Positions 1-64,000 of a stretch of 64,000 bases of DNA are shown here, piece after piece. Under the pieces are notes generated by a model. It ran no database searches. It saw only the letters and a program-made list of their open reading frames with translations, and was not told where the DNA came from. This DNA comes from Caballeronia sp. SL2Y3 (GTDB lineage Bacteria > Pseudomonadota > Gammaproteobacteria > Burkholderiales > Burkholderiaceae): the NCBI RefSeq assembly GCF_022879575.1, contig NZ_CP084263.1, positions 434,001 to 498,000 on the forward strand, given 5' to 3'. The position numbers and the translations under genes are program-made. The stretch's first letter is position 1, and each line of letters opens with the position of its first letter.

Positions 1-240
1 GCATCCACGTTCGTCACGGTCGCGCTGCTCAACCAGAGCAAGGACCTCGTGTCCGTGCTGCCCACCGATATCGCCAACTTCTTCGCGCAGCACAAGATGC
101 TGCGCATTCTTCCGGTGACGTTGCGCTCGCCATCGCAGACGTACGGCATCGTGACGCGCAAGACCGGCGTGCTCTCGCCGATGGCCGAACGCTTCATCGC
201 GCTTCTGACCAGCCGAACGCGCGTTCAAAACGCCTCATAA
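1..240 (+). CDS. LysR-type regulator, C-terminal end only (cut by window start)
   Basis: The reading frame is open from base 1 to the TAA at 238-240, giving 79 residues without a start. The residues resemble the last part of a LysR effector-binding domain: a hydrophobic strand ending in a Leu-Pro (SVLP), then a short segment with RSPS and a closing amphipathic helix (AERFIALL). The DNA-binding half lies outside the window. Family assignment rests on this pattern only, so it is moderate. Confidence 0.6.
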   Translation, partial: ASTFVTVALLNQSKDLVSVLPTDIANFFAQHKMLRILPVTLRSPSQTYGIVTRKTGVLSPMAERFIALLTSRTRVQNAS

Positions 241-308
241 GACGGCGGCGGGACCGGGGTTTGCTCGACTCGTCCGGGCCACTGTAGACAAGCCAAGGAG
301 CCCCCGCC

Positions 309-791
309 GTGACGCCCTTTGAGACAGCCATTCTTGTCCGACGTGAAGACCCGTGGTCGCTGGAAGCGCAGGCCCTGCTCGACGAACTGAGCGCCATGCT
401 CGCCGTGTTCTCCGGCGACGGCGGCCAAAGCCGCTTTTCCCCGGAAGATGCGTGTTCGGCACGCGGCGCATTCGTCGTCGCGCGAACGACGCAGGGTCTC
501 GCCCTCGGATGCGGCGCGTTCAGGCGCTTCGACTACGGTGTGGCCGAGCTCAAGCGCCTTTACAGCAGGCCAAATACGTGCGGCGTGGGGAAAGCGATTC
601 TGACGCAGCTCGAAGCGGATGCGGCTGCGGTCGGCTATCACACGCTGCTGCTCGAAACGCGCTCATTCAACCGGCGCGCCATTGCGTTCTATGAGCGTAA
701 CGGCTTCACGCCGACGGCCCGTTACGGCATCTACGTTCATCAGCCCGACGCCCGCTGCTTCGCGAAAACCATCGGCGTCAAGGCTGATTAG
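309..791 (+). CDS. GNAT-family N-acetyltransferase
   Basis: A 160-residue protein with a GTG start preceded by AAGGAG at 295-300. It reads as a single GNAT domain, which transfers an acetyl group from acetyl-CoA to an amine. The central beta strand is followed by the motif ELKRLYSRP and the acetyl-CoA loop CGVGKAIL, which fits the family pattern Q/RxxGxG/A in degenerate form. The C-terminal half has the usual LLLETRSFN-RRAIAFYERNGF segment, in which the Tyr is a typical catalytic or CoA-thiol contact. The substrate is unknown. It stands alone, convergent with ohr downstream. Confidence 0.88.
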   Translation: MTPFETAILVRREDPWSLEAQALLDELSAMLAVFSGDGGQSRFSPEDACSARGAFVVARTTQGLALGCGAFRRFDYGVAELKRLYSRPNTCGVGKAILTQLEADAAAVGYHTLLLETRSFNRRAIAFYERNGFTPTARYGIYVHQPDARCFAKTIGVKAD

Positions 792-812
792 TGCGCTGCT
801 CGGCGAATCCGC

Positions 813-1229
813 TTAGACGAGTTTGATTTCGACCTCGATATTGCCGCGCGTCGCTTTCGAATACGGGCAGGTTTCGTGAGCCGCATCGACGAGCGCACGC
901 GCCACGTCGTGTTCAACGCCGGGCAGGCTCACGTTCAGGCGCGCGCCGAGCAAGTAGGCGTCGCCTGTCATGCCGAGATCCACTTCCGCGTCCACGGACA
1001 AGTCAGGCGGCAGCGTCACCTTCAGCTTGCGCGCCGCGAGTCCCATTGCGCCGATGAAACACGCCGACCAGCCCGCCGCGAAGAGTTGCTCCGGGTTGGT
1101 GCCCTTGCCCGCGCTGCCGGGCGACGACAAGTCGATATCCAGACGGCCGTCGGAGCTGCGCGCGGTGCCGTCGCGCCCGCCGGATGTGTGGGTCTTCGCC
1201 GTGTACAGCACCTTTTCGATCTTGGACAT
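813..1229 (-). CDS. ohr: Organic hydroperoxide resistance protein Ohr
   Basis: A 138-residue OsmC/Ohr-family peroxidase that reduces organic hydroperoxides with a pair of cysteines, normally recycled through lipoylated proteins. The two conserved cysteines are visible at about C57 (WSACFIGAM) and C121 (HETCPYSKATRG), and R19 lies in SGGRDG. Length and motifs match the Ohr rather than the OsmC branch. The ATG has a GAGGAA ribosome site. A 20-base palindrome at 1263-1282 lies just upstream of the start and matches a site in front of ohrR (3437-3892), so OhrR control is expected. Confidence 0.95.
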   Translation of the reverse strand: MSKIEKVLYTAKTHTSGGRDGTARSSDGRLDIDLSSPGSAGKGTNPEQLFAAGWSACFIGAMGLAARKLKVTLPPDLSVDAEVDLGMTGDAYLLGARLNVSLPGVEHDVARALVDAAHETCPYSKATRGNIEVEIKLV

Positions 1230-1262
1230 GATGTTTTCCTCAATGAATGAAAGGCCGTTTAT

Positions 1263-1282
1263 TTAGATCGCATACGATCTAA
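1263..1282. promoter_or_regulatory. Probable OhrR operator of ohr
   Basis: A perfect inverted repeat with 8-base arms TTAGATCG and CGATCTAA separated by CATA, about 34 bases upstream of the ohr start. The core TAGATCG-N4-CGAT recurs at 3929-3946 in front of ohrR. A palindrome of this size in front of ohr is typical for MarR-family OhrR binding. Confidence 0.75.
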
Positions 1283-1498
1283 TCGGTTGCGCCATACTGC
1301 TTGATCGGCTCCAGCGTGTCAATTGCTTATGCTTAAGCCGGCGATAGCCGTCTCTTGTTGCTTTTGTTCCTGCCGCGCAATAGTGTTTGTCCGCCGTGGG
1401 TGTTCGCGGCGCGGCGGCGCGCGCCTACAGTGACCCTCCATCGGATCCGTCGATCCGAACGGCAACACAGCCGGCACTCACACCGTCAGAGGCTCATC

Positions 1499-2206
1499 AT
1501 GAACGCAAGCAAAGTGGTCATCGTCACCGGCGCGTCGCAAGGCATTGGCGCCGAAACCGTGAAGGCTTTTCGCGAACGCGGCCATCGTGTCATTGCGACT
1601 TCGCGTTCCATCGGCGAATCGGCCGACGAAAATCTCATCACGATCGCAGGCGATATCGCCGATGCGGGTACTGCCGAGCGCATCGTCGCGGCCGCCATCG
1701 AACGATTCGGCCGCATCGACACGCTGGTCAACAACGCGGGCATTTTCATCGCGAAGCCGTTCACGCAGTACACGGCGCAGGACTACGCAGCCATTCAGCG
1801 CGTGAACGTGGACGGCTTCTTTCACATCACGCAGCGCGTCATCGCGCACATGCAGGAAGCAGGCAGCGGGCATATCGTCACCGTGACGACGAGTCTCGTG
1901 GATCACCCGATCAGCGGCGTGCCTTCGGTGCTCGCTTCGCTCACGAAGGGCGGCCTGAACGCGGCGACGAAATCGCTCGCCATCGAGTACGCTCGTTCGG
2001 GGGTGCGGGTGAACGCGGTATCGCCGGGCGTGATCAAATCGCCGATGCACCCGGAGCAGACGCACGCCGCGTTGTCGGCGCTGCATCCGGTGGGCCGCAT
2101 GGGCGAGATGAGCGACGTGGTCAATGCGATTCTCTTTCTCGACGATGCCCCGTTCGTCACGGGCGAAATCCTGCACGTCGATGGCGGCCAAAGCGCGGGC
2201 CATTGA
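1499..2206 (+). CDS. Short-chain dehydrogenase/reductase lacking the usual catalytic tyrosine
   Basis: A 235-residue classical-size SDR oxidoreductase with a Rossmann cofactor motif TGASQGIG at residues 10-17 and NNAG near residue 80. The ATG at 1499 is chosen because the family N-terminus begins there; a longer open frame runs upstream without family similarity. The place of the YxxxK motif reads VLASLTKGG, so the lysine is kept but alanine stands where tyrosine is expected. The serine before it (TTS) is present. It is followed after 25 bases by a tautomerase gene, probably one operon, opposite a LysR gene. The substrate is unknown. Confidence 0.88.
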   Translation: MNASKVVIVTGASQGIGAETVKAFRERGHRVIATSRSIGESADENLITIAGDIADAGTAERIVAAAIERFGRIDTLVNNAGIFIAKPFTQYTAQDYAAIQRVNVDGFFHITQRVIAHMQEAGSGHIVTVTTSLVDHPISGVPSVLASLTKGGLNAATKSLAIEYARSGVRVNAVSPGVIKSPMHPEQTHAALSALHPVGRMGEMSDVVNAILFLDDAPFVTGEILHVDGGQSAGH

Positions 2207-2231
2207 ATAGCCATTTTCACAGGAGTCTGAT

Positions 2232-2468
2232 ATGCCTATCGTCACCATTCAGGTCACGCGCGAAGGCACGCAGCCCGGCGCGAATGCGATTACCGCCGAC
2301 GAAAAGGCGCGGCTGATCGCGGGCGCGAGCCAGCTATTGCTCGACGTGTTGCACAAGCCGCTCGAAGCGACGTTCGTCGTGATAGAAGAAGTCGAACTGG
2401 AGAACTGGGGCTGGGGCGGACTGCCGGTGCAGGACTACCGCAAGAAGCTCGCGGCCAAGCCTGGTTGA
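2232..2468 (+). CDS. Tautomerase-family protein (4-oxalocrotonate tautomerase-like)
   Basis: A 78-residue protein beginning MPIVTIQVTREG. In this superfamily the initiator Met is removed and Pro-1 acts as the catalytic base in keto-enol tautomerisation. The pattern VVIEEVELENWGWGG fits the second beta-alpha-beta unit of the family. An AGGAG ribosome site lies at the end of the upstream spacer. It follows the SDR gene by 25 bases and ends 4 bases before the convergent LysR gene, so the SDR and tautomerase probably work on a common small molecule. Substrate unknown. Confidence 0.88.
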   Translation: MPIVTIQVTREGTQPGANAITADEKARLIAGASQLLLDVLHKPLEATFVVIEEVELENWGWGGLPVQDYRKKLAAKPG

Positions 2469-2472
2469 CGCT

Positions 2473-3405
2473 TTACTGCGGCGCTCGATCGGCGCGTGCG
2501 CGCGGCAGGTGTTCGACAAGAAAGTCGACGAACACCCTGACGCGCGACGACAGGTGCCGCGCGTGCGGATACAGCAGGATGAACGGACGCGTGCTGCGGT
2601 AGCCGGACAGCACTTCGACGAGACGCCCCGCGCGCAGGTCGTCTTCGACGATGAAGCGGTACGTCTGGAAGAGGCCCGCGCCCGCTCGCGCGAGCGTGAC
2701 GCCCGCGAGCGCGTCTCCCGACGAGCCATAGGCGCCTCGCGTGACGATATCCGTATCGCCCGATGCATCGCGAAACGTCCAGGCGATATTGCGCCCGCTG
2801 CTCGGCAGTTCGAACTGAATGCACTCGTGCGCTGCAAGATCGCCGGGCGACTCGGGCACGCCCTTGCGCTTCAGATACGCGGGCGTCGCAACGACGACCA
2901 TCTCCGCATCTTCGAGCTTGCGGGCGATGAGCGAGGAATCGTCCGGCGCGCGGCCGCGTATCGCGAGATCGAAGCCGTCTTCCGCGAACTCGATGTTGCG
3001 GTTGCTCAGGTGCGTCTCGATGCTGACATCAGGATAGCGCTCGCGAAATGCAGGCAAAAGCGGCAAGACGCGGTAATGCCCGTACGGCGTCGGCATGCTG
3101 ATGCGCAGCACGCCCGCTGGCGTGGTTTGCTGACCGGTCACTTCGCGTTCGGCATCGACCAGTTCGCCGAGCGCTTGCCGACAGCGTTCGTAATATCGAC
3201 GGCCCGGATCGGTCAGACGAATTTGCCGTGTCGTGCGCACGAAAAGCCGTACGCCGAGGCGTTCTTCAAGCCGCGCGACCGACCGGCTCACCGCCGCCGG
3301 ATTCACGCTCGCGGCATTCGCGGCGAGCGTGAAGCTCTCCAGTTCGGCAGCGAGGCAGAAGAGCTCGATACTGCCGAGCAGCAGGTCGTCGAACCTTCGT
3401 TGCAT
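2473..3405 (-). CDS. LysR-family transcriptional regulator
   Basis: A 310-residue regulator. The N-terminal helix-turn-helix spans about residues 10-70 (FTLAANAASVNPAAVSRSVARLEERLG), followed by the linker helix and a substrate-binding domain of the CrgA/DsdC-like group (VLRISMPTPYGHY). It is convergent with the SDR-tautomerase pair and upstream of ohrR. The usual logic of neighbouring LysR genes suggests control of the SDR pair, but the gene is not divergent from it, so this is weak. The effector is unknown. Confidence 0.9.
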   Translation of the reverse strand: MQRRFDDLLLGSIELFCLAAELESFTLAANAASVNPAAVSRSVARLEERLGVRLFVRTTRQIRLTDPGRRYYERCRQALGELVDAEREVTGQQTTPAGVLRISMPTPYGHYRVLPLLPAFRERYPDVSIETHLSNRNIEFAEDGFDLAIRGRAPDDSSLIARKLEDAEMVVVATPAYLKRKGVPESPGDLAAHECIQFELPSSGRNIAWTFRDASGDTDIVTRGAYGSSGDALAGVTLARAGAGLFQTYRFIVEDDLRAGRLVEVLSGYRSTRPFILLYPHARHLSSRVRVFVDFLVEHLPRARADRAPQ

Positions 3406-3436
3406 GCGTGCTCTCGCGGTTGGCGCCGGCGCTACG

Positions 3437-3892
3437 TCAGGCCGTTTCGTTGACCGAGCGGATGAGGTTCTCGCGCAGCGTGACGATCGCCTTCTGCACC
3501 TTCACGAATTCGGCGGGCTTGAGACCGGTGGCTGCGACGAGATCCATTTTGCCGCCCTTTTCGCGCAGCCGGCGGCCTTCTCTGGTCAGGCTCACGCGCA
3601 CCTGGCGCTCGTCGGCGGGGTCGCGCTGTCTTTGTACGTAGCCCATCGCTTCGAGCTTCTTCAGGATCGGCGTCAGTGTGTTGGATTCGAGAAAGAGCTT
3701 CTCCCCCAGCCTGCCGACGGTCTGATCGTCTTCTTCCCACAGCGCAATGATGGTGATGTATTGCGTGTAGGTCAGGCCGAGTTCTTCGAGAATGGGCTTG
3801 TACGCCTTGCCGAACGCGAGATTCGCCGAGTACACGGCAAAGCACAGAAAGTCCGACAGCGACGGTGCGGACGACGGTTCCGTCGATTTCAT
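3437..3892 (-). CDS. ohrR: Organic hydroperoxide sensor/repressor OhrR (MarR family)
   Basis: A 151-residue MarR-type winged-helix repressor. The N-terminal segment LCFAVYSANLA carries the redox cysteine at residue 17, and tyrosines follow in helix 2 (YTQYITI), as in OhrR. The recognition region LFLESNTLTPILKKLE and wing DPADERQVRVSLT are clear. C17 is the only cysteine, so this is the one-cysteine type that must form a mixed disulfide with a small thiol when oxidised. The start has GGAGAG upstream. The site at 3929-3946 suggests autoregulation together with ohr. Confidence 0.93.
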   Translation of the reverse strand: MKSTEPSSAPSLSDFLCFAVYSANLAFGKAYKPILEELGLTYTQYITIIALWEEDDQTVGRLGEKLFLESNTLTPILKKLEAMGYVQRQRDPADERQVRVSLTREGRRLREKGGKMDLVAATGLKPAEFVKVQKAIVTLRENLIRSVNETA

Positions 3893-3928
3893 GATGCTCT
3901 CCGGGGCGAGACTTCGATGCAGGCATTA

Positions 3929-3946
3929 TAGATCGCGCGCGATGGA
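3929..3946. promoter_or_regulatory. Probable OhrR autoregulatory operator
   Basis: The sequence is TAGATCG-CGCG-CGATGGA, 37 bases before the ohrR start. The left arm is identical to the ohr operator and the right arm differs at two positions; the central ATCGCGCGCGAT is a perfect palindrome. Same arm spacing (4 bases) as at 1263-1282. Confidence 0.65.
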
Positions 3947-4064
3947 ATCGCTTCCGTCGAAATCCGCAGTCACCTCGCATTAACCTCAAGCGACACGGGG
4001 AATTCCGCGCAGCGGCTTCGTCTCGTGATACCGTGGCTGCGTTCTTCGATCATACGAAGGACAC

Positions 4065-4223
4065 GTTCTCGGGGCGGGGTGCAATTCCCCACCGGCGGTA
4101 ATCGTCCCATGCGGGCGTAGCCCGCGAGCTGCTCGGCCTGGATCATCGAAAGATGGCATGGGGCGATGTCCGCAGACCCGGTTGGATTCCGGGGCCGACG
4201 GTATAGTCCGGATGAAAGAGAAC
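4065..4223 (+). ncRNA. FMN riboswitch (RFN element)
   Basis: The aptamer has the conserved RFN landmarks: GGGGCGGGGTGCAATTCCCCACCGGCGGTAA near the 5' side, AGCCCGCGAGC in the middle, and GGATTCCGGGGCCGACGGTATAGTCCGGATGAAAGAGAAC at the end. The closing helix P1 is GTTCTC (4065-4070) with GAGAAC (4218-4223). It senses FMN and lies 75 bases upstream of the lumazine synthase start, so it should lower ribH expression when FMN is plentiful. Confidence 0.96.
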
Positions 4224-4266
4224 AGGACGGTGCGCGCGCCTTCTCCGGGAGGCGCGCGGCCGTCCT
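4224..4266 (+). promoter_or_regulatory. Expression-platform hairpin of the FMN riboswitch
   Basis: Directly after P1, AGGACGG (4224-4230) can pair with CCGTCCT (4260-4266), enclosing GCGCGCCT (4234-4241) with AGGCGCGC (4250-4257). This gives a very stable stem. No T-run follows, so whether it ends transcription or only blocks readthrough by another route cannot be decided from the sequence. Confidence 0.6.
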
Positions 4267-4298
4267 TCGCCCTGTTCACACAAAACAGGCTGAAGTCC

Positions 4299-4799
4299 AT
4301 GAACACATCCATTTTCAACGAATCACAGGCAGTACAGGCTGCGGGCGCTCGCCGTCCGCGCATTGCGTTCGTCCAGGCTTGCTGGCATCGCGATATCGTC
4401 GACCAGTGCAGGACGTCCTTTCTCCAGGCGATCGAAGAACAGGGCTATGCGCGCGACGACATCGATCTTTTCGAAGTCGCCGGCGCGTTCGAGATTCCGC
4501 TGCACGCGAAGCGGCTCGCGCAGAGCGGGCGTTATGCGGGCATCGTGGCGGCAGGATTGGTGGTCGATGGCGGCATCTACCGGCACGAATTCGTCGCGCA
4601 GGCGGTGATCAACGGGTTGATGCAGGTGCAGCTCGAAACAGGCACACCGGTGTTTTCCGCCGTGCTTACGCCGCATCATTTTCATCACGGGGACGAGCAC
4701 GTCGGCTTCTTTCGCGATCATTTCCTCGTGAAAGGTCGAGAAGCGGCCCATGCCTGCGCGGATACCATCGGCAAGCTCGGCGCGCTGCCGGTTCTGTAA
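4299..4799 (+). CDS. ribH: 6,7-dimethyl-8-ribityllumazine synthase, type II-like
   Basis: A 166-residue lumazine synthase, the penultimate enzyme of riboflavin synthesis, condensing the ribityl-diaminouracil with the C4 compound butanone phosphate. Characteristic segments are FVQACWHRDIVDQC near residue 25, VAGAFEIPLHAK near 60, and VDGGIYRHEFVAQAVINGLM near 90, where the histidine is the likely acid/base. HHFHHGDEH near 125 fits the type II (RibH2) branch. The ATG at 4299 is chosen because homology begins there. No other rib gene is adjacent, which suits a second, FMN-controlled copy. The riboswitch upstream confirms the pathway. Confidence 0.92.
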   Translation: MNTSIFNESQAVQAAGARRPRIAFVQACWHRDIVDQCRTSFLQAIEEQGYARDDIDLFEVAGAFEIPLHAKRLAQSGRYAGIVAAGLVVDGGIYRHEFVAQAVINGLMQVQLETGTPVFSAVLTPHHFHHGDEHVGFFRDHFLVKGREAAHACADTIGKLGALPVL

Positions 4800-4943
4800 G
4801 CCTTAGTGACGTAGCGGTCATGGGCGCTCGGCCCGTGACCGTTCTGTGGATGCGGTTCGGCTGGACCGTTAGTTGCATGGGATGGGTAAGCCGATGGCGT
4901 GGCATTGGGTGCGCACGCTGGCTCGAAGCGGCAGCACCGACTA

Positions 4944-5387
4944 TCAAAACTCCACGAGCGCGAAGTCGTCCTTGCCGACGTCGCAGAGCGGACAGCGCCA
5001 GTCATCCGGCACCTCGCGCCAGCGCGTACCCGGTGCAATGCCGTGCTCCGGGTCGCCCGCGGCTTCGTCGTAGATCCATCCGCAGATCAGGCAGACCCAT
5101 TGGGTGAGCGCGGACGCCGCGGGTTCGGGCGGCCCGCCCCGGCCATCCGATCCGCGGGATTCGCTCTGCACGTCTTCGTCGAGCGAGACGATGAGCGGAC
5201 CTGCCTGCGCATCGATGCCTTTCGCCAGAAACGCGCCGAGTTCGGCGTGCAGCCGCATGGCTTCCTGCGCAGTCAGGTCGATCCAGTACGGATCGCCCGC
5301 GCCGTTGTTCAGCCGCGCCGACGAGAACTGCAATTCGAGCGCGGCGCCCTTCTTGTACATGCCTTCGGCCTCGTAGTGATTTCGCAT
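4944..5387 (-). CDS. Rubredoxin-domain protein with an N-terminal extension
   Basis: A 147-residue protein. The last 50 residues are a rubredoxin domain with paired motifs CLIC and CPLC and the aromatic core (WVC, Y, DDWRCP), which bind one iron for electron transfer. The first ~80 residues form a separate segment containing YWIDLTAQEAMRLHAELGAFL, which I cannot assign, and an acidic Gly-rich linker follows. The ATG at 5387 has a GGTGAG ribosome site; an upstream in-frame extension is possible but crosses the palindrome at 5401-5420. It is divergent from a TetR gene. Confidence 0.85.
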   Translation of the reverse strand: MRNHYEAEGMYKKGAALELQFSSARLNNGAGDPYWIDLTAQEAMRLHAELGAFLAKGIDAQAGPLIVSLDEDVQSESRGSDGRGGPPEPAASALTQWVCLICGWIYDEAAGDPEHGIAPGTRWREVPDDWRCPLCDVGKDDFALVEF

Positions 5388-5400
5388 ACTCACCGGTTTT

Positions 5401-5420
5401 CGGATACCGGCAAGTATCCG
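5401..5420. promoter_or_regulatory. Inverted repeat between rubredoxin gene and tetR, candidate TetR operator
   Basis: Perfect 7-base arms CGGATAC and GTATCCG separated by CGGCAA, 14 bases upstream of the rubredoxin start and 84 bases from the TetR start. Position and symmetry suit a repressor site acting on the rubredoxin gene. Confidence 0.55.
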
Positions 5421-5503
5421 GATGCTAACACGAATGTTTCCGGTGCTGCCCTTACTTGCTAGTATCGGGCGTCGGCAATATTCACCATCGAGAGGATTCG
5501 AAC

Positions 5504-6091
5504 ATGGCAAGGCTTTCGCGCGAGGAAACTCAGGCGCTTACGCGGCAGCGGTTACTGTCGGTCGCGAAAGAGCACTTCGCCCGCGATGGCTACGCCGCCG
5601 CCTCGCTCGACCGCATCGCCGACGAGGCCGGTTTCAGCAAGGGTGCGGTCTATTCGAATTTCGCGGGAAAGGACGAGCTTTTTCTCGGCGTGCTGGAAGA
5701 GCACGGGCGCGTGAGTCTCGACCAGATACTGGCCGATTTACAGGGTGCGCAGAGCATCGAGAAAGCCATCGACCGCATTGCGGCATGGGCCACGCGCAGT
5801 TCGCGCCTCGGCAACTGGCCGATGCTGATCCTCGAATACTCGCGCGTGACGAAGCCCGCGGACGCCTTCCGCAAGTCGCAGGAGAAGGTGCTGCGCGCGC
5901 AATGGAAGGCGCTCGGCGAGGTGCTGCTTCGGTTCGACGCCGGCCTCGACGTCAAGCCGGAAGTGCTCGGCGCGCTCGTGTTCGAGCTGACCTATGCGCC
6001 CGCGATGAGCTTCGTCAGCAAGCCGACATCGGGCGACTTGCTGCGCACGGCACTGCGAGGTCTCTTCGGCTCGCTGCGCGAGGCCGGCTGA
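5504..6091 (+). CDS. TetR-family transcriptional regulator
   Basis: A 195-residue regulator. The N-terminal helix-turn-helix is clear (residues ~12-60): RQRLLSVAKEHFARDGY, ASLDRIADEAGFSKGAVYSNF and GKDELFL. The remainder is an all-helical ligand domain ending FELTYAPAMSF. The ATG at 5504 has AGAGG eight bases upstream; a longer frame exists but lacks a ribosome site. It is divergent from the rubredoxin-domain gene, with a palindrome between them, so that gene is the most likely target. The ligand is unknown. Confidence 0.92.
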   Translation: MARLSREETQALTRQRLLSVAKEHFARDGYAAASLDRIADEAGFSKGAVYSNFAGKDELFLGVLEEHGRVSLDQILADLQGAQSIEKAIDRIAAWATRSSRLGNWPMLILEYSRVTKPADAFRKSQEKVLRAQWKALGEVLLRFDAGLDVKPEVLGALVFELTYAPAMSFVSKPTSGDLLRTALRGLFGSLREAG

Positions 6092-6098
6092 TCCGCGC

Positions 6099-6434
6099 TC
6101 ACCATCCCTGCGAGCCACCGGCATCGTGCTTCGTGACGGGCGAGGGCTTGCCGCTTTGCGCGCCGGGCGTCATCGCGCCGCCCATGTCGCGGCTCATGCC
6201 GCTTCCCTGCCCGCCCTTCGATACCGTGCCCGGCGAAACGTTGGACGACCGCTGCGTACCGGACGCATCCGCCGATTGTCCTGCCGAAGTTCCCGCGCCG
6301 CCGGACGTGCTCCCGCCCTGTCCGTTGTTCACGCAGCCGCCTCCGCCGCAGCCGAGTCCTCCGCCAGCCGCATGAACGTTGCCGGCTAATACGAGCATCG
6401 AGCCCAGGATGATATTGCGTGTCGTTGCATGCAT
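6099..6434 (-). CDS. Secreted glycine/serine-rich small protein
   Basis: A 111-residue protein with an apparent signal peptide (about residues 1-22, MHATTRN... ending NVHAAGG). The mature part is low complexity, rich in Gly, Ser and Thr, with one pair of cysteines in LGCGGGGC. No domain was recognised. The ATG at 6434 has AAGGAG six bases upstream. A -24/-12 type element at 6471-6485 points at it from 36 bases, back-to-back with the one serving the DUF2244 gene. Probably periplasmic or surface exposed; function unknown. Confidence 0.75.
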   Translation of the reverse strand: MHATTRNIILGSMLVLAGNVHAAGGGLGCGGGGCVNNGQGGSTSGGAGTSAGQSADASGTQRSSNVSPGTVSKGGQGSGMSRDMGGAMTPGAQSGKPSPVTKHDAGGSQGW

Positions 6435-6470
6435 GGCGACTCCTTTCTTCATCGAGGTTCGTGGGGACGA

Positions 6471-6485
6471 TGCAATCCACATGCC
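6471..6485 (-). promoter_or_regulatory. -24/-12 (sigma-54-type) promoter of the Gly-rich secreted protein gene
   Basis: Minus-strand GGCATGTGGATTGCA. GG and GC are spaced exactly as in the sigma-54 consensus TGGCAC-N5-TTGC. It ends 36 bases before the ATG at 6434. Confidence 0.6.
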
Positions 6486-6525
6486 CCTCCGCCATGAAGA
6501 GCCGGCCGGGAGCGGCTTTGTCGCG

Positions 6526-6540
6526 GGACTGTGGATTGCT
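6526..6540 (+). promoter_or_regulatory. -24/-12 (sigma-54-type) promoter of the DUF2244 gene
   Basis: Plus-strand GGACTGTGGATTGCT with the GG-N10-GC spacing, ending 41 bases before the ATG at 6582. Divergent partner of 6471-6485. Confidence 0.5.
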
Positions 6541-6581
6541 TTTCCGCCACGCCGACATCGCAACGTGAAGCAGGAGTCCTC

Positions 6582-7058
6582 ATGCTCGCCCATCCGTCCC
6601 CGAAGCAATGGTCGCTCGCGCGGCGCGCGTCGTGTTCTCCGGCGGGCCTCGCGAGCGTCTGCGCGAGCCTCTCGATCATCCCCGTTGCCTTCGCGACCGC
6701 GATGCACGCGATCGACGGCGACGTCGTGTTCTACGGGTTAGCAGTCCTGCACGCGTGCATCATCTGGTCGTGCTTCTTCTGGCATGCAAGGCACGCGCTG
6801 GACGGCGACATCGTGACCTTGCACGGCCACACGCTCGTCATCCAATCGGCGCGCGGACCTGATACGCGCACGCGGCGGATCGACGCGCGCTGGGCGGTGC
6901 TTCTCGTCGCGCAGACAGGCGCGCGCACGCGATTGTCGCTGCGCGTGGCCGGCGAGACCGTGGAACTCGGACGCTTCACCACGCAGAGCCATCGTCTGCG
7001 GTTTCTCGCCGAGTTCCAGCAGGTCGCGCGCTGCGAGATGAACGCACTGGCTCACTAA
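6582..7058 (+). CDS. DUF2244-family membrane protein
   Basis: A 158-residue protein with two transmembrane helices close together (about residues 22-65: CASLSIIPVAFATAMHAI and VVFYGLAVLHACIIWSCFFW) and a cytoplasmic beta-rich tail that closes with VELGRFTTQSHRLRFLAEFQQ, the DUF2244 hallmark. The family function is unknown. The ATG at 6582 has AGGAG five bases upstream. The next gene (7102) follows after 43 bases and may be co-transcribed. Confidence 0.82.
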   Translation: MLAHPSPKQWSLARRASCSPAGLASVCASLSIIPVAFATAMHAIDGDVVFYGLAVLHACIIWSCFFWHARHALDGDIVTLHGHTLVIQSARGPDTRTRRIDARWAVLLVAQTGARTRLSLRVAGETVELGRFTTQSHRLRFLAEFQQVARCEMNALAH

Positions 7059-7101
7059 TCGCCACTACGCACCGGACTCACTGAATTTGCAGTCGAGCAT
7101 C

Positions 7102-7590
7102 ATGGACACCTCCCTTGTTTTATTGAAGGCGACCGCGGCCCCCGGAAAGCCCGGCCGCGTGACGCTGGCCGTGGCGAACCGGAGCGACGCGCGCATCGAG
7201 ATCGTACGCAGCCTGTTCGAACTGAAGCGAACGTATCGCGACGCGCGGCATGCGCTGCCGAGAGCGGGCTGGGGCTATACGGTCACCACCGTCATCACGA
7301 AGGGTACGCTGCTCGACGCCCGCGCCGAGTGGTGGGCCTGGTTCGACGGCGATACGCGCACGACCTTCGGCGGCGTCATTCCCGCGCACGCCCCCATGCC
7401 CGGCGAGCCGCAGTTGTATCTGGCAGGGCGCATCTTCTATCGACGCACAAAAGGCGAACTGATGGAAACCGCGTTCTATCGCCGGCTCGACCATGCGGAC
7501 ATGTCGTTCAGCGGAATCGAACCGCTGGATCGCGCGCTCAACTACGCCGGCAAGGTGCTGGTTCCGGGCGCGCTCGAAGCGCAGCATTAG
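7102..7590 (+). CDS. Hypothetical protein, 162 aa
   Basis: I do not recognise this protein. It begins MDTSLVLLKATAAPG and looks like a beta-rich domain: the opening alternates hydrophobic residues and the centre holds ARAEWWAWFDGDTRTTFGG, with many aromatics. It ends in a short helix. No signal peptide, membrane helix or cysteine motif was seen. The start could also be a TTG at 7087. It lies 43 bases after the DUF2244 gene on the same strand. Confidence 0.7.
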   Translation: MDTSLVLLKATAAPGKPGRVTLAVANRSDARIEIVRSLFELKRTYRDARHALPRAGWGYTVTTVITKGTLLDARAEWWAWFDGDTRTTFGGVIPAHAPMPGEPQLYLAGRIFYRRTKGELMETAFYRRLDHADMSFSGIEPLDRALNYAGKVLVPGALEAQH

Positions 7591-7605
7591 TTTGCGGCTC
7601 GCGCC

Positions 7606-7620
7606 GGCACGGGGAATGCA
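7606..7620 (+). promoter_or_regulatory. -24/-12 (sigma-54-type) promoter of the DUF2934 gene
   Basis: GGCACGGGGAATGCA, a close relative of the sites at 14650 and 32676 (GGCAC-N2-GGAATGC). It ends 76 bases before the ATG at 7697. Confidence 0.6.
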
Positions 7621-7696
7621 GTGGACAACTTCCAAGGCGGACGTCGCGGCCCTAGAATCGAACTGCGCGCAGCGCGCCACTTCACAGGACGAGAGA

Positions 7697-7930
7697 ATGT
7701 CGAGCACACCGGACCACGAGGACGACGATGCACGCGACGCGATGACGCGTGAAGCCCTCGAACAGCGCATTCGCACGCTGGCCTATTACATGTGGGAGGC
7801 CGAAGGCCGGCAAGCCGGCCGGGCCGACGAGTACTATCACCGCGCGCGCGAGCAGCTGAACGCGGACAATCCGGATGCGGCTCGCGAACGATCGGTCAAT
7901 TCGAAGAGCAAGAGCAAGCCGCCGTCGTGA
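7697..7930 (+). CDS. DUF2934-family small protein
   Basis: A 77-residue hydrophilic protein. The motif EQRIRTLAYYMWEAEGRQAGRADEYYHRA is the DUF2934 signature, a short helical domain of unknown function common in Burkholderia and Rhizobia. The N-terminus is acidic and the C-terminus is Lys/Ser rich. A -24/-12 element lies upstream, as for many small stress-type genes in this window. Confidence 0.85.
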   Translation: MSSTPDHEDDDARDAMTREALEQRIRTLAYYMWEAEGRQAGRADEYYHRAREQLNADNPDAARERSVNSKSKSKPPS

Positions 7931-7966
7931 GCACGACGGCGGGCATGGCAGGCTGCGCGCGTTCGT

Positions 7967-8194
7967 TCAGAGCGCGAGCGCCTCGTGTTCGTCCACCCAC
8001 GCCATCGCGCGTTCGCGGGCGAAGGCAATCGCCTCGTTTTCATCGACGAAGGCGAGATGAAACTCCATGTCGTGCGATTCGATGTCGTCGCCTTCGTTCG
8101 CGGGCGGCATATAAATGCGCGCATTGCCGACGATGGTTCCGTCTTCGATGCTCGCCGACGTGTGAATCTTGCATGAACGATACTCGAATTCCAT
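7967..8194 (-). CDS. Small hypothetical protein related to the one at 22043
   Basis: A 75-residue protein starting MEFEYRSCKIH with GGAGG upstream. It has a beta-strand-rich start and an acidic centre, and its tail (HLAFVDENEAIAFARERAMAWVDE) matches the spacing of the tail of the 72-residue protein at 22043-22261 (Y-F-x-x-E-x-x-A-I, then A-x-x-W-I/V-D). I take them as distant members of one uncharacterised family. A -24/-12 element lies 42 bases upstream. Confidence 0.75.
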   Translation of the reverse strand: MEFEYRSCKIHTSASIEDGTIVGNARIYMPPANEGDDIESHDMEFHLAFVDENEAIAFARERAMAWVDEHEALAL

Positions 8195-8236
8195 GGTGTG
8201 CCTCCGCGTATGGATGTGATGTTTGACGGAGGGCAC

Positions 8237-8251
8237 AGCATGGAGCGTGCC
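8237..8251 (-). promoter_or_regulatory. -24/-12 (sigma-54-type) promoter of the small protein gene at 8194
   Basis: Minus-strand GGCACGCTCCATGCT, ending 42 bases before the ATG at 8194. Confidence 0.6.
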
Positions 8252-8345
8252 GCGCGCGGCGCTCGCGCATGGCCGACGACAATCGGATAATGCGGGCCGG
8301 TGCTTTACACTCGACCACAACCGACTACAACCACATACAGCACCT

Positions 8346-9245
8346 ATGCGTATCCCGCCGCTCAAGGCCATCGTCGCGTTCGAAAGCGTCGCGCGCACGA
8401 AAAGCGTGAATCGCGCGGCAGAGGAGATGGGCTTGTCAGCGTCGGCGGTGAGCCATCAGATCGCGAATCTGGAAGGCATCATCGGGCAGCCGCTCTTTCA
8501 GCGCTCCGGACGCGGCCTCGTGCTCACGCCCGCCGGCGAACGCTATCTGTCCGATGTCACGGGCCTGCTCGCGGACCTGAGCCGCGCGACCGAGCGCGCA
8601 TCGAGCCAGAAGGAAGTGGATATTCTGCGCGTGCATTCGAGCCCGAGCTTCGGGCTCATGTGGCTCTTGCCGCGCCTGTCGTCGTTTCAGGAGGACAACG
8701 GCGATATCCAGTTGAACCTCGCGTGCTCGTACGAAAACGTGTCGTTCTCGAACGGCTATTACGACATCGACATACGCCACGGCTACGGCAACTGGACCAA
8801 TCTCGAAGTGCGGACCTTGCGCGGCGAATTCATCGCGCCGCTCGCCTCGCCGAAGTACCTCGAACGCCATCCCGTGAAGACGCCGGACGACCTGCTCTCG
8901 CATCGTCTGATCTATTCGGAGACGCCGCTCGTGCAGTGGAAGCAATGGTTCGGCAGAACGGGCGTGTCCGCGCCGCAGAAGACCTTCGACTTCTCGTTCG
9001 ACCGCTCGTACATGTCGATCGAAACGGCAGCGCTCGGGCTCGGCATCGCGCTGGAAAGCCTGATGCTCGCGTCCGTCAAGATCAGCGAGGGCGTGCTCGT
9101 CCCGGTGTTCGACGCGAGCTACGCGGTCGAAGTCGGCGCCCATCATCTCGTCTATCCGAGCCAGAACGCCGACTTGCCGCGCGTCGAGCGGTTTCTCGCA
9201 TGGATCGAACGCGAGGCCGCGCGCGACGCTCATCCCGCGCGCTAG
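8346..9245 (+). CDS. LysR-family regulator, GcvA-like
   Basis: A 299-residue regulator that begins MRIPPLKAIVAFESVART, the usual opening of GcvA-type LysR proteins. The helix-turn-helix is at about residues 18-48 (NRAAEEMGLSASAVSHQI). The effector domain contains DIDIRHGYGNW, typical of this branch. It is convergent with the phospholipase C gene, so no target is obvious. Just upstream, at 8311-8330, a 10-base direct repeat CGACYACAAC occurs twice, possibly part of its promoter. Confidence 0.9.
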   Translation: MRIPPLKAIVAFESVARTKSVNRAAEEMGLSASAVSHQIANLEGIIGQPLFQRSGRGLVLTPAGERYLSDVTGLLADLSRATERASSQKEVDILRVHSSPSFGLMWLLPRLSSFQEDNGDIQLNLACSYENVSFSNGYYDIDIRHGYGNWTNLEVRTLRGEFIAPLASPKYLERHPVKTPDDLLSHRLIYSETPLVQWKQWFGRTGVSAPQKTFDFSFDRSYMSIETAALGLGIALESLMLASVKISEGVLVPVFDASYAVEVGAHHLVYPSQNADLPRVERFLAWIEREAARDAHPAR

Positions 9246-9260
9246 CCTCGCCAGTACCGC

Positions 9261-11372
9261 TTACGCCGACAGCGCGGGATCGCTCATGCTGTCGCAACCC
9301 ATTTCGACGTGCCCGGCGAAACGGCGCGCGAACGCGCTGTCCGTATCCACCGTCACGCGCACGTCGTACCAGCCGTGCGACGCGCGCAGATCCAGATACA
9401 ACTGCGCGGTCTCGCCGCCCGCCACGCGCCGCGTCACGGTCTTCGAAGGCTCGTAGTCGTTCGTCACGCTGAAGGTGCACGGCCCGCTGCCGGTGTTCTT
9501 CAGGCGCAATTGCAGATTGCCGTTCGCGACGTCGTAGCCTTCGGCGACTTCGGGCAGCGCCTCTTCGCGCGACCACCAGCTATGCGACGCCGCCGCCTTG
9601 CCGGCCACCCGGCGCAGGAACCCGTTCGGCCCATGCACGACGAAGTCGTAGCTGCCGTCGGCGTTCGTCGCGACGTGATCGGCAAGGCGCTTCTTGGCCT
9701 CCACCGTGTAGGTGCGCGGCGCATCCGTGCTGCCCTGCCGATACAGCAGGAACACCGCGCCCGCCGCGCCCGTGTTCACGAAGTCGAACGCCACCGTCCG
9801 CTGGCTCGCGTTCGCGTGCGTGCGCACGAAGAGCTCGTACGGCAGCGCGCGCGCGGGACGAACGCCCGGCTCCTGCTTCGGCATCGCGCCGACGACCGGC
9901 GGCACCGGCACATAGTCGGGATGACGCGCCTTGTCGGGCGGCGCGTACGATGCCGTGCCCGGCAGCGTCGGCATGCCGCGATTCGGATTGCGGAAGTCGA
10001 ACGCGGAGGTCAGATCGCCGCAAATGGCGCGCCGCCACGGCGTGATGTTCGGCTCGGGAAGCCGGTGCGACGCGCCGAAGCGCTTCTGAATGAAGCGGAT
10101 GACCGACGTGTGATCGAACGTTTCGGAGCACACCCAGCCGCCGCGCGACCACGGCGACACGACGATCATCGGCACGCGCGCGCCGAGGCCGTACGGACCC
10201 GCCGCGTACTTCTGGCTGCCGGGGAAAATTTCGAGGCTCGTATCGACGGTCGAGAGGCCGTTCGCGCTCGATGTCGGCGGAAACGGCGGCACGATGTGAT
10301 CGAAGAAGCCGTCGTTTTCGTCGTAGTTGATGAGGAGCGCGGTCTTGCTCCAGATGTCCGGGTTGGAGGTGAGCACCTGCAACACCTGATCGACGTACCA
10401 CGCGCCGTAGTTGGCCGGCCAGTTCGGGTGCTCGGAATACGCTTCCGGCGCGACGATCCACGAGACCTGCGGCAGCGTGCCTGCCTGCACGTCCTGCCTG
10501 AGCTGCGTGAAGTAATCTTCGCCTGCTGCGGCGTTGGTGCCGCGCCGCGCCTTTTCGTAGAGCGGGCTGCCCGGCTGCGCGTTCTGGTACTGCGTGAAGT
10601 AGAGCAGCGAGTTGTCGCCGTAATTGCCGATGTACGGGTCCTGCGTCCAGCCCCACGAGCCCTTCGCGTCGAGCCCGGTGCCGACGTCCTGATAGATCTT
10701 CCACGAGATGCCCGCGCGCTCCAGCACTTCGGGGAACGTGGACCAGCCATAGCCCGCTTCCGCGTTGTCGACGACCGGACCGCCGCCCGTGCCGTCGTTG
10801 CCCACGTAGCCGGTCCACATGTAGTAGCGGTTCGGATCGGTCGACGTATTGGTCGAGCAGTGATACGCGTCGCAGATGGTGAAGGCGTCGGCGAGCTGAT
10901 AGTGGAACGGGATGTCGTCGCGCTTCAGGTACGCCATCGTCGTCGTGCCCTTGAACGGCACCCATTGATCGTAGCGGCCGCCGTTGAACGCGCCCTGCCC
11001 GCTCACCCAGTCGTGCGGCAGGTCTTGCAGGAACTGCATCCCGAGGTTGGATGCGCCCGGATGAAACGGCAGCACGTCGCCCGCGCCGGCGGCAATCGGC
11101 TGGTGATAGACGGTGTTGCCGTTCGCGAGCCGCACGGCGCGGGTATCGCCGAAACCGCGCACGCCGCGCAGCGTGCCGAAGTAGTGATCGAAGGAGCGGT
11201 TCTCCTGCATCAGCACGACAATGTGCTCGATATCCTCGATCGAACCGTGACGGTTGTTCGCGGGAATGGCGAGCGCCTGGCGAATGCCAAGCGGAACGAT
11301 GTTGAGTGCGGTGGCCGCGCCAGCGGTCTGCATGGCCGCGCGCAGGAAGTCACGTCTGTTATGGGTTGTCAT
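9261..11372 (-). CDS. Phosphocholine-specific phospholipase C, Tat-exported
   Basis: A 703-residue enzyme that cleaves phosphocholine from phosphatidylcholine or sphingomyelin. It begins with a twin-arginine signal (NRRDFLRAAMQ, residues ~5-35). The catalytic domain has the phosphoesterase signature IEHIVVLMQENRSFDHYFG, SEHPNWPANYG and the metal-site segment NYDENDGFFDHIVPP near residue 345. Two C-terminal beta domains (about 510-600 and 610-695) carry the DUF756-type repeats of this family. The upstream lipoprotein gene is 29 bases away on the same strand and is probably co-transcribed. Confidence 0.93.
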   Translation of the reverse strand: MTTHNRRDFLRAAMQTAGAATALNIVPLGIRQALAIPANNRHGSIEDIEHIVVLMQENRSFDHYFGTLRGVRGFGDTRAVRLANGNTVYHQPIAAGAGDVLPFHPGASNLGMQFLQDLPHDWVSGQGAFNGGRYDQWVPFKGTTTMAYLKRDDIPFHYQLADAFTICDAYHCSTNTSTDPNRYYMWTGYVGNDGTGGGPVVDNAEAGYGWSTFPEVLERAGISWKIYQDVGTGLDAKGSWGWTQDPYIGNYGDNSLLYFTQYQNAQPGSPLYEKARRGTNAAAGEDYFTQLRQDVQAGTLPQVSWIVAPEAYSEHPNWPANYGAWYVDQVLQVLTSNPDIWSKTALLINYDENDGFFDHIVPPFPPTSSANGLSTVDTSLEIFPGSQKYAAGPYGLGARVPMIVVSPWSRGGWVCSETFDHTSVIRFIQKRFGASHRLPEPNITPWRRAICGDLTSAFDFRNPNRGMPTLPGTASYAPPDKARHPDYVPVPPVVGAMPKQEPGVRPARALPYELFVRTHANASQRTVAFDFVNTGAAGAVFLLYRQGSTDAPRTYTVEAKKRLADHVATNADGSYDFVVHGPNGFLRRVAGKAAASHSWWSREEALPEVAEGYDVANGNLQLRLKNTGSGPCTFSVTNDYEPSKTVTRRVAGGETAQLYLDLRASHGWYDVRVTVDTDSAFARRFAGHVEMGCDSMSDPALSA

Positions 11373-11401
11373 CCGTGTACCTGGGGAAAGAAGGAAAGGC
11401 G

Positions 11402-11707
11402 TCAGTCGACCGTGTGAATGACCGGCGGCGCGAGCGCATCGGACGATGCCTGCGCGGAAACGGCCTGCGCGGACAGCGCTCGAGGCGGACGGGGCGTGCC
11501 GGTGGACGTGGCCGAGATCGCCCAGTTCTCCAGTTCGCTCGTTCCCGCAGTCGCGGCATCCGCTTGGGCGCTCGTGCGCGCCGGTGCGGCCGCAGCAGGG
11601 TCGGCTGCCGTATCGTGATTACTATTGCTGTTGCAGCCGCCAACGGTTGCGCACGCGAATACGGCGATGCCCGCCGCTACGTGGCGGCGTCTTCCGGCTC
11701 TCTTCAT
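11402..11707 (-). CDS. Small Ala/Thr-rich lipoprotein upstream of phospholipase C
   Basis: A 101-residue protein with a basic N-terminus, a hydrophobic stretch and a lipobox-like end (ATVGGC, residues ~20-25), so a lipoprotein is likely. The rest is low-complexity Ala/Thr/Ser with ELENWAIS and a VIHTVD tail. The ATG has GAGAGGAC upstream. It lies 29 bases before the phospholipase gene on the same strand and could be an accessory or anchor for it, but that is inference. Confidence 0.65.
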   Translation of the reverse strand: MKRAGRRRHVAAGIAVFACATVGGCNSNSNHDTAADPAAAAPARTSAQADAATAGTSELENWAISATSTGTPRPPRALSAQAVSAQASSDALAPPVIHTVD

Positions 11708-11828
11708 GCGTCCTCTCGGGCAAGTGGGCAGTTGCACTCAGCGCACGCAAGAGTATCGGTGGCATGTGTAAGCAATGTGACCGGCGCGAGACGGGCCGGT
11801 GGATGGCATCGGCAAGGAGTTGCCGGGT

Positions 11829-12569
11829 TCAGCTGGCCGCGGTCTGTTCGGTACCGGTATCGGCGGCGGCGCCGGTGTCCGTGGCGGTCGACCGCTCGAC
11901 GGGCACGCGCACGGCGGACTCCCACCGCTCGTAGCCGCACGCCTCGCACGGCCGGTCCGGACGCTCATCCGACTGCACCGTGACACCGCAGCTCCAGCAC
12001 GAGAAATAGCCCTTCGCGCCGATGGCGTCGAGCAGCGACCGCTCCATGTCCGGCCGCACGGTCAGCCCCGGCGTAGGCTCCTTTCGCCACACGATGCTGA
12101 TGGACCCGGACGCCTCCATGTACACGCGGCGCAGTTGCCCGAGATGCGCGACGTTCGCCGCCCGCAACTCGGAGGCGAGCATTTCGCGCGAGACCTGGCT
12201 GGCTTTCAGTTCGTCGAGCAGTATGCGGCCGTCTTTCACGAGGATCGTGACGTCGCCCTGCTCCAGCACTTCGAATCTGCGCCAGCGCAGGCCGGCCCGC
12301 GCGCTCAGGCGTTGCAGCGCGACCACCGCGAGCAGCACGACAGCGGCCGGCAGCACGCCTTGCGACGACACCTGAATCGGCACGCCGATGGCCGCGCCCA
12401 GCATCAGAATGACGGCGAGTTCCGTGATGCTCAACTGCGCCGCGACGCGCTTGCCCATCATGCGCATGGCGACGAGCAGCATCAAATACATGACCACCGC
12501 TCGCGGGATGACTTCGATGAGAAAGGCCCACGGCCCGTCGCCGATCAGCAGTCGCTCGATGAAAGGCAT
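11829..12569 (-). CDS. DUF421 membrane protein with C-terminal zinc ribbon (second of a pair)
   Basis: A 246-residue protein. Three transmembrane helices fill about residues 15-85 and include MRMMGKRVAAQLSITELAVILMLGAAIGVPIQ, the DUF421 (YetF/YcaP-like) signature. The soluble domain holds the segment VLEQGDVTILVKDGRILLDEL. The C-terminus adds CWSC and CEAC, which look like a zinc ribbon not usual for the family. Its ATG overlaps the stop of the upstream DUF421 gene (ATGA), so the two are translationally coupled and may form a heteromer. Confidence 0.87.
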   Translation of the reverse strand: MPFIERLLIGDGPWAFLIEVIPRAVVMYLMLLVAMRMMGKRVAAQLSITELAVILMLGAAIGVPIQVSSQGVLPAAVVLLAVVALQRLSARAGLRWRRFEVLEQGDVTILVKDGRILLDELKASQVSREMLASELRAANVAHLGQLRRVYMEASGSISIVWRKEPTPGLTVRPDMERSLLDAIGAKGYFSCWSCGVTVQSDERPDRPCEACGYERWESAVRVPVERSTATDTGAAADTGTEQTAAS

Positions 12570-13276
12570 CAGCGCTCCACTTCCGTCACGGCGTACGTCC
12601 ACTCGCGCGATCCGCAGTTGTCGCAGCGCAGGTCGTCGGCGTGCCCGCTCTCGTCGGTGCGAACCGTATTGCCGCACTGCAGGCACGCGGAACAGCCCGG
12701 CACGCGGGCTTCGTCGCGCAGTTCCTCGTCGATGGCGGGCAGCACCGACAAGCCCGGTTTCGCGGGCCGCGCGGGGATGAACGAGAACGCGCCGGAAGGC
12801 TCCATGTAGAGGCGGCTGATCTGGCCGAGATGCTGCCAGCCTGCGAGCCGCATCGCTTCGTAGACTTTCTCGCGGGGCATCGCGGCGCGCGCCAGTTCGG
12901 CATGCTGGAGCAGCCCTTCGCGGGCGAGCAGCGTGACATCGGTCGATACCATCGTCTCGACGCGCCGATGCGTGATGCCCGCCGCCGCGATGATCCGCTG
13001 GAGCACGACCGCGACGAGCGCGATCAAGAACGGCGGCAGCATGCCGCGATTCGCCGCTTGCAACGGCACGCCGATGGCAGCGGCCAGCGTCACGACGATG
13101 GAGATCTCGAAGAGCGTGAACTGCGCGGCGACGCGCCGGCCCAGCAAGCGCATGGCGATGACGAGCAGCACGTAAGTCGCGCACGTTCTCAGCAGCACTT
13201 CCAGCAGGAAGTGCCATGACGCATTGCCGAACAGGAAGCGATGCCAGTCGGTCAGTCTGAACGGAGGGGATTGCAA
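12569..13276 (-). CDS. DUF421 membrane protein with C-terminal zinc ribbon (first of a pair)
   Basis: A DUF421 protein of about 235 residues, paralogous to the next gene. It has three transmembrane helices, the signature MRLLGRRVAAQFTLFEISIVVTLAAAIGVP, a soluble domain and a C-terminal pair of CxxC motifs (CLQC, CDNC). The longest frame begins at 13369, but the -24/-12 element at 13313-13327 would lie inside it, so I prefer the TTG at 13276, which has an AGGTG seven bases upstream and gives the usual family N-terminus. The start is uncertain. Confidence 0.8.
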   Translation of the reverse strand: MQSPPFRLTDWHRFLFGNASWHFLLEVLLRTCATYVLLVIAMRLLGRRVAAQFTLFEISIVVTLAAAIGVPLQAANRGMLPPFLIALVAVVLQRIIAAAGITHRRVETMVSTDVTLLAREGLLQHAELARAAMPREKVYEAMRLAGWQHLGQISRLYMEPSGAFSFIPARPAKPGLSVLPAIDEELRDEARVPGCSACLQCGNTVRTDESGHADDLRCDNCGSREWTYAVTEVER

Positions 13277-13312
13277 AGCGGCACCTGAGCGCAGGTCGAG
13301 TGCGGAGCACGG

Positions 13313-13327
13313 CGCATTCGGCGTGCC
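13313..13327 (-). promoter_or_regulatory. -24/-12 (sigma-54-type) promoter of the DUF421 pair
   Basis: Minus-strand GGCACGCCGAATGCG, ending 36 bases before the TTG start at 13276. It lies inside the longest open frame, which argues for the shorter start. Confidence 0.6.
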
Positions 13328-13362
13328 TGAAACGGGCTTGACGTAGCGCCTGCAGGGCCGCA

Positions 13363-13377
13363 GGCACATCTTGTGCG
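13363..13377 (+). promoter_or_regulatory. -24/-12 (sigma-54-type) promoter of the DUF2252 gene
   Basis: GGCACATCTTGTGCG, with GG-N10-GC spacing, ending 44 bases before the ATG at 13422. Divergent partner of 13313-13327. Confidence 0.5.
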
Positions 13378-13421
13378 ATGCACTAGAAAAGACCGCGCTA
13401 CTCTATCCCGCAAGACGATTC

Positions 13422-14639
13422 ATGTCCAAGCCATCCAAGCACAAAGTACCCGAGTTCGAGAGCCGGCAGGAAATACTCACGGCGCGACGCAATGCCAAGA
13501 TGGCCCGTTCGACGCACGCCTATGTGCGCGGTAACACGTCCAAGTTCTACGACTGGCTCGAACAGGCGGAGATTCGCGGCTTGCCGCAAGGCCCGGCCAT
13601 CTGGATCTGCGGCGACTGCCACACCGGCAATCTCGGCCCCGTCGCGGACGCGAACAAGCGCATCGAGATTCAGATACGCGATCTGGACCAGACAGTCATC
13701 GGCAATCCGGTGCACGACCTGATCCGGCTCGGCCTCTCGCTCGCGACGACGGCGCGCGGCTCGGCGCTGCCGGGCGTCACCACCATCAACATGATCGAGG
13801 CGCTGTTCGAAGGCTACGCGCTCGCCTTCGATGCCGACAGCGACGCGGACGACACCTGCCGCAAGCCCGAACTGGTGCGCGTGGTCATGCGCGAAGCGGT
13901 GCGCCGCTCGTGGAAGCATCTCGCGCTGGAACGGCTCGACGACACGCAGCCGACCATCCCGTACGGAAGCCGCTTCTGGCCCGTCAACAAGGACGAGCGC
14001 GCGGAGATCGAGGCGCTGTTCCAGAAGGAGACGCTCGCCAAGCTGGCGACGAGCCTTCGCGGTCGTCCGGATACCGGCAAGGTCACCGTGCTGGATGCCG
14101 CGTACTGGGTCAAAGGCTGCAGTTCGCTCGGACGCCTGCGTTACGCGGTGCTGCTGGATGTGGACGGCGGCGTGGTCGAAGGCGACGATCTGTGCCTCAT
14201 CGACATCAAGGAAGGCGTGAAGGCCGCCGCGCCGCGCTATCCCGGCACGAGCATGCCGCGCGACAACGCGGAACGCGTGGTCGAGGGCGCGCGCAACCTG
14301 TCGCCGCATCTCGGCGAGCGCATGCGATCCGCGACTTTGCAAGGACGTCCCGTGATTCTGCGCGAACTGCTGCCGCAAGACCTGAAGCTGGAAATCGAGC
14401 ACATCGGGCATACGGAAGCGATGGAAGTGGCGCGCTATCTCGCCTTCGTCGTCGGTCAGGCGCACGCGCGGCAGATGGACCGCGCCACGCGCAAAAGCTG
14501 GCTTGCCGAACTGAAGCGCACGAAGCCCAAGTCCATCGACGCGCCGTTGTGGCTGTGGAGCAGCATCGTGGAACTGGTCGGCAGTCACGAGGTCGGCTAT
14601 CTCGAACATTGCCGGCGCTACGCGCTCGCGGCGGCCTGA
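13422..14639 (+). CDS. DUF2252 protein
   Basis: A 405-residue cytosolic-type protein. The segment IWICGDCHTGNLGP near residue 65, IQIRDLDQTVIGNPVHDLIRL near 85 and LIDIKEGVKAA near 260 are the DUF2252 pattern, which resembles an aminoglycoside-phosphotransferase/kinase-like fold (GDxHxxN and D motifs). The activity is not known. The ATG at 13422 is used because it follows the predicted promoter. It is divergent from the DUF421 pair. Confidence 0.87.
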   Translation: MSKPSKHKVPEFESRQEILTARRNAKMARSTHAYVRGNTSKFYDWLEQAEIRGLPQGPAIWICGDCHTGNLGPVADANKRIEIQIRDLDQTVIGNPVHDLIRLGLSLATTARGSALPGVTTINMIEALFEGYALAFDADSDADDTCRKPELVRVVMREAVRRSWKHLALERLDDTQPTIPYGSRFWPVNKDERAEIEALFQKETLAKLATSLRGRPDTGKVTVLDAAYWVKGCSSLGRLRYAVLLDVDGGVVEGDDLCLIDIKEGVKAAAPRYPGTSMPRDNAERVVEGARNLSPHLGERMRSATLQGRPVILRELLPQDLKLEIEHIGHTEAMEVARYLAFVVGQAHARQMDRATRKSWLAELKRTKPKSIDAPLWLWSSIVELVGSHEVGYLEHCRRYALAAA

Positions 14640-14649
14640 CGCGCGCCCG

Positions 14650-14664
14650 GGCACGCGGAATGCA
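14650..14664 (+). promoter_or_regulatory. -24/-12 (sigma-54-type) promoter of the gene at 14704
   Basis: GGCACGCGGAATGCA, ending 39 bases before the ATG at 14704. Nearly identical to 7606 and 32676. Confidence 0.65.
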
Positions 14665-14703
14665 TCGCAACGACATCGAGCAATTGGATTAGACGAGGAC
14701 GCA

Positions 14704-15267
14704 ATGCAGAACGCAGAAGGCAATCCGACACAGCAACAGCAAAAGGAAATGGCGGCGAAGAGCCCCGTCAAGACGCCCGCGACCGGCACGGCTTCGCCCG
14801 ACGCCGCCACGCAGGCGAAGGAGTTCGGCAGCACGAAACACGCGGGCTCGGCCGAACCCGGCCCGGCCGACGAGAACGGCGCGCTGCCGTCCATCGACGA
14901 CCGCGCGGCCAGCAACGGCTCGTCCGATCCGGTGCAGGAAGCGGCGAGCCGCATTCGCGCGGTCGACGACGCAGGCATGGAGTCCACCGACGACACCGTG
15001 GACGCCGACGCGAAGTCGATCGAAGCGAGCCGCGATATGTCCGGCTGGCACGACAACGTGATCTCGTCGAACGCGACGCTGTCCAATAACGTGCGCGCAC
15101 CGGCGCGCGGACTCGGCGGCATCGACAGCCGTCCGACCGGCAACGTCCCGCCGATTCTGGCCAAGCGCGGCTATCGCGTGGTGTTCAGCGAGACGGTCTA
15201 CGAGCAGCAGATGAACGGATCGAAGACATCGCACGTGTTCAGCTTCGAGCGTGTCGGCGATGCTTGA
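14704..15267 (+). CDS. Hypothetical, largely disordered protein (187 aa)
   Basis: I do not recognise a domain. The first ~125 residues are rich in Gln, Ala, Thr, Asp and Ser and look disordered; a small folded end (about 130-187) contains LAKRGYRVVFSETVYEQQ and closes HVFSFERVGDA. The ATG has GAGGA upstream. A -24/-12 element lies 39 bases before it. The DUF3460 gene follows after 45 bases. Confidence 0.72.
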   Translation: MQNAEGNPTQQQQKEMAAKSPVKTPATGTASPDAATQAKEFGSTKHAGSAEPGPADENGALPSIDDRAASNGSSDPVQEAASRIRAVDDAGMESTDDTVDADAKSIEASRDMSGWHDNVISSNATLSNNVRAPARGLGGIDSRPTGNVPPILAKRGYRVVFSETVYEQQMNGSKTSHVFSFERVGDA

Positions 15268-15312
15268 GCGCGCGGCGATCTAAACCATCGACTTTGGTGA
15301 AGGAGAAAGAAA

Positions 15313-15552
15313 GTGGGCTTGTTCAAACGTCATCGTGAGCAAGGCGGCGTATCGACCGGCCTGTATGTATCGGAGTTCGAGCAGTTCCTCAACCGGCTGA
15401 AAGAGGACCATCCGGACATGGACCGGAACCAGATGCTCGGGCGCGCGCTCTTGTGGGACAAGCTGCCGCGTCTGCCGGATTCGCCCGATTCGGTCGGCAA
15501 GGAAGGCAAACTGCGCCAGCCCTCCTACGTCTATTACAGCGACCTCGACTAA
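15313..15552 (+). CDS. DUF3460-family small protein
   Basis: A 79-residue protein with a GTG start and AGGAG seven bases upstream. The DUF3460 pattern is clear: YVSEFEQFLNRLKEDHPDMDRNQ, GRALLWDK, and a closing PSYVYY. These are beta-proteobacterial proteins of unknown function. It follows the disordered protein gene by 45 bases and probably shares its promoter at 14650. Confidence 0.87.
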   Translation: MGLFKRHREQGGVSTGLYVSEFEQFLNRLKEDHPDMDRNQMLGRALLWDKLPRLPDSPDSVGKEGKLRQPSYVYYSDLD

Positions 15553-15843
15553 CTTGCGGCGGGGCTGAAAGCCAGCACCAGCGCCCGCGCTTCCGCGCTT
15601 CCGCGCGTCCAGCGCGGTGGCCCGTCCTGTCCGTCGCCTGCCTGCGCGCAACCGTCGTTGCGCGTCTCGCCACGCACCTTCCGCCACGCACCTTCCGCCC
15701 GTTTTTCGCGCTTTTCCGCAGCCGGCCGGGCGTCGTTCGACGCCGGGCGAGCAAGCCGCTAGAATGGTCCGTTCGGAGACGCCCACCAAAACGATGCTCA
15801 TTGCCGCTTTCAGGTCAGCGGGGTCAGCGAACCAAAAGAACCG
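15553..15843. other. Intergenic stretch with tandem 14-base repeat
   Basis: About 290 bases without a gene. Two adjacent copies of CCACGCACCTTCCG occur at 15670-15697. No clear promoter for the kinase gene at 15844 was recognised. Confidence 0.6.
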
Positions 15844-18222
15844 ATGACGAACGTCATGCGCGATAGCGAGAACACGCCGGCCGGCATGCGCCCCGACTGG
15901 GCACGCATCTGGGTCGATTCCACGACCGCTCTTGCGGCGTTTTGCCTGACGCCGGAAGGTTATGTGTCGACGTGGAACCCGGGCGGCACGGCCATCTACG
16001 GCTATGCGCCCGAAGAAATCATCGGCCAGCACTATTCGGTCTTTTTCCCCGACGACGACCGCGAGAGCGCGACGCTCGAAAGCGAATTGCGCGAAGCGCG
16101 CGCGCACCGCAGCTTCGAAACCGAAGGATGGCGCAGGCGCAAGGACGGGTCCGTGTTCTGGGCGAGCGTGCTCACCACGGCGCTGATCGAGGCGGACGGG
16201 TCGCTCATCGGCTTCGTGAAGATTGTCCGCGACGAAAGCGACAAACGAAAGGCGCACGATGCCGTGATCGAAAGCGAGCGGCGCTTTCGTCTGCTTGTCG
16301 AGGGCGTGACGGACTACTCCATCTTCATGCTCTCGCCCGAAGGTCTCGTGACCAACTGGAACAGCGGCGCGCGGCGCATCAAGGGTTATACCGCCGAAGA
16401 AATCATCGGCTCGCATTTCTCGCGCTTCTATTCCCCGGAAGATGCGGCGGCCGGCCTGCCACAACGCGCGCTGCGCATTGCCGCCAGCGAAGGACGGTTC
16501 GAATCCGAAGGCTGGCGCCTGCGCCGCGACGGCACGCGCTTCTGGGCGCACGTGATCGTGGACGCCATTCGCGACGAAACAGGCACGCTGATCGGCTTTG
16601 CGAAGATCACGCGCGACGTCACCGAGAAGCGCGAAGCGGATCAGCTACTCGAAGAAACGCGCGCCGCGCTGTTGCAGGCGCAGAAGATGGAAGCCATCGG
16701 CAAGCTGACGGGCGGCGTCGCGCACGACTTCAATAACGTGCTGCAAGTGCTGCGCGGCAATCTCGAACTGCTGCGCAGCCGCTGCATGGGCGACAACTGG
16801 AGCATGGACCGCTTGGGCAACGCGATCGACGCAGTGGAACGAGGCGCGAAGCTCGCGTCGCAATTGCTCGCGTTCGGCCGCAGGCAAGCGCTGCGGCCCG
16901 TGTCCGTGAATCTCGCCACGATGGTGCGCGGCATGGACGACCTGCTGCGCCGCGCGCTCGGCGAAACCATCGAGGTAGAGACGGTGGTGTCCGGCGGCCT
17001 GTGGAATGCGTTCGTCGACCTGCATCAACTGGAAAACGTGCTGCTGAACCTTGCCATCAACGCGCGCGATGCGATGCCCGACGGCGGCAAGCTCACGCTC
17101 GAACTCGCGAACGCCATGCTCGACGACCGCTACGTGCGCTCGCTTTCCGACGTGCCGGCGGGACAGTACGTGATGCTCGGCGTGACCGATACGGGCGTCG
17201 GCATGCCGCCCGAAGTGCTGGAGCGCGCATTCGATCCTTTCTTCAGCACGAAGCCCGAAGGCGAAGGCACCGGGCTCGGTCTCAGCATGGCGTATGGGTT
17301 CATCAAGCAAAGCGGCGGGCATATCCGCATCTACAGCGAAGTCGGGCACGGCACCACGGTGCGCGTCTACCTGCCGCGATCGCTGGTGGAAGCGCTCGAA
17401 CCCACGCAGTGGCGCAACGCGCCGGTGACGGGCGGCACGGAAACGATACTCGTCGTGGAGGACGACCAGAAGGTGCAGTCCACCGTCATCGAGATGCTGA
17501 CGGACCTCGGCTACAACGTGCTCAAGGCCGACAACGCCGATCAGGCGCTCGTCGTGTTGAGCAGCGGCGTGCACATCGACCTCGTCTTCACCGACGTCGT
17601 GATGCCCGGCTCGCTCAAGAGTCCCGAGATGGCGCGGCGCGCCGTGAAGATGCACCCGAATCTGCGCGTGCTTTTCACGTCCGGGTACACGCACAATGCG
17701 ATCGTTCACGGCGGACGCCTCGATCCCGGCGTCGAACTGTTGAGCAAGCCGTACAGCCGCGAGGACCTCGCCTCCAAGATCCGGCAGATGCTCGGCACTC
17801 CAAATCAATCGTCCGAAACGACCGTGACGAAAGCCGAACCGCCCGCCGCGCCCGCCGCTGCAAAACGCGTGCTGGTGGTGGAAGACGACCGCTTCGCGCG
17901 CGAAGCGGTGAGCGAGCTGCTCGTCATGCTCGGCCATCACGCGGTGAGCACGGCCACGGCAAGCGGGGCGCTCGAAGCGCTGACGCTCGACGCTTTCGAC
18001 GTGCTGCTGACCGACGTCAATTTGCCCGACATGGCGGGCACCGAACTCGCGCGGCGCGCGGTGGAACGTTGCCCCGGTATGCGCGTGATCTTCGCGTCGG
18101 GAGACAGCGTGCTCGACAACGAAGTGCAGGGCTTCGAATGGCAGGCGCTGCGCAAGCCGTACACGCTCGAACAACTCGAAAAAGCGTTGCGCGACGAAGG
18201 CCGCGCGAGCAGCCAGCGATAA
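15844..18222 (+). CDS. Hybrid sensor histidine kinase (PAS-PAS-HisKA-HATPase-REC-REC)
   Basis: A 792-residue protein without membrane helices. Domains in order are: two PAS/PAC units (about 20-140 and 145-265, each with the W-R/GxG and GFVKI/GFAKI pattern), HisKA with GGVAHDFNN (H294), HATPase with the N box NARDAMPDGG, G1 DTGVGM and G2 GEGTGLGLSMAYG, and two receiver domains with phospho-acceptors D584 (LVFTDVVMPG) and D724 (LLTDVNLPD). There is no output domain or adjacent response regulator, so the phosphate may pass to a distant partner. The ATG at 15844 is used. Confidence 0.93.
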   Translation: MTNVMRDSENTPAGMRPDWARIWVDSTTALAAFCLTPEGYVSTWNPGGTAIYGYAPEEIIGQHYSVFFPDDDRESATLESELREARAHRSFETEGWRRRKDGSVFWASVLTTALIEADGSLIGFVKIVRDESDKRKAHDAVIESERRFRLLVEGVTDYSIFMLSPEGLVTNWNSGARRIKGYTAEEIIGSHFSRFYSPEDAAAGLPQRALRIAASEGRFESEGWRLRRDGTRFWAHVIVDAIRDETGTLIGFAKITRDVTEKREADQLLEETRAALLQAQKMEAIGKLTGGVAHDFNNVLQVLRGNLELLRSRCMGDNWSMDRLGNAIDAVERGAKLASQLLAFGRRQALRPVSVNLATMVRGMDDLLRRALGETIEVETVVSGGLWNAFVDLHQLENVLLNLAINARDAMPDGGKLTLELANAMLDDRYVRSLSDVPAGQYVMLGVTDTGVGMPPEVLERAFDPFFSTKPEGEGTGLGLSMAYGFIKQSGGHIRIYSEVGHGTTVRVYLPRSLVEALEPTQWRNAPVTGGTETILVVEDDQKVQSTVIEMLTDLGYNVLKADNADQALVVLSSGVHIDLVFTDVVMPGSLKSPEMARRAVKMHPNLRVLFTSGYTHNAIVHGGRLDPGVELLSKPYSREDLASKIRQMLGTPNQSSETTVTKAEPPAAPAAAKRVLVVEDDRFAREAVSELLVMLGHHAVSTATASGALEALTLDAFDVLLTDVNLPDMAGTELARRAVERCPGMRVIFASGDSVLDNEVQGFEWQALRKPYTLEQLEKALRDEGRASSQR

Positions 18223-18228
18223 CATCGG

Positions 18229-18253
18229 CGGGGCCAGCGTCGCGCCGGCCCCG
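18229..18253. terminator. Hairpin between the kinase and hsp20 genes
   Basis: CGGGGCC (18229-18235) pairs with GGCCCCG (18247-18253) across an 11-base loop. It lies in the 47-base gap of two convergent genes and can serve both. No T-run is present, so it is a candidate only. Confidence 0.45.
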
Positions 18254-18269
18254 TCACCGCGTCACGACC

Positions 18270-18677
18270 TTACGCGGCAGTTACTTCAATGCGTCGCGGC
18301 TTCGCTTCCTCGCGGCGCGGCAGCGTCAGCTTCAGCACGCCGTCCTTGAGCGTCGCTTCGATTTTCGACGTATCGAAGTCTTCGCTCACGGTGAACGTGC
18401 GCGAGAAGTACGGCGCGCGCACTTCCGCATGCGCGAGGCGCAGATTGGACGGCACCGGCACGACGGACTCGCCTTCGATGATGAGACTGCCGTCGTGTAC
18501 CTTCACATCGAGCCGATCCTTCGATACGCCCGGCAGGTCCGCCCACAATGTGACGGCATGCACGTCCTCGACGATATCGACATTCGGCGCAAGCGTCGTG
18601 CGGCGCCGTTCCTGGCTGGACTCCTGACGAGCCACAGCGCCTTTTTCGCGTTCCGCGATCTGAGTGTTGTCGCTCAT
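18270..18677 (-). CDS. Hsp20/alpha-crystallin small heat-shock protein
   Basis: A 135-residue small heat-shock protein that holds unfolded proteins in a refoldable state. The alpha-crystallin domain covers about residues 35-125: DIVEDVHAVTLWADLPGVSKDRLDVKVHDGSLIIEG, RTFTVSEDFDTSKIEATLKDGVLKLTLPR, with the I-x-V closing motif (RRIEVTA). The ATG at 18677 has GAGGTGA upstream. It lies 44 bases after a second hsp20 gene on the same strand, probably one operon, as is common for such pairs. Confidence 0.93.
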   Translation of the reverse strand: MSDNTQIAEREKGAVARQESSQERRRTTLAPNVDIVEDVHAVTLWADLPGVSKDRLDVKVHDGSLIIEGESVVPVPSNLRLAHAEVRAPYFSRTFTVSEDFDTSKIEATLKDGVLKLTLPRREEAKPRRIEVTAA

Positions 18678-18721
18678 GATGTCACCTCTTCTTTCGCTCA
18701 TTGCATGGGTCATTGCGTGGT

Positions 18722-19162
18722 TCATTGAACACTGATCGCACGCGGCTTCGATGCCTCGCGCTTGCCGACCGAGATCAGCAAGCAGCCATCGACATAACGC
18801 GCCTGCACCTTGTCCGGATCGGCCTGCTGCGGCAGTTCGATCACGCGACGGAACGCGCCGTTGAAGCGCTCCTGCGCATACTCGCGCGCGCCTTCGGGCA
18901 AGTCGCGCTCGCGCGTCGCGCGTTCGCCGGCGATGTTGAGCAAGCCCTTGTCGATGGACACGTCGAGCTTCGCGGTGTCGAGGCCCGGCGCGAACGCGAC
19001 AATCTCGATGGTGTCATCGGTCGAACCGATGTTGACGGGCGGGAACACGCCGGGACGGCTCGATCGCAGGCTTCGCGGAAAGCCGTCGAACACGCTGGAC
19101 AGTTGCCGCTGCACTCTCTCCAGTTCGCTGAAGAGGTCGGCCCCAGTGAATACTTCGTTCAT
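18722..19162 (-). CDS. Hsp20/alpha-crystallin small heat-shock protein (first of operon)
   Basis: A 146-residue small heat-shock protein. The domain spans about 45-140: DDTIEIVAFAPGLDTAKLDVSIDKGLLNIAGER, and the later VQARYVDGCLLISVGK. The ending PRAISVQ is the I-x-V-type motif. The ATG at 19162 has GGAGGAG upstream. No -24/-12 element or convincing sigma-32 promoter was found in front of it. Two hsp20 genes together often assemble as hetero-oligomers. Confidence 0.93.
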   Translation of the reverse strand: MNEVFTGADLFSELERVQRQLSSVFDGFPRSLRSSRPGVFPPVNIGSTDDTIEIVAFAPGLDTAKLDVSIDKGLLNIAGERATRERDLPEGAREYAQERFNGAFRRVIELPQQADPDKVQARYVDGCLLISVGKREASKPRAISVQ

Positions 19163-19338
19163 TTTCGCTCTCCTCCGGCGGCAAGAGGGAAGCTCCATGC
19201 GCTTCAGCTTTAGCTGCCCCATGCCGCGGACAATTAAGGTTGAAACACGCAGCGCCCATGACGAGAGCGGCTGCCTTTACGAGGCCAATATATGAAACGC
19301 CGCGAGATTTTCAAGGGGTCGCGCGTGCGCTTCGCACG

Positions 19339-19364
19339 CTTGAAAACGGAGGCGTCGCCCATAC
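19339..19364 (+). promoter_or_regulatory. Candidate sigma-32 (heat-shock) promoter of the gene at 19396
   Basis: CTTGAAA at 19339-19345, an 11-base spacer, then GCCCATAC at 19357-19364. This matches the CTTGAAA-(11-16)-CCCCATNT consensus well. The ATG/GTG start follows 31 bases later. Confidence 0.6.
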
Positions 19365-19395
19365 CATCCGCGCACCAGGTCACAAGGAGAATTTC

Positions 19396-19779
19396 GTGGA
19401 ATTCGATACCGACTGGAGAACGCTCGGACGGCATCGCATCAAGCTGCGTTCGACCCGGGGCTTTCCCACGGAGATCATGAATCAGCTCGCCGAAGTGGCG
19501 CGCCTCGCGGTAGATCACAACATGAGCGCGCGGGCGCGGATCGTCGAGATCGTCTTTCGGCACGAGAAGGTGTACGACATCACCGTGGGCACGACGATCG
19601 CCGAAGACCGCGTCTGTGCGCCGCAACTGGAAGCCGCTATCGCCGCCGTCTTCGGACTCATGCCGGAGCAGATCAATCTCTTCGTTCAGACGGTCACGCA
19701 GGAGGAAGTGGACCTGCACTTCGGCGTGTACGAAAGAATGCTTGCGGAGAAGCTCGGGACCGTCGCGCCGATACATTGA
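19396..19779 (+). CDS. Conserved hypothetical protein, 127 aa
   Basis: I do not know the family. The GTG at 19396 has AAGGAG six bases upstream and starts MEFDTDWRTLGRHR; a longer frame to 19240 has no ribosome site. The protein has no membrane helix and reads as one mixed alpha/beta domain with a central ARARIVEIVFRHEKVYDI and a helical end. It lies next to the hsp20 pair, with a sigma-32-like promoter, so a heat-shock role is a guess. Confidence 0.72.
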   Translation: MEFDTDWRTLGRHRIKLRSTRGFPTEIMNQLAEVARLAVDHNMSARARIVEIVFRHEKVYDITVGTTIAEDRVCAPQLEAAIAAVFGLMPEQINLFVQTVTQEEVDLHFGVYERMLAEKLGTVAPIH

Positions 19780-19809
19780 GCGCACACGGGCTTGCGTTCG
19801 CTCACGAGC

Positions 19810-19824
19810 GGCACAGTGCTTGCG
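19810..19824 (+). promoter_or_regulatory. -24/-12 (sigma-54-type) promoter of DUF2382 gene 1
   Basis: GGCACAGTGCTTGCG, an excellent match to TGGCAC-N5-TTGC. It ends 96 bases before the ATG at 19921. Confidence 0.7.
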
Positions 19825-19920
19825 CCGTCCATGGGTCGGATGGCCGCTGCGCAACCCGCGCAACGCGGCCGTCTTCCAGCGGGCGAATCAGCGTTCCGCG
19901 AATCTGCGATGGAGAAGCCG

Positions 19921-20361
19921 ATGAACCCAGACGATACCCCGTCCAATGCCACGCCGCCGTCCGAAGAGGTGCGCCTCTCCGCCGTGCAGGAAGAACTCTC
20001 GGTCGGCGTGCGCACGACCGAGACCGGCTCCGTGCGCGTGCGCAAGGTCGTGCATGAGGAAATGCAACCCGTTTCGATGCGCCTCTCCACGCAGCAAGTG
20101 GAAGTGAGGCGCGTGGCAGTGAATCGGCCTGTCGAGGAGCGTAGCGAGCCGCGCCGCGAAGGCGATACGCTCGTCATACCGGTATACGAATACGTGCCGG
20201 TGGTCAGGATGCAACTGACGTTGAAAGAAGAGGTGTACGTGAAGACAACCGAGACGCAACAGGACGTCGTGCACCAGGTTCTCGTGAATTCTGAGGAACT
20301 CGTCGTGGAGCGGCGCGAGGGGCCGGACGGCGAATGGAAGCGCGATTCGCAGGCAGGCTGA
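19921..20361 (+). CDS. DUF2382 (YsnF/AvaK-like) stress protein, short form
   Basis: A 146-residue protein. It starts at the ATG at 19921, with GGAG six bases upstream; an in-frame ATG at 19909 is also possible. Beta-strand repeats such as VRLSAVQEELSVGVRTTETGSVRVRKVVHEE and VEVRRVAVNRPVEE match DUF2382, known from stress-induced proteins (YsnF, AvaK). The function of the domain is unknown. A second DUF2382 gene follows after 97 bases with its own promoter. Confidence 0.86.
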   Translation: MNPDDTPSNATPPSEEVRLSAVQEELSVGVRTTETGSVRVRKVVHEEMQPVSMRLSTQQVEVRRVAVNRPVEERSEPRREGDTLVIPVYEYVPVVRMQLTLKEEVYVKTTETQQDVVHQVLVNSEELVVERREGPDGEWKRDSQAG

Positions 20362-20382
20362 AGAACGCTCGGGAGTTGCGCA

Positions 20383-20397
20383 GGAACGCGCGTTGCG
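20383..20397 (+). promoter_or_regulatory. -24/-12 (sigma-54-type) promoter of the YsnF-like gene
   Basis: GGAACGCGCGTTGCG, ending 60 bases before the ATG at 20458. It has GGAAC at the -24 side and TTGC at the -12 side. Confidence 0.65.
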
Positions 20398-20457
20398 CTT
20401 CACCTCGCACGCGCTTTAATCCCGGCTTGCGTACGCCTTTTTCTCGGAGATGCTGCT

Positions 20458-21357
20458 ATGACTCAGACTATCATTGGTGTATTCAATACGCTTCAGGACG
20501 CCGAACTCGCCCAGACCCGCCTCGAAGCAGAAGGCATCGCGCGCACGGACATGAGCGTGCATTCGAACGATGCCGGCTCGTCGATGACGTCGGGCTCGAC
20601 GATGAGCGATGTCTCGACGGACCGCCCCGTCGGCGAGGCGCACGAAGGCGCCATGGGCCGTATCGAACACTTCTTCAAGAACCTCTTCGGCGATGACGAC
20701 CGCCCGGAAGAGATCGGTCATTATCAGGAAGCGGTGCGTCGCGGAAGCGCGTTGCTGTCGGTCGACGTGCGGGACGAAACGGCGACCGAACGCGTGCGCG
20801 ACGCGCTGTATGCGGCCGGCGCAATCGACATCGACTCGCGCGTGGCTCAGTGGCGCAATACGGGCTACACGGGCTACGACCGCAATGCGCCCGCCTACAC
20901 CGCAGATGAAATCGCAGCAGAACGTCAGGCATTCCCGGTCGTGCAGGAGTCGCTCGAAGTCGGCAAGCGTGAAGTGCAAACGGGCGGCGTGCGCGTGTAC
21001 TCGCGCCTGACCGAAACGCCGGTCAGCGAGTCCGTGAACCTGCATGAAGAACACGCGAGCATCGAGCGCCGCGCAGTGGACCGTCCGGCGACGGCGGCGG
21101 ACCTGAAGGAAGGCTTCGTCGAGATCAAGGAAACGGCTGAACAAGCGGTCGTCGCGAAGACGGCGCGCGTGGTCGAGGAAGTGGTCGTCGGCAAGGAAAG
21201 CTCGAACCGCACCGAGACGATCACGGATACGGTCCGCGGCACGGAAGTGGAAGTGGAACGCACCGCGGGCGTGGAAGGCACGACGACCGGCGTGCAAGGC
21301 ACCACGGGTCTCGAAGGCACCACCGGCGTGACCGGCACGAAGAAGACCCCGCTGTAA
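20458..21357 (+). CDS. YsnF/AvaK-type stress protein (YflT-like domain plus DUF2382)
   Basis: A 299-residue protein. Residues 1-90 form an alpha/beta heat-induced-protein domain (MTQTIIGVFNTLQDAELAQTRLEAEGI, the YflT/general-stress-17M type). The DUF2382 domain follows at about 155-265 (FPVVQESLEVGKREVQTGGVRVYSRLTETPVSESV). The last 30 residues are Gly-Thr repeats, four copies of about G-(V/L)-x-G-T-T. Related in domain to the shorter DUF2382 protein upstream. Confidence 0.87.
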   Translation: MTQTIIGVFNTLQDAELAQTRLEAEGIARTDMSVHSNDAGSSMTSGSTMSDVSTDRPVGEAHEGAMGRIEHFFKNLFGDDDRPEEIGHYQEAVRRGSALLSVDVRDETATERVRDALYAAGAIDIDSRVAQWRNTGYTGYDRNAPAYTADEIAAERQAFPVVQESLEVGKREVQTGGVRVYSRLTETPVSESVNLHEEHASIERRAVDRPATAADLKEGFVEIKETAEQAVVAKTARVVEEVVVGKESSNRTETITDTVRGTEVEVERTAGVEGTTTGVQGTTGLEGTTGVTGTKKTPL

Positions 21358-21373
21358 CGGCAACATGACGTCG

Positions 21374-21402
21374 GCCCGGTCGCGTGGAACACGCGGCCGG
21401 GC
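21374..21402 (+). terminator. Terminator hairpin after the YsnF-like gene
   Basis: GCCCGGTCGCGTG (21374-21386) pairs with CACGCGGCCGGGC (21390-21402) with one G-T wobble and a 3-base loop, followed by a short TTGCTC. It starts 17 bases after the stop codon. Confidence 0.6.
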
Positions 21403-21441
21403 TTGCTCAACCGTCCTTATCGAATACAGCCGAAGAAATAG

Positions 21442-21470
21442 TTGACTGATTCGATTGGGATTGGCATAAT
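21442..21470 (+). promoter_or_regulatory. Sigma-70-type promoter of the cold-shock gene
   Basis: TTGACT at 21442-21447 and CATAAT at 21465-21470 with a 17-base spacer. The start codon is 134 bases downstream of the -10, so the leader is long, as for other csp mRNAs whose leaders act in cold regulation. Confidence 0.7.
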
Positions 21471-21603
21471 GCCTCTTGAAGTACAAGAAGTCGATTGCTG
21501 CTCATCAATAGTCCGATATTCCTCCGGTATTCGTTGTCCACTCCCTCCTTGCCGCTTCACCCCGCTCTATTCGAGCATCTTCAATTTTTATTTCAGGATT
21601 TTC

Positions 21604-21807
21604 ATGGACACCGGTACCGTCAAGTGGTTTAACGACACCAAGGGCTTCGGCTTCATCACCCCCGACAATGGCGGCGACGACCTCTTCGCGCACTTCTCGG
21701 AGATTCGTGCCGACGGCTTCAAGACCCTGGCCGAAGGCCAAAAGGTGAGCTTCGAAACGAAGCGCGGCCCGAAGGGCATGCAAGCTTCGAACATCAAGCC
21801 GCTGTAA
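21604..21807 (+). CDS. cspA: Cold-shock protein (CspA family)
   Basis: A 67-residue single cold-shock domain that binds single-stranded RNA and DNA. RNP1 is visible as KGFGFITP near residue 13 and RNP2 as DLFAHFSEI near 26, with the start TGTVKWFND. The ATG at 21604 is preceded by a long leader from a sigma-70-type promoter. It is followed by a strong terminator. Which csp paralogue it is cannot be told. Confidence 0.94.
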
Positions 21808-21843
21808 GTCTTGATTCAGTAGTTCGCAGTAACACGCAGCATG

Positions 21844-21871
21844 CGCGGGGGCCACGAGGCCCCCGCGTTTT
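21844..21871 (+). terminator. Rho-independent terminator of the cold-shock gene
   Basis: A perfect 10-base stem CGCGGGGGCC (21844-21853) and GGCCCCCGCG (21858-21867) with loop ACGA, followed by TTTTAT. Confidence 0.9.
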
Positions 21872-22042
21872 ATCCGCGTTTTTGTCCGCTTTCCTCGCTT
21901 CGCCTCTCTCCGTCCTCCGCTTATCTCTCGGCCAAACCGGCCAGATCTTTCGGCCCAGACGATTTTTTCTGGCGTCTATCGAGGGCGCATTGTCCTCCGG
22001 CTTCTTCCGCATAAACGGAAAGCCCCCGACCTTAAAACTAAA

Positions 22043-22261
22043 ATGAACACGACTCAACACTACCGCGGTTATGCGGTGCACGCGTTCGCGCATCCGCTTC
22101 GCGACGAAACCTTCTCCGCCGATCTGCTTCTCGAACGCGACTCCGCGAGCGAGAACGACGCGCAATACCAGTTCTACTCGCTGGACTACTTCGCCAACGA
22201 ATCCGACGCTATCGAGTACTCGCGCCAATGGGCGCGCGAGTGGATCGACACGCGCGGGTAA
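22043..22261 (+). CDS. Small hypothetical protein, paralogue of the one at 7967-8194
   Basis: A 72-residue protein starting MNTTQHYRGYAVHAFAH. No ribosome site is obvious and it starts shortly after the cold-shock terminator. Its C-terminal half (YFANESDAIEYSRQWAREWIDTRG) follows the same pattern as the 75-residue protein at 7967-8194. It has no known domain and no -24/-12 element in front. Confidence 0.7.
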   Translation: MNTTQHYRGYAVHAFAHPLRDETFSADLLLERDSASENDAQYQFYSLDYFANESDAIEYSRQWAREWIDTRG

Positions 22262-22518
22262 TCCCTTTGTTTCCGATTCTCTTCGCGGCGAAAGCCGCTT
22301 TTTACCTCACAGACTTTTATCGGCAGCCGCTATTCGATAATTAACATTCAACGCACCAAACGTTTGCTTCTCGACGCTTTGCCCTCAAGGCCGGAGCTCA
22401 CCTGCCGATATTCCGGATGAGGGTGAATTAACCGGATCGTCCGGTCGGCGTGGTCGTGAACTCGGGGCCAACAGTCGCATCGCTCAAGTCGTTTCAAGCG
22501 AACAACAAGAAGGTAAAT
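22262..22518. other. Intergenic region upstream of the GGDEF/EAL gene
   Basis: 257 bases without a gene. It has a short AT-rich part near 22320-22350 and a small palindrome CCGGATCGTCCGG at 22433-22445. No promoter was assigned with confidence. Confidence 0.5.
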
Positions 22519-24939
22519 ATGCGCGTTGCCCCCAAGACGACAAATCGGCAACTGTTCAATACGATCTGGCCGTTTCTAGCCGTCGTCATCTCCCTTTTGG
22601 CGATGGCGGCGACGAGCCTCGCCATCATGTCGTCGGTGCGCGCGTATATCGGCGGTGAGAGCACCTGGTCGAAAGGACAGAAGGACGCCGTTTTCTATCT
22701 CGCGCGCTATGCGCAGACCGGCGAGGAACAGGCGTTCCGTCAATACGAAGACGCGATCGCGTATCCGCTGAACCTGAAGCGCGCGCGGCTCGCGCTCGAC
22801 CGGCCCGACCCGAACGTGCCCGAGGCGCGCGCCGCGCTGCTTGCAAGCGGCGTCTATCCCGCCGACGTCGGCGCGGTGATCTGGGTGTTCCGCACGTTCC
22901 GGCGCGCGAGCTACTTCCAGGAAGCCGTCGCGTACTGGACGGCGGGCGATCTGCTCGTCGACCAGCTCACCGACGCCGGCCGGAAGCTGCGCGCCGCCGT
23001 CAGAAGCGGCCCTGCGGCGCGCGCCGAAGTGGACCGCCTCACCACCGAAGTGTGGAACATCAACGGTTCGATTGCGCCGATCTCGCGCGCATTCGCCGAT
23101 GTGCTCGGCTCGGCGTTCCGTCAGACGGCGATGCTTCTCTTCACCGTGAACGTGGTGATCGCGGTGCTGCTCGTGTGCCTTTCGGCGTGGTATGCGCGAC
23201 GCTTCATCCTTGCGCGGCTGGAAACAGAGAACGCGCTGCGCAGGAGCGAGGCGCGCGCGAAGGCGACGCTCGGTTCCATCGGCGAAGCGGTGATTTCCGT
23301 GGGGCCGTCGGGCCTCGTCGAGTTCATCAACCCCGCCGCCGAGAAGCTCTTCTGCCGCGAAGCCGCCGCGTGCGTGAACCGGCCGCTGGGCGCGCTCGTC
23401 ACCGTAGCACGCGAATGGGACCGGCGCCCGGTCGATGTGATCGACGAAGCGCTCAAGGGCGCAGAACCGGAGGAAGCCGGCGGCGACCTCATTCTCACGA
23501 ACGCGCTGGGCAAGGATATCGTCGTGCAGGCGATCACGTCGCTCGTGCGCGACACGTCGGACACGTTGACGGGCGTCGTGCTGCTGCTGAGAAACATGAC
23601 GCGCGAGCGCGAGTATGTCTCGAACCTCGCGTGGCAGGCGACGCACGACGGCCTCACCGGACTCTTGAACCGCACCGAATTCGAACGGCGCCTGAGCACC
23701 GCGCTCGATCCCGAGTCGGATATGGACGACTCGCATCGCGCGCAAATGCTGATGATGCTCGACCTCGACCAGTTCAAGGTCGTGAACGACACGTACGGTC
23801 ACGCCGCCGGCGACGCGATGCTGCGCGAAGTCGCGCTCTTCATCGAACAATGCCTGCGCGAAGAAGACGTGCTCGGCCGCCTGGGCGGCGACGAGTTCGG
23901 CGCGCTGCTCTGCAATTGCGACAAGCATCGCGCGATGCAGATTGCCGAGCGCTTGCGCAAGGACGTCGCGGCGTTCGAATGGTCGTGGGAGACGCATCGC
24001 CTGTCGACGAGCGTGAGCATCGGCGTGGTCGATCTGCGGCAGACCGGGCTCGACGTGGAAACCGCGATGCGTTACGGCGATATCGCCTGCTATCTCGCGA
24101 AGGAGCGCGGCCGCGACCGCGTGCATCTGGCCGTGCCCGGCGACAAGGAGCTGACGCGCCATGCGAGCGAGATGTCGTGGTGCGGCCGCATCAAGGACGC
24201 GCTCGCGAACGACCGCTTCTGCCTCTATGCGCAGGACATTCAGGCCGCCGACCCGCGCGCGGGCCGACGCCAAGAACCGCAGCACGTGGAGATTCTCTTG
24301 CGCATGGTCGGCGAACGCGGCGATATCGTGCCGCCGGGCCTGTTCATGCCGGCCGCCGAACGCTACGGCCTCATGTCGGCCATCGACCGCTGGGTCGTGC
24401 GCGCGGTCTTCTCGACGCTCGCGAACACGCCGCCCACCGAGCGCATGCAGTACGCGATCAATCTGTCGGGCGCGTCGATCGGCGACGAACGCTTCCTGCA
24501 GTTCCTCAACGAGCAGTTCGCCATCACCGGCGTCCCGCCCTCGGCGATCTGCTTCGAAGTGACCGAAACCACCGCCGTCGCCAATCTCGCCGCGGCCGCG
24601 CGCTTCATCCGCGAGTTGAAGAAGCGCGGCTGCAAGTTCGCGCTCGACGACTTCGGCGCGGGCATGTCGTCGTTCGGCTATCTGAAGCACTTGCCGGTCG
24701 ACTACATCAAGATCGACGGCGGTTTCATCAAGGACATGCTCAAAGATGCCGTTAATCGCGACATGGTCGCCGCGATCAACGACATCGGCCATTCGATGGG
24801 CCGTCTGACGATCGCGGAGTACGTCGAAAGCGAAGCGATTCTGCGCGCATTGCGCGAGATGGGCGTCGATTTCGTTCAGGGTTTCCATGTTGGGCGCCCC
24901 GCGCCTTGGGCACAGCATGTCGAACCTATCAACATCTAA
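22519..24939 (+). CDS. GGDEF-EAL cyclic-di-GMP enzyme with periplasmic sensor and PAS domain
   Basis: An 806-residue membrane protein. Two transmembrane helices (about 15-38 and 206-228) flank a periplasmic helical sensor; a PAS domain follows (SEARAKATLGSIGEAVISVGPSG, ~ 245-370). The GGDEF domain has RLGGDEFG and, five residues before it, an REED inhibitory site. The EAL-type domain has EILLRM in place of EALLR, but INLSG, DDFGAG, YIKIDG and the EYVES glutamate are kept. It can both make and degrade cyclic-di-GMP in principle. The ATG at 22519 has AAGAAGG nearby. Confidence 0.92.
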   Translation: MRVAPKTTNRQLFNTIWPFLAVVISLLAMAATSLAIMSSVRAYIGGESTWSKGQKDAVFYLARYAQTGEEQAFRQYEDAIAYPLNLKRARLALDRPDPNVPEARAALLASGVYPADVGAVIWVFRTFRRASYFQEAVAYWTAGDLLVDQLTDAGRKLRAAVRSGPAARAEVDRLTTEVWNINGSIAPISRAFADVLGSAFRQTAMLLFTVNVVIAVLLVCLSAWYARRFILARLETENALRRSEARAKATLGSIGEAVISVGPSGLVEFINPAAEKLFCREAAACVNRPLGALVTVAREWDRRPVDVIDEALKGAEPEEAGGDLILTNALGKDIVVQAITSLVRDTSDTLTGVVLLLRNMTREREYVSNLAWQATHDGLTGLLNRTEFERRLSTALDPESDMDDSHRAQMLMMLDLDQFKVVNDTYGHAAGDAMLREVALFIEQCLREEDVLGRLGGDEFGALLCNCDKHRAMQIAERLRKDVAAFEWSWETHRLSTSVSIGVVDLRQTGLDVETAMRYGDIACYLAKERGRDRVHLAVPGDKELTRHASEMSWCGRIKDALANDRFCLYAQDIQAADPRAGRRQEPQHVEILLRMVGERGDIVPPGLFMPAAERYGLMSAIDRWVVRAVFSTLANTPPTERMQYAINLSGASIGDERFLQFLNEQFAITGVPPSAICFEVTETTAVANLAAAARFIRELKKRGCKFALDDFGAGMSSFGYLKHLPVDYIKIDGGFIKDMLKDAVNRDMVAAINDIGHSMGRLTIAEYVESEAILRALREMGVDFVQGFHVGRPAPWAQHVEPINI

Positions 24940-24952
24940 TCAGGAGAACACG

Positions 24953-25687
24953 TTGGATCCGACTTTTCAGCGGGTGGGCGATTTGAAAGACATCGCAAGT
25001 TACCCGGCCTGGCTCGGCGATGTGCTGGCCGAAACCAAAGAAGCAAAGCTGGCCGTCGTCTCGCATCCCATCTTCGCGGCGATGCGCGAAGCCAAGCTCG
25101 AACCGCGTCAGGCAGAAGCGTTCCTCGTCAACGGCTGGCCCGTCGTCGAGCAGTTTCCGCAATACATGGCGATGAATCTGCAAAAGGTCCGCTACGGGCA
25201 CTCGCGCGGCGAAGACCTCGCGCGGCGCTATCTCACGCGCAATATCCGCGTCGAGCAGAACCACGCGGATTACTGGGTCGACTGGGCCGCCGCGCACGAC
25301 GTGAGCAAGCGCGACCTGATGAAGGCCAACGGTCCGTCGCTCGCTTACGCGCTCAGCCACTGGTGCTGGAAGAGCAGCAGCACGGACGCGCTCGCGGCGA
25401 GCATCGCGGCGACGAACTTCGCGATCGAAGGCGTGACCGGCGAATGGTCCACGCTCGTGTGCAGCACGGACACGTACGCGAACAGCTTCCCGGTGTCGAT
25501 CCGCCGCAAGGCGATGCGCTGGCTCAGCCTGCACGCGCACTACGACGACGCGCATCCGTGGGAAGCGCTCGAAATCGTCGCGACGCTGCTCGGCAATGCG
25601 CCGGGCGTCGACGAAGTGCATGCGGTCAAGCGCAGCATCGCGATGAGCTACGAGTACTTCAAGATGAGCCTCGACTGCTGCCTGTAA
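24953..25687 (+). CDS. TenA/heme-oxygenase-fold protein (TTG start)
   Basis: A 244-residue protein beginning LDPTFQRVGDLKDI. The TTG at 24953 is chosen because AGGAG stands six bases upstream (24942-24946); the ATG at 24917 would overlap the GGDEF/EAL gene and adds 12 residues that look unlike the family. Segments RAVVS/LAVVSHPIFAAM, LVNGWPVVEQFPQYMAMNL and RNIRVEQNHADYWVDW match the helical TenA/PqqC-like fold. The role is not known. It is 13 bases after the GGDEF/EAL gene, so probably in its operon. Confidence 0.78.
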   Translation: MDPTFQRVGDLKDIASYPAWLGDVLAETKEAKLAVVSHPIFAAMREAKLEPRQAEAFLVNGWPVVEQFPQYMAMNLQKVRYGHSRGEDLARRYLTRNIRVEQNHADYWVDWAAAHDVSKRDLMKANGPSLAYALSHWCWKSSSTDALAASIAATNFAIEGVTGEWSTLVCSTDTYANSFPVSIRRKAMRWLSLHAHYDDAHPWEALEIVATLLGNAPGVDEVHAVKRSIAMSYEYFKMSLDCCL

Positions 25688-25718
25688 CCGCGAGCATCGC
25701 CGTTACGGCAAATGACGG

Positions 25719-25748
25719 CCCGCGCAGCGCGAAGGCGCGCTGCGCGGG
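25719..25748. repeat. Long perfect hairpin between tenA-like gene and ompW
   Basis: A 13-base perfect stem (CCCGCGCAGCGCG with CGCGCTGCGCGGG, loop AAGG) at 25719-25748. It lies 31 bases after one stop and 26 bases before the next start. No T-run follows, so a factor-independent terminator is not certain. Confidence 0.55.
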
Positions 25749-25774
25749 ACCTGTACCCTATCTGGACAAGAAGA

Positions 25775-26515
25775 ATGAAAACGAAGCAAATCGCGTGTGC
25801 GGCGGCCGCTGCCTTATGTGTCGGCGGCGGTGTCGGCGGCGCTCACGCACAGGCGGCGGGAAATATCGTCGTCAACGCGGGGTGGATGCACTTCGCGCCG
25901 CAAGATTCCAGCGGCCCGTTCAAGATCAACGCGCTGGGGCAGACGATGACCGCACCTAACGCGGGCGCATCGATCAGCAACGCCGACACCTTCGCGATCA
26001 CGACGACCTACTTCTTCACGGACCACATCGCCGCTGAAGTTGCGATGGGCGTGCCGCCGAAGTTCAATCTCGACGGCACTGGCTCGCTCGGCGCCATCGG
26101 CAAACTCGGCTCGACGCGCGAATGGAGCCCGACGCTTCTGTTGAAGTACTACTTCGGCAGCGCGCAAAGCCGCTTCCGCCCGTACATCGGGGCGGGCGGC
26201 GCGTACGTGTGGTTCACGGATGAGAAGCTCACCTCGCCGATGGCGAACGGCGCATTCCTCTATTCGAGCCAGTTCGGCAATGCGCTGACCGGGCCGACGA
26301 CCGTGAGCTTCAGCAGTTCGTTCGCGCCCGTGGCCAACGCCGGCTTCACGTACAACTTCACGGACCACTGGTCGGCGTCGTTCTCGCTGTCGTACATGTG
26401 GCTGTCGGCGCGCGCGCGTCTGGAAACGCAATCGGCCGTCGGCACCGTGCGCAGCGAATCGAAGATCAAGCTGAACCCGATCGTGAGCTTCCTCTCGGTC
26501 GGCTACAAGTTCTGA
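25775..26515 (+). CDS. OmpW-family outer-membrane protein
   Basis: A 246-residue protein with a signal peptide (about 1-25, MKTKQIACAAAAALC to HAQAAG) and an eight-stranded OmpW-type barrel. Typical strands are VVNAGWMHFAPQDS near the start, TTTYFFTDHIAAEVAMGVPPKF, RFRPYIGAGGAYVWF, and the closing NPIVSFLSVGYKF. OmpW proteins are small pores for hydrophobic solutes. The ATG at 25775 is used; an upstream in-frame extension lacks a signal peptide start. Confidence 0.93.
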   Translation: MKTKQIACAAAAALCVGGGVGGAHAQAAGNIVVNAGWMHFAPQDSSGPFKINALGQTMTAPNAGASISNADTFAITTTYFFTDHIAAEVAMGVPPKFNLDGTGSLGAIGKLGSTREWSPTLLLKYYFGSAQSRFRPYIGAGGAYVWFTDEKLTSPMANGAFLYSSQFGNALTGPTTVSFSSSFAPVANAGFTYNFTDHWSASFSLSYMWLSARARLETQSAVGTVRSESKIKLNPIVSFLSVGYKF

Positions 26516-26570
26516 CGACGCGCCGCCGCGCTCTCGCGCGGGGCGGCGCTGCGGGCGGCGCGGCGGGCGG

Positions 26571-26861
26571 TCAGGACTTCTGTCCCCTGCCCGTTTTCGC
26601 CTGAAGCTCGTCGATCCTGCGCGACGCATCCGCCTTCGAAAGCGATGCGTCGAACGGCTCCTTCGCCTCTTCCGAAAGCGTCTTCAGATACGACGCCTGC
26701 GCGCCCGTCATCGGCTCGTCACCGGTCACCCACTCGTCGGGGTCCTTCTCGGCATTCGATGTCGGCGACGCCTTCGGGTTGTCGATACGCGGATCGCTCT
26801 GATCGTCCTGAGCATCCTGATCATCCTGACGCTGCGCGTTTTCGGTCGGTTGTCCTTTCAT
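26571..26861 (-). CDS. DUF3072 small protein
   Basis: A 96-residue protein. The second half DPDEWVTGDEPMTGAQASYLKTLS and PFDASLSKADASRRIDELQ is the DUF3072 pattern; the first half is acidic and Gln-rich. The function is unknown. A very good -24/-12 element is 41 bases upstream of the ATG. Confidence 0.9.
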   Translation of the reverse strand: MKGQPTENAQRQDDQDAQDDQSDPRIDNPKASPTSNAEKDPDEWVTGDEPMTGAQASYLKTLSEEAKEPFDASLSKADASRRIDELQAKTGRGQKS

Positions 26862-26902
26862 GGCCGCTTCCTCCTGCGATGTCTGTTAACGTGTCTTGTC
26901 CA

Positions 26903-26917
26903 TGCAAGCTGCGTGCC
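26903..26917 (-). promoter_or_regulatory. -24/-12 (sigma-54-type) promoter of the DUF3072 gene
   Basis: Minus-strand GGCACGCAGCTTGCA matches the consensus GGCACG-N4-TTGCW exactly, with 41 bases to the ATG at 26861. Confidence 0.75.
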
Positions 26918-26920
26918 CCG

Positions 26921-28306
26921 TCACAACGTACGCATCTGCACGCCGTGACGCGGGCCGTGTGCGCGCAGGCCGGCTTCGAATTGCGATAGGGTCATCGGCG
27001 GCGGCGGTTCCGTTTGCGGACCGAGTTCGGCAAGCGCCCGGCCAAAGCGCGCGAACGTTGCGAAGTCGCGCGGATAACGGCGCGTGTCCACGCCGAGAAA
27101 GCGCCCTTCTCGCCTGCTTCGTTCGATCAACGCGCGCCACCTTGCAATCGGCGTCACGCCGACGCCTTCGGTGCCGTGCGAGAACAGCATCAGGTCGATC
27201 TCATCGAACGATTCGGTTTCAAGGAAGCGCCGCAGCGTTTCGGCGGACGGGTCCGTGCAGAACACGAGCCATAGCGGAATCGCGCGCAGGCGCAGGGTCG
27301 TGTACGGGTCCATCAGAATGAACGAATCGACGACGAGCCGCGCCGCATCCACGTTCATGCTGCGATACCAGTCGCGAATCATCCGCGCCGCGACGAAGCT
27401 CAACGACTCCGGCTCTTCGAAGCGCATTTCCACGACGCGCCAGTTCCTCTCGCGGGCGAGCGCCACGATGCTCGCGGTCAGCGCGGCATCGAAGCCCCAT
27501 TCGGCTTCGGGCGCGCGCTCGGTCGGCGCGGGCGGTTGCCATCGCGGCCAGCGCGAGCGGTAACGACGCAGATACTCTGTCACGCGCGGGCTTCCTTCGA
27601 AATACTCGGCCTCGGTCGCGCCGCCGAGCGCGCCGAACTGATAGACAGACCGCTCGCTCGTGCGCGTGACCGGCCAGTCGCGCGTGCAGGTGTCGATATA
27701 GATGGTCGCGTTCGGCGCAAGGCTGCGCAGCAGGAATTCGCGGTACGCCAGCGGCAACGCGCGCATCTTCAGCCGGAAGTAGCTCATCGCGGACAACATC
27801 AGCCGGTCCTGGTTCGGGTCCTGCATGTGATGCACGGCGATGCGCGGATCGGCGGCGAGCAAGTCCTCGACGATGCGCAAGCCTTCGCGAAAGCCGCGCT
27901 CCGCGTCGTCGGGATCGGAAAACGGCGCGCGCACCGGACACATGAACGTCTGCGGCAGCCACGGCACGCCCATCGCGGCGGCCAGATGCATGAGCGCGCC
28001 ATTCGACGAGCCGATAAACGCCGCATCGAACGTCCGTTGCGGATACAGGCCCGCGATCCATTCACCGATGCCTTCCACATCCAGCTTGCGGGCCGCGTGC
28101 GGCGCGATGCCCTCGGTCATGCCGCCGATCGAATACGCCCATTCGCGCGGCCGACGCGGCAGCTGGTTCAGCGCGGGCATCAGGCTGTCGAAGAGCGGCG
28201 ACTGGCTCGGACTCGTGAACCCCTCGCCGTGCAGCGACGCCGCGAGCGCCTGCACCATGCCGGCGGCGGAATCGAAACGCGCGATGCCGGGTGGAGGTCT
28301 CGTCAT
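26921..28306 (-). CDS. Uncharacterised 461-aa protein with a GSSNG motif
   Basis: I do not recognise this family. It is soluble in appearance, with no signal peptide or membrane helix. The segment FIGSSNGALMHLAAAMG near residue 98 resembles a nucleophile elbow of an alpha/beta hydrolase (G-x-S-x-G). Other parts, such as YIDTCTRDWPV and the run FGALGGATEAEYFEG, are of unknown kind. The ATG overlaps the stop of the upstream alpha/beta hydrolase gene (28303-28306), so the two are coupled. A hydrolase or hydrolase-partner role is an inference. Confidence 0.72.
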   Translation of the reverse strand: MTRPPPGIARFDSAAGMVQALAASLHGEGFTSPSQSPLFDSLMPALNQLPRRPREWAYSIGGMTEGIAPHAARKLDVEGIGEWIAGLYPQRTFDAAFIGSSNGALMHLAAAMGVPWLPQTFMCPVRAPFSDPDDAERGFREGLRIVEDLLAADPRIAVHHMQDPNQDRLMLSAMSYFRLKMRALPLAYREFLLRSLAPNATIYIDTCTRDWPVTRTSERSVYQFGALGGATEAEYFEGSPRVTEYLRRYRSRWPRWQPPAPTERAPEAEWGFDAALTASIVALARERNWRVVEMRFEEPESLSFVAARMIRDWYRSMNVDAARLVVDSFILMDPYTTLRLRAIPLWLVFCTDPSAETLRRFLETESFDEIDLMLFSHGTEGVGVTPIARWRALIERSRREGRFLGVDTRRYPRDFATFARFGRALAELGPQTEPPPPMTLSQFEAGLRAHGPRHGVQMRTL

Positions 28307-29280
28307 GCGCGCGCGGCTCCGTTGTGGCTCTCGACGCCATCGAGCAGGAACGGGCGAATAGCGAGCGCCATGCTATGCGGATACACATAGTTGAGCGTAT
28401 GCGTGCCGCCTTCGATGACGAGCAGCTCGCCATGCGGCAGGCGCTCCGCCACTTCGCGCGCCCATGCGAGCGGCACCACAGGATCGCGCGAACCCACGAC
28501 GACGAGCGTCGGCGCCTGCACCCGCGCGAGCTTGTCCTCGATGCGGTCGCGCACGAGCTCGCGCATCGTCGCGAACGCGCGTGTGATGCCGGCTTTCGCA
28601 TAGTCGATGCGCCCGAGCGCCGCCGCCGACCGCGCCCTTTCCAGCCGCCCGTTGCGCCAGTCGCGCAGCATCTGCACGGGCAGAAAACGCGCCGCGCGAT
28701 CGACCGTCGGCCCTTGCAGCACGAGCTTGTCGACGCAGCCGGGAAAGCGCGCCGCGAAATCCGCGAGTATCTGACAGCCGAACGAATTGCCGATGAACAC
28801 GGCTTTGTCGATGCCGCGCGCCGCGAGCCACAGGCGCAGCGCATCGGCGAGTTCGGGCACCGTGAGCGCGCGCTCGCGCGTCGGGCTTTCGCCGAAGCCG
28901 GGAAGATCGGGCGCGTGAACGTCGAGGCCGTCGATGGCATCGCGCAGGGCGAGCGCGAGCGGCTCCATGTAGCGGCTGGAAATGACGAGGCCGTGTACCA
29001 GCACCACTGGCACCATCGGCACCATCGCTACGCGCGAAGCCCGCCCCTCGCGCAACGCCTGCCGCGAGAACATGCGGTAAGGACCGGCCTGCGTCGTGCG
29101 CGCGGTGATGCCGGCGTTCGCGCTGGTTTCGGAGAGCGCGGGCGTGCGCTTGAGCCGCTTCCATTCGACGGCCGCCCATGCCGCGAGCGCGCACGTGCCC
29201 GCTACCGCGAGCGCAGGCCAGGCGGAGCGTGCGGATCGCGCAACGTGTGCGGATGCGTGTGATCGAACGCGTCGTGTCAT
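28303..29280 (-). CDS. Alpha/beta hydrolase with N-terminal membrane anchor
   Basis: A 325-residue hydrolase. After a basic start there is one hydrophobic helix (about 20-40), then the fold: VPVVLVHGLVISS (oxyanion HG), GFGESPTRERAL, nucleophile FIGNSFGCQ (G-N-S-F-G), the acid VVGSRDPVVP and the histidine GGTHTLNYVYP. The ATG at 29280 with GAGG close upstream is favoured over a GTG at 29313 which lies in the repeat array. It overlaps the next gene by 4 bases. Substrate unknown. Confidence 0.85.
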   Translation of the reverse strand: MTRRVRSHASAHVARSARSAWPALAVAGTCALAAWAAVEWKRLKRTPALSETSANAGITARTTQAGPYRMFSRQALREGRASRVAMVPMVPVVLVHGLVISSRYMEPLALALRDAIDGLDVHAPDLPGFGESPTRERALTVPELADALRLWLAARGIDKAVFIGNSFGCQILADFAARFPGCVDKLVLQGPTVDRAARFLPVQMLRDWRNGRLERARSAAALGRIDYAKAGITRAFATMRELVRDRIEDKLARVQAPTLVVVGSRDPVVPLAWAREVAERLPHGELLVIEGGTHTLNYVYPHSMALAIRPFLLDGVESHNGAARA

Positions 29281-29306
29281 GCCCTCGACGAGCGAATCGC
29301 GTGCCC

Positions 29307-29384
29307 GCTTCACGTCATCGCTTCACGCCATCACTTCACGCCATCATTTCACGCCATCGCTTCACGTCATCACTTCACGCCATC
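29307..29384. repeat. Six tandem 13-base repeats
   Basis: Six contiguous copies of RYTTCACGYCATC in phase (29307-29319, 29320-29332, 29333-29345, 29346-29358, 29359-29371, 29372-29384). The array occupies the gap between two minus-strand genes; the stop codon of the metallo-hydrolase at 29375 lies within the last copy. Confidence 0.95.
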
Positions 29385-30241
29385 ACGAGATGCTCCGCCG
29401 GAATGCCGGGCGAGCGTCCGGCGAGCCGCTCGAATTCGAACGGATCGTGGCTGCAAAACACCGTCAGCTCGGAACCGGCCGTGCGGCACAGTTCCCGCAG
29501 CCGCGCCTGATTGCGCAGGCGAGCCGCGCGGTCCTTCTCCAGCATCCACTGATAGAACGCGAGACCGGGCGTGCAGTGCGGCCGCTCGGCGTCCATTTCG
29601 GTGTGGAAGAAATACGCATCGGCGGCGAGCAACAGCCACCGGTCATCCTTGCGCACGGCAATGCCCGCATGCCCGAACGTGTGGCCGGGCAGCGGCACGA
29701 ACGCGATGTCGTCGCGAAAGCCCGGCAGCGGCCGCACGCTGTCGAAGCCGCGCCACTTCTCGCCGTCCGCGCGATGCACCTTCCAGTTGCCGCGCGTCGA
29801 CCACTGCTGCGGACGAAACCGCTGCCGGTCGAGCCACGTCTTCTGCGCGAGCGCATAGTCGCGCTCGATCTGGAGCATATGAACGGTCGCCTGCGGAAAA
29901 TCGTCAAGTCCTCCCGCGTGATCGAAGTCCAGATGACTCATCAGAATGTGGCGCACATCGCTCGCTCTGAAGCCGAGCCGTTCGATCTGGCGCACCGCCG
30001 TCATTTCCTCGCGGAAATCGGGCTTCAGCATGAACAGGAAGAACGTGCTCAGGCGGCTCTGCGGATTGGCGACATCGCGCAGGCCGAAGCCTGTATCGAC
30101 GAGCACGAGGCCGTCGTTCGTTTCGATCAGCAGGCAATGGCAGGTCAGTTCGCCGCGACGCAAAAGGCTCGGCGTGCGCCCGTCGAAGAGCTTGCCGCCG
30201 AGCGGACAACTCGAAATGCAATTCAGATGATGAACGCGCAT
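29375..30241 (-). CDS. MBL-fold metallo-hydrolase
   Basis: A 288-residue metallo-beta-lactamase-fold enzyme. The metal motif is SHLDFDHAGG near residue 103, so the second position of the usual H-x-H-x-D-H is aspartate. A further PLPGHTFGHAG and the D in LLLAADAYFFH supply ligands, with a final CSHDPFEFERL. The layout is like N-acyl-homoserine-lactonase-related enzymes, but activity cannot be told. It is upstream of the alpha/beta hydrolase gene on the same strand, separated by the 13-base repeats. Confidence 0.87.
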   Translation of the reverse strand: MRVHHLNCISSCPLGGKLFDGRTPSLLRRGELTCHCLLIETNDGLVLVDTGFGLRDVANPQSRLSTFFLFMLKPDFREEMTAVRQIERLGFRASDVRHILMSHLDFDHAGGLDDFPQATVHMLQIERDYALAQKTWLDRQRFRPQQWSTRGNWKVHRADGEKWRGFDSVRPLPGFRDDIAFVPLPGHTFGHAGIAVRKDDRWLLLAADAYFFHTEMDAERPHCTPGLAFYQWMLEKDRAARLRNQARLRELCRTAGSELTVFCSHDPFEFERLAGRSPGIPAEHLVMA

Positions 30242-30278
30242 GGCGGCTCGATCCCCGCGTTGACCGGTCGCGCGGCGC

Positions 30279-30470
30279 TTACGACTGTCCGCCGCCCGCG
30301 GGTTTCACTTCGGACAAGTCGTCCGCCTTGACTTCGGCTTCGCGCACAGTCGTGCCTTCGTCGTCGGTCTCGGAAATATCGGTCGTGAAAGTTTCGTCGC
30401 TGCCGCCTTGCGCTTCTTCGTTGCCGTCTTGCGACTGTTCCGGCTTGCCGTTTTGCGATGACGTGCTCAT
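30279..30470 (-). CDS. Small acidic hypothetical protein (63 aa)
   Basis: A hydrophilic acidic protein with the ATG at 30470 and AGGAG upstream. It has many Glu, Asp, Gly and Ser (EEAQGGSDETF, SETDDEGTTV) and looks disordered. No domain is known. A strong -24/-12 element lies 106 bases upstream, back-to-back with the one of the DUF1264 gene. Confidence 0.7.
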   Translation of the reverse strand: MSTSSQNGKPEQSQDGNEEAQGGSDETFTTDISETDDEGTTVREAEVKADDLSEVKPAGGGQS

Positions 30471-30576
30471 GTCGATCTCCTGATGGTTCGGTGTCGGGAA
30501 GTGCTCGATGCAGCGGGCCGTCGCGGCGTTCGTGTCGGCGTCGCGAGAAGCGGCCCGCGCCGCACGGCCACCGTCA

Positions 30577-30591
30577 AGCAATCCCAGTGCC
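30577..30591 (-). promoter_or_regulatory. -24/-12 (sigma-54-type) promoter of the small acidic protein gene
   Basis: Minus-strand GGCACTGGGATTGCT, ending 106 bases before the ATG at 30470. Confidence 0.65.
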
Positions 30592-30622
30592 TTGGTTTGC
30601 AGCGGGCGCAACGCATGGCGCC

Positions 30623-30637
30623 GGAACGGTGATTGCT
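30623..30637 (+). promoter_or_regulatory. -24/-12 (sigma-54-type) promoter of the DUF1264 run
   Basis: GGAACGGTGATTGCT, ending 40 bases before the ATG at 30678. The two divergent sites share GATTGCTT; their GG elements are 31 bases apart. Confidence 0.65.
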
Positions 30638-30677
30638 TCGTTCACCCGGGGAGCCATGCGAGCGAACGGAGGCATCG

Positions 30678-31505
30678 ATGCGCAACCGGCGTGAACTGTC
30701 GAACGAATTGAGCGGAGCGTGCGAATCGTGCGGATCGCGTGGCTCGGACGCCTTCATGCCGCTCGCGGCGGGCGTCGTGGCCGGTCTCGCGGCGGCGGCC
30801 GGCGTTCTGATCGGACGCCGCGCGAATGCCATCGCGCGCGTGGGCGAAGGTCATTCCGCCAAGCATCGGCTGCTCGATCTCGCATCGGGCGTGATGCAGC
30901 CGAAGTATCCGCTTACGGCCATGAGTACGTGGCTCAACGGCTTTCACATGTATGCGGACGACATGGGCCGTCAGGTCGAGGCGCATCACTTCTGCATTCA
31001 TCTTCGGCACGACCTGCATCAATGCGTGATCTTCGATTCGAACCGGCCGGACGCGCGTCTCATCGGCATCGAATACATCATTTCGGAAGAGCGGTTCAGG
31101 CAGTTGCCGGCGGAAGAAAAGCGCCTCTGGCACAGCCACCACTACGAAGTGAAGTCCGGCACTCTGATTGCGCCGGGCATTCCGGAACTCGCGGAGCGCG
31201 CCTATTTTCAGGACCTCGTGTCGACGTACGGCAAGACGTTTCATACGTGGCAGATCGACCGGGATGAATTCCCGTACGGCCCGCCGCAACTGATGATGGG
31301 CTTCACGCAGGACGGTCAGGTGAACGAGGCGATGGTCGCCGAACGCGACGCGCGTCTCGGCGTCTCGTCCGAGGACCGCAAGCGCAGACGCTACGGCATT
31401 CCGGTGCCGGACATCGCGGAGGGCGCGAATGCGTGGGAAAGCGGCACGTCGGTGCAGACGACGCTCGTCGAAGTCCCGTTCAGGGACGTGAGCGGGTCGT
31501 CGTGA
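30678..31505 (+). CDS. DUF1264 (oil-body-associated-protein-like) protein
   Basis: A 275-residue protein. After an N-terminal hydrophobic helix (about 35-55) comes the DUF1264 domain with WLNGFHMYADDMGRQVEAHHFC, NRPDARLIGIEYIISEERF and LWHSHHYEVKSG. The family is known from plant oil-body-associated proteins and from bacteria; its activity is unknown. The ATG has GGAGG five bases upstream. It begins a run of same-strand genes to 32628. Confidence 0.87.
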   Translation: MRNRRELSNELSGACESCGSRGSDAFMPLAAGVVAGLAAAAGVLIGRRANAIARVGEGHSAKHRLLDLASGVMQPKYPLTAMSTWLNGFHMYADDMGRQVEAHHFCIHLRHDLHQCVIFDSNRPDARLIGIEYIISEERFRQLPAEEKRLWHSHHYEVKSGTLIAPGIPELAERAYFQDLVSTYGKTFHTWQIDRDEFPYGPPQLMMGFTQDGQVNEAMVAERDARLGVSSEDRKRRRYGIPVPDIAEGANAWESGTSVQTTLVEVPFRDVSGSS

Positions 31506-31541
31506 TTCCATAACGAAGCACGAAGCACGGAGGACGAAAGC

Positions 31542-31814
31542 ATGGTCAGGAACAGGAACAGCACAACCCGGGTTGCGACGCTCGCCGCGCTGCTCATCGC
31601 GCTGTCGCTCACGGCGGGCTGCAAGCGCGGCGACGACGCGGGCAGCGGAGCGGGCAGCGGATCGGGCAGCACAGCGGGCGGCGGCGCGGCAAGCGATACG
31701 TCGGCCGCGGCCGCATCGGCGTCGATGGGCTCGGCACCGATGGCCTCGGCGCCGGCTGCGGCGAGCTTCCCCGCGACCGCCGCGAGCGACGCACCCGCAG
31801 GCGCGAGCCAGTAG
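31542..31814 (+). CDS. Small Ala/Ser/Gly-rich lipoprotein
   Basis: A 90-residue protein with a lipoprotein signal (hydrophobic LAALLIALS then lipobox LTAGC). The mature part is low complexity Gly/Ser/Ala. GGAGGA precedes the ATG. It lies 36 bases after the DUF1264 gene, probably the same operon. No known domain. Confidence 0.75.
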   Translation: MVRNRNSTTRVATLAALLIALSLTAGCKRGDDAGSGAGSGSGSTAGGGAASDTSAAAASASMGSAPMASAPAAASFPATAASDAPAGASQ

Positions 31815-31870
31815 TCAGGCGGCTGCGGCGTCAGTCGCGGCTGCAAACACACTGCAAAGGAGAAATGAGA

Positions 31871-32086
31871 ATGGCGAACAACCAGTCCGGCGGATCGAAC
31901 AGCATGTTCATCGACATGCAGAAGGCGCTGAAAGGCATCGACTATCCCGCCGACAAGCAGACGCTCCTCGACACCGCTCGCAGCAACGGCGCGAGCGAGG
32001 AGGTTACGAACGCGCTCGACGCGTTGCCCGATCAGGAATACGAAAGTCCCGCAGCCGTATCGAAGGCGGTGGGTCAGGAGAGTTGA
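31871..32086 (+). CDS. DUF2795 protein
   Basis: A 71-residue protein. The DUF2795 signature is MQKALKGIDYPADKQTLLDTARSNGASEEVTNALDALP, a short helical domain of unknown function. The ATG at 31871 is preferred over that at 31865 since GGAG is eight bases before it. It is the third gene of the run starting at 30678. Confidence 0.87.
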   Translation: MANNQSGGSNSMFIDMQKALKGIDYPADKQTLLDTARSNGASEEVTNALDALPDQEYESPAAVSKAVGQES

Positions 32087-32166
32087 AATTCTTTCCTCCG
32101 CCGCGTCGGCCGCGGCTGCCGCAGCGCGGCCGGCGCGCATTTTTATTCTTTCGATAGGAGAACCCG

Positions 32167-32628
32167 ATGAGCATTTTTTCGACCATTCTGAACAAGATCT
32201 TCCCGCACGATCACCCGGCCGCCACCGCATCGGGCGGCGCGACACCGCCTGCCGCGAACAATGCCGCGGGCGGCGCACCCGCAGCGGCGCAGGCGAGCCC
32301 TGCCGCGACGTCGGCGGCGCCGGCCACGTCGGGCGCCGAGCCCGCGCGTCCGCCCGTCACGCCGATGCCTGAAGTGGACGTCGAAGCCATCCTCTCGCAG
32401 AAGCAGCAGCAGAACGGCGCGAATCTGAACTGGCGCACGTCCATCGTCGACCTGATGAAGCTGCTCGACCTCGACAGCAGTCTTCAGGCGCGCAAGGAAC
32501 TCGCATCCGAGCTGCACTACACGGGCAACACGGACGACTCCGCATCGATGAACATCTGGCTGCACAAGGAAGTGATGAAGAAGCTCGCCGAGAACGGCGG
32601 CAAGGTGCCGGACGACCTCAAGAGCTGA
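32167..32628 (+). CDS. DUF3597 protein
   Basis: A 153-residue protein. Residues 1-65 hold a short N-terminal helix (MSIFSTILNKIF) and an Ala/Pro-rich linker; the rest is the helical DUF3597 domain (EVDVEAILSQ, WRTSIVDLMKLLDLDSSLQARKELASELHYTG). The domain function is unknown. An AGGAG ribosome site is present. It belongs to the run from 30678. Confidence 0.9.
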   Translation: MSIFSTILNKIFPHDHPAATASGGATPPAANNAAGGAPAAAQASPAATSAAPATSGAEPARPPVTPMPEVDVEAILSQKQQQNGANLNWRTSIVDLMKLLDLDSSLQARKELASELHYTGNTDDSASMNIWLHKEVMKKLAENGGKVPDDLKS

Positions 32629-32675
32629 CGCCTCTCGCGGCCGGTTCGCACTGCGCCGCGTGGTCCTCGGAGTTC

Positions 32676-32690
32676 GGCACAGGGAATGCT
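32676..32690 (+). promoter_or_regulatory. -24/-12 (sigma-54-type) promoter of the gene at 32729
   Basis: GGCACAGGGAATGCT, like 7606 and 14650. It ends 38 bases before the ATG at 32729. Confidence 0.65.
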
Positions 32691-32728
32691 TAGAACCTGC
32701 GTCGACTCCTTTCTCAATGATCCCGGCC

Positions 32729-33028
32729 ATGAAAGAACCGGTCTCGCGACGCGCGAAGCTCGTCTTGTTCCCGTGGAAGAAGGACCATGCGGCCAAGCCC
32801 GGCCTCAACGAAGACGACTACGCGGTGTACGCGTCGTATCGGCCGCACGTGAGCGGCGGCTTCGTCGGAACGCTGAAGGTCGTGCGGCTGACGGATGCGC
32901 GCCTGCTCTATCCCTTCGACGGCGCCGAGGAACTCGGTCCGTTTAATTCGAAGGATGCCGCGAAGAACGCCGCGCAGACGCGCGGCAAGCAGATCGTCGA
33001 CGCGGATCTCAAGACGCCCGAACTCTGA
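32729..33028 (+). CDS. Small hypothetical protein (99 aa)
   Basis: A 99-residue basic protein that starts MKEPVSRRAKLV (an ATG at 32717 is also possible, but the promoter spacing favours 32729). The central part YASYRPHVSGGFVGTLKVVRLTDARLLYPF looks like a small beta-sheet domain, possibly DUF6723, which I recall only loosely. It is convergent with the mgtC-like gene. Confidence 0.65.
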   Translation: MKEPVSRRAKLVLFPWKKDHAAKPGLNEDDYAVYASYRPHVSGGFVGTLKVVRLTDARLLYPFDGAEELGPFNSKDAAKNAAQTRGKQIVDADLKTPEL

Positions 33029-33053
33029 ACGACGCCGCGCGCCGCGTGGTGCA

Positions 33054-33759
33054 TCAGCGCGTGAGGGACCATTCGGTCTGCGCCGCGCCCGCCTTCATCG
33101 CCCATTCGGCGAACGGCGGCAATTCGCGCGCATTCGGCGCGCCGTACCAGCGGACCTCGTAACGCTCTTCGACGCGATCCCCCGGCTGTCCCGACGCGCC
33201 CGCCACGGCGGCGAGACGGCAGCCGCGCGCGCATCGATTCGACGAGCGCTTCCTTCGAGAAGCGTCCTGGCTCGTAGGTGATCTTCAGTTGTGCCTGATT
33301 TTCGCGCGGAATCCGCACTTCGATTGCCTTCATGAACCACAGCACGATGATGCCGAGCACGACGCCCGCGACGCCGAGCCCGAGTTGCCCGCCGCCGAAG
33401 CACAGGCCGACGACCGTCACGAACCACAGCGTCGCCGCCGTCGTCACGCCTTTGACGAGCCCGTCCTTGCGCATGATCGCGCCCGCACCGATGAACCCGA
33501 CGCCCGACAGAATGCCGAGCGGCAGGCGCATCACGTCCAATTGAACGAAGGACTCCGGCGTCTTGCCGGACTGGGACAGCAGCGCGTTGACTTCGAGCAT
33601 GGAGAGGCACGCGGCGAGGCAGACGAGCAGCGTCGTGCGCAGGCCCGCGACCTTGCCGGATTCGCCCCGGTCGAAGCCGATCAGGATGCCTGCCACCGCG
33701 GCCAACAGCAGGCGGATGAAGACGTCGCGCCATTCGAGGGTGAGCGGCATCAGCCCCAT
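33054..33759 (-). pseudogene. MgtC/SapB-family membrane protein, frameshifted near its C-terminus
   Basis: The N-terminal part has the MgtC pattern: four or five membrane helices with GILIGFDRGESGKVAGLRTTLLV, LSGVGFIGAGAIMRKD and VKGVTTAATLWFV. The start at 33759 has GGGAG. After residue ~176 the frame is lost: the frame that continues encodes unrelated Arg-rich sequence, but a +1 change near 33224-33232 restores a plausible end (AASGQPGDRVEERYEVRWYG...WSLTR, stop at 33054). The change lies in a CG-dinucleotide run, so slippage, or a sequencing error, is likely. MgtC protects against acid and phagosome stress in pathogens. Confidence 0.8.
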
Positions 33760-33824
33760 GGTCGTTCTCCCTTTTTGTTGTGGTTTTGGGCCGGGCTTGT
33801 TTTGCGGCCCATGTGGGGATGTCA

Positions 33825-33839
33825 AGCAAATGTCGAACC
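33825..33839 (-). promoter_or_regulatory. Weak -24/-12-like element upstream of mgtC
   Basis: Minus-strand GGTTCGACATTTGCT, with correct spacing but a poor -24 half (GGTTC). It is 65 bases from the start at 33759. A TTGACA also overlaps it, so a sigma-70 promoter is an alternative. Confidence 0.3.
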
Positions 33840-34330
33840 AGAGGCGTTTGAGGAGTTCGAAGGGCGGGCGTTGGCTTGTGGGCGTCTGGCTCTAGGTTCC
33901 GCGATTCCGTGCGCGAGCTTTCTATGCGACGCGACGCGCAGAAGGCGGCATGCGGTGCGATCGTGCCTCAAGGACGTGGCGAACGTGCGAACAGCACGCG
34001 CGAACGTTTCCGGTACGCGAAACCGGTTGCGGATCGGCGCGTGCGGCGAGCAGCCTTACCACAGCGACTTACCACCTAATGTTCTCGCATCAGCGGGCGC
34101 TTCGGGCCGTCAGCGACCGGCGCGAACGGCTGGAATACGCGAGCTCAGTCGCAGAGCTTCGCGTCCGGCGAGCCGCATCATCAAAGTGATCAAGGCCTAC
34201 CGCAGGCGTATATCCCAAGCGCTACCGCAAACCCAGTGCGGCCAATGCGGCGACTCATGCCATAAGTCGCCCTCGCCAAGCTCGCTGCCACCGAATTGCA
34301 AAGCGGCTCGATGCAACGCGCCACACCGAC
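33840..34330. other. Gene-poor region with a diverged 60-base repeat
   Basis: About 490 bases without a credible gene. Two related ~60-base blocks start at 33999 and 34121 (122 bases apart): CGCGAACG and TACGCGA, then GT-GC-GA, and (T/C)GCG GCGAGC align, with differences mainly at every third base. Translated in their own frames the blocks read RERFRYAKPVADRRVRRAA and RERLEYASSVAELRVRRAA. A hairpin GCGACTCATG/CATAAGTCGC (one mismatch) is near 34250. Possibly a decayed gene or an intergenic repeat. Confidence 0.55.
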
Positions 34331-35470
34331 CTACCTCCGCCGAATCGCATACAACGAAGTCGGCAGCGCGATCGGGTTATCGGGCTTGAACCAGCTCATG
34401 TCCGGAATGCGCGAGTCGGTCACATACACTGTGCCGTCCGGTCCTTGCGTGAACGTGTCGGGCCAGCGCAGTTGCGGATCGCGCAGCAGCGTCCAGAGCC
34501 GGTCGCCCTCGCGCACGCGCACCGCGTGATCCTCGACGCCCGACACGTACAGCCGGCCGCGCCGGTCGAAGAGCAGCCCGTCCGCCGGACCGTCGATGCC
34601 CACCGTCTCCACGCGCGACGACACCTGCTGCGCGCTCAATTGCGGATTCTGCAGTGCGTCCGTGGCGACGCGATACAGCGTCTTGCCCTTCACCGCCTGC
34701 CAGTACAGATAGCGGCCGTCGGGCGTGAGCGCGATGCCATCGGCGGAGAAGTTCACGCCGCGGCCATCGGTCTGACGCAGCGGCTTGCCGTCGACGGTCA
34801 CGGTCACGGTCTTGTCCGCCTGCGTGCTCGGATCGCCGTCGAGCAGCCGCCGCGCGACGCCCGTCGTCCGGTCGATCACGACGATCGCGCCGCGCGCCCC
34901 GGAGTCGGTGATATAGACGAAGCGGCCATCCGGGCTTAATCGCACGTCGTTCAGATAGCTGCCCTGCGGCGCGATGCTCTCATCGAAGTGGAACACATGC
35001 GCGATCTGGTTCGTCGCGAGATCGATCTGCGCGAGCTTCGGCGCGCCCGGCACGACGAGCGACTGCGCCGGCGCGCCGGGGTCCAGCACCCAGAGATTGC
35101 CCTGTTTATCCGCCACGACCGACTGCACGCACACCCAATGATCCTCAGGCGAAACTTCGTCGCGGCGCGCATTGCGCCACGCGTTCCACTCGGCATCCGG
35201 GAACGGCCGCAGGTCGCCGCTCGCGCCGAGTTCCGCCACCGAGATCGGCGCGTCCTCCGTCCAGCGCGGGAAATTGACGAAGGTGCGGCCGGTCGGCGAG
35301 ACGGTCACGCCCGTGACCTGATGCTCGAACCGCGCGACGAGTTGCAGCCGCGCGCCGCCGTGGTGCTCGCTCGCGGCGACATCGCCCGATGGGTCCTCTG
35401 CGAGCGCGGATTGCGCGACCAATGCAAAGGCGAGGCTTGCGGCGGCGACACAGCGGCTCAGTCGGTACAT
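34331..35470 (-). CDS. Major royal jelly-related (MRJP/dopachrome-conversion-like) secreted protein
   Basis: A 379-residue protein with a signal peptide (1-24, ending SALAED) and a six-bladed propeller in which the MRJP/yellow family features appear: FVNFPRWTED, VCVQSVVADKQGNLWVLD, YLNDVRLSPDGRFVYITDSG and DGIALTPDGRYLYWQ. Bacterial members are sometimes SMP-30-like lactonase annotations; activity is not known. AGGAG precedes the ATG. It is 17 bases after the SDR gene, so the SDR-MRJP pair is one operon under the element at 36548. Confidence 0.9.
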   Translation of the reverse strand: MYRLSRCVAAASLAFALVAQSALAEDPSGDVAASEHHGGARLQLVARFEHQVTGVTVSPTGRTFVNFPRWTEDAPISVAELGASGDLRPFPDAEWNAWRNARRDEVSPEDHWVCVQSVVADKQGNLWVLDPGAPAQSLVVPGAPKLAQIDLATNQIAHVFHFDESIAPQGSYLNDVRLSPDGRFVYITDSGARGAIVVIDRTTGVARRLLDGDPSTQADKTVTVTVDGKPLRQTDGRGVNFSADGIALTPDGRYLYWQAVKGKTLYRVATDALQNPQLSAQQVSSRVETVGIDGPADGLLFDRRGRLYVSGVEDHAVRVREGDRLWTLLRDPQLRWPDTFTQGPDGTVYVTDSRIPDMSWFKPDNPIALPTSLYAIRRR

Positions 35471-35487
35471 GGTCGGCTCCTGCTTAG

Positions 35488-36513
35488 TCAATAAGCGTCG
35501 CGCGTCTGGCGCACGTAGCGCCGCGCCATCATCACGAGCAGCACGGCAGCCGCGCCTGTCAATGCCGCGCGCGCGCCCGGCGGTTGCAGGCGCGCGCCGG
35601 TGTACAGGCTGAATTCGCGCACGCGGCCGTTCTTGCCCGAGCGTTCGCCCAGATCGCCGCCGCCTTCGTAAAGCGCATCGCCGCTTTGCTTCGGTTCGCC
35701 CTTCACTTGCGCCTTCACGCCGAGCAGGCTCGTGATCGCGTCGTAAAGACGCGGCGCGCTCTGGCCGAAGCTCGCCATCGCCCGCGACGCGCCGCCGACG
35801 TAGATATCGCGCTCCGGATGCACGGCCGCGTGAAGAATCGCCTTCGCGGCCACGTCGGGCGCATAGACCGGCGGCGGCAGCTTCGGCTCTTCGTCGAGAT
35901 AGTTCTTCGCGTGTTCGACGAACAGCGTGTCGATGCCTGCGGGCTTGATGAGCGTCACCGACACCGGCGCCTTCTCGTTCTTCAGTTCGAGGCGCAGCGA
36001 GTTCGTGAAGCCCTTCACCGCGTGCTTCGAAGCGACATACGGCCCTTGCAGCGGCACCGCGACATCGGATAGTTCGCTGCCCAGATTGATGAGCGCGCCG
36101 CCGCGTTCGCGCAAATGTTTCAGCGCCACGCGCGAGCCGTTCACGACGCCCCAGTAGTTCGTCTCGAAGAGCTTGCGCTGGTCTTCGAGCGACACATCGG
36201 CGATGCGGCCGTAGACCGAAACGCCCGCGTTGTTGATCCACGTATCGAAGCCGCCGAAGCGGTCGATGGCGGCATCGGCGGCGGCCTGAAGCTGGCTTTC
36301 GTCGGCGACGTCGGCGGCCGTGTACGCGACGGCGGGCGCGCCCGCGCTCGTGAGTTCGTCGGCGAGCACGGCAAGCGCGGTTTCGTCGCGCGCGACGAGC
36401 ATGAGACGCGCGCCGGCCTTCGCCGCGCGCCGGGCGGTGGCGAGACCGATCCCGCTCGTCGCGCCGGTGAGGACAATCGTCTGTTGATCGAGAGGCTTGA
36501 GTTTGATTCGCAT
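35488..36513 (-). CDS. SDR oxidoreductase with C-terminal membrane helix
   Basis: A 341-residue SDR. Cofactor motif TGATSGIG near residue 16, NNAG near 95 and active site YVASKHAVKG near 160 are present; after residue 250 there is a long C-terminal extension with a hydrophobic helix near the end (about 315-330, LTGAAAVLLVMM). It resembles the CpnT/AcuC-type extended SDRs in Burkholderia. The ATG at 36513 is used. It is co-directional with the MRJP gene and behind a -24/-12 element. Confidence 0.87.
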   Translation of the reverse strand: MRIKLKPLDQQTIVLTGATSGIGLATARRAAKAGARLMLVARDETALAVLADELTSAGAPAVAYTAADVADESQLQAAADAAIDRFGGFDTWINNAGVSVYGRIADVSLEDQRKLFETNYWGVVNGSRVALKHLRERGGALINLGSELSDVAVPLQGPYVASKHAVKGFTNSLRLELKNEKAPVSVTLIKPAGIDTLFVEHAKNYLDEEPKLPPPVYAPDVAAKAILHAAVHPERDIYVGGASRAMASFGQSAPRLYDAITSLLGVKAQVKGEPKQSGDALYEGGGDLGERSGKNGRVREFSLYTGARLQPPGARAALTGAAAVLLVMMARRYVRQTRDAY

Positions 36514-36547
36514 GGCAGGTCCGGAAGGTGGGTATCCGGTTGCATGC

Positions 36548-36562
36548 AGCATCCCGCGTTCC
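36548..36562 (-). promoter_or_regulatory. -24/-12 (sigma-54-type) promoter of the SDR-MRJP operon
   Basis: Minus-strand GGAACGCGGGATGCT, ending 34 bases before the ATG at 36513. Confidence 0.6.
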
Positions 36563-36586
36563 TTGGCAGGTCTGATGGTCGACGCG

Positions 36587-37492
36587 TCAGCCCGCAATGA
36601 GCGCTGAAAAGGCTTCGCGCATGGCGCTGACGAATGCATCGCATGCGACGGAAAGCGGCTGCGAAGCAGGCGTGACGATGTAGAAATGATCCGGCACGGC
36701 GGGCACGAACGGCTTGACGGCCACGCGTTGACGCGCATACGCAGCGGTGACGGGATCGATGAGCGCGACGCCTGCGCCGTTCGCCACGAGCGCGACGATG
36801 GCCTGCGAAAGCTGCGCCTCGATGACGAGATCGCGGCTCACGTCATGATCGACGAAGACGCGGTCGATCGCGCTTCGCGCATCGAAGCTCAGTGGAAACG
36901 AAATGAAGCGCTCGCCGCGCAGATCGGCGGGGCGTAACGCGGGCTTGCGCGCCAGCCGATGCCCGCGCGGCACGATGCAGCGCATGACGGCATCGGCAAG
37001 ACGCTCGCTGCGCACCGCGTGATGCGGAATCGGCTCCGCGATGAGCCCGACATCGCACTGTCCGGACGCCACTTTGTCGACCACCGTGGTCGCGCTGTGC
37101 GCGAGCAGCGTCACGTCGATGCCCGGATGCGTCTCGACGAAGCGCGCGATCACGGCGGGCAGAAGATCGAGCGCGACCGCGGGCGACCCGGCCACGCGCA
37201 GCGACCCGCGCCGCATCGCGCGAATCTGCTGCGCGGCCTGCGTGATGCGGTCCAGTCCGACGAACGCGCGCTCGACTTCCTCGAAGAGCACGCGCGCCTC
37301 GGCGGTCGGCACGAGCCTGCCCTGCTGGCGCTCGAACAGCACGAAGCCGACGCGGCTTTCGAGATCGGCGATCAGACGGCTCACGGCGGGCTGCGACACA
37401 TGCAGCGACGCGGCGGCGCGCGTCACCGTATGGCGCAGCATCACGGCGCGAAAGGCTTCGATCTGGCGCAGGCGGAGGTCGGTGGCGGTCAT
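36587..37492 (-). CDS. LysR-family regulator of the opine-oxidase-like operon
   Basis: A 301-residue LysR protein. The helix-turn-helix is at about residues 20-50 (TRAAASLHVSQPAVSRLIADLE). The effector domain has GSLRVAGSPAVALDLLP and MRCIVPRGHRLA. It is divergent from the FAD oxidase operon (37576), the usual layout for regulator and target, and the opine-type neighbours make an OccR/NocR-like inducer role likely. The inducer is not known. Confidence 0.9.
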   Translation of the reverse strand: MTATDLRLRQIEAFRAVMLRHTVTRAAASLHVSQPAVSRLIADLESRVGFVLFERQQGRLVPTAEARVLFEEVERAFVGLDRITQAAQQIRAMRRGSLRVAGSPAVALDLLPAVIARFVETHPGIDVTLLAHSATTVVDKVASGQCDVGLIAEPIPHHAVRSERLADAVMRCIVPRGHRLARKPALRPADLRGERFISFPLSFDARSAIDRVFVDHDVSRDLVIEAQLSQAIVALVANGAGVALIDPVTAAYARQRVAVKPFVPAVPDHFYIVTPASQPLSVACDAFVSAMREAFSALIAG

Positions 37493-37575
37493 AACACTGG
37501 ATTATAGATGACGAAACATTCGGCATTTGACGCCGTTTTTTGCCCGCCGCACTCTTGGCATCCGATACATAACGG

Positions 37576-38742
37576 ATGCAGGAAACGCAGCGAATGCAGG
37601 AATCGACGCCCCATAACACCGGACGACTCGCCTTCGATGTCGTCGTGATCGGCGGCGGGCTCGTCGGCATGTCGATCGCCTACGGGCTCGCGCGTGGCGG
37701 CCAGCGCGTGGCCGTCTGCGACGGCGCGGATTCAGCGTTCCGCGCGGCGCGCGGCAACTTCGGCCTCGTGTGGGTGCAGGGCAAGGGCGGGCGATGCCTG
37801 CCGTATGCGCAGTGGTCGCGCGAATCGTCCGAACGCTGGGGCGCGTTTGCCGCGCAGTTGCGCCGCGAAACGGGCGTCGAGACGGGGTTCGAGCGGCCGG
37901 GCGGTATCGAGCTATGCGAGACGGTCGAAGAACTCGAAGCCGGCCAGCGCCTGCTCGAATCGCTGCGCGCTCAGGACGCCTCGCTCGACTATCACGTGCT
38001 CGACCGCCACGCGCTCAAGCAGCGCATTCCGGCGGCATCGAGCGCGCTGGCGGGCGGCCTCTATTCGCCGAACGACGGCCACGCGAGTCCGCTCTACACG
38101 CTGCGCGCGATGCAGCAGGCGTTTCAGCGCCACGGCGGCGTCTACCTGCCGCGCAACGAAGTGCGCGAAATCCGTCCGCGCGCGGGCGGCTTCGAGGTGG
38201 CCGCCGCGTCGGGCGTGCTGGACGCGGGGCGGGTCGTGCTCGCTGCCGGTCTCGACAATCTGCGTCTCGCGCCGATGATCGGCATGCACGCGCCGATCAC
38301 GCCGCTGCGCGGACAGATCATGGTGACGGAGCGCCTCGCCCCGTTCCTCGACTATCCGACGCTCGTCGTGCGGCAGACGCCCGAAGGCTCCGTGCTGCTC
38401 GGCGACTCGGCAGAGCACGCCGGCTTCGACGACGGCCAGACGCGCGCCGTCATGGCCGACATCGCGCGCCGCGCCCGCACGGCGTTTCCGGTGCTCGCGC
38501 ACGCGCGCATCGTGCGGGCGTGGGGCGCGCTGCGGATCATGACGCCCGACGGCCTGCCGGTCTACGAGGAATCGCGCGCGCATCCCGGCGCGTTTCTCGC
38601 CATCTGCCACAGCGGCGTCACGCTCGCCGCCGCGCACGCCGACGTCATCGCGCCGTGGATCGCGGGCGGCGCAAAGCCGCCGGTCCTGCAGCCGTTCGTC
38701 GCCACGCGCTTTTCGAATTCGACCGATGCACACCATGTTTGA
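37576..38742 (+). CDS. FAD-dependent oxidoreductase, DAO family (opine oxidase subunit B-like)
   Basis: A 388-residue flavoprotein. The FAD motif VVIGGGLVGMSIAYGL is at about 21-36; the region GNFGLVWVQGKGG and QTPEGSVLLGDSAEHAGF are typical of the D-amino-acid-oxidase/opine-oxidase subunit B group; the end has GLPVYE and HSGVTLAAAHADVIAPWI. The subunit is expected to oxidise an N-substituted amino acid. It overlaps the next gene (38726) by 17 bases. The alternative start is the ATG at 37594. Confidence 0.89.
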   Translation: MQETQRMQESTPHNTGRLAFDVVVIGGGLVGMSIAYGLARGGQRVAVCDGADSAFRAARGNFGLVWVQGKGGRCLPYAQWSRESSERWGAFAAQLRRETGVETGFERPGGIELCETVEELEAGQRLLESLRAQDASLDYHVLDRHALKQRIPAASSALAGGLYSPNDGHASPLYTLRAMQQAFQRHGGVYLPRNEVREIRPRAGGFEVAAASGVLDAGRVVLAAGLDNLRLAPMIGMHAPITPLRGQIMVTERLAPFLDYPTLVVRQTPEGSVLLGDSAEHAGFDDGQTRAVMADIARRARTAFPVLAHARIVRAWGALRIMTPDGLPVYEESRAHPGAFLAICHSGVTLAAAHADVIAPWIAGGAKPPVLQPFVATRFSNSTDAHHV

Positions 38743-39028
38743 ACCTCTCACCGCTCGCCCTGCCGCGACTGTCCGCATTCATATCGACGGCGCCGCGCGG
38801 CACGTTCCCAGCCATTACTCCGTCGCCGCCGCGCTGCTGGAAAGCGGCCAGGCCGCTTGTCGCGCGACGCCCGTCACCGGCGCGGCGCGCGGCCCGTTCT
38901 GCATGATGGGCGTGTGCTTCGACTGCCTCGTCGAAATCGACGACGTGCCGAACCAGCAGGCGTGCATGACGCGCGTGCGCGAAGGCATGCGCGTGCGCTC
39001 GATGGCCGGCCGCGCGAGGCTCGCATGA
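38726..39028 (+). CDS. [2Fe-2S] ferredoxin-like small subunit
   Basis: A 100-residue protein of the Fer2_4 type. Cluster cysteines are visible in GPFCMMGVCFDCLVEI and QQACM (C-x4-C-x2-C, then one further C). This is the small subunit of heterotrimeric opine/hydrogen-cyanide-synthase-like oxidases. It overlaps the genes on both sides (17 and 4 bases), so the three form a complex. Confidence 0.9.
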   Translation: MHTMFEPLTARPAATVRIHIDGAARHVPSHYSVAAALLESGQAACRATPVTGAARGPFCMMGVCFDCLVEIDDVPNQQACMTRVREGMRVRSMAGRARLA

Positions 39029-40473
39029 CGCAGACGACCTGCGATCTGCTGATCGTCGGCGCGGGGCCGGCCGGCATGGCCGCCGCGATCGAAGCCCGCG
39101 CGGCGGGCCTGTCCGTCGCCGTCGCGGATGAAGGCGAAGCGCCCGGCGGACAGATTTATCGCAATGTCGCCGAATCGCCGCTCGCCGACGCACGCGTGCT
39201 CGGTGACGACTACGCGGCCGGACGCGCGCTCGTCGAACGTTTCACGGCAAGCGGCGCGCGGCATCTCGCGCGGTGCGTCGTGTGGCAGATCGCGTTCGAA
39301 GAGGGCGTCGTCGCGATGCTCACGCGCAGCGCAAGCGGCGCGGAAGCGGGCGGCACGCTGGAACTGAAGGCGCGCGCCGTGCTGATCGCGACCGGCGCGC
39401 AGGAGCGTCCGTGGCCGGTGCGCGGCTGGACGCTGCCGGGCGTGATGGGCGTCGGCGCGGCGCAGACGCTTTTGAAATCGGCGGGACTTGCGCCTTCGCA
39501 AGACGCGGTGCTCGCGGGCAGCGGACCGCTGCTGTGGCTCTTCGCTTCGCAACTGATCGCCGCGGGACGCAGCGTTCGCGCCATTCTCGATACGACGCCT
39601 GCGGGCGCGTTCAGGCGCGCGCTGCCGCACGCCCTGCCCGCGCTCTGTGCCGCCGACTACCTCGCCAAAGGCCTGCGCATGATGCGCACGGTCGCAAAAG
39701 CGGGAATCGCCGTGCATCGCGGCGTGAGCGATGTGTCCATCGAAGGCGAGACCGAAGCGCAACGCGTGCAGTTTCGCGATGCGCGCGGCGCGCGCCATGC
39801 CATCGATACATCGCTCGTGCTGCTGCATCAGGGCGTGATTCCGTCGACGCAACTCGCGCGCTCGCTCGGCTGCGAGCACGAGTGGGACGCGGCGAGCGCC
39901 TGCTGGCGTCCGCGCACCGATGCGAGTGGCCGCAGCAGCATCGACCGCGTGTGGATCGCCGGCGACGGCGCGGGCATCGGCGGCGCGAAGGCGGCCGCGC
40001 ACGCGGGCGCGCTCGCGGCGCTCGACATCGCGCGGCGGCTCGATGCAATCGACGACGCGACGCACGCCGCGCAGAGCCGCCCGGCGCAACGCGCGCTGCG
40101 CCGCCATCTCGCGGTGCGCCCGCTGCTCGACGCGCTCTACACGCCGCCCGCCGCGCTGCGCCGTCCCGCTGACGGCGACGTGATCGTCTGCCGCTGCGAG
40201 GAGGTCAGCGCGGGCGAAATCCGCCGCATCGCCGCGCTCGGCTGCCAGGGGCCGAATCAGATGAAAGCGTTCTCGCGCTGCGGCATGGGGCCGTGCCAGG
40301 GCCGCTGGTGCGGCGCGATCGTGGGCGAACTGATCGCGGAGGTGCAGCAGCGCAGCGTCGGCGATGTCGGCTATTACCGCATCCGCGCGCCGATCAAGCC
40401 GGTCACGGTCGAACAACTGGCCGATTCCATCACGCTCGACGACGACTTCGCTCGCGGCGACTTTCCAAGCTAG
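39025..40473 (+). CDS. FAD/NAD(P)-binding oxidoreductase (opine oxidase subunit A-like)
   Basis: A 482-residue protein starting at the ATGA overlap. It has an N-terminal FAD motif (IVGAGPAGMAAAIEA, ~10-25), a second Rossmann motif (DAVLAGSGPLLWLFASQL) and a C-terminal domain with CRCEEV near residue 391 and CGMGPCQGRWC near 422, a cluster-binding pattern of the BFD type. With the two preceding genes it completes a three-subunit oxidase. Likely substrates are opine-like or hydroxyproline-like amino acids. Confidence 0.9.
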   Translation: MTQTTCDLLIVGAGPAGMAAAIEARAAGLSVAVADEGEAPGGQIYRNVAESPLADARVLGDDYAAGRALVERFTASGARHLARCVVWQIAFEEGVVAMLTRSASGAEAGGTLELKARAVLIATGAQERPWPVRGWTLPGVMGVGAAQTLLKSAGLAPSQDAVLAGSGPLLWLFASQLIAAGRSVRAILDTTPAGAFRRALPHALPALCAADYLAKGLRMMRTVAKAGIAVHRGVSDVSIEGETEAQRVQFRDARGARHAIDTSLVLLHQGVIPSTQLARSLGCEHEWDAASACWRPRTDASGRSSIDRVWIAGDGAGIGGAKAAAHAGALAALDIARRLDAIDDATHAAQSRPAQRALRRHLAVRPLLDALYTPPAALRRPADGDVIVCRCEEVSAGEIRRIAALGCQGPNQMKAFSRCGMGPCQGRWCGAIVGELIAEVQQRSVGDVGYYRIRAPIKPVTVEQLADSITLDDDFARGDFPS

Positions 40474-40500
40474 TCAACCACACCACACGGAGCCAACACG

Positions 40501-41298
40501 ATGACCCCACACTCGAGGAAGATTCTCGCCGCCGCGGCGCTCGCCATGATGACGGCGGCCGCCTCGCTTTCCGCGTCCGCGAAGGAATGGAGCACGATCC
40601 GCATGGGCGTCGATCCGACGTATCCGCCGTTCGAATCGGTCGCGAAGGACGGCGCGGTGCAGGGCTTCGACATCGACCTCGGCAACGCGCTCTGCGAGCG
40701 TCTCAAGGCGAAATGCGTCTGGGTGCAAAGCAGCTTCGACGGCCTGATCCCCGGCCTGCAGGCGCGCAAGTTCGACGTGATTCTCTCGTCGATGGCGGCG
40801 ACGGCCAAGCGCCGCGAGCAGATCGACTTCACGGACCGGCTGTATCGCAATCAGACGCGCCTCATCGCCCGCGCCGATGCGCACTTGCTCCCGGAAGCCG
40901 CGAAGCTCGCGGGCAAGCGCGTCGCCGTGGAGCAAGGCACCGTGCAGGAGACGTATGCACGCGAGAAATGGGCGGCCGCAGGCGTCGAGGTGGTGCCGTA
41001 TCCGAGCTACGATCAGGCGTACGCCGATCTCGTGGCGGGCCGGGTCGATGCCGTGTTGATGGACGCCGTGCAGGGCCAGCTCGGGTTTCTCGCGACGCCG
41101 CGCGGCAAGGGCTTCGCGTTCGCGGGCGACGTGGTGTATGACCCGAAGATCATGGGCGACGGCGACGCCGCCGGCGTGCGCAAGTCCGACGCCGACCTGC
41201 GCGACGCGCTCAACGGCGCGATCGCGGGCATGTTGCGCGACGGCTCGTATCGCAAGATCGAGGCGAAGTACTTCGACTTCGACATGTACGGCAAGTAA
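40501..41298 (+). CDS. Periplasmic amino-acid-binding protein (ArgT/OccT-like)
   Basis: A 265-residue extracytoplasmic solute-binding protein (SBP_bac_3) with a signal peptide (about 1-27, ending SASAKEW). Typical features are RMGVDPTYPPFESV, GFDIDLGNALCERL, and SSFDGLIPGLQARKFDVILSSM. The group usually binds lysine, arginine, ornithine, or octopine. The permease and ATPase genes are not adjacent. It ends the oxidase operon and likely delivers its substrate. Confidence 0.92.
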   Translation: MTPHSRKILAAAALAMMTAAASLSASAKEWSTIRMGVDPTYPPFESVAKDGAVQGFDIDLGNALCERLKAKCVWVQSSFDGLIPGLQARKFDVILSSMAATAKRREQIDFTDRLYRNQTRLIARADAHLLPEAAKLAGKRVAVEQGTVQETYAREKWAAAGVEVVPYPSYDQAYADLVAGRVDAVLMDAVQGQLGFLATPRGKGFAFAGDVVYDPKIMGDGDAAGVRKSDADLRDALNGAIAGMLRDGSYRKIEAKYFDFDMYGK

Positions 41299-41321
41299 CC
41301 GGCGCCGTGCGCGTGGCGCTC

Positions 41322-41735
41322 TTAGGCGCGCGCGCCGCTCTCCCCGAACGCAAAATGGGGCCGCCGCAGGCCGCCCGCGCGATGCATCGTCAGCGCGACG
41401 ATCTCGCGCGTGGGAATGCTGGTCGCGAGCGTCGCGACCTGCCTCGCGCTGAACCAGTCGCAGCGCGTGATCTCGTTGCGCGGCAACGGAATCGCGAGAT
41501 CGCCGATCACCGCGCCGAACACGTGATGATGCTTGTTCACGCCGCCGAACAAAAACAGATACCGCAGTTCGCCGACGACCAGTCCGGTCTCTTCCTCCAG
41601 CTCGCGCCGCGCCGCCTCCTCCGGCGACTCCTTGCGCCAGATCGTGCCGCCCGGCAACGCCCAGCGCGAACGCTTGCGCGCGACGAGCAGAATCTTCGTG
41701 TCGCGCGTGCAGATGATGGTCGCTCTCTCTTTCAT
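41322..41735 (-). CDS. NUDIX hydrolase
   Basis: A 137-residue NUDIX hydrolase. The Nudix box is GGTIWRKESPEEAARRELEEETGL near residues 27-50, with all glutamates. Members hydrolyse nucleoside-diphosphate-linked compounds. The ATG at 41735 is used, since the longer frame to 41804 shows no family sequence. It is convergent with the binding protein gene. Confidence 0.93.
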   Translation of the reverse strand: MKERATIICTRDTKILLVARKRSRWALPGGTIWRKESPEEAARRELEEETGLVVGELRYLFLFGGVNKHHHVFGAVIGDLAIPLPRNEITRCDWFSARQVATLATSIPTREIVALTMHRAGGLRRPHFAFGESGARA

Positions 41736-41915
41736 CGTCGTCGGGCGTTCCGGCTTGGCGGCAGCGCGCGGCGGCACATTGGCGCCGCGCCGATTTCCTT
41801 GCACAATCCGTTAGCCATAACCATGCCGCGACGCGCGGTGTCTAACTGAACGGGCCCGCAAGTCGCCGGTAGCCCGCCGACGCAGACTAAACTAGCTGCA
41901 TCAAACGGAGACAGC

Positions 41916-43463
41916 ATGGTCGAGCCTTCGCAGTGGGACGTTCTCGTAGTGGGCGGCGGCATCAACGGCGCGGGCATCGCGCGGGATCTGGCCGGGCGCG
42001 GCGCGCGCGTCATGCTCGTCGAACAGGACGATCTCGCGCAGCACACGTCGTCCGCGAGCACCAAGCTCATCCACGGCGGTCTGCGCTATCTGGAATACCG
42101 CGAGTTCGGGCTGGTCCGCAAGGCGCTCAAGGAACGCGAGGTCCTGCTTTCCATCGCGCCGCATCTGATCGCGCCGCTGCGCTTCGTGATGCCGCACGTT
42201 CCCGCGCTGCGCCCCGCATGGATGATTCGCGCGGGCCTCTTTCTCTACGATCATTTGAGCCGACGCGCGGTGCTCGAAGGCTCGCGCGGCGTCGATTTGC
42301 GCACGCATTTCGCGGGCGCGCCGCTCGTCGATTCGATCACGCGCGGCTTCATCTATTCCGATGCCGCCGTCGACGACGCGCGGCTCGTCGTCCTCAACGC
42401 GCTGGACGCTCAAGAACGGGGCGCGCAGATCGCGACGCGCACGCGCTTCGTGGCGGCATCGCGGGGCGAGCGCGAATGGCGCGTCGAACTGAGCGATGCG
42501 TCCGGTCATCGGCGGGAAGTGGCGGCGCGCGCCATCGTCAACGCGGCGGGCCCGTGGGTCGGCGCGCTCGCCGCCGGCGATTCCGCCGCGCGCCCGATGC
42601 GGCTCGTGAAGGGCAGCCACATCGTCACGCGCAAGCTGTTCGATCACGATCACGCGTACATTCTGCAAAACGACGACCGGCGCATCGTGTTCGCCATTCC
42701 GTGGCAACGCGAGTACACGCTGATCGGCACGACGGACGTCGACTATCAAGGCCCGCTCGCGGACGTGCGCATCGCCGACGACGAGATCGAGTATCTGTGC
42801 GCCGCCGTGAACCGCTATTTCCGCCAGCCGGTGACGGCCGCGGACGTCGTCTGGTCGTACGCAGGCGTGCGGCCGTTGCTGGCCGACGGCGCGGACGATG
42901 CGGCTTCGGCCACGCGCGACTATCGGCTCGAACTCGATGCGCGCGGCGCGCCGCTCGTCACCGTATTGGGCGGCAAGATCACGACCTATCGCCGGCTCGC
43001 GGAAGAAGCGGCGGAGCAGCTCGCCGCGCCGCTTTCGCTGACAGCGCCTGCGTGGACGCACGCCGCGCCGCTTCCCGGCGGCGACATGCCGAATGCGGAC
43101 TTCGCGCGTTTTTTGCAAGCGTTTCGCGAGCGGCATCGCTTCCTGCCTGCGGAACTGGCCGAACGCTATGCCCGCGCATACGGCACGCGCGCCGACGCCA
43201 TGCTCGATGGCATCGACACGATGTCCGCCATGGGACCGCTGCTCGCGCCGGGACTCCATGAGGCGGAAGCCGCGTATCTCGTCGCGCACGAGTGGGCGCA
43301 AACGGCCGACGACATTCTCTGGCGCCGCACGAAGCTCGGCATGCACGCGAGCCAGGCCGACGTCGAGCGCCTGAGCGCGTGGCTCGCAACGCGCGATCGA
43401 AATCAGCGCGATGCGCTGCGCAACAGCCCCGCGAGCGCGAAGCCCGCGCCGAGCGCCACGTAA
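41916..43463 (+). CDS. glpD: Aerobic glycerol-3-phosphate dehydrogenase GlpD
   Basis: A 515-residue FAD enzyme that oxidises glycerol-3-phosphate to dihydroxyacetone phosphate and feeds electrons to quinone. FAD motif VLVVGGGINGAGIARDLAGRG, HTSSASTKLIHGGLRYLEYREF and ALGGKITTYR/LGGKITTYRR are characteristic. GGAGAC precedes the ATG. The last 20 codons overlap the convergent membrane protein gene by 61 bases. No glp transport or kinase gene is near. Confidence 0.95.
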   Translation: MVEPSQWDVLVVGGGINGAGIARDLAGRGARVMLVEQDDLAQHTSSASTKLIHGGLRYLEYREFGLVRKALKEREVLLSIAPHLIAPLRFVMPHVPALRPAWMIRAGLFLYDHLSRRAVLEGSRGVDLRTHFAGAPLVDSITRGFIYSDAAVDDARLVVLNALDAQERGAQIATRTRFVAASRGEREWRVELSDASGHRREVAARAIVNAAGPWVGALAAGDSAARPMRLVKGSHIVTRKLFDHDHAYILQNDDRRIVFAIPWQREYTLIGTTDVDYQGPLADVRIADDEIEYLCAAVNRYFRQPVTAADVVWSYAGVRPLLADGADDAASATRDYRLELDARGAPLVTVLGGKITTYRRLAEEAAEQLAAPLSLTAPAWTHAAPLPGGDMPNADFARFLQAFRERHRFLPAELAERYARAYGTRADAMLDGIDTMSAMGPLLAPGLHEAEAAYLVAHEWAQTADDILWRRTKLGMHASQADVERLSAWLATRDRNQRDALRNSPASAKPAPSAT

Positions 43464-43867
43464 GTAAGCGCGAGCTCCTGATTCGACAAGTGCGCTTCGT
43501 AGCCCGGCGTCAGGCGCTTCGGCACGACATGGTAGTCGACGACATACGCGACGGCGCTCGTCGTGGCCGCCGAAGCCGCGACCTTCGCCGGCGACGGACG
43601 GCGGCCGCACAGCGTCTCGAACAGCACGCCCCAGAAGACCGCGCTGCCCAGGTGAATGCCCGCGCCCGTTCCCGTGTATCTCGCGCTGAGACGCTCCTCG
43701 CGCGGCGCGGTATCCGGCCACAGACAATGCGTGACCGCGTTCATCACCGCATAGGGACGATGCCCCGACTTGGCCGCGAGCGCCGCAGCCACCGCAGCCG
43801 ACGCGAGTCCTGCCGCGCCGCCCGAAGCAAGCGCGCGCATCAGTGCGCTATCCGATCTCGAATACAT
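43403..43867 (-). CDS. Hypothetical membrane protein
   Basis: A 154-residue protein with about three transmembrane helices (about 15-35, 70-88, 130-150) and conserved PYAVMNAVTHCLWP and VDYHVVPKRLTPGYE. No named family was recognised. The 3' end overlaps glpD by 61 bases on the opposite strand. The zinc-ribbon gene lies 26 bases upstream on the same strand, so it is probably in that operon. Confidence 0.7.
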   Translation of the reverse strand: MYSRSDSALMRALASGGAAGLASAAVAAALAAKSGHRPYAVMNAVTHCLWPDTAPREERLSARYTGTGAGIHLGSAVFWGVLFETLCGRRPSPAKVAASAATTSAVAYVVDYHVVPKRLTPGYEAHLSNQELALTYVALGAGFALAGLLRSASR

Positions 43868-43893
43868 GCGTTCTACCTCCGCTCAAGGGGTGT

Positions 43894-44061
43894 CTAACTG
43901 CTCTTGTTACCCGGCTCGCGAACGCGCGTCGAGTACGTGTCGTTGCCGCATTTCGGGCACTTCGGAATGGTGTGGCCTTTCGTGACATGCGTCGAGTGAT
44001 GGCACTTGGCGCAGCGGAAATCGCCGGTCTTCTCGGCCTTCTCGCCTGAATGCGCTGACAT
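43894..44061 (-). CDS. Small zinc-ribbon protein
   Basis: A 55-residue protein with the start ATG at 44061 (GGAGG five bases upstream). Paired motifs CAKC and CPKC with a GHTIPKCPKCGNDTYSTR segment form a zinc ribbon. Its role is unknown; similar small zinc ribbons are frequent beside stress genes. A -24/-12 element lies 39 bases upstream. Confidence 0.83.
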   Translation of the reverse strand: MSAHSGEKAEKTGDFRCAKCHHSTHVTKGHTIPKCPKCGNDTYSTRVREPGNKSS

Positions 44062-44100
44062 GGTTGCCTCCGCTTCGGACTCCATGCTTTCTATGTCTTG

Positions 44101-44115
44101 AGCAAGCGTTATTCC
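44101..44115 (-). promoter_or_regulatory. -24/-12 (sigma-54-type) promoter of the zinc-ribbon operon
   Basis: Minus-strand GGAATAACGCTTGCT, ending 39 bases before the ATG at 44061. The GG elements of this and the next site are only 18 bases apart. Confidence 0.6.
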
Positions 44116-44133
44116 GATTGATGGAGGCCTCGC

Positions 44134-44148
44134 GGCACAGCGATTGCG
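44134..44148 (+). promoter_or_regulatory. -24/-12 (sigma-54-type) promoter of the DUF892 gene
   Basis: GGCACAGCGATTGCG, ending 51 bases before the ATG at 44200. Confidence 0.65.
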
Positions 44149-44199
44149 CGTGATCCGTTACGCGCGGTGATGCGCGTTTGACTCGCTAAGGAGCACGTG

Positions 44200-44706
44200 A
44201 TGACCGAACCCGCTGAACATTTGTTGGACTGGCTACGCGATGCGCACGCCATGGAGCAGCAAGCCGAACAGATGCTGCGCGCGCAATCCGGCCGCCTCGA
44301 AAACTATCCGCAACTGAAGGCTCGTATCGACCAGCATCTGGAAGAAACGCTCGGGCAGCAGAAGATCGTGCAGGAATGTATCGAGCGCCTCGGCGGCTCG
44401 ACCTCGATCATGAAGGACCTGACCGCGAAGATGATGGCCTTCGGGCAAGCCGCCGGCGGCATGACGCAAACCGACGAAGTGGTGAAGGGCGCGATCATGA
44501 GCTATGTGTTCGAGAACCTCGAGATTGCGTCGTACACGTCGTTGATCGCGGCAGCCGAGCGTTGCGGCGACGCGCAGACCAAGGCCGCCTGCGAGCGCAT
44601 CCTTCCGCAGGAACAGGCGATGGCGCAGTGGCTGCTCGAACATATTCCGTCCATCTCGACGCAATATCTTGAGCGTTCCGCCGCAGGTCAGGAAGCAAAG
44701 AAATAA
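44200..44706 (+). CDS. DUF892 ferritin-like protein (YciE/YciF type)
   Basis: A 168-residue protein with the four-helix ferritin-like DUF892 domain: LLDWLRDAHAMEQQAEQML, QLKARIDQHLEETLGQQKIVQECIERLGG, YVFENLEIASYTSLIAAAERCGD. Metal-ligand Glu/His residues are present in these helices. The ATG at 44200 has AAGGAG six bases upstream (44188-44193). Members appear under osmotic and general stress in other bacteria; whether it binds iron is not proven. Confidence 0.88.
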   Translation: MTEPAEHLLDWLRDAHAMEQQAEQMLRAQSGRLENYPQLKARIDQHLEETLGQQKIVQECIERLGGSTSIMKDLTAKMMAFGQAAGGMTQTDEVVKGAIMSYVFENLEIASYTSLIAAAERCGDAQTKAACERILPQEQAMAQWLLEHIPSISTQYLERSAAGQEAKK

Positions 44707-44989
44707 GCGACGCGCGTCGCGACCGTTGAGTGGCACGTCCGTTGCTGAAAGGAAAACGCCCGCCCGTTCGTATGTCCGAGCATGCGACGGGCAGGCTTCA
44801 CTCGATACCGCGGCAACTCCACGCCGCATCACGCCAGCGCGAATCTTCTGCGCTGAGGCTCGCAGCAGCACGACTGCAAGTGACGTCACGACGCCCTCAC
44901 TGTCGCTGCGAGTTAGAAGCCTCTTGAAACCTCGTTCGGGTGCCGCTTGCGCCGCAAGCGCCGCTCGTCCATAACCAGGAGCCGTTGAT
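44707..44989. other. Leader region of the manganese catalase gene
   Basis: 283 bases without a gene. It contains a 14-base palindrome GCGACGCGCGTCGC (44707-44720) and the strong -24/-12 promoter (44731-44746). The leader from the promoter to the ATG is about 240 bases, much longer than for the other members. Confidence 0.6.
44732..44746 (+). promoter_or_regulatory. -24/-12 (sigma-54-type) promoter of manganese catalase
   Basis: TGGCACGTCCGTTGCT (44731-44746), an exact match to TGGCACG-N4-TTGCW. A palindrome lies 10 bases upstream. Confidence 0.75.
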
Positions 44990-45865
44990 ATGTTCGTACA
45001 TAACAAACGCCTGCAATATACCGTCCGCGTGGCAGCCCCGAATCCCGGCTTAGCCAATCTGCTCCTCGAGCAGTTCGGCGGCCCGCAAGGCGAGCTTGCC
45101 GCCGCCATGCGCTACTTCACGCAAGCAGTGACCGAAGACGATCCGGGCCGCAAGGACATGCTGTTCGATATCGCGACCGAAGAGATGAGCCACCTCGAAG
45201 TGATCGGCAGCATCGTCGCGATGCTGAACAAGGGCGCGAAGGGCGCGCTCGCCGAAGCGGTGGAGCAGGAAGCCGAGTTGTATCGCTCGATGACGGGCAA
45301 CGGCAACGATTCGCACACGACCGCGATTCTGTACGGCGCGGGCACGCCGCTTACGAACTCGGCCGGCGTGCCGTGGACGGCGGCGTATATCGACACCATC
45401 GGCGAGCCGACGGCCGACTTGCGCTCGAACATCGCAGCCGAAGCGCGCGCGAAGATCGTCTATGAGCGCCTCATCAACGTGACGGACGACCCCGGCATCA
45501 AGGACGCGCTCGGCTTTCTGATGACGCGTGAAATCGCGCATCAGAAGTCGTTCGAGAAGGCGCTGCATTCCATTCAGCCGAACTTCCCGCAAGGCAAGCT
45601 GCCGGGCGTGCCGGAGTTCACGAGCGTCTACTTCAACATGTCCAAGGGCGACGACGCACGCGGGCCGTGGAACGAAGGCGGCGACTGGAAGTTCGTCGAG
45701 GACCCGCAGCCCGCAGTGGATGGCGGCGACGGCACGGCCACCGTGCAGGTGTCGGAGCAGGACGTCGAGACGCTGCAGGCGATGGCTGCGCGCACCGCGT
45801 CCGACCCGACGGCCGATCCGACGACCGGCGCGGACCTCGGCGCAGGACAGGCAGTGAGTAAGTAA
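44990..45865 (+). CDS. Manganese (non-heme) catalase
   Basis: A 291-residue ferritin-like enzyme that splits hydrogen peroxide at a dimanganese site. The expected ligands are visible: E35 (QGELAAAMRY), E65 and H68 (ATEEMSHLE), E151 (AAEARAK) and H184 (REIAHQ). The tail (about 235-291) is Thr/Ala/Gly rich. A long leader precedes it. DUF378 follows after 113 bases on the same strand. Confidence 0.93.
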   Translation: MFVHNKRLQYTVRVAAPNPGLANLLLEQFGGPQGELAAAMRYFTQAVTEDDPGRKDMLFDIATEEMSHLEVIGSIVAMLNKGAKGALAEAVEQEAELYRSMTGNGNDSHTTAILYGAGTPLTNSAGVPWTAAYIDTIGEPTADLRSNIAAEARAKIVYERLINVTDDPGIKDALGFLMTREIAHQKSFEKALHSIQPNFPQGKLPGVPEFTSVYFNMSKGDDARGPWNEGGDWKFVEDPQPAVDGGDGTATVQVSEQDVETLQAMAARTASDPTADPTTGADLGAGQAVSK

Positions 45866-45978
45866 CGGTACTTGCAGGACGCCGGCGTCGCTTAATGAGC
45901 GGCGGCGCCGGCGAGATTCCAACGCCGTTCATGGACGGTTCATTCAATGTAGCACTTTTGTCAACGTGGAGCTTAGTT

Positions 45979-46233
45979 ATGCCAACTGTCACTTCGAAGG
46001 GAACGGTCGCCGTTCATCGCAGCCCGGTGGACTGGCTTGCAGGCGCGCTCGTCATTATCGGCGCGCTGAACTGGGGCCTCGTCGGCCTGATGAATTTCGA
46101 TCTGGTCGCGGCCATCTTCGGCGCGGGATCGCCGGGCGCGCGCATCGTGTATGTACTCGTGGGACTGGCAGGACTGTATTCGCTGATCCGGGCTTTCATG
46201 CCGGCGCGCGAGCATGGCCTTGCGCATCACTGA
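45979..46233 (+). CDS. DUF378 membrane protein
   Basis: An 84-residue protein with two transmembrane helices (WLAGALVIIGALNWGLVGL and VYVLVGLAGLYSLIRAF); the motif GALNWGLVG is the DUF378 hallmark. The function is unknown. The ATG at 45979 is used since the domain begins there. It may be co-transcribed with manganese catalase. Confidence 0.88.
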   Translation: MPTVTSKGTVAVHRSPVDWLAGALVIIGALNWGLVGLMNFDLVAAIFGAGSPGARIVYVLVGLAGLYSLIRAFMPAREHGLAHH

Positions 46234-46238
46234 ACGGC

Positions 46239-46266
46239 GCGCCGCGCGTGAGTCAGCGCGCGGCGC
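46239..46266. terminator. Hairpin between convergent DUF378 and PSD-family genes
   Basis: A 10-base perfect stem GCGCCGCGCG (46239-46248) with CGCGCGGCGC (46257-46266), six bases after the DUF378 stop. It can act from both sides; it is followed by ACCTTTCG. Confidence 0.6.
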
Positions 46267-46284
46267 ACCTTTCGCGTCACTTCG

Positions 46285-47514
46285 TCATCGCGCGGTGCAA
46301 AGATGCGCGTTGACCTTGACGGGCGCTGCATTCTTCTCGAACGGCGGTTGCGGCACGAAGCTCTGAATCACGCCGGGCCTGAAAATCAGGCAATACGTGG
46401 AGCCGCCGTACTGGAAGTAGCCCAATTCCTCGCCCTTTTTCACGCGCTGGCCGGGCAGTGCGTCGATCATGCACGAGGACACGTCCGCCATGCCGATGAA
46501 CACGCAGGCCACCTCGCCGATAGCGGGGTCGTCGCTCTCGATCACGACCACCGCCCGCGCCGCCACCGCGCTGATGTAGCCTTGCGAGTCGTTCAGGCTG
46601 CTCGGCTCTTCCCCTTCGGATTCGGCGTCGGAATAGTAGGTGCCATCGACCAGATACGACTTGGTGATGGTGCCGCTTACCGGCGCATGCCAGCGGTGAT
46701 AGTAGAACGCGCTGAGGAACGCCTGGTAAATGGTGCCGCCGACGAAGCGCTTCGCCAGTTCCATCTCCTTCGCGGTGAAAATTTCCTGTAGCGAGTAAGG
46801 CTGCGACTTGATCCAGAACGAGTCCTGGAGCTTGACGTCGTGCTTGATCGCATAAGGCGATGCCTCGCATGCGCTCACGATCACCTTGTCGTTATCCGGC
46901 TCCGCGACGGGCCTCGCGCCGGGCCTGAACTCGCGCGTGAAGAAGTGGTTCCACGACGAGAAGCCCCAGTAGGGCTTGTCCGGATCGCACAGAAACTGCG
47001 ATAGGCCGATTTGCTTATCCGCCTCGGGACTGAACCAGCCGTTCGGCGACGACGTGTTCAAATGCGTGCGCGAATACGGCCCGCTCAGGAAACCGGACCA
47101 CACATTCAGAATGCGCTTCAGATGCCTGTTGAACGCGGGATCGCGAAAGAGCGAGTAGCCGGACGGCATCACCATCGGCCAGTCGAGCAACGCGTTCACC
47201 GGGCAATGAATCAGGCTCTTTTCGCTGAAGGGCGGCGCGTAGGTGAGCATGGCATCGAGCAGGACCACGAATTCGTCGATGTCGGCGTACGCGAGGTCGA
47301 AGCCTTCTTGCTTCGCCTGCTCGATGGCGCTCGTGAATTCCATCCGCACGACCGGATCTTCCCGTATGAAGGCGGCGAATTCTTTCACTACGCTATGCAT
47401 CTCGGCCTTGCCGGCGCGCTCGCGTGCATAGGCGGCGAAGTTTCTGCGAAAGCTCGCGATCGCTTCCTCGCCGTCGGGCAGCCAGCCGCCCAGTCGTCGC
47501 TTTTCCTTCGTCAT
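46285..47514 (-). CDS. Phosphatidylserine decarboxylase-family protein
   Basis: A 409-residue protein. The second half is PSD-like: FYYHRWHAPVSGTI near residue 268, GYISAVAARAVVVIES, and FQYGGSTYCLIFRPG near 375, where GGST corresponds to the LGST self-cleavage site that makes the pyruvoyl group. The first 200 residues are an extra domain. The true substrate may not be phosphatidylserine. The ATG at 47514 has GGAGG upstream. A possible -24/-12 element (47555-47569, GGCATGCGAGGTGCT) lies 40 bases in front. Confidence 0.87.
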   Translation of the reverse strand: MTKEKRRLGGWLPDGEEAIASFRRNFAAYARERAGKAEMHSVVKEFAAFIREDPVVRMEFTSAIEQAKQEGFDLAYADIDEFVVLLDAMLTYAPPFSEKSLIHCPVNALLDWPMVMPSGYSLFRDPAFNRHLKRILNVWSGFLSGPYSRTHLNTSSPNGWFSPEADKQIGLSQFLCDPDKPYWGFSSWNHFFTREFRPGARPVAEPDNDKVIVSACEASPYAIKHDVKLQDSFWIKSQPYSLQEIFTAKEMELAKRFVGGTIYQAFLSAFYYHRWHAPVSGTITKSYLVDGTYYSDAESEGEEPSSLNDSQGYISAVAARAVVVIESDDPAIGEVACVFIGMADVSSCMIDALPGQRVKKGEELGYFQYGGSTYCLIFRPGVIQSFVPQPPFEKNAAPVKVNAHLCTAR

Positions 47515-47554
47515 GTGTCTTGCCTCCGTGGCTTGCTGTAGGTCTCGCGAACGA

Positions 47555-47569
47555 AGCACCTCGCATGCC
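47555..47569 (-). promoter_or_regulatory. Possible -24/-12 promoter of the PSD-family gene
   Basis: Minus-strand GGCATGCGAGGTGCT. Spacing fits and it is 40 bases from the ATG, but the -12 half (GTGC) is imperfect. Confidence 0.4.
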
Positions 47570-47584
47570 GCAATCTTTCGAGGC

Positions 47585-48970
47585 TTACCACGCAAGCAAA
47601 CCGGTCAGCTCGCGCAAGCGGATGGTTTCGAGTTGCCGCACGGCTTGCCGGATAGCAGTGGAGCGGCCAGCGTCCAGCCGGCCCGCCGTCAGGCGTTCGA
47701 ACTTGGCATCGATCGCGCTCCAGTCCATCGGACGCGTATGGAAGCCTTCGTAGTCCGCTTGCTCGCCGCCGATGATCGCGTCATTCGTCATCACGATCTG
47801 CATCGACACCGGCATTTCATCCGGAATGCGATTCGTATAGTCCGCGTTCGGCGCGACGCTCACGCGCCGCAAAAGGCTTTGGACGTCGTCGCGCCGTATG
47901 CGCTCATCGGCGAACTGCTCGGGCCACACTTCGCCGTCGAGCAAAGCGACGGCAATCAGATACTTCAGGTTGTGATCGGCCTGCTCCTTGGTCCAGCACT
48001 GATCCTTCGGACCATATGCGCCGCCGCCCAACACCTGATACGCGCCGTCCGCCACCTGCACGTTCACCTCCGCGATCTTGTGCGCATCGATCTCATGCTG
48101 GTTGCGCAAGCGGATGGCGAGATCCACGGCGCTTTGCGACTGGAACTCCGCGTTGTGCTTCTTGTTGGACACTCGATGCGGCGCGTCGAGCCGCTCGCGG
48201 CTCCAGTCGAGCGGCGGCTCGGCCCCGGTAAGGTGAAAAAGCCCCATCGGTCCTTCGAAGACGCCCATCGGCCCGGTGATGCCATTGCGCGCAAGGAACG
48301 TGTTGAGAAGCGCGCGGCTCGCCGCTTCGCCGGATGCGAGTCCCTTCCACTCCGACACCGGCTCGGCCTGAATCGCGGCGAGCGACACCGCGCCGACGCC
48401 CGCGAGCGCGAGCGCCTGCGCGCAGCGCCATTCGTCGAGCGCGAGAAGGCTCGACGCGCCCGCTGCGACGGAGAACGCAAGCGGCGTCGTGTAATTGATG
48501 CCCGCGCGCATCATGGGTATGTCGAGCAGGCGCGTCTGCACCTGATACGCGATGGCGAGCGCCGTGAGAAACGCGGCGCCGGTCGCATCCGCATATTCGC
48601 CGGCTGCGACGAGCGCGCCGATGTTGTCCGCGGGATGGCACACCTCGCCGCGTATCGCCGTGTTGTCCATGAAGTCGAGATAGCGGACGAGGCAGCCGTT
48701 ATATAGCGCGGCCCGGTCCGGCGCGCCGCATCCGCCGCCGATGAAGGTGACGAGCGGCGGGCCGCCGAACTCGGTTGCGAGGCGGCGCACCTTCAGCATC
48801 GGCGGATGTCCGATCGCACCGATCGCGCAGCCGAGCGCATCCACGATGCTGCGCTTGAGCCTGTCGAGCGCCGCGTCGCCGAGATCGCCGATATGCACGC
48901 GGCCGATGAACGCGGCAAGCCGTTCGGTCATCGACGGTTGCTCTGCTATGTCGTTCGCCGTCGCCACCAT
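47585..48970 (-). CDS. MmgE/PrpD-family protein
   Basis: A 461-residue protein of the MmgE/PrpD family (2-methylcitrate dehydratase and cis-aconitate decarboxylase relatives). Family segments are LKRSIVDALGCAIGA near residue 40, YLDFMDNTAIRGEVCHPADNIGALVAAGEYADATG and the later SVSNKKHNAEFQSQSAVDLAI. No prp genes are adjacent. The ATG at 48970 is chosen because AGGGGA precedes it and the promoter at 49009 would leave no leader for the ATG at 48997. The substrate is uncertain. Confidence 0.87.
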   Translation of the reverse strand: MVATANDIAEQPSMTERLAAFIGRVHIGDLGDAALDRLKRSIVDALGCAIGAIGHPPMLKVRRLATEFGGPPLVTFIGGGCGAPDRAALYNGCLVRYLDFMDNTAIRGEVCHPADNIGALVAAGEYADATGAAFLTALAIAYQVQTRLLDIPMMRAGINYTTPLAFSVAAGASSLLALDEWRCAQALALAGVGAVSLAAIQAEPVSEWKGLASGEAASRALLNTFLARNGITGPMGVFEGPMGLFHLTGAEPPLDWSRERLDAPHRVSNKKHNAEFQSQSAVDLAIRLRNQHEIDAHKIAEVNVQVADGAYQVLGGGAYGPKDQCWTKEQADHNLKYLIAVALLDGEVWPEQFADERIRRDDVQSLLRRVSVAPNADYTNRIPDEMPVSMQIVMTNDAIIGGEQADYEGFHTRPMDWSAIDAKFERLTAGRLDAGRSTAIRQAVRQLETIRLRELTGLLAW

Positions 48971-49008
48971 GACGGTTCCCCTATTCCTCTTGGCCATGGC
49001 TGCGTTCG

Positions 49009-49023
49009 AGCATTGCACGTACC
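49009..49023 (-). promoter_or_regulatory. -24/-12 (sigma-54-type) promoter of the MmgE/PrpD gene
   Basis: Minus-strand GGTACGTGCAATGCT, ending 38 bases before the ATG at 48970. Confidence 0.55.
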
Positions 49024-49035
49024 ACTCGTCACGGC

Positions 49036-49050
49036 GGAATGCGGTTTGCT
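49036..49050 (+). promoter_or_regulatory. -24/-12 (sigma-54-type) promoter of the gene at 49128
   Basis: GGAATGCGGTTTGCT, ending 77 bases before the ATG at 49128. Only 12 bases separate its GG from that of the divergent site. Confidence 0.55.
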
Positions 49051-49059
49051 TGAATGTTC

Positions 49060-49092
49060 GCGCTTGAGGCGCGACGCGCGCGCCTCAAGCGC
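49060..49092 (+). repeat. Perfect 14-base inverted repeat in the leader
   Basis: GCGCTTGAGGCGCG (49060-49073) pairs with CGCGCCTCAAGCGC (49079-49092) across a 5-base loop. It begins 10 bases after the -12 element, so it would sit at the 5' end of the mRNA. Confidence 0.85.
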
Positions 49093-49127
49093 CGCACCTT
49101 CCTCCGCTTCTTAAGAAGAGGTAAATC

Positions 49128-49724
49128 ATGAGTGACCCCTTCCCCTTTCCGAAGTCTCCCGCCAACGACGTCTCGCGAAGAAGCAAACCCACCGCCGTCG
49201 CTCGCGGCCTCGGCTGGTACAGCCTGGCGCTCGGCGCCGCGCAACTGCTCGCGCCGAGTTCTGTCGCGCGCGCGGCCGGCGTGCGCACGAGCCCGATGCT
49301 GATGCGCCTCTATGGTCTGCGCGAGATCGCATGCGGCATCGGCATTCTCGCCTCGCGCGATCCCACGCCGTATCTGTGGGCGCGCGTCGGCGGCGACGCG
49401 CTCGACATAGCCACGCTCGTCACGGCATCGGACAGAACGAGCCCGCGCGCGCTCGGCGCGCTGTTGAACGTGGCAGGCGTCACCGCCCTCGACATTCACG
49501 CGGCCACGGCGCTCTCCTCCCACGCCGAAGACGAGCGTCGCGAAGCGCAGTTGCGCGGGCAGCGGTTCGCCTCGATGTATCGCAACCGCAGCGGCTTTCC
49601 GCGCTCGCCGGAGGCCATGCGAGGCACGGCGCTGCGCGACTTCGAAACGCCGCGCGACATGCGCGCGCCGGACGAGATGCTGCCGTACACGCATGCGCAG
49701 TACAAAAAGGCGAAAGGCGCCTGA
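49128..49724 (+). CDS. Hypothetical membrane protein (198 aa)
   Basis: A 198-residue protein. The N-terminal half holds small hydrophobic helices (LGWYSLALGAAQLLAP near 28, LREIACGIGILASRDPTPYLWARV) like the DUF4267-type or cyclase/dehydrase-associated membrane segment. The C-terminal half is Arg/Glu-rich and soluble. The function is unknown. It starts at ATG 49128 (AAGAGG upstream), and hemerythrin follows after 63 bases. Confidence 0.75.
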   Translation: MSDPFPFPKSPANDVSRRSKPTAVARGLGWYSLALGAAQLLAPSSVARAAGVRTSPMLMRLYGLREIACGIGILASRDPTPYLWARVGGDALDIATLVTASDRTSPRALGALLNVAGVTALDIHAATALSSHAEDERREAQLRGQRFASMYRNRSGFPRSPEAMRGTALRDFETPRDMRAPDEMLPYTHAQYKKAKGA

Positions 49725-49787
49725 TGCCCGCCGGCAAGACAACTTTCCCCACCATCGAAGCACGCGCGAATACGCGAAGGAGTCATC

Positions 49788-50378
49788 GTGGACATGTCAT
49801 CCTGCTCGCCCTCCATCACGACGATGATCCGCATGGATCACACGCACGTCATGGCGGCATTCCATCGTTACCATGCCGATAGTCCGTGGTGGCGCAAACG
49901 CGCCATCGTCGAGCTGGCCTGTACGGCGCTCGAAATTCATGCGCAACTCGAAGAAGAGATCTTCTATCCCGCGCTCGGCGAAGCAATTCCGGGCGACGAC
50001 ACGCTGGAAAAGAGCAAGCCCGAGCACGACAAGATGCGCGAGGACATTGCCAAGCTGCGCGCGATGGGCCCGGACGACGCGTCCTACGATGCCCGCTTCA
50101 TGCAGCTGATGCGCGAAGTCATTCACCATGTGGCGGACGAGGAGACCGTGTTGTTGCCGACGGCCGAGCGCGCGCTGGCTTCGCGATTGTCGGAACTCGG
50201 GCAGCAGATGACGAAGCGCAGGATGCAACTGGTCGCGCAGAAGCGTCCGGCATCGATTGCGGTCAACACGCTCGGCACGTTCCCGCTGGCTTCGCTCGCG
50301 CTGATATCGCTCGGCACGCTTGCAGTCGCGCAAATGCTGCGGCCGTCGCCCTCGCGCCGGGCGAGGGACTACGCGTAA
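49788..50378 (+). CDS. Hemerythrin HHE-domain protein with C-terminal membrane helix
   Basis: A 196-residue protein with a GTG start and AAGGAG five bases upstream. The hemerythrin fold carries MIRMDHTHVMAAFHRY, IHAQLEEEIFYPAL, KPEHDKMREDI, and IHHVADEETVLLP, which supply the His/Glu ligands of a diiron site. The last 35 residues contain a membrane helix (LASLALISLGTLAVAQML). Such proteins bind oxygen or nitric oxide or act in peroxide/iron stress. It follows the membrane protein gene on the same strand. Confidence 0.9.
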   Translation: MDMSSCSPSITTMIRMDHTHVMAAFHRYHADSPWWRKRAIVELACTALEIHAQLEEEIFYPALGEAIPGDDTLEKSKPEHDKMREDIAKLRAMGPDDASYDARFMQLMREVIHHVADEETVLLPTAERALASRLSELGQQMTKRRMQLVAQKRPASIAVNTLGTFPLASLALISLGTLAVAQMLRPSPSRRARDYA

Positions 50379-50400
50379 GGCGGCGCGGCCCTTATAAGAC

Positions 50401-50428
50401 AAAAAAAACGCGCCGCGGATGCGGCGCG
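50401..50428 (-). terminator. Rho-independent terminator of the minus-strand DUF892 gene
   Basis: Read on the minus strand, stem CGCGCCGC/GCGGCGCG (50409-50428, loop ATCC) followed by eight T (50401-50408 on plus are A). It lies 42 bases after the DUF892 stop. Confidence 0.9.
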
Positions 50429-50469
50429 CTCGTTCCTGCTCAGGTAGCGACGACGAGTGTGGGGACTCG

Positions 50470-50967
50470 TCAGCCAGCCGCCTTCACTTCCTCGGCCATC
50501 TGCGTCTTCGCGAGTTGCGTGAGCTTCTCGTCGGTGGATTTCTCTTCCTCCAAGGTCTCGAGCAGCAGGTTCATCGCTTCTTCCTGGCCGAGCTGCTTCG
50601 CCAGCGTCGCGAGCGTGCCGTACGTCGCGATCTCGTAGTGTTCCACCTTCTGCGCTGCTGCGATCAGCGCGGCATCGCGAATCGGGCCTTGCTCGAAGTC
50701 TTCGATCTGCTCCTGACCTTCCTCGACGAGCCCTTCCATCGCCACGCACTTGATGCGCTTGAGCTTGACGCCACACAGTTCGACTACCTTGTCGATCCGT
50801 TCGATCTGACCGTTGGTTTCTTCCAGATGCTGCTGGAATGCCTGCTTCAGTTGCTCGTGCGTGCTCGCGCGTGCGAGCTTCGGCAGCGCCTTCGTCAGTT
50901 GTTTCTCTGCGCTATAAACGTCGGACAGTGCGTGAATGAACAAATCCTGCATAGTCTTCGATGCCAT
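50470..50967 (-). CDS. DUF892 ferritin-like protein (YciF type)
   Basis: A 165-residue four-helix ferritin-like protein: MQDLFIHALSDVYSAEKQLTKALPKLA, LKQAFQQHLEETNGQIERIDKV, AAQKVEHYEIATYGTLATLAKQLG, TLEEEKSTDEKLTQLA. The Glu/His positions match a DUF892 diiron site. GGAGG precedes the ATG at 50967. A second DUF892 gene is at 44200; the two differ in sequence. The role is presumed stress related. Confidence 0.9.
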   Translation of the reverse strand: MASKTMQDLFIHALSDVYSAEKQLTKALPKLARASTHEQLKQAFQQHLEETNGQIERIDKVVELCGVKLKRIKCVAMEGLVEEGQEQIEDFEQGPIRDAALIAAAQKVEHYEIATYGTLATLAKQLGQEEAMNLLLETLEEEKSTDEKLTQLAKTQMAEEVKAAG

Positions 50968-51032
50968 CGATGCCTCCGTTTCAGGGTGAGTGGGTTCGCA
51001 CCGGCCGGTGGGCCAGCCGCGCATGTCTATCG

Positions 51033-51047
51033 CGCAATCGCCATTCC
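51033..51047 (-). promoter_or_regulatory. -24/-12 (sigma-54-type) promoter of the DUF892 gene at 50967
   Basis: Minus-strand GGAATGGCGATTGCG, ending 65 bases before the ATG. It lies in the gap just before the end of nadE. Confidence 0.6.
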
Positions 51048-51051
51048 AGTC

Positions 51052-51897
51052 TCAGACGCGCGGCACTTCGAGCGGCAGCGCGCGCTTGTGGCGCGTGGCC
51101 ATGTAAAAGCGACGTATGGTCGTAAGCACGTCTTCACTCACGTCCTTGCCTTCGAGAAAGTCGTCGATGTTCTCGTAGCTGATGCCGTAGCTGTCTTCAT
51201 CCGGCTTCTGCGGCGTGAGCGTTTCGAGGTCCGCCGTCGGCACTTTCATGACGAGACGATCGTCCGCGCCCATCGATCGCGCGAGCGCGCGCACGCGGCG
51301 CTTCGTGAGTCCGGAGAGCGGCAGGATGTCCGCGCCGCCGTCGCCGTACTTCGTGAAGAAGCCCATCAGCGATTCCGCCGCGTGGTCCGTGCCGATCACG
51401 ACGCCGCGCCGCGCCCCGGCTATCGCGTACTGCGCGATCATGCGCTCGCGCGCCTTGATGTTGCCGAGTACGAAGTCTTCCTGGAAATCGTCGGTGTATT
51501 GCGCGCCGCCTTGCTTGAGCGCCGCGATCATTTCGTCCGACGGTCCCTTGACGTTGACGGTCAAGGTCTCATCCGGGCGTACGAATTCGAGCGCGGCCTG
51601 CGCGTCGTCTTCGTCACGCTGCGAGCCGTAAGGCAGCCGCACCGCCACGAAATGCGCTTCGTAGCGGCGCGCGCGCAGCCGCTCGACGGCGAGTTGCGCG
51701 AGACGCCCGGCCGTGGACGAATCCACGCCGCCGCTGATGCCGAGCACATAGGTTCGCAGTCCCTGCGACGTCAGATAGTCGGACAAGAAGGCGACGCGCC
51801 GCTCGCGCTCGGTATCGGCATCGAAGTCCTGGCTGACACCCAGCTCTTGAGCGATCTGCTGTTGCCACTGCCTCCATTCGCTTTGGCTCTGATCCAT
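51052..51897 (-). CDS. nadE: NAD synthetase, ammonia-dependent type
   Basis: A 281-residue NadE that converts nicotinate adenine dinucleotide to NAD with ATP and ammonia. The P-loop motif is LGISGGVDSSTAGRLA near residue 50; VIGTDHAAESLMGFFTKYGDGG and LTKRRVRALARSMGA are characteristic. There is no glutaminase domain. GGGGGA is upstream of the ATG. It is 22 bases after pncC, so the two genes form one operon of NAD recycling. Confidence 0.94.
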   Translation of the reverse strand: MDQSQSEWRQWQQQIAQELGVSQDFDADTERERRVAFLSDYLTSQGLRTYVLGISGGVDSSTAGRLAQLAVERLRARRYEAHFVAVRLPYGSQRDEDDAQAALEFVRPDETLTVNVKGPSDEMIAALKQGGAQYTDDFQEDFVLGNIKARERMIAQYAIAGARRGVVIGTDHAAESLMGFFTKYGDGGADILPLSGLTKRRVRALARSMGADDRLVMKVPTADLETLTPQKPDEDSYGISYENIDDFLEGKDVSEDVLTTIRRFYMATRHKRALPLEVPRV

Positions 51898-51919
51898 GTT
51901 CGTCCCCCAACGGTATTGA

Positions 51920-52420
51920 TCAATGTCTCGGCAGACGGTCGAAGTAGTGCTCGAGGCGCGAGATGGCGTAAAGCGCCGCCGCGCGCCGGACTTCGTTGCG
52001 TTCGCCATCGAAGACCTTCGTCTCGCTGAACGTGACGATCTGGCCATCGCGCAGCTTGTACGACCATGCAAAGCATTGCGTGCCGGCCTCGGGGCCGTCT
52101 CCGGGCGGGGCATCGGCCACGCCGGTGTTCGAAACGGAGACGTTCGCAGAGCACGGCTCCTGTTTCAGCGCGCCCTCCGACATCTCGCGCGCCACTTCCT
52201 CGCTCGTCAGGCCGTATTGCTTCATCGTCTCCTCGCGCACGCCGAGAAAGCCGGCCTTGCCCGTGGGCGAGTACGTGACGAAGCCCACGTCGAGGCAACT
52301 GCCGCTGCCCGGCACCGATGAGATGAGCGACGCGATGTAACCCGCCGTGCACGATTCGGCTGTCGCAAGCATCAGCCCGCGCGAAGTGAGGAAAGAAACG
52401 ACTTGTCGTGGTACGTCCAT
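51920..52420 (-). CDS. pncC: Nicotinamide-nucleotide amidase (CinA C-terminal domain)
   Basis: A 166-residue stand-alone CinA-C domain protein. Motifs TAESCTAGYIASLISSVPGSG near residue 19, YSPTGKAGFLGV and VSNTGVADAPPGDG are typical. PncC deamidates NMN to nicotinate mononucleotide, a salvage step of the pyridine nucleotide cycle. nadE follows after 22 bases, consistent with the same pathway. A -24/-12 element is 50 bases upstream, divergent from the caa3 oxidase operon. Confidence 0.9.
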   Translation of the reverse strand: MDVPRQVVSFLTSRGLMLATAESCTAGYIASLISSVPGSGSCLDVGFVTYSPTGKAGFLGVREETMKQYGLTSEEVAREMSEGALKQEPCSANVSVSNTGVADAPPGDGPEAGTQCFAWSYKLRDGQIVTFSETKVFDGERNEVRRAAALYAISRLEHYFDRLPRH

Positions 52421-52470
52421 GTTTTCTATCTCCTTGTGCCCGCTGCCGATGAGCTTGCAGCCAAGTGCAA

Positions 52471-52485
52471 AGCAATCGCTGCACC
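52471..52485 (-). promoter_or_regulatory. -24/-12 (sigma-54-type) promoter of pncC-nadE
   Basis: Minus-strand GGTGCAGCGATTGCT, ending 50 bases before the ATG at 52420. Confidence 0.55.
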
Positions 52486-52488
52486 AAA

Positions 52489-52504
52489 GGACGGCGGCCC
52501 GTCC
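52489..52504. promoter_or_regulatory. Palindrome between divergent promoters
   Basis: GGACGG-CGGC-CCGTCC (52489-52504) lies between the -24 elements of pncC and the oxidase operon, a possible regulator site. Confidence 0.4.
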
Positions 52505-52506
52505 AT

Positions 52507-52521
52507 GGAATGTCTATTGCT
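52507..52521 (+). promoter_or_regulatory. -24/-12 (sigma-54-type) promoter of the caa3 oxidase operon
   Basis: GGAATGTCTATTGCT, ending 66 bases before the ATG at 52588. Confidence 0.55.
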
Positions 52522-52587
52522 TGGACCGATGCAGACGTCCCCGAAGCCGTATCAAAACGATGATGCGAACAATCGAAAAAAACGGCC

Positions 52588-53544
52588 ATGCAGAGCGCCC
52601 TTAGTCCGGCAGGCATCCAGGCAAGCCGCGTCCTGGAGTTGTGGCACATCACGCTCACCGTGTGTTGCGTGGTGTTCGCCTGCGTGCTGCTCGCGTGCAT
52701 CTTCGCGCTCCTGCGCGCGCCGCGCGGCAATCAGTCGACGCCCGCCGACATGAGCCGGCGCGAGCGGCCCGAGAGCGGCATCAACCGCTTCGTGATCGTG
52801 GGGACCGTGTTGTCGGCACTGGGGCTCGTCGGCCTGCTGGTCGCCGATGTCGTCACGGATCGCGCCTTGTCGCGGCTTCCGGTCGACAACGCGCTGCACG
52901 TGGAGATGACCGGCTATCAATGGTGGTGGCAGGCGCGCTATGCGCCCGAAGGCGGCGCCGATGGATTCGCGGTGGCGAACGAGCTGCATGTGCCGGTTGG
53001 CCGGCCGGTGGTCGTGTCGTTGAAGGCCGCGGACGTTATACATACATTCTGGGTGCCTAATTTACATGGGAAGAAGGACATGATTCCCGGCCAGGACTCG
53101 ACCATCACGTTCCGCGCCGACCGTGCGGGGACGTATCGCGGGCAGTGCGCGGAATTCTGCGGCTACGAGCACGCAATGATGGCGTTCTCCGTCGTGGCTG
53201 ATCCGCCCGATCAATATGCAGCGTGGGCCGCGCGTCAACGGCAGACGGCGAGCACGTCGAGCGACGCTCTCGCGATGCACGGACGCGACGTCTTCCTGAA
53301 CGGCGACTGCGCCCGCTGCCACACCGTGCGCGGCACGCCGGCCAACGGCTCGGTAGGTCCTGACCTCACGCATCTGGCAAGCCGGCAGACGATAGCGGCC
53401 GGCACCATCGTCAACAACGCGCACAACCTCGCGGCGTGGATCACGAATCCGCCCGCCCTCAAGCCCGGCGTCATGATGCCGGCGACGCAACTCGCCTCCG
53501 GCGATCTCCAGGCCCTCGTCGTCTGGCTCGGAACTCTCAAATGA
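52588..53544 (+). CDS. ctaC: Cytochrome c oxidase subunit II with fused cytochrome c (caa3 type)
   Basis: A 318-residue membrane protein with two N-terminal helices, the CuA cupredoxin domain and a cytochrome c domain. CuA ligands are in CAEFCGYEHAMM (C-x3-C-x3-H-x2-M) near residue 190; aromatic WWW in GYQWWWQARY is typical. The heme c site CARCH is near residue 245. It accepts electrons in the caa3-type terminal oxidase. The stop overlaps the ctaD start. Confidence 0.93.
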   Translation: MQSALSPAGIQASRVLELWHITLTVCCVVFACVLLACIFALLRAPRGNQSTPADMSRRERPESGINRFVIVGTVLSALGLVGLLVADVVTDRALSRLPVDNALHVEMTGYQWWWQARYAPEGGADGFAVANELHVPVGRPVVVSLKAADVIHTFWVPNLHGKKDMIPGQDSTITFRADRAGTYRGQCAEFCGYEHAMMAFSVVADPPDQYAAWAARQRQTASTSSDALAMHGRDVFLNGDCARCHTVRGTPANGSVGPDLTHLASRQTIAAGTIVNNAHNLAAWITNPPALKPGVMMPATQLASGDLQALVVWLGTLK

Positions 53545-55502
53545 GCGCGCCCGCTTCTTCCCGCTTCGGCCCGGCCGATGACAACGGCTCCCGTCCCGTC
53601 GACGGCCCGCACGCCTCGCCCGCCGTGCGCGAAACGCTTGCCGCGACGTGGAGCGATCCGCCCGGTTTCATCGGCGCGCTGTCGGCAATTAATCACAAGA
53701 CGGTGGCGCGCCGCTTCATCGTGACGACGTTCGCCTTCTTCGTGCTCGCGGGCCTGCTCGCGCTCGCCATGCGCATGCAGCTCGCGCGGCCCGATCTGCG
53801 GCTGATCGGCCCGAACCTGTACAACGAACTCTTCACGATGCACGGCACGACGATGATGTTTCTCTTCGCCGTACCGGTGATGCAGGCCGTCGCGGCGTAT
53901 CTCGTGCCGCTCATGATCGGCGCGAGAAGCGTCGCGTTTCCGCGCATGAACGCCTACGCGTACTGGGTGTTTCTCTTCGGCGGCATCCTGCTGTTCGCCT
54001 CGCTCGCGGTGAACAGCGCGCCGGCCGCCGGCTGGTTCAGCTACGTGCCGCTCGCGGGCCCCGACTATTCGCCGGGCAAAGGCTCCGACATCTGGGCGCA
54101 GATGATCACGTTCACCGAACTGTCCGGCCTGATCGAAGCAGTCATCCTCATCAGCACCATCTTCAAGATGCGCGCGCCCGGCATGTCGCTCAACCGCATG
54201 CCGCTTTTCGTGTGGGCCACGCTGGTCACGCAGTTCATGGTGATCTTCGCGATGCCTTCGGTCATGCTGTGCAGCACCGCGCTCATTCTCGACCGGCTGG
54301 TCGGCACGCATTTCTATAACCCGGCGAAGGGCGGCGACGTGCTGCTCTGGCAGCATCTCTTCTGGTTCTTCGGGCATCCGGAGGTCTACCTCGTCTTCAT
54401 CCCGCCATTAGGCTTCATCTCGTCGATCATTCCGACCTTCGCGCGCCGCCCGGTGTTCGGCTATCCCGCGATGGTGCTCGCGCTCATCGCCACCGCGTTT
54501 CTCGCGTTCGGGCTGTGGGTGCATCACATGTTCGCGACCAATCTGCCGGAGCTCGGCAAGAGCTTCTTCACGGCGGCGAGCCTCAGCATCGCGATTCCAT
54601 CGGCCATTCAGATCTTTTGCTGGATCGGCACGCTCTGGACCGGCCGCCTGAATCTGCGCACGCCGCTGCTCTTCGTGCTGGCGTTCTTCTTTATCCTCGT
54701 GATGGGCGGCATGACCGGCATCATGGTCGCCTCCGTTCCGCTGGACCTGCAAGTACACGACACGTACTTCGTCGTCGCGCACTTGCATTACGTGCTGCTG
54801 GGCGGCGCCGTATTTCCGCTCTTCGGCGCGTTCTTCTACTGGTTTCCGAAGTTCGCGGGCCGCATGCTGTCCGAGCGGCTCGGGCGCTGGCAGTTCTGGC
54901 TCTTCTTCATCGGCTTCAACGTCACCTTCTTTCCGATGCATCTGCTCGGTCTCCAAGGCATGCCGCGCCGTGTCTGGACGTATCCGCACGGGCTCGGCTG
55001 GGACGGCATGAACCTCATGTCGACCATCGGCGCATGGATCATCGCGGTGAGCGTGCTGCTCTTCATCGTCAATGTCGTGCTGACGCTGCGAAGCAAACAA
55101 CCCGCGCCCGCCGATCCGTGGGGCGCGGGCACGCTCGAATGGAGCGTGCCGTCGCCGCCGCCGCCGCATAACTTCGACGCGATTCCGGTCGTGCACGGGC
55201 GCGATCCGCTGTGGGAACCGGCGGGCGAGCCGCGCTTCGTCGGCGGACTGGCGGCCGATGCGCGCGAAGTGCTCATGACGAGCGTGCTCGATGCGAAGCC
55301 GGACCATCGACCGCTCTTTCCGTCGCCCTCGATCTGGCCATTCATCAGCGCAGTGGCGACGACGATTCTTTTCATCGCCTCGATCTATTCGCCGTGGGCC
55401 ATCGTGTGGGGCTCGCCGCCGGTCGCCGCGGCGATGATCGCGTGGTTCTGGCCGAAGCGATCGAGCAATGCGTTTGCAGCCGCACGGGAGCAGCGCCCAT
55501 GA
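53541..55502 (+). CDS. ctaD: Cytochrome c oxidase subunit I, long form
   Basis: A 653-residue heme-copper oxidase subunit I. Landmarks include HGTTMMF for the heme a ligand, WFFGHPEVYLVFIPPLG (CuB His and cross-linked Tyr), HHMF and HDTYFVVAHLHYVL for the binuclear centre. After the usual twelve helices there is an extra end with two hydrophobic helices (about 595-640, WPFISAVATTILFIASIYS and IVWGSPPVAAAMIAWFW), typical of the caa3 branch. The start is the ATGA overlap at 53541. Confidence 0.94.
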   Translation: MSAPASSRFGPADDNGSRPVDGPHASPAVRETLAATWSDPPGFIGALSAINHKTVARRFIVTTFAFFVLAGLLALAMRMQLARPDLRLIGPNLYNELFTMHGTTMMFLFAVPVMQAVAAYLVPLMIGARSVAFPRMNAYAYWVFLFGGILLFASLAVNSAPAAGWFSYVPLAGPDYSPGKGSDIWAQMITFTELSGLIEAVILISTIFKMRAPGMSLNRMPLFVWATLVTQFMVIFAMPSVMLCSTALILDRLVGTHFYNPAKGGDVLLWQHLFWFFGHPEVYLVFIPPLGFISSIIPTFARRPVFGYPAMVLALIATAFLAFGLWVHHMFATNLPELGKSFFTAASLSIAIPSAIQIFCWIGTLWTGRLNLRTPLLFVLAFFFILVMGGMTGIMVASVPLDLQVHDTYFVVAHLHYVLLGGAVFPLFGAFFYWFPKFAGRMLSERLGRWQFWLFFIGFNVTFFPMHLLGLQGMPRRVWTYPHGLGWDGMNLMSTIGAWIIAVSVLLFIVNVVLTLRSKQPAPADPWGAGTLEWSVPSPPPPHNFDAIPVVHGRDPLWEPAGEPRFVGGLAADAREVLMTSVLDAKPDHRPLFPSPSIWPFISAVATTILFIASIYSPWAIVWGSPPVAAAMIAWFWPKRSSNAFAAAREQRP

Positions 55503-56143
55503 GTACCGCCAGCAACCTTCGGAACGCGCAGGCGCGCCCCGACGAAGCGCACGCCTCCGAGCTCGACGTGCGCGGGCTTCCGACGTTCGCGTTCGGGCAT
55601 CGCAGCGTCATGTGGTGGAGCACGGCGGGGCTGATGCTGATCGAAGGCACGGTCTTCGGCATCGCGGTGATGATGTACTTCTATCTGCGCACGCATGCGC
55701 CCGCGTGGCCGATGGCGGCGTCCGCGCCCGAGCTGCGCTGGGGCACGCTCAATACGGTGGTGCTGCTCGCGAGCATGCTGCCGAACCAGCTCGCCAAGCG
55801 CGCCGCCGAGCGCTTTGACCGCGGACGCGCGAAGCTGTGGATGACGGTGTGTCTCATCGCGACCATCGTGTTCATGGTGCTGCGCGGCTTCGAATTCGCG
55901 ACGCTCAACGTCAGTTGGTACACGAATGCCTACGGCTCGGTCGTGTGGCTGCTGCTCGGCCTGCACACGACGCACCTCGTCACCGATTTCATCGATACGG
56001 CCGTGCTGACGGTGCTGCTATTCACCGGCCCGTTCGAAGGCAAGCGCTTCGTGGATGTCAGCGAGAACGCCGTGTACTGGTACTTCGTCGTACTAAGCTG
56101 GCTGCCGATCTACGGCGTCATTTACTGGGCGCCCCGCTTTTGA
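55499..56143 (+). CDS. ctaE: Cytochrome c oxidase subunit III
   Basis: A 214-residue protein with five or so transmembrane helices. Family pattern: WWSTAGLMLIEGTVFGIAVMMYFYLRT, LLLGLHTTHLVTDFIDT and the closing AVYWYFVVLSWLPIYGVIYW. It starts in an ATGA overlap with ctaD. It completes the core of the oxidase. Confidence 0.92.
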   Translation: MSTASNLRNAQARPDEAHASELDVRGLPTFAFGHRSVMWWSTAGLMLIEGTVFGIAVMMYFYLRTHAPAWPMAASAPELRWGTLNTVVLLASMLPNQLAKRAAERFDRGRAKLWMTVCLIATIVFMVLRGFEFATLNVSWYTNAYGSVVWLLLGLHTTHLVTDFIDTAVLTVLLFTGPFEGKRFVDVSENAVYWYFVVLSWLPIYGVIYWAPRF

Positions 56144-56152
56144 CTTCCGACC

Positions 56153-56479
56153 ATGCTCACCTGGCCCGCCCTTCTCTTCGCACCATCCGTCCTGCTCGGG
56201 CTGTTAAGCGTGAACTACGCGCTCGTCGAGCCGTCGTGCCATTTGCAAAGCATGCTCCTGTTGCACGGCATAAGCGTGGCGAGCCTCGCGGTAAGCGTTA
56301 TTTCGACACTGCTCGCCTTCAGGCGCTGGCGCAGCGCGCGGCGAGAAGCCGATCCGTCGGCGCCCACGGTGCGCTCGCGCGAAGGCTTCATGGCGGTCGT
56401 GGCGACGGGAGTGGGCACGCTCTCGTCGATCGGCATCATCTTCATCTCGCTACCGCAATGGCTGCTCTCCGCTTGTTGA
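56153..56479 (+). CDS. Small membrane protein of the oxidase operon
   Basis: A 108-residue protein with three hydrophobic helices (WPALLFAPSVLLGLLSVNYAL, HGISVASLAVSVISTLLAF, ATGVGTLSSIGIIFISLPQWLL) and no known domain. It lies between ctaE and ctaG, overlapping ctaG by 22 bases, which suggests an oxidase accessory or extra small subunit. Confidence 0.75.
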   Translation: MLTWPALLFAPSVLLGLLSVNYALVEPSCHLQSMLLLHGISVASLAVSVISTLLAFRRWRSARREADPSAPTVRSREGFMAVVATGVGTLSSIGIIFISLPQWLLSAC

Positions 56480-57447
56480 CAAGGACGGCGGCGGGCGTCG
56501 CCGCCCTCACGTTCGCCGATGCCGCGTTCGCGCACGTGGTCCTGGCCGACACGAGCAGCGTCCCGGCAAGCTTCGGCTGGACGTTCGAGCCGTGGGTCGT
56601 CGCGTGTCTCGCGTTGAGCATCGGGCTGTATCTCGCGGGCTACGCGCGGCTTCGCGTTCGCGGCGCGCGCGGACGGCGCGACCGCGCGCTGCGTCTCGTC
56701 TCGTTCTTGACCGGCTGGATCGCGCTCGTCATCGCGCTGCTGTCGCCGTTGCATACGTTGAGCGAGGCGCTCTTTTCGGCGCACATGCTTCAGCATGAAA
56801 TCTTCATGCTCGTGGCCGCGCCGTTGCTGGTGATCGGCAGGCCGCTCGCGGTGTGGCTGTGGGCCTTTCCTCCGCGCGCGCGCCAAGGCATCAGCGCCGC
56901 GACGCGCAGCGCGTGGATCAATACGCCGTGGCGATGGCTGACGATGCCTGCCGTCGCGTGGGTGCTGCATGCGGCGGCCTTGTGGTGCTGGCACGCGCCG
57001 CGCTTTTTCGAAGCCGCGCTCGCCAGCGAAGGCATTCATACGCTGCAACACGCGAGCTTTCTCGGCACCGCGCTGCTCTTCTGGTGGACCGTGTTTCGTC
57101 CCGCTTCAGAGGACGGCTCGCGTTCTCACAGCGCGCACGCGATGCTGTCGCTCTTCACCACGATGGTCCACACCGGCGCGCTCGGCGCGCTGCTGACGCT
57201 TGCGCCCGAGGTCTGGTATCCGTCGCTCATCGAAAGCACGCTCGCGCTCGGCTTCGATCCGCTACAGGATCAGCAACTCGGCGGACTCGTGATGTGGGTG
57301 CCGGGCGGTCTCGCCTATCTCGTCGGCGGGCTGCTGGTCGGCGCGCGCTGGCTGGCGAGGCGCCCGGCATCGACGCTCGCGCCCGCCACGTCTGCCGCGC
57401 GCCCTGCGGCGTCAACCACTCGCCTGCGGGCGCACGAGGAGTCCTGA
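56458..57447 (+). CDS. ctaG: Cytochrome c oxidase assembly factor CtaG (caa3 type)
   Basis: A 329-residue membrane protein with about seven helices. The motif HMLQHEIFMLVAAPLLVIGRP and WHAPRFFEAALASEGIHTLQHASFLGTALLFWW are typical of caa3_CtaG, a factor for CuB insertion in caa3 oxidases. It starts at the ATG at 56458, 22 bases inside the previous gene. Confidence 0.9.
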   Translation: MAALRLLTRTAAGVAALTFADAAFAHVVLADTSSVPASFGWTFEPWVVACLALSIGLYLAGYARLRVRGARGRRDRALRLVSFLTGWIALVIALLSPLHTLSEALFSAHMLQHEIFMLVAAPLLVIGRPLAVWLWAFPPRARQGISAATRSAWINTPWRWLTMPAVAWVLHAAALWCWHAPRFFEAALASEGIHTLQHASFLGTALLFWWTVFRPASEDGSRSHSAHAMLSLFTTMVHTGALGALLTLAPEVWYPSLIESTLALGFDPLQDQQLGGLVMWVPGGLAYLVGGLLVGARWLARRPASTLAPATSAARPAASTTRLRAHEES

Positions 57448-57448
57448 G

Positions 57449-58777
57449 ATGCGCTCGTTCACGAGAAGACGCCTGCGCAGATCGCTTTCGATGCGAGGCA
57501 TCGCGGCCGCATCGCTCGTCATGCTCATGGCGATGGCGGCAAATGTCGCGGATGCGGCGGAACAGGCGCCCTCGCCCGAATTGCTCGCACGCGGCGCGTA
57601 TGTCGCGCGAATCGGCGATTGCGCCGGTTGCCACACCGCGCCCAAAGGCGGCGCGCCGTACGCGGGCGGCCTCGGCGTCAATTCGCCGTTCGGCACCATC
57701 TACAGCAGCAACATCACGCCCGATCCGGAACTCGGCATCGGCAAATACAGTTACGAAGATTTCGTCCGCGTGATGCGCGAGGGCGTCGCGCCCGGCAACA
57801 AGGGACTGTATCCCGCGATGCCTTACGCGTCCTTCGTGAAGATGAATGAAGACGACTTGCGCGCGCTCTACGCGTACATGATGCACGGCGTCCCGCCGGT
57901 GCATTACAAGCCGCCGCCGACGGACGTGTCGTTTCCGTTCAATCAGCGTTGGGCGCTGCGCGTGTGGCGCTGGGCTATCGCGCCGAAGAAGGTGTACGAG
58001 CCGAGGCCCGAGCGCGATGCCACATGGAATCGCGGCGCGTATATCGTGCAGGGACCCGGCCACTGCGGAGCCTGCCACACGCCGCGCGGGCTTGCGTATC
58101 AGGAGCGCGGCTACGACGAATCGTCCAAGACATATCTCTCGGGCGCCGTCACCGACAACTGGTACGCGATGAACCTGCGCGGCGATCCGGGATCGGGACT
58201 CGGACGCATGTCGACAGAGGAGATCGCATCGTTCCTGAAGACGGGTCATGGCGGCGACAAGACGATCGCGTTCGGCACCATGGTCCAGACCATCGAGGAC
58301 AGCCTGCAATACCTGAACGACGACGATCTCACTGCCATCGCCACGTATCTCAAGACGCTGCCCGCGACCGGCGCCGCCGATGGTACGTTCGACCCATCGC
58401 TCGCCCCGCCGGGACGACTCAAGACGCGCGCGCCGGACACCCCGCCGGGTCAGGGCGCGGCCGTCTACGCGACCTTTTGCGCGCAATGTCATCTCGATAC
58501 CGGACAGGGCGTGCCGAAGGCATTCCCGAGGCTCGCGGGCAATCCTGCGGTCATCAGCGAGGACACGACCTCGCTCATCCGGCTGATTGTCGAAGGCGGC
58601 AACAGTCCGGACACTCAACACGGGCCACCACGGCAAAACATGCCGGGCTTTGCGGGCCGTCTGTCAGATTTGCAGATCGGACAGGTGCTCTCTTACATTC
58701 GCTCGTCGTGGGGAAACGACGCACGGCCTGTCACGACCAACGACGTCGCGTCCTTTCGTAGCAAGATACATAAGTAA
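57449..58777 (+). CDS. Triheme membrane-associated cytochrome c
   Basis: A 442-residue protein with an N-terminal signal/anchor (about 1-36) and three heme motifs: CAGCH near residue 56, CGACH near 208 and CAQCH near 347. Its domain arrangement is that of the cytochrome subunit of membrane-bound alcohol/gluconate dehydrogenases. GAGGAG precedes the ATG. In this operon it could deliver electrons to the caa3 oxidase. No dehydrogenase catalytic subunit is adjacent. Confidence 0.92.
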   Translation: MRSFTRRRLRRSLSMRGIAAASLVMLMAMAANVADAAEQAPSPELLARGAYVARIGDCAGCHTAPKGGAPYAGGLGVNSPFGTIYSSNITPDPELGIGKYSYEDFVRVMREGVAPGNKGLYPAMPYASFVKMNEDDLRALYAYMMHGVPPVHYKPPPTDVSFPFNQRWALRVWRWAIAPKKVYEPRPERDATWNRGAYIVQGPGHCGACHTPRGLAYQERGYDESSKTYLSGAVTDNWYAMNLRGDPGSGLGRMSTEEIASFLKTGHGGDKTIAFGTMVQTIEDSLQYLNDDDLTAIATYLKTLPATGAADGTFDPSLAPPGRLKTRAPDTPPGQGAAVYATFCAQCHLDTGQGVPKAFPRLAGNPAVISEDTTSLIRLIVEGGNSPDTQHGPPRQNMPGFAGRLSDLQIGQVLSYIRSSWGNDARPVTTNDVASFRSKIHK

Positions 58778-59099
58778 CAGCGGTTACATATTCGGGTAAA
58801 TGATGCGCATCGCGGAGCCGTTCAATCAGACAAGCTTGCCGACGAGATCATCGGACAAAAAGACTTCGTTCCACTAAATAGGGCTTGCATTTCCTTACGT
58901 TTCGCTTTGAGCCTTCTCAAGCTTTTTGGCTTATCCTAAACTCTTGCTTACGAGTAAGAGCGAAACGTGGACCTGTGGATTCCGAGATCGTCTTCGGGGG
59001 AAGACGACCACAGTTAGCGCACTCGTCGCCCTTGCCGCATCGCCTCACGGGTGACGGCCAGAGTGCCTCTAGAAGAACGACAACATCACTTCCAACGCC
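58778..59099. other. AT-richer intergenic region before the glycosyltransferase
   Basis: 322 bases without a gene and lower in GC than its surroundings. A short inverted pair CTTAC-GA-GTAAG is at 58947-58958. No confident promoter was found. Confidence 0.5.
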
Positions 59100-60356
59100 G
59101 TGAAAATTCTCATCGTCAACACGTTGTATTACCCGGACAAAGTCGGTGGAGCCGAGGTATCGACGCAACTTCTCGCCGAAGGCCTCGTGAGAGCCGGCAT
59201 GGAAGTCAGCGTGGCCTGCGCGACGGGAACGGGCATGGACAGCATTTCCGAATTGAACGGGGTGAAGGTCTATCGTCTGCGTAACGCCAATCTGTACTGG
59301 CCGCATCGGCCAAAAAAACGCTCGCGCGTGGCGAGATTCGCCTGGCACGCGCTCGATGTCTATAACGTCGTGATGTCGCGCAAGCTCGCCGGGATCATCG
59401 CGCAAGAAAAGCCGGACGTCATTCATACCAGCAACCTCGCGTGTCTCTCGGTGGACGTATGGCGCGTGGCGCGCAACGCGGGCGTGCCGATCGTGCATAC
59501 CGCTCGCGACTATTACCTGATGTGCCCGTCCACGACAATGTTCTCGGACGCCGAGCCTTGCAAGCGGCAGTGCGCATCGTGCGCGCTGTATTCCGCGCCG
59601 AAGCGCGGGGCGTCGGCGCGTGTCGAAGTGGCCATCGGCGTCAGCCGCTTCGTATTGCAAAAGCATCTGGACAACGGATATTTCCCGCATGCGTCGCGCA
59701 CGGCGGTGGTGAGCAATTGCTATATCCCGAGCACGGACGGCGCGGCGCTCGCCAACAAGCGGCGCTATGAAGGCGGCCCCGTGCGCCTCGGCGTGCTCGG
59801 TCGCGTGGCGCGCGACAAAGGCTCGGAGGTCGTGCTCGAACAACTGTCGGCCGATCACACGCTCGACTGGACGCTCGCGTTCGGCGGCAATGGCGAGGCC
59901 GGCTACATCGCATCGCTCAAGACGAAGTATCGCGACCCGCGCGTGCAGTTTCTCGGACACGTGAAGGCGAGCGACTTTCTCGACAGCATCGACATTCTCA
60001 TTGTCCCTTCCATCTGGCACGAACCGTTCGGGCGCGTGATCGTGGAAGCGTACTCGCACGGCTTGCCCGTCGTCGGCGCGAACCGGGGCGGCATTCCAGA
60101 AGTCATCGAACCGCGTTCCGGTCTCGTGTTCGACATGGATCGGCCGGAGACGCTCATCCAGAAGATCCGCGAAGCCATCGAACTGCTGAAGGAGCCGTCC
60201 GTGCATGACCGGCTGCGCAAACACGCCGATACCTTCAACCCCGAGACGATGGTGAACGCGTATCTCGACATTTACCGCAGCGCGCTTGAAGGCGCGATGA
60301 CGCGAAGCGCCGAGCCGGTCGCCGCCGCCATCACGCCCAACGCGCACATGGATTGA
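59100..60356 (+). CDS. Glycosyltransferase, GT4 family
   Basis: A 418-residue GT-B-fold transferase. The N-terminal domain (KILIVNTLYYPDKVGGAEVSTQLLAEGL) is the acceptor side; the C-terminal donor-side domain has LGVLGRVARDKGSEVVLEQL and PSIWHEPFGRVIVEAYSHGLPVVGANRGGIPEVI, with the E-x7-E motif. The start is a GTG at 59100. A Cys-rich segment (CPSTTMFSDAEPCKRQCASC) is seen near residue 140. It stands alone, so the glycan is unknown. Confidence 0.9.
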   Translation: MKILIVNTLYYPDKVGGAEVSTQLLAEGLVRAGMEVSVACATGTGMDSISELNGVKVYRLRNANLYWPHRPKKRSRVARFAWHALDVYNVVMSRKLAGIIAQEKPDVIHTSNLACLSVDVWRVARNAGVPIVHTARDYYLMCPSTTMFSDAEPCKRQCASCALYSAPKRGASARVEVAIGVSRFVLQKHLDNGYFPHASRTAVVSNCYIPSTDGAALANKRRYEGGPVRLGVLGRVARDKGSEVVLEQLSADHTLDWTLAFGGNGEAGYIASLKTKYRDPRVQFLGHVKASDFLDSIDILIVPSIWHEPFGRVIVEAYSHGLPVVGANRGGIPEVIEPRSGLVFDMDRPETLIQKIREAIELLKEPSVHDRLRKHADTFNPETMVNAYLDIYRSALEGAMTRSAEPVAAAITPNAHMD

Positions 60357-60377
60357 TGACCGCGCAACGCGGTCATC
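60355..60377 (+). terminator. Hairpin after the glycosyltransferase
   Basis: A 10-base perfect stem GATGACCGCG/CGCGGTCATC with CAA loop overlaps the stop codon. It is followed by imperfect CATCGGTCAT repeats to about 60425. Confidence 0.6.
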
Positions 60378-60420
60378 GCTCATTGGCCATCAGTCATCGG
60401 CATCGGTCATCGATCATCGG

Positions 60421-61530
60421 TCATTGAAACTTCACGGGCACCGGACTCGTCAGCAGGTTCACGTAAAGATTGAAGAACCTGGCGTTATCGTACTTCGTCA
60501 CATAAGTGATCTTGAGCGGTGAAGCGCCGGGCGCGGGCGCGTCCGGATACACGCGCACATGCCCCTGATTTTCGCCCGGCGTGGTGTCGATATCGAGGTA
60601 CGCGCTCTGCGTTTCGGTCGCGTAAGTCGGGTCGAGAAAGTAAGGCATTGTCAGCGTGTCGTAGATATTCGTATTGCTCGCGAAAGCATTCGCGTTCGCG
60701 ACCGCATAAGCCTTCGTGACGGGCGTCTGTCCGGTCGGCGGATTGACGATCTGGTTATAGATGCTTTCGTTGAGCGGCACGGTGTTGGTCACATCGAGCG
60801 GAATCACGCGCTGCGGAATGGTCGTCTGCAAGAGCGTGCGCACGGCCACCGGATCGAACCACCAGTTCAGTTCGCCCACGGCGTTCGCGTTGCCCGGCAC
60901 GTTCATCGCGCCGCCCATGTAGACGATCTGCTTGATGAGCGGCACGATCTCGGGCGCCTTCTTCACGGCGGTCGCGAGGTTCGTCGGCGGCCCTACCTCG
61001 ATGATCGTCACCTGGTTCGGATAGCGCTTGATGCTGTCGATCATGAAGTCCGCGGCGGCTTCCGCTTGCAGCTTGGTCGACTGCGCGAAGCCGTCGGGGG
61101 GCGCGGTGAGCTGCGACGCGTCGGTCGGCTCGGGACGCATCCACGCACCGAAGTAACCGTTGGGATTTGCCGCCTGCTGCGCGCGAATGCTCGCGACATC
61201 GTACTGAAGCGGATAGTTCGCGCCGCCGTACACGCCGACCCGGTTCTGCACGCCCATGCGCTCGACGGCCTTCAGCGCATCGGCTTCTTCCTGCAAGAGC
61301 CAGTCGTTGCCCGTCACGACGCACAGGCCGAGCAGATTCACTTTGCCCTGGCCCATCAACTGGCTCGTCATCGCGAAGAGCTGGCCGTCATCGCCCATCG
61401 TGTTGAAGTCGGAATCGATGATGACCTTCGGTGCATCGTTGTACGCATCGTGGTGATCCGAGCCGCCGCAAGCGGCCACGAGGCAGGACAGAAGCGGCGG
61501 AATCAGCGGAAGCAGTCTGCGGGGCGCCAT
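60421..61530 (-). CDS. Nucleoside hydrolase-like lipoprotein
   Basis: A 369-residue protein. It has a lipoprotein signal (LLSCLVAAC, Cys at about 21), then a nucleoside hydrolase (IunH) domain: VIIDSDFNTMGDDGQ near residue 36, in place of the usual DTDxGxDD, then a central IIEVGPPTNLATAVKKAPEI and VYMGGAM. NHs cleave ribonucleosides to base and ribose. The calcium-site aspartates seem partly kept. AAGGAG precedes the ATG at 61530. Confidence 0.88.
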   Translation of the reverse strand: MAPRRLLPLIPPLLSCLVAACGGSDHHDAYNDAPKVIIDSDFNTMGDDGQLFAMTSQLMGQGKVNLLGLCVVTGNDWLLQEEADALKAVERMGVQNRVGVYGGANYPLQYDVASIRAQQAANPNGYFGAWMRPEPTDASQLTAPPDGFAQSTKLQAEAAADFMIDSIKRYPNQVTIIEVGPPTNLATAVKKAPEIVPLIKQIVYMGGAMNVPGNANAVGELNWWFDPVAVRTLLQTTIPQRVIPLDVTNTVPLNESIYNQIVNPPTGQTPVTKAYAVANANAFASNTNIYDTLTMPYFLDPTYATETQSAYLDIDTTPGENQGHVRVYPDAPAPGASPLKITYVTKYDNARFFNLYVNLLTSPVPVKFQ

Positions 61531-61636
61531 GTGTGTCTCCTTGTGTTTGAACGTTCTGGATGGCCGCGCTGGCAAGCGGCCTGATTCATTCTAGGAGCAT
61601 TCACTGCGTTCGGCGGCGCGATCGTCGATGCCTGCG

Positions 61637-61651
61637 GGAGCGCACTTTGCT
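61637..61651 (+). promoter_or_regulatory. Possible -24/-12 element of the lrgAB-like operon
   Basis: GGAGCGCACTTTGCT, with correct spacing and 40 bases before the ATG at 61692, but G replaces the usual A at the fourth base. Confidence 0.3.
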
Positions 61652-61691
61652 GGCATCGCACACCGCGCAATGAACGTCGACAGGTCCCGCC

Positions 61692-62048
61692 ATGCTTCTT
61701 TCCCTTGCCGTGCTGCTGCTCTTCCAATGTTTCGGGGAAGGCGTCTCGTATGTGTTCCGGCTTCCCGTGCCGGGGCCGGTCGTCGGCATGTTGCTGCTGC
61801 TCGCGTTTCTGATCGCGCGGCCGCGCGCCGCCAACAGCATCGAGCCGACCGCGAACGAACTGCTGCGTCATCTCTCGCTGCTCTTCGTTCCGGCGGGCGT
61901 CGGCATCATGGCGTCCGCGAGCGCCGTGCGCGGCGATCTCGTGGCGGTCGTGCTGGCGATCATCGTGAGCACGACGCTCGGCATCGGCGTGACGGCCGTC
62001 GTGATGCGCGCGCTGATGCGCCGGCAAGCGGGAGACGAACCGTCATGA
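61692..62048 (+). CDS. LrgA/CidA-family membrane protein
   Basis: A 118-residue holin-like membrane protein with four helices and the family pattern RLPVPGPVVGMLLLLAFL and HLSLLFVPAGVGIM. It pairs with LrgB in murein hydrolase control and export of small metabolites. It overlaps the next gene by 4 bases (ATGA). Confidence 0.92.
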   Translation: MLLSLAVLLLFQCFGEGVSYVFRLPVPGPVVGMLLLLAFLIARPRAANSIEPTANELLRHLSLLFVPAGVGIMASASAVRGDLVAVVLAIIVSTTLGIGVTAVVMRALMRRQAGDEPS

Positions 62049-62779
62049 GCGCGATTCCACGGCTCAACGCGATATGGGTCTACCTCGCGGCCTCGCCGCT
62101 GCTCGGCCTGACCATCACGCTCTTCGCGTATCTGATCGCGCAGTCCGTCTATACGCGATGCCGTTTCAATCCGCTGGCCAATCCGGTGTTGATCGCGGTG
62201 GCGCTGATCGTCGCGGTGCTTCAGGTGAGCGGCACGCCGTATCCGACTTACTTCGAAGGCGCGCAGTTCGTGCACTTCCTGCTGGGGCCCGCGACCGTTG
62301 CGCTGGCGCTGCCGCTCTACCGGCAACTGGGCAACCTCAGGCGGCTCGCCGCGCCGCTTTTCGTCGCGCTCTTCGCCGGGTCGATGACCGCGATCGTATC
62401 GGCGCTCGCTATCGCGTCTTGGCTCGGCGCATCGCGGCAGACGATTGCATCGCTCGCGCCGAAGTCCGCCACCACGCCCATCGCGATGGCGGTGGCGACA
62501 TCCATCGGCGGCATTCCGTCGTTGACGGCGGTGCTCGTCATCTCGACGGGCGTGTTCGGCGCCATCTTCGCGCGCGTGATTCTCAACGCGCTGCGCGTCG
62601 CGGAGCCGGAAGCGCGCGGCTTCGCGCTCGGCGTGGCGTCGCACGGCATCGGCACGGCGCGCGCCTTTCAGGTCAGCCAGCAGATGGGCGCGTTCGCCGG
62701 GCTCGGCATGGGGCTCAACGGCATACTCACCTCGTTTCTCGTGCCGGTGATCGTGCCCGTGCTCGTGCGCTGGCTCTGA
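62045..62779 (+). CDS. LrgB/CidB-family membrane protein
   Basis: A 244-residue membrane protein with several helices; family motifs FEGAQFVHFLLGPATVALA, LAPKSATTPIAMAV and GVASHGIGTARAFQ are present. LrgA/LrgB are a two-gene antiholin/transport system; some work as pyruvate or glycolate carriers. It starts at the ATGA overlap. Confidence 0.92.
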   Translation: MSAIPRLNAIWVYLAASPLLGLTITLFAYLIAQSVYTRCRFNPLANPVLIAVALIVAVLQVSGTPYPTYFEGAQFVHFLLGPATVALALPLYRQLGNLRRLAAPLFVALFAGSMTAIVSALAIASWLGASRQTIASLAPKSATTPIAMAVATSIGGIPSLTAVLVISTGVFGAIFARVILNALRVAEPEARGFALGVASHGIGTARAFQVSQQMGAFAGLGMGLNGILTSFLVPVIVPVLVRWL

Positions 62780-62820
62780 ACGGAAGCGACGAAGGAACGC
62801 GCCTTGCTCGCTGCGGCGCC

Positions 62821-63240
62821 ATGAAGCCCATCCGTTCACTGTCGCTTGCGCCGCTCGTCGTCGCGATCGCGCTGGCATGCGCCGCGTGCTCGTCATCCGA
62901 CGATGCCGCCTCCGATGCGCGCATCGTGCTGTCGTACGCACGCTCGGCGTCGCAGTGGATGGACTCGTGGCTCGACGGCAGCTCGCCCTCGTCTTACGCA
63001 AAACGCTCCGTCGATTCGGCCAGCGAGCAGATCGGCAAGATCGCGGGCGACCTGCAACGCGCCCACGCGCCCGCCGATGCCGCCTCGCAAGTCCACGCGG
63101 TACAGGCCGCCTTCGATACGGCGCGCACCGCGCTCGATTCCGGCGACCGCGCCCGCGTTACCGAAGCGCGCTCGACGATGCATGACGCCGCGTCCCGCCT
63201 CGACGCTTGGCTGCGCGCGCAACCCGGTGACGCGTCATGA
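62821..63240 (+). CDS. Small hypothetical lipoprotein
   Basis: A 139-residue protein with a lipoprotein signal (LVVAIALACAAC, Cys at about 23) and a helical, coiled-coil-like mature part rich in Ala, Ser and Asp. It has no known domain. The last bases overlap the next gene's start by 4 bases (ATGA), so it is in the same operon as the Nramp-like gene. Confidence 0.75.
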   Translation: MKPIRSLSLAPLVVAIALACAACSSSDDAASDARIVLSYARSASQWMDSWLDGSSPSSYAKRSVDSASEQIGKIAGDLQRAHAPADAASQVHAVQAAFDTARTALDSGDRARVTEARSTMHDAASRLDAWLRAQPGDAS

Positions 63241-64000
63241 AGAAGCTGCTGGAGATATCGCTCGGCATCGTGACGAGCATCGGCGGCTTCCTCGAAATGG
63301 GCGAGATGTCGACCACCGCGCAGGCCGGTGCCGCGTTCCACTATCAATTGCTGTGGACCGTCGTGCTCGGCACGGTCTGCATCGCGTTCCTCACCGAAAT
63401 GTCAGGACGCTTCGCGGCGGTGAGCGGACACACCATCGTCGATGGCATCCGCGACCGCTTCGGCATCAAGCTGCTCGCGCTGCCGCTGATCTCGACGGTG
63501 ATCGTGAGCTTTCTCGTACTGAGCGCCGAGATAGGCGGCGTCTCGGTGGCGCTCGAATTCGCAACGGGCATCTCGTATCGATGGTGGGCGCTGCCCGTCG
63601 CACTGCTCTCGTGGCTCTTTCTGTGGCGCGGCACCTTCGGCATGCTGGAGAAAGGCATCTCGCTGCTCGGCCTCGTCACGCTGTGCTTCGTCGTCGCCAT
63701 CATCCGGCTGCGGCCCGAATGGACGCAGGTGGCCGCCGCTGCGGTGCCGAGCCGCCCGCACGGACACGCCGCGACGTACTGGTTCATGGCCGCGAGCATT
63801 CTCGGCGCTTCGCTTTCGCCCACGCTCTTTCTGTTCTATTCGTCGGGCGCAATAGAAGACCGCTGGGATCGCAGCTATCTCTGGCCCAATCGCGCGATCG
63901 CCGCATTGGGCATGCTGTTCGGCGGCGTGATCTCGGCGGCCGTGCTGCTCGTCTCGGCGCAAGTGCTCAACGGGCGCGGCATTCTCGATGTCGAAGACTT
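63237..64000 (+). CDS. Nramp-related metal transporter, C-terminus outside the window
   Basis: The first 254 residues of a multi-helix transporter; it is cut by the window end. Helix 1 GIVTSIGGFLEMGEMSTTAQAGAAF is like Nramp helix 1, but the family DPGN metal motif is replaced by EMGE. The helix 6 region reads ASILGASLSPTLFLFYSSGAIED instead of the canonical MPHN-type turn. It is likely an Nramp-related protein of different metal choice. ATGA overlap with the lipoprotein gene suggests co-expression. Confidence 0.75.
   Translation, partial: MKKLLEISLGIVTSIGGFLEMGEMSTTAQAGAAFHYQLLWTVVLGTVCIAFLTEMSGRFAAVSGHTIVDGIRDRFGIKLLALPLISTVIVSFLVLSAEIGGVSVALEFATGISYRWWALPVALLSWLFLWRGTFGMLEKGISLLGLVTLCFVVAIIRLRPEWTQVAAAAVPSRPHGHAATYWFMAASILGASLSPTLFLFYSSGAIEDRWDRSYLWPNRAIAALGMLFGGVISAAVLLVSAQVLNGRGILDVED

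Follow-up and report, generated by a model that had tools for sequence, protein, structure and literature searches.

We identified a set of -24/-12 sites in Caballeronia sp. SL2Y3 that, judging from their sequence, position, spacing and conservation, are real sigma-54 promoters. They probably belong to a genome-wide regulon of the general-stress type, likely run via the response regulator P0002 and a self-activating second rpoN gene (rpoN2). The predicted members are genes for trehalose, glycogen, Mn-catalase, DUF892, DUF2382, DUF2383, BON, CBS, topoisomerase IB and a terminal oxidase. The window (the whole 64,000-nt stretch that we analysed, which is GCF_022879575.1, contig NZ_CP084263.1, forward-strand positions 434,001 to 498,000) is the densest stretch of this regulon seen in our analysis. 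An earlier note on this DNA had suggested a sigma-54 general-stress-like regulon. This reading is supported: it agrees with the sequence and spacing of the sites, their enrichment between genes and their conservation across species.

Sequence, spacing and placement of the sites

The earlier note listed 22 sites in the window that share GG-N10-GC. We searched both strands for GGMAYN5WTGC, and 18 of the 22 match this pattern exactly once their strand is corrected. The other four are weaker (6526+, with GGACT; 13363+, which ends in GTGC; 49010-, with GGTAC; and 52472-, with GGTGC). All of the sites had been listed as plus-strand, but 10 of the 22 belong to the minus strand, with starts shifted by one base to later positions ( 6472, 8238, 13314, 26904, 30578, 36549, 44102, 49010, 51034 and 52472). 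Two strict matches had not been listed: 31158+, which lies within the DUF1264 gene, and 62794+, which is only 13 bp ahead of an ATG.

The pattern has 20 matches in the window, versus 5.1 +/- 2.6 in 100 shuffles, none of which reached 20. As expected for sigma-54, the spacing is strict: a spacer one base longer (N6) gives 4 matches (5.3 expected) and a spacer one base shorter (N4) gives 6 (5.4 expected), which is chance level. Nearly all of the strict matches (19/20) are intergenic, while the pattern read backwards has 0 intergenic and 3 coding matches in the window. Per intergenic kb, there are 2.0 matches in the window versus 0.28 in the remaining replicon (0.25-0.28 for all of the background DNA sampled). 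The 4 matches in one 20-kb background piece (L271) were all counted as intergenic, which biases the C4 background.

GG and GC never vary in these sites; ten bases separate them, and the flanks follow the consensus. Positions outside the search pattern fit as well. Across 39 sites from this genome, a G follows GGMAY in 26, as in the sigma-54 consensus. The base that follows TTGC, which was not selected for, is T at 23 sites, A at 9, G at 7 and C at none, and this also fits the consensus. The EcfG-type pattern GGAAC-N16-18-CGTT has 0 matches in the window (1.7 expected).

The sites lie 5' of genes and are oriented towards them, and in the genes sampled this arrangement is kept in relatives. Measured from the GC, the start codon (taken from our own gene-caller output and from direct reading of the sequence) is 35-107 bp away at 17 of the 18 strict listed sites; the exception is Mn-catalase, at 244 bp. 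The narrower range of 34-51 bases that had been given for most sites fits only 9 of the 18 strict sites, or 12 of all 22. Pfam confirmed the gene names in the earlier note (DUF892, DUF2382, DUF3072, DUF2934, DUF421, DUF1264, Mn-catalase, COX2, DUF2244, zinc ribbon, CinA-type pncC and NAD synthase).

On the minus strand, GGCATGTGGATTGC (6472..6485) is ahead of a Gly-rich ORF of 111 aa (6434-6099), and the weaker, divergent site GGACTGTGGATTGC (6526..6539, plus) is ahead of a DUF2244 gene (6582-7058). A DUF2934 gene (7697-7930) follows GGCACGGGGAATGC (7606..7619, plus), and an ORF without a Pfam match (8194-7967) follows GGCACGCTCCATGC (8238..8251, minus). The next sites are ahead of DUF421 (13276-12569; GGCACGCCGAATGC, 13314..13327, minus), DUF3005 (14704-15267; GGCACGCGGAATGC, 14650..14663, plus), two DUF2382 genes (19921-20361 and 20458-21357; GGCACAGTGCTTGC, 19810..19823, and GGAACGCGCGTTGC, 20383..20396, both plus) and DUF3072 (26861-26571; GGCACGCAGCTTGC, 26904..26917, minus). 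Another divergent pair is GGCACTGGGATTGC (30578..30591, minus), ahead of ORF 30470-30279, and GGAACGGTGATTGC (30623..30636, plus), ahead of the DUF1264 gene (ATG at 30678). ORF 32729-33028 follows GGCACAGGGAATGC (32676..32689, plus), and a short-chain dehydrogenase (36513-35488) follows GGAACGCGGGATGC (36549..36562, minus).

Farther on, GGAATAACGCTTGC (44102..44115, minus) is ahead of a zinc-ribbon (DUF1451) ORF (44061-43894), GGCACAGCGATTGC (44134..44147, plus) is ahead of a DUF892 gene (44200-44706), and GGCACGTCCGTTGC (44732..44745, plus) is ahead of Mn-catalase (44990-45865). The weaker site GGTACGTGCAATGC (49010..49023, minus) precedes an MmgE/PrpD gene (48970-47585), and GGAATGCGGTTTGC (49036..49049, plus) precedes an ORF with no Pfam match (49128-49724). 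The other DUF892 gene (50967-50470) has GGAATGGCGATTGC (51034..51047, minus). Finally, the weaker site GGTGCAGCGATTGC (52472..52485, minus) is ahead of a CinA/pncC-type ORF (52420-51920), which is followed by NAD synthase (51897-51052), and GGAATGTCTATTGC (52507..52520, plus) is ahead of the gene for oxidase subunit II (52588-53544).

Other genes in the window had been described as lacking the element, and we agree. The core motif is absent from the 250 bp ahead of ohr (OsmC family), glpD, three LysR-type genes and the gene at 37594 (the opine operon of the earlier note). Similarly, the strict matches in the window include none below 6472, where ribH (presumably the gene at 4299-4799) likely sits. 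Elsewhere in the genome, we found sites ahead of GlgX, topoisomerase IB, DUF3309, CBS and a TPP enzyme, and upstream of GlgA and GlgC (at 151 and 197 bp). Some sites are ahead of transporters or lone receiver domains, which counts against our reading.

Conservation in relatives

We examined conservation for four genes in the window, for Mn-catalase and for the rpoN2 locus. For the four window genes, and for the gene-by-gene counts at the rpoN2 locus, relatives were scored with a slightly wider pattern, GGHAYN5WTGC. Upstream of oxidase subunit II, the motif is present in all 16 of the Caballeronia loci read (at least 66% identity; one fragment, the weaker homologues and three second copies that lacked loci are not among them). 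For the DUF892 gene at 50470, it is present in 6/6 loci from four genera. (These are its own locus, three cross-genus loci at about 70% identity and two that adjoin oxidase genes in G116 and G152; weak matches L144-L146 and other weak DUF892 paralogues were left out.) For the DUF892 gene at 44200, 12 of the 13 full-length matches had loci, and all 12 were read. The motif is present in six of these, which are the six with at least 89% identity. For DUF1264, we read seven loci: five have the motif at most 140 bp away, and the divergent site on the side of ORF 30470-30279 is also present in 5/7. (Three of ten loci, L230-L232, were excluded: one had 53% identity and two were fragments.) The Mn-catalase site was found in all four loci read (a fifth, L201, was excluded). 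Upstream of most targets, the conserved part is mainly the motif core and the ribosome site, and the core stays while the surrounding sequence turns over.

rpoN2 and a candidate activator

Sigma-54 is more familiar as a controller of nitrogen use and of motility. The presence of two rpoN copies in Burkholderia has been known for years, and to our knowledge, the role of the second copy has received little comment. Our genome encodes two rpoN genes along with enhancer-binding ATPases, including about 13 strong activator genes.

In 77 of 80 relatives, rpoN2 is itself preceded by a -24/-12 site (scored with another slightly wider pattern, GGNAYN5WTGC). With GGHAYN5WTGC, this site is in 39/42 Caballeronia-type and 38/38 Paraburkholderia-type loci. 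Neighboring genes have conserved sites too: P120 (35/35 and 20/20, respectively), PfpI (30/30 and 26/26) and OtsA (36/36 Caballeronia-type loci; Paraburkholderia-type loci have no OtsA nearby). Pooling these four genes, the core is present in 140/143 Caballeronia-type cases. In contrast, seven site-less neighbors in Caballeronia-type loci have none (0/35, 0/35, 0/34, 0/36, 0/36, 0/19 and 0/35). Counts for site-less neighbors are not all zero in other genera (bEBP1 2/13, YihY 2/8, P95 2/5) or in Paraburkholderia-type loci (DUF4142 5/22, GSP 1/30). Two sites at the locus are only partly kept: BON (7/37 Paraburkholderia-type) and DUF2383 (19/38 Caballeronia-type).

Beside rpoN2 is the gene for P0002, an NtrC-type response regulator with receiver, sigma-54-interaction and Fis-type HTH domains. 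No kinase gene adjoins it. Orthologues of P0002 were found in all 60 of the sampled genomes with RpoN2, versus 15 of 60 sampled genomes without it, and by gene coordinates, P0002 is within 10 kb of rpoN2 in 42/60. We infer that RpoN2 rather than RpoN1 acts at these promoters, with P0002 rather than another of the activators, and that the inducing signal is stress. A stress signal would reach P0002, whose AAA+ ATPase would remodel sigma-54 polymerase that is already sitting at these promoters. One output would be rpoN2 itself, via its own -24/-12 site, so there would be positive feedback.

The conserved promoter set, the site at rpoN2 itself and the co-inherited activator make the task of the second RpoN directly testable, and many DUF genes would gain a regulatory context. 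Sigma-54 would also take its place among the sigma factors behind RpoS- or EcfG-like stress programs.

More speculatively, the general stress response of large-genome Burkholderiaceae might depend on a dedicated, self-activating RpoN2 together with a single kinase-less response regulator. Their target promoters would be compact, often arranged back to back, and independent of any sequence-specific enhancer. We consider this possible but rather unlikely. If true, then sigma-54, which is noted for controlling particular operons in an enhancer-strict way, would work as a global stress sigma factor.

Alternative explanations and known systems

These could be sigma-54 promoters at which the housekeeping RpoN1 works together with several different activators. 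There would then be no single stress regulon, and RpoN2 would be incidental. We doubt this, but several observations agree with it. Both RpoNs have the same RpoN box (ARRTVAKYR, retained in RpoN2), and the strong activator genes are many. Of 19 genomes that have both RpoN2 and P0002, just 7 carry the core site at otsA (it is missing from, among others, all 8 such g11 genomes), versus 2 of 11 genomes without RpoN2. (Of those two, G085 has P0002 and G083 has neither.) Motif counts in 120 whole genomes do not track the presence of RpoN2, so they are uninformative about dependence on it; in some g3 genomes that lack RpoN2, the motif exceeds the backward control fivefold, versus threefold in our genome. 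And we found no common enhancer in searches for dyads, k-mers and spaced palindromes across 39 and 53 promoters from this genome (nothing was convincing except divergent partner sites), nor a conserved enhancer ahead of three window genes. On the other hand, the targets near rpoN2 and in the window are coherently of the stress type, rpoN2 has its conserved site, and RpoN2 and P0002 are co-inherited. A point against our reading is TopIB, where the forward motif is upstream in 4/12 loci with RpoN2 (and in 0/4 without). Overall, we favor a regulon of RpoN2 and P0002.

It is very unlikely that the motif, rather than being a -24/-12 promoter, is bound by an ordinary repressor or activator. The core does show partial self-complementarity and is found in divergent pairs, as such a site might be, but its two halves are strictly spaced, and at nearly all strict listed sites it faces a start codon 35-107 bp away. 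It also matches, including at unselected positions, the sigma-54 consensus GGCACG-N4-TTGC that was used for Paraburkholderia (PMC5979394). Least probable of all is that the genes are driven by RpoS or sigma-70 and that the -24/-12 matches arose by chance in GC-rich intergenic DNA. General stress regulons under RpoS and EcfG typically include trehalose, glycogen, catalase, DUF892, BON, CBS and DUF3309 genes. The Caballeronia targets are of the same types; their promoters differ, as these are -24/-12 and lack the EcfG pattern. An effect of RpoS on KatE in B. pseudomallei is also cited in the available part of PMC4745423. Against chance are the spacer controls, the reversed pattern's lack of intergenic matches, and a core that persists in relatives amid sequence turnover.

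The closest precedent is in B. pseudomallei, where loss of rpoN2, a second RpoN in this family, lowered katE, a stress gene for which an RpoN box is predicted (PMC4745423). CysM, HisA and others also changed in that study's 2D-gel comparison (PMC4745423). However, the available text of that study centers on katE and describes neither an activator nor a promoter set (PMC4745423). For RpoN of the related bacterium Paraburkholderia phymatum, 409 boxes were predicted with the consensus given above, which is the same as at the Caballeronia sites, using a matrix from a study of B. cenocepacia H111 (PMC5979394). The targets described in the available passages concern nitrogen, symbiosis and transport, and the word "catalase" is absent from the main text (PMC5979394). 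Against our reading, peroxide did not induce rpoN (BCAL0813) of B. cenocepacia, a gene that is also cited as dispensable for peroxide resistance in the part of the paper available (PMC2830190). RpoN of Campylobacter (PMC3196706) and the Rrp2-RpoN-RpoS pathway of Borrelia contribute to stress or host adaptation, as we propose here, but the available portions of these accounts describe no second, self-controlled RpoN and no comparable gene set.

Some upstream regions have additional conserved sequence. At rpoN2, a block roughly 100 bp upstream is conserved, and at otsA, a longer upstream stretch is. TGTAAAA, from the rpoN2 block, occurs upstream of 4/39 sites (0.08 expected), but this is only a lead because two of the four cases share one intergenic region, that of the rpoN2 block. 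A structured, conserved leader (44757..44989, plus strand) lies between the site at 44732 and the start of Mn-catalase. It has no Rfam match, its fold has a z score of -3.1, and its own structure retains 65, 64, 47 and 37 of 65 pairs across the four sequences.

The -24/-12 motif in the window and elsewhere

The strict sigma-54-type motif GGMAYN5WTGC occurs 20 times in the window (contig C4, 434001-498000), versus 5.1 matches expected. Changing the spacer to N6 or N4 left 4 and 6 matches in the window, neither above expectation. The whole genome (5.5 Mb, five contigs) has 526 matches, versus 173 for the same motif reversed. At that rate, a stretch of 64 kb would contain about 6, which makes the window roughly threefold enriched even relative to its own genome. 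Nearly all of the window matches (19/20) are intergenic. Their intergenic density is 2.0 per kb, as compared to 0.28 in the rest of contig C4 and 0.25 in 27 pieces of other replicons; in coding DNA it is 0.02-0.08 per kb. The earlier note had proposed to compare intergenic DNA with coding DNA and with chance, and the motif stands out against both. Of the 22 sites that it listed, 18 match the strict motif, and 10 of the 22 needed strand correction. It had placed most of them 34-51 bases before a start codon; we found 17 of the 18 strict sites at 35-107 bp, but the site for Mn-catalase is 244 bp away.

We also searched for GGHAYN5WTGC within 250 bp upstream of orthologues. (From the coding density, we would expect about 1% of upstream regions of this length to contain the motif by chance.) Across Caballeronia, the motif is retained, and the spacer bases and the distance to the start vary. 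In alignments, the -24/-12 core and the ribosome site are the main conserved upstream elements. The motif precedes oxidase subunit II in all 16 loci that we read: in 12 it is no more than 110 bp from the start, and in 4 the distance is 224-243 bp. It lies within 140 bp of DUF1264 in 5/7 loci and is also found for the divergent partner of that site in 5/7. The DUF892 gene at 50470 has it in 6/6 loci from four genera, and the DUF892 gene at 44200 in 6/12, which are the six most similar.

Outside the window, we annotated the genes at a selection of matches. These include GlgX, topoisomerase IB, DUF3309, CBS, BrkB-type, TPP-enzyme, NAD-kinase, and molybdopterin oxidoreductase genes, as well as GlgA and GlgC, whose sites are 151 and 197 bp away. 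Some sites also precede MFS transporters and receiver domains, which do not look stress-like. We take the target set to resemble the RpoS and EcfG regulons.

Among the best literature matches listed, which mostly exclude subscription journals, we saw none that describes a sigma-54 regulon for general stress in Burkholderiaceae. The closest precedent in the accessible text is the control of katE by RpoN2 in B. pseudomallei (PMC4745423).

The rpoN2 locus

The genome encodes two RpoN proteins, which are 45% identical and have the same RpoN box. The second, RpoN2, shares 98-99% identity with its counterparts in Burkholderia sp. 8Y and Caballeronia sp. GAFFF1, and on this basis we assign the genome to Caballeronia. 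Its gene lies near those for P0002 (an NtrC-type activator), a second activator, otsA, BON, DUF883, DUF2383, DUF4142, a BrkB-family protein, and DJ-1/PfpI. Among 80 relatives, 77 have a -24/-12 site before rpoN2 itself. A further site precedes the divergent BON gene. In Caballeronia-type loci, sites are retained for OtsA (36/36), P120 (35/35), PfpI (30/30), and RpoN2 (39/42), and none of the seven site-less neighbours has the motif. In other genera, some of these neighbours do have matches (bEBP1 2/13, YihY 2/8, P95 2/5, DUF4142 5/22, and GSP 1/30). Two sites are less well retained: BON (37/42 in Caballeronia-type but 7/37 in Paraburkholderia-type loci) and DUF2383 (19/38 and 25/33). Records from Candidatus Burkholderia/Paraburkholderia (kirkii and others; L042, L047, L050, L051, L056, L064, and L065) have rpoN2 with the site in 7/7.

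Between rpoN2 and BON (L022, about 4343-4839), a single block, TTTTGTC...GTGTAAAAA, is conserved in 43 Caballeronia-type sequences, where it lies some 100 bp upstream of the -24 element of rpoN2. At a similar place, at least 90% of 38 Paraburkholderia-type sequences have TTGTAAAAA. The Caballeronia-type block is a candidate enhancer.

The two activators of the locus (L021, 9284-10567 on the - strand and 12278-13681 on the + strand) are 55% identical over 328 amino acids. Their helix-turn-helix motifs are nearly identical (LG[IV]SLKTLYNRL), so they may recognise the same DNA.

Activation of the promoters

Sigma-54 promoters require an AAA+ activator. By linkage and co-inheritance, P0002 is the best candidate for these promoters. 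Among 120 genomes of the family, 60 have an RpoN2 orthologue (at least 58% identity), and all 60 have P0002 (at least 60% identity), although these genomes share ancestry and are not 60 independent events. By coordinates, the two genes are within 10 kb in 42 of the 60 and within 30 kb in 47. Of the genomes without RpoN2, 15/60 have P0002 (at least 58% identity). In neither G083 nor G110 is there an RpoN2, a close P0002, or a TopIB; the OtsA site is nonetheless retained in G083. Among 30 genomes, this site is present in 7/19 with RpoN2 and 2/11 without.

Five pairs of -24/-12 sites are back to back with very short gaps (49010-49049, 44102-44147, 52472-52520, 30578-30636, and 6472-6539); three of these include a weaker member. 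The GG-GG distance is 19 bp in 44115/44134, where both sites are strict, and 13 bp in 49023/49036, where 49023 is weaker. Two polymerases could hardly occupy the closest pair simultaneously. Given these tight pairs, and as we found no common enhancer, the activator may need no specific DNA site at these promoters, despite its Fis-type helix-turn-helix.

The stress cluster also encodes a hybrid histidine kinase (15844-18222, + strand) with two PAS and two receiver domains, which is a possible, putative sensor for the activator.

The Mn-catalase leader (44757-44989, + strand; 233 nt) has no match in Rfam. Four Caballeronia share it as a conserved, structured element (fold z of -3.1). In alignment A1, its three 5' stems are retained in 4/4 apart from single pairs, and 37 of the 65 pairs of the own-sequence structure are preserved in G108. 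Perhaps the leader is a sigma-54-transcribed riboregulator or small RNA.
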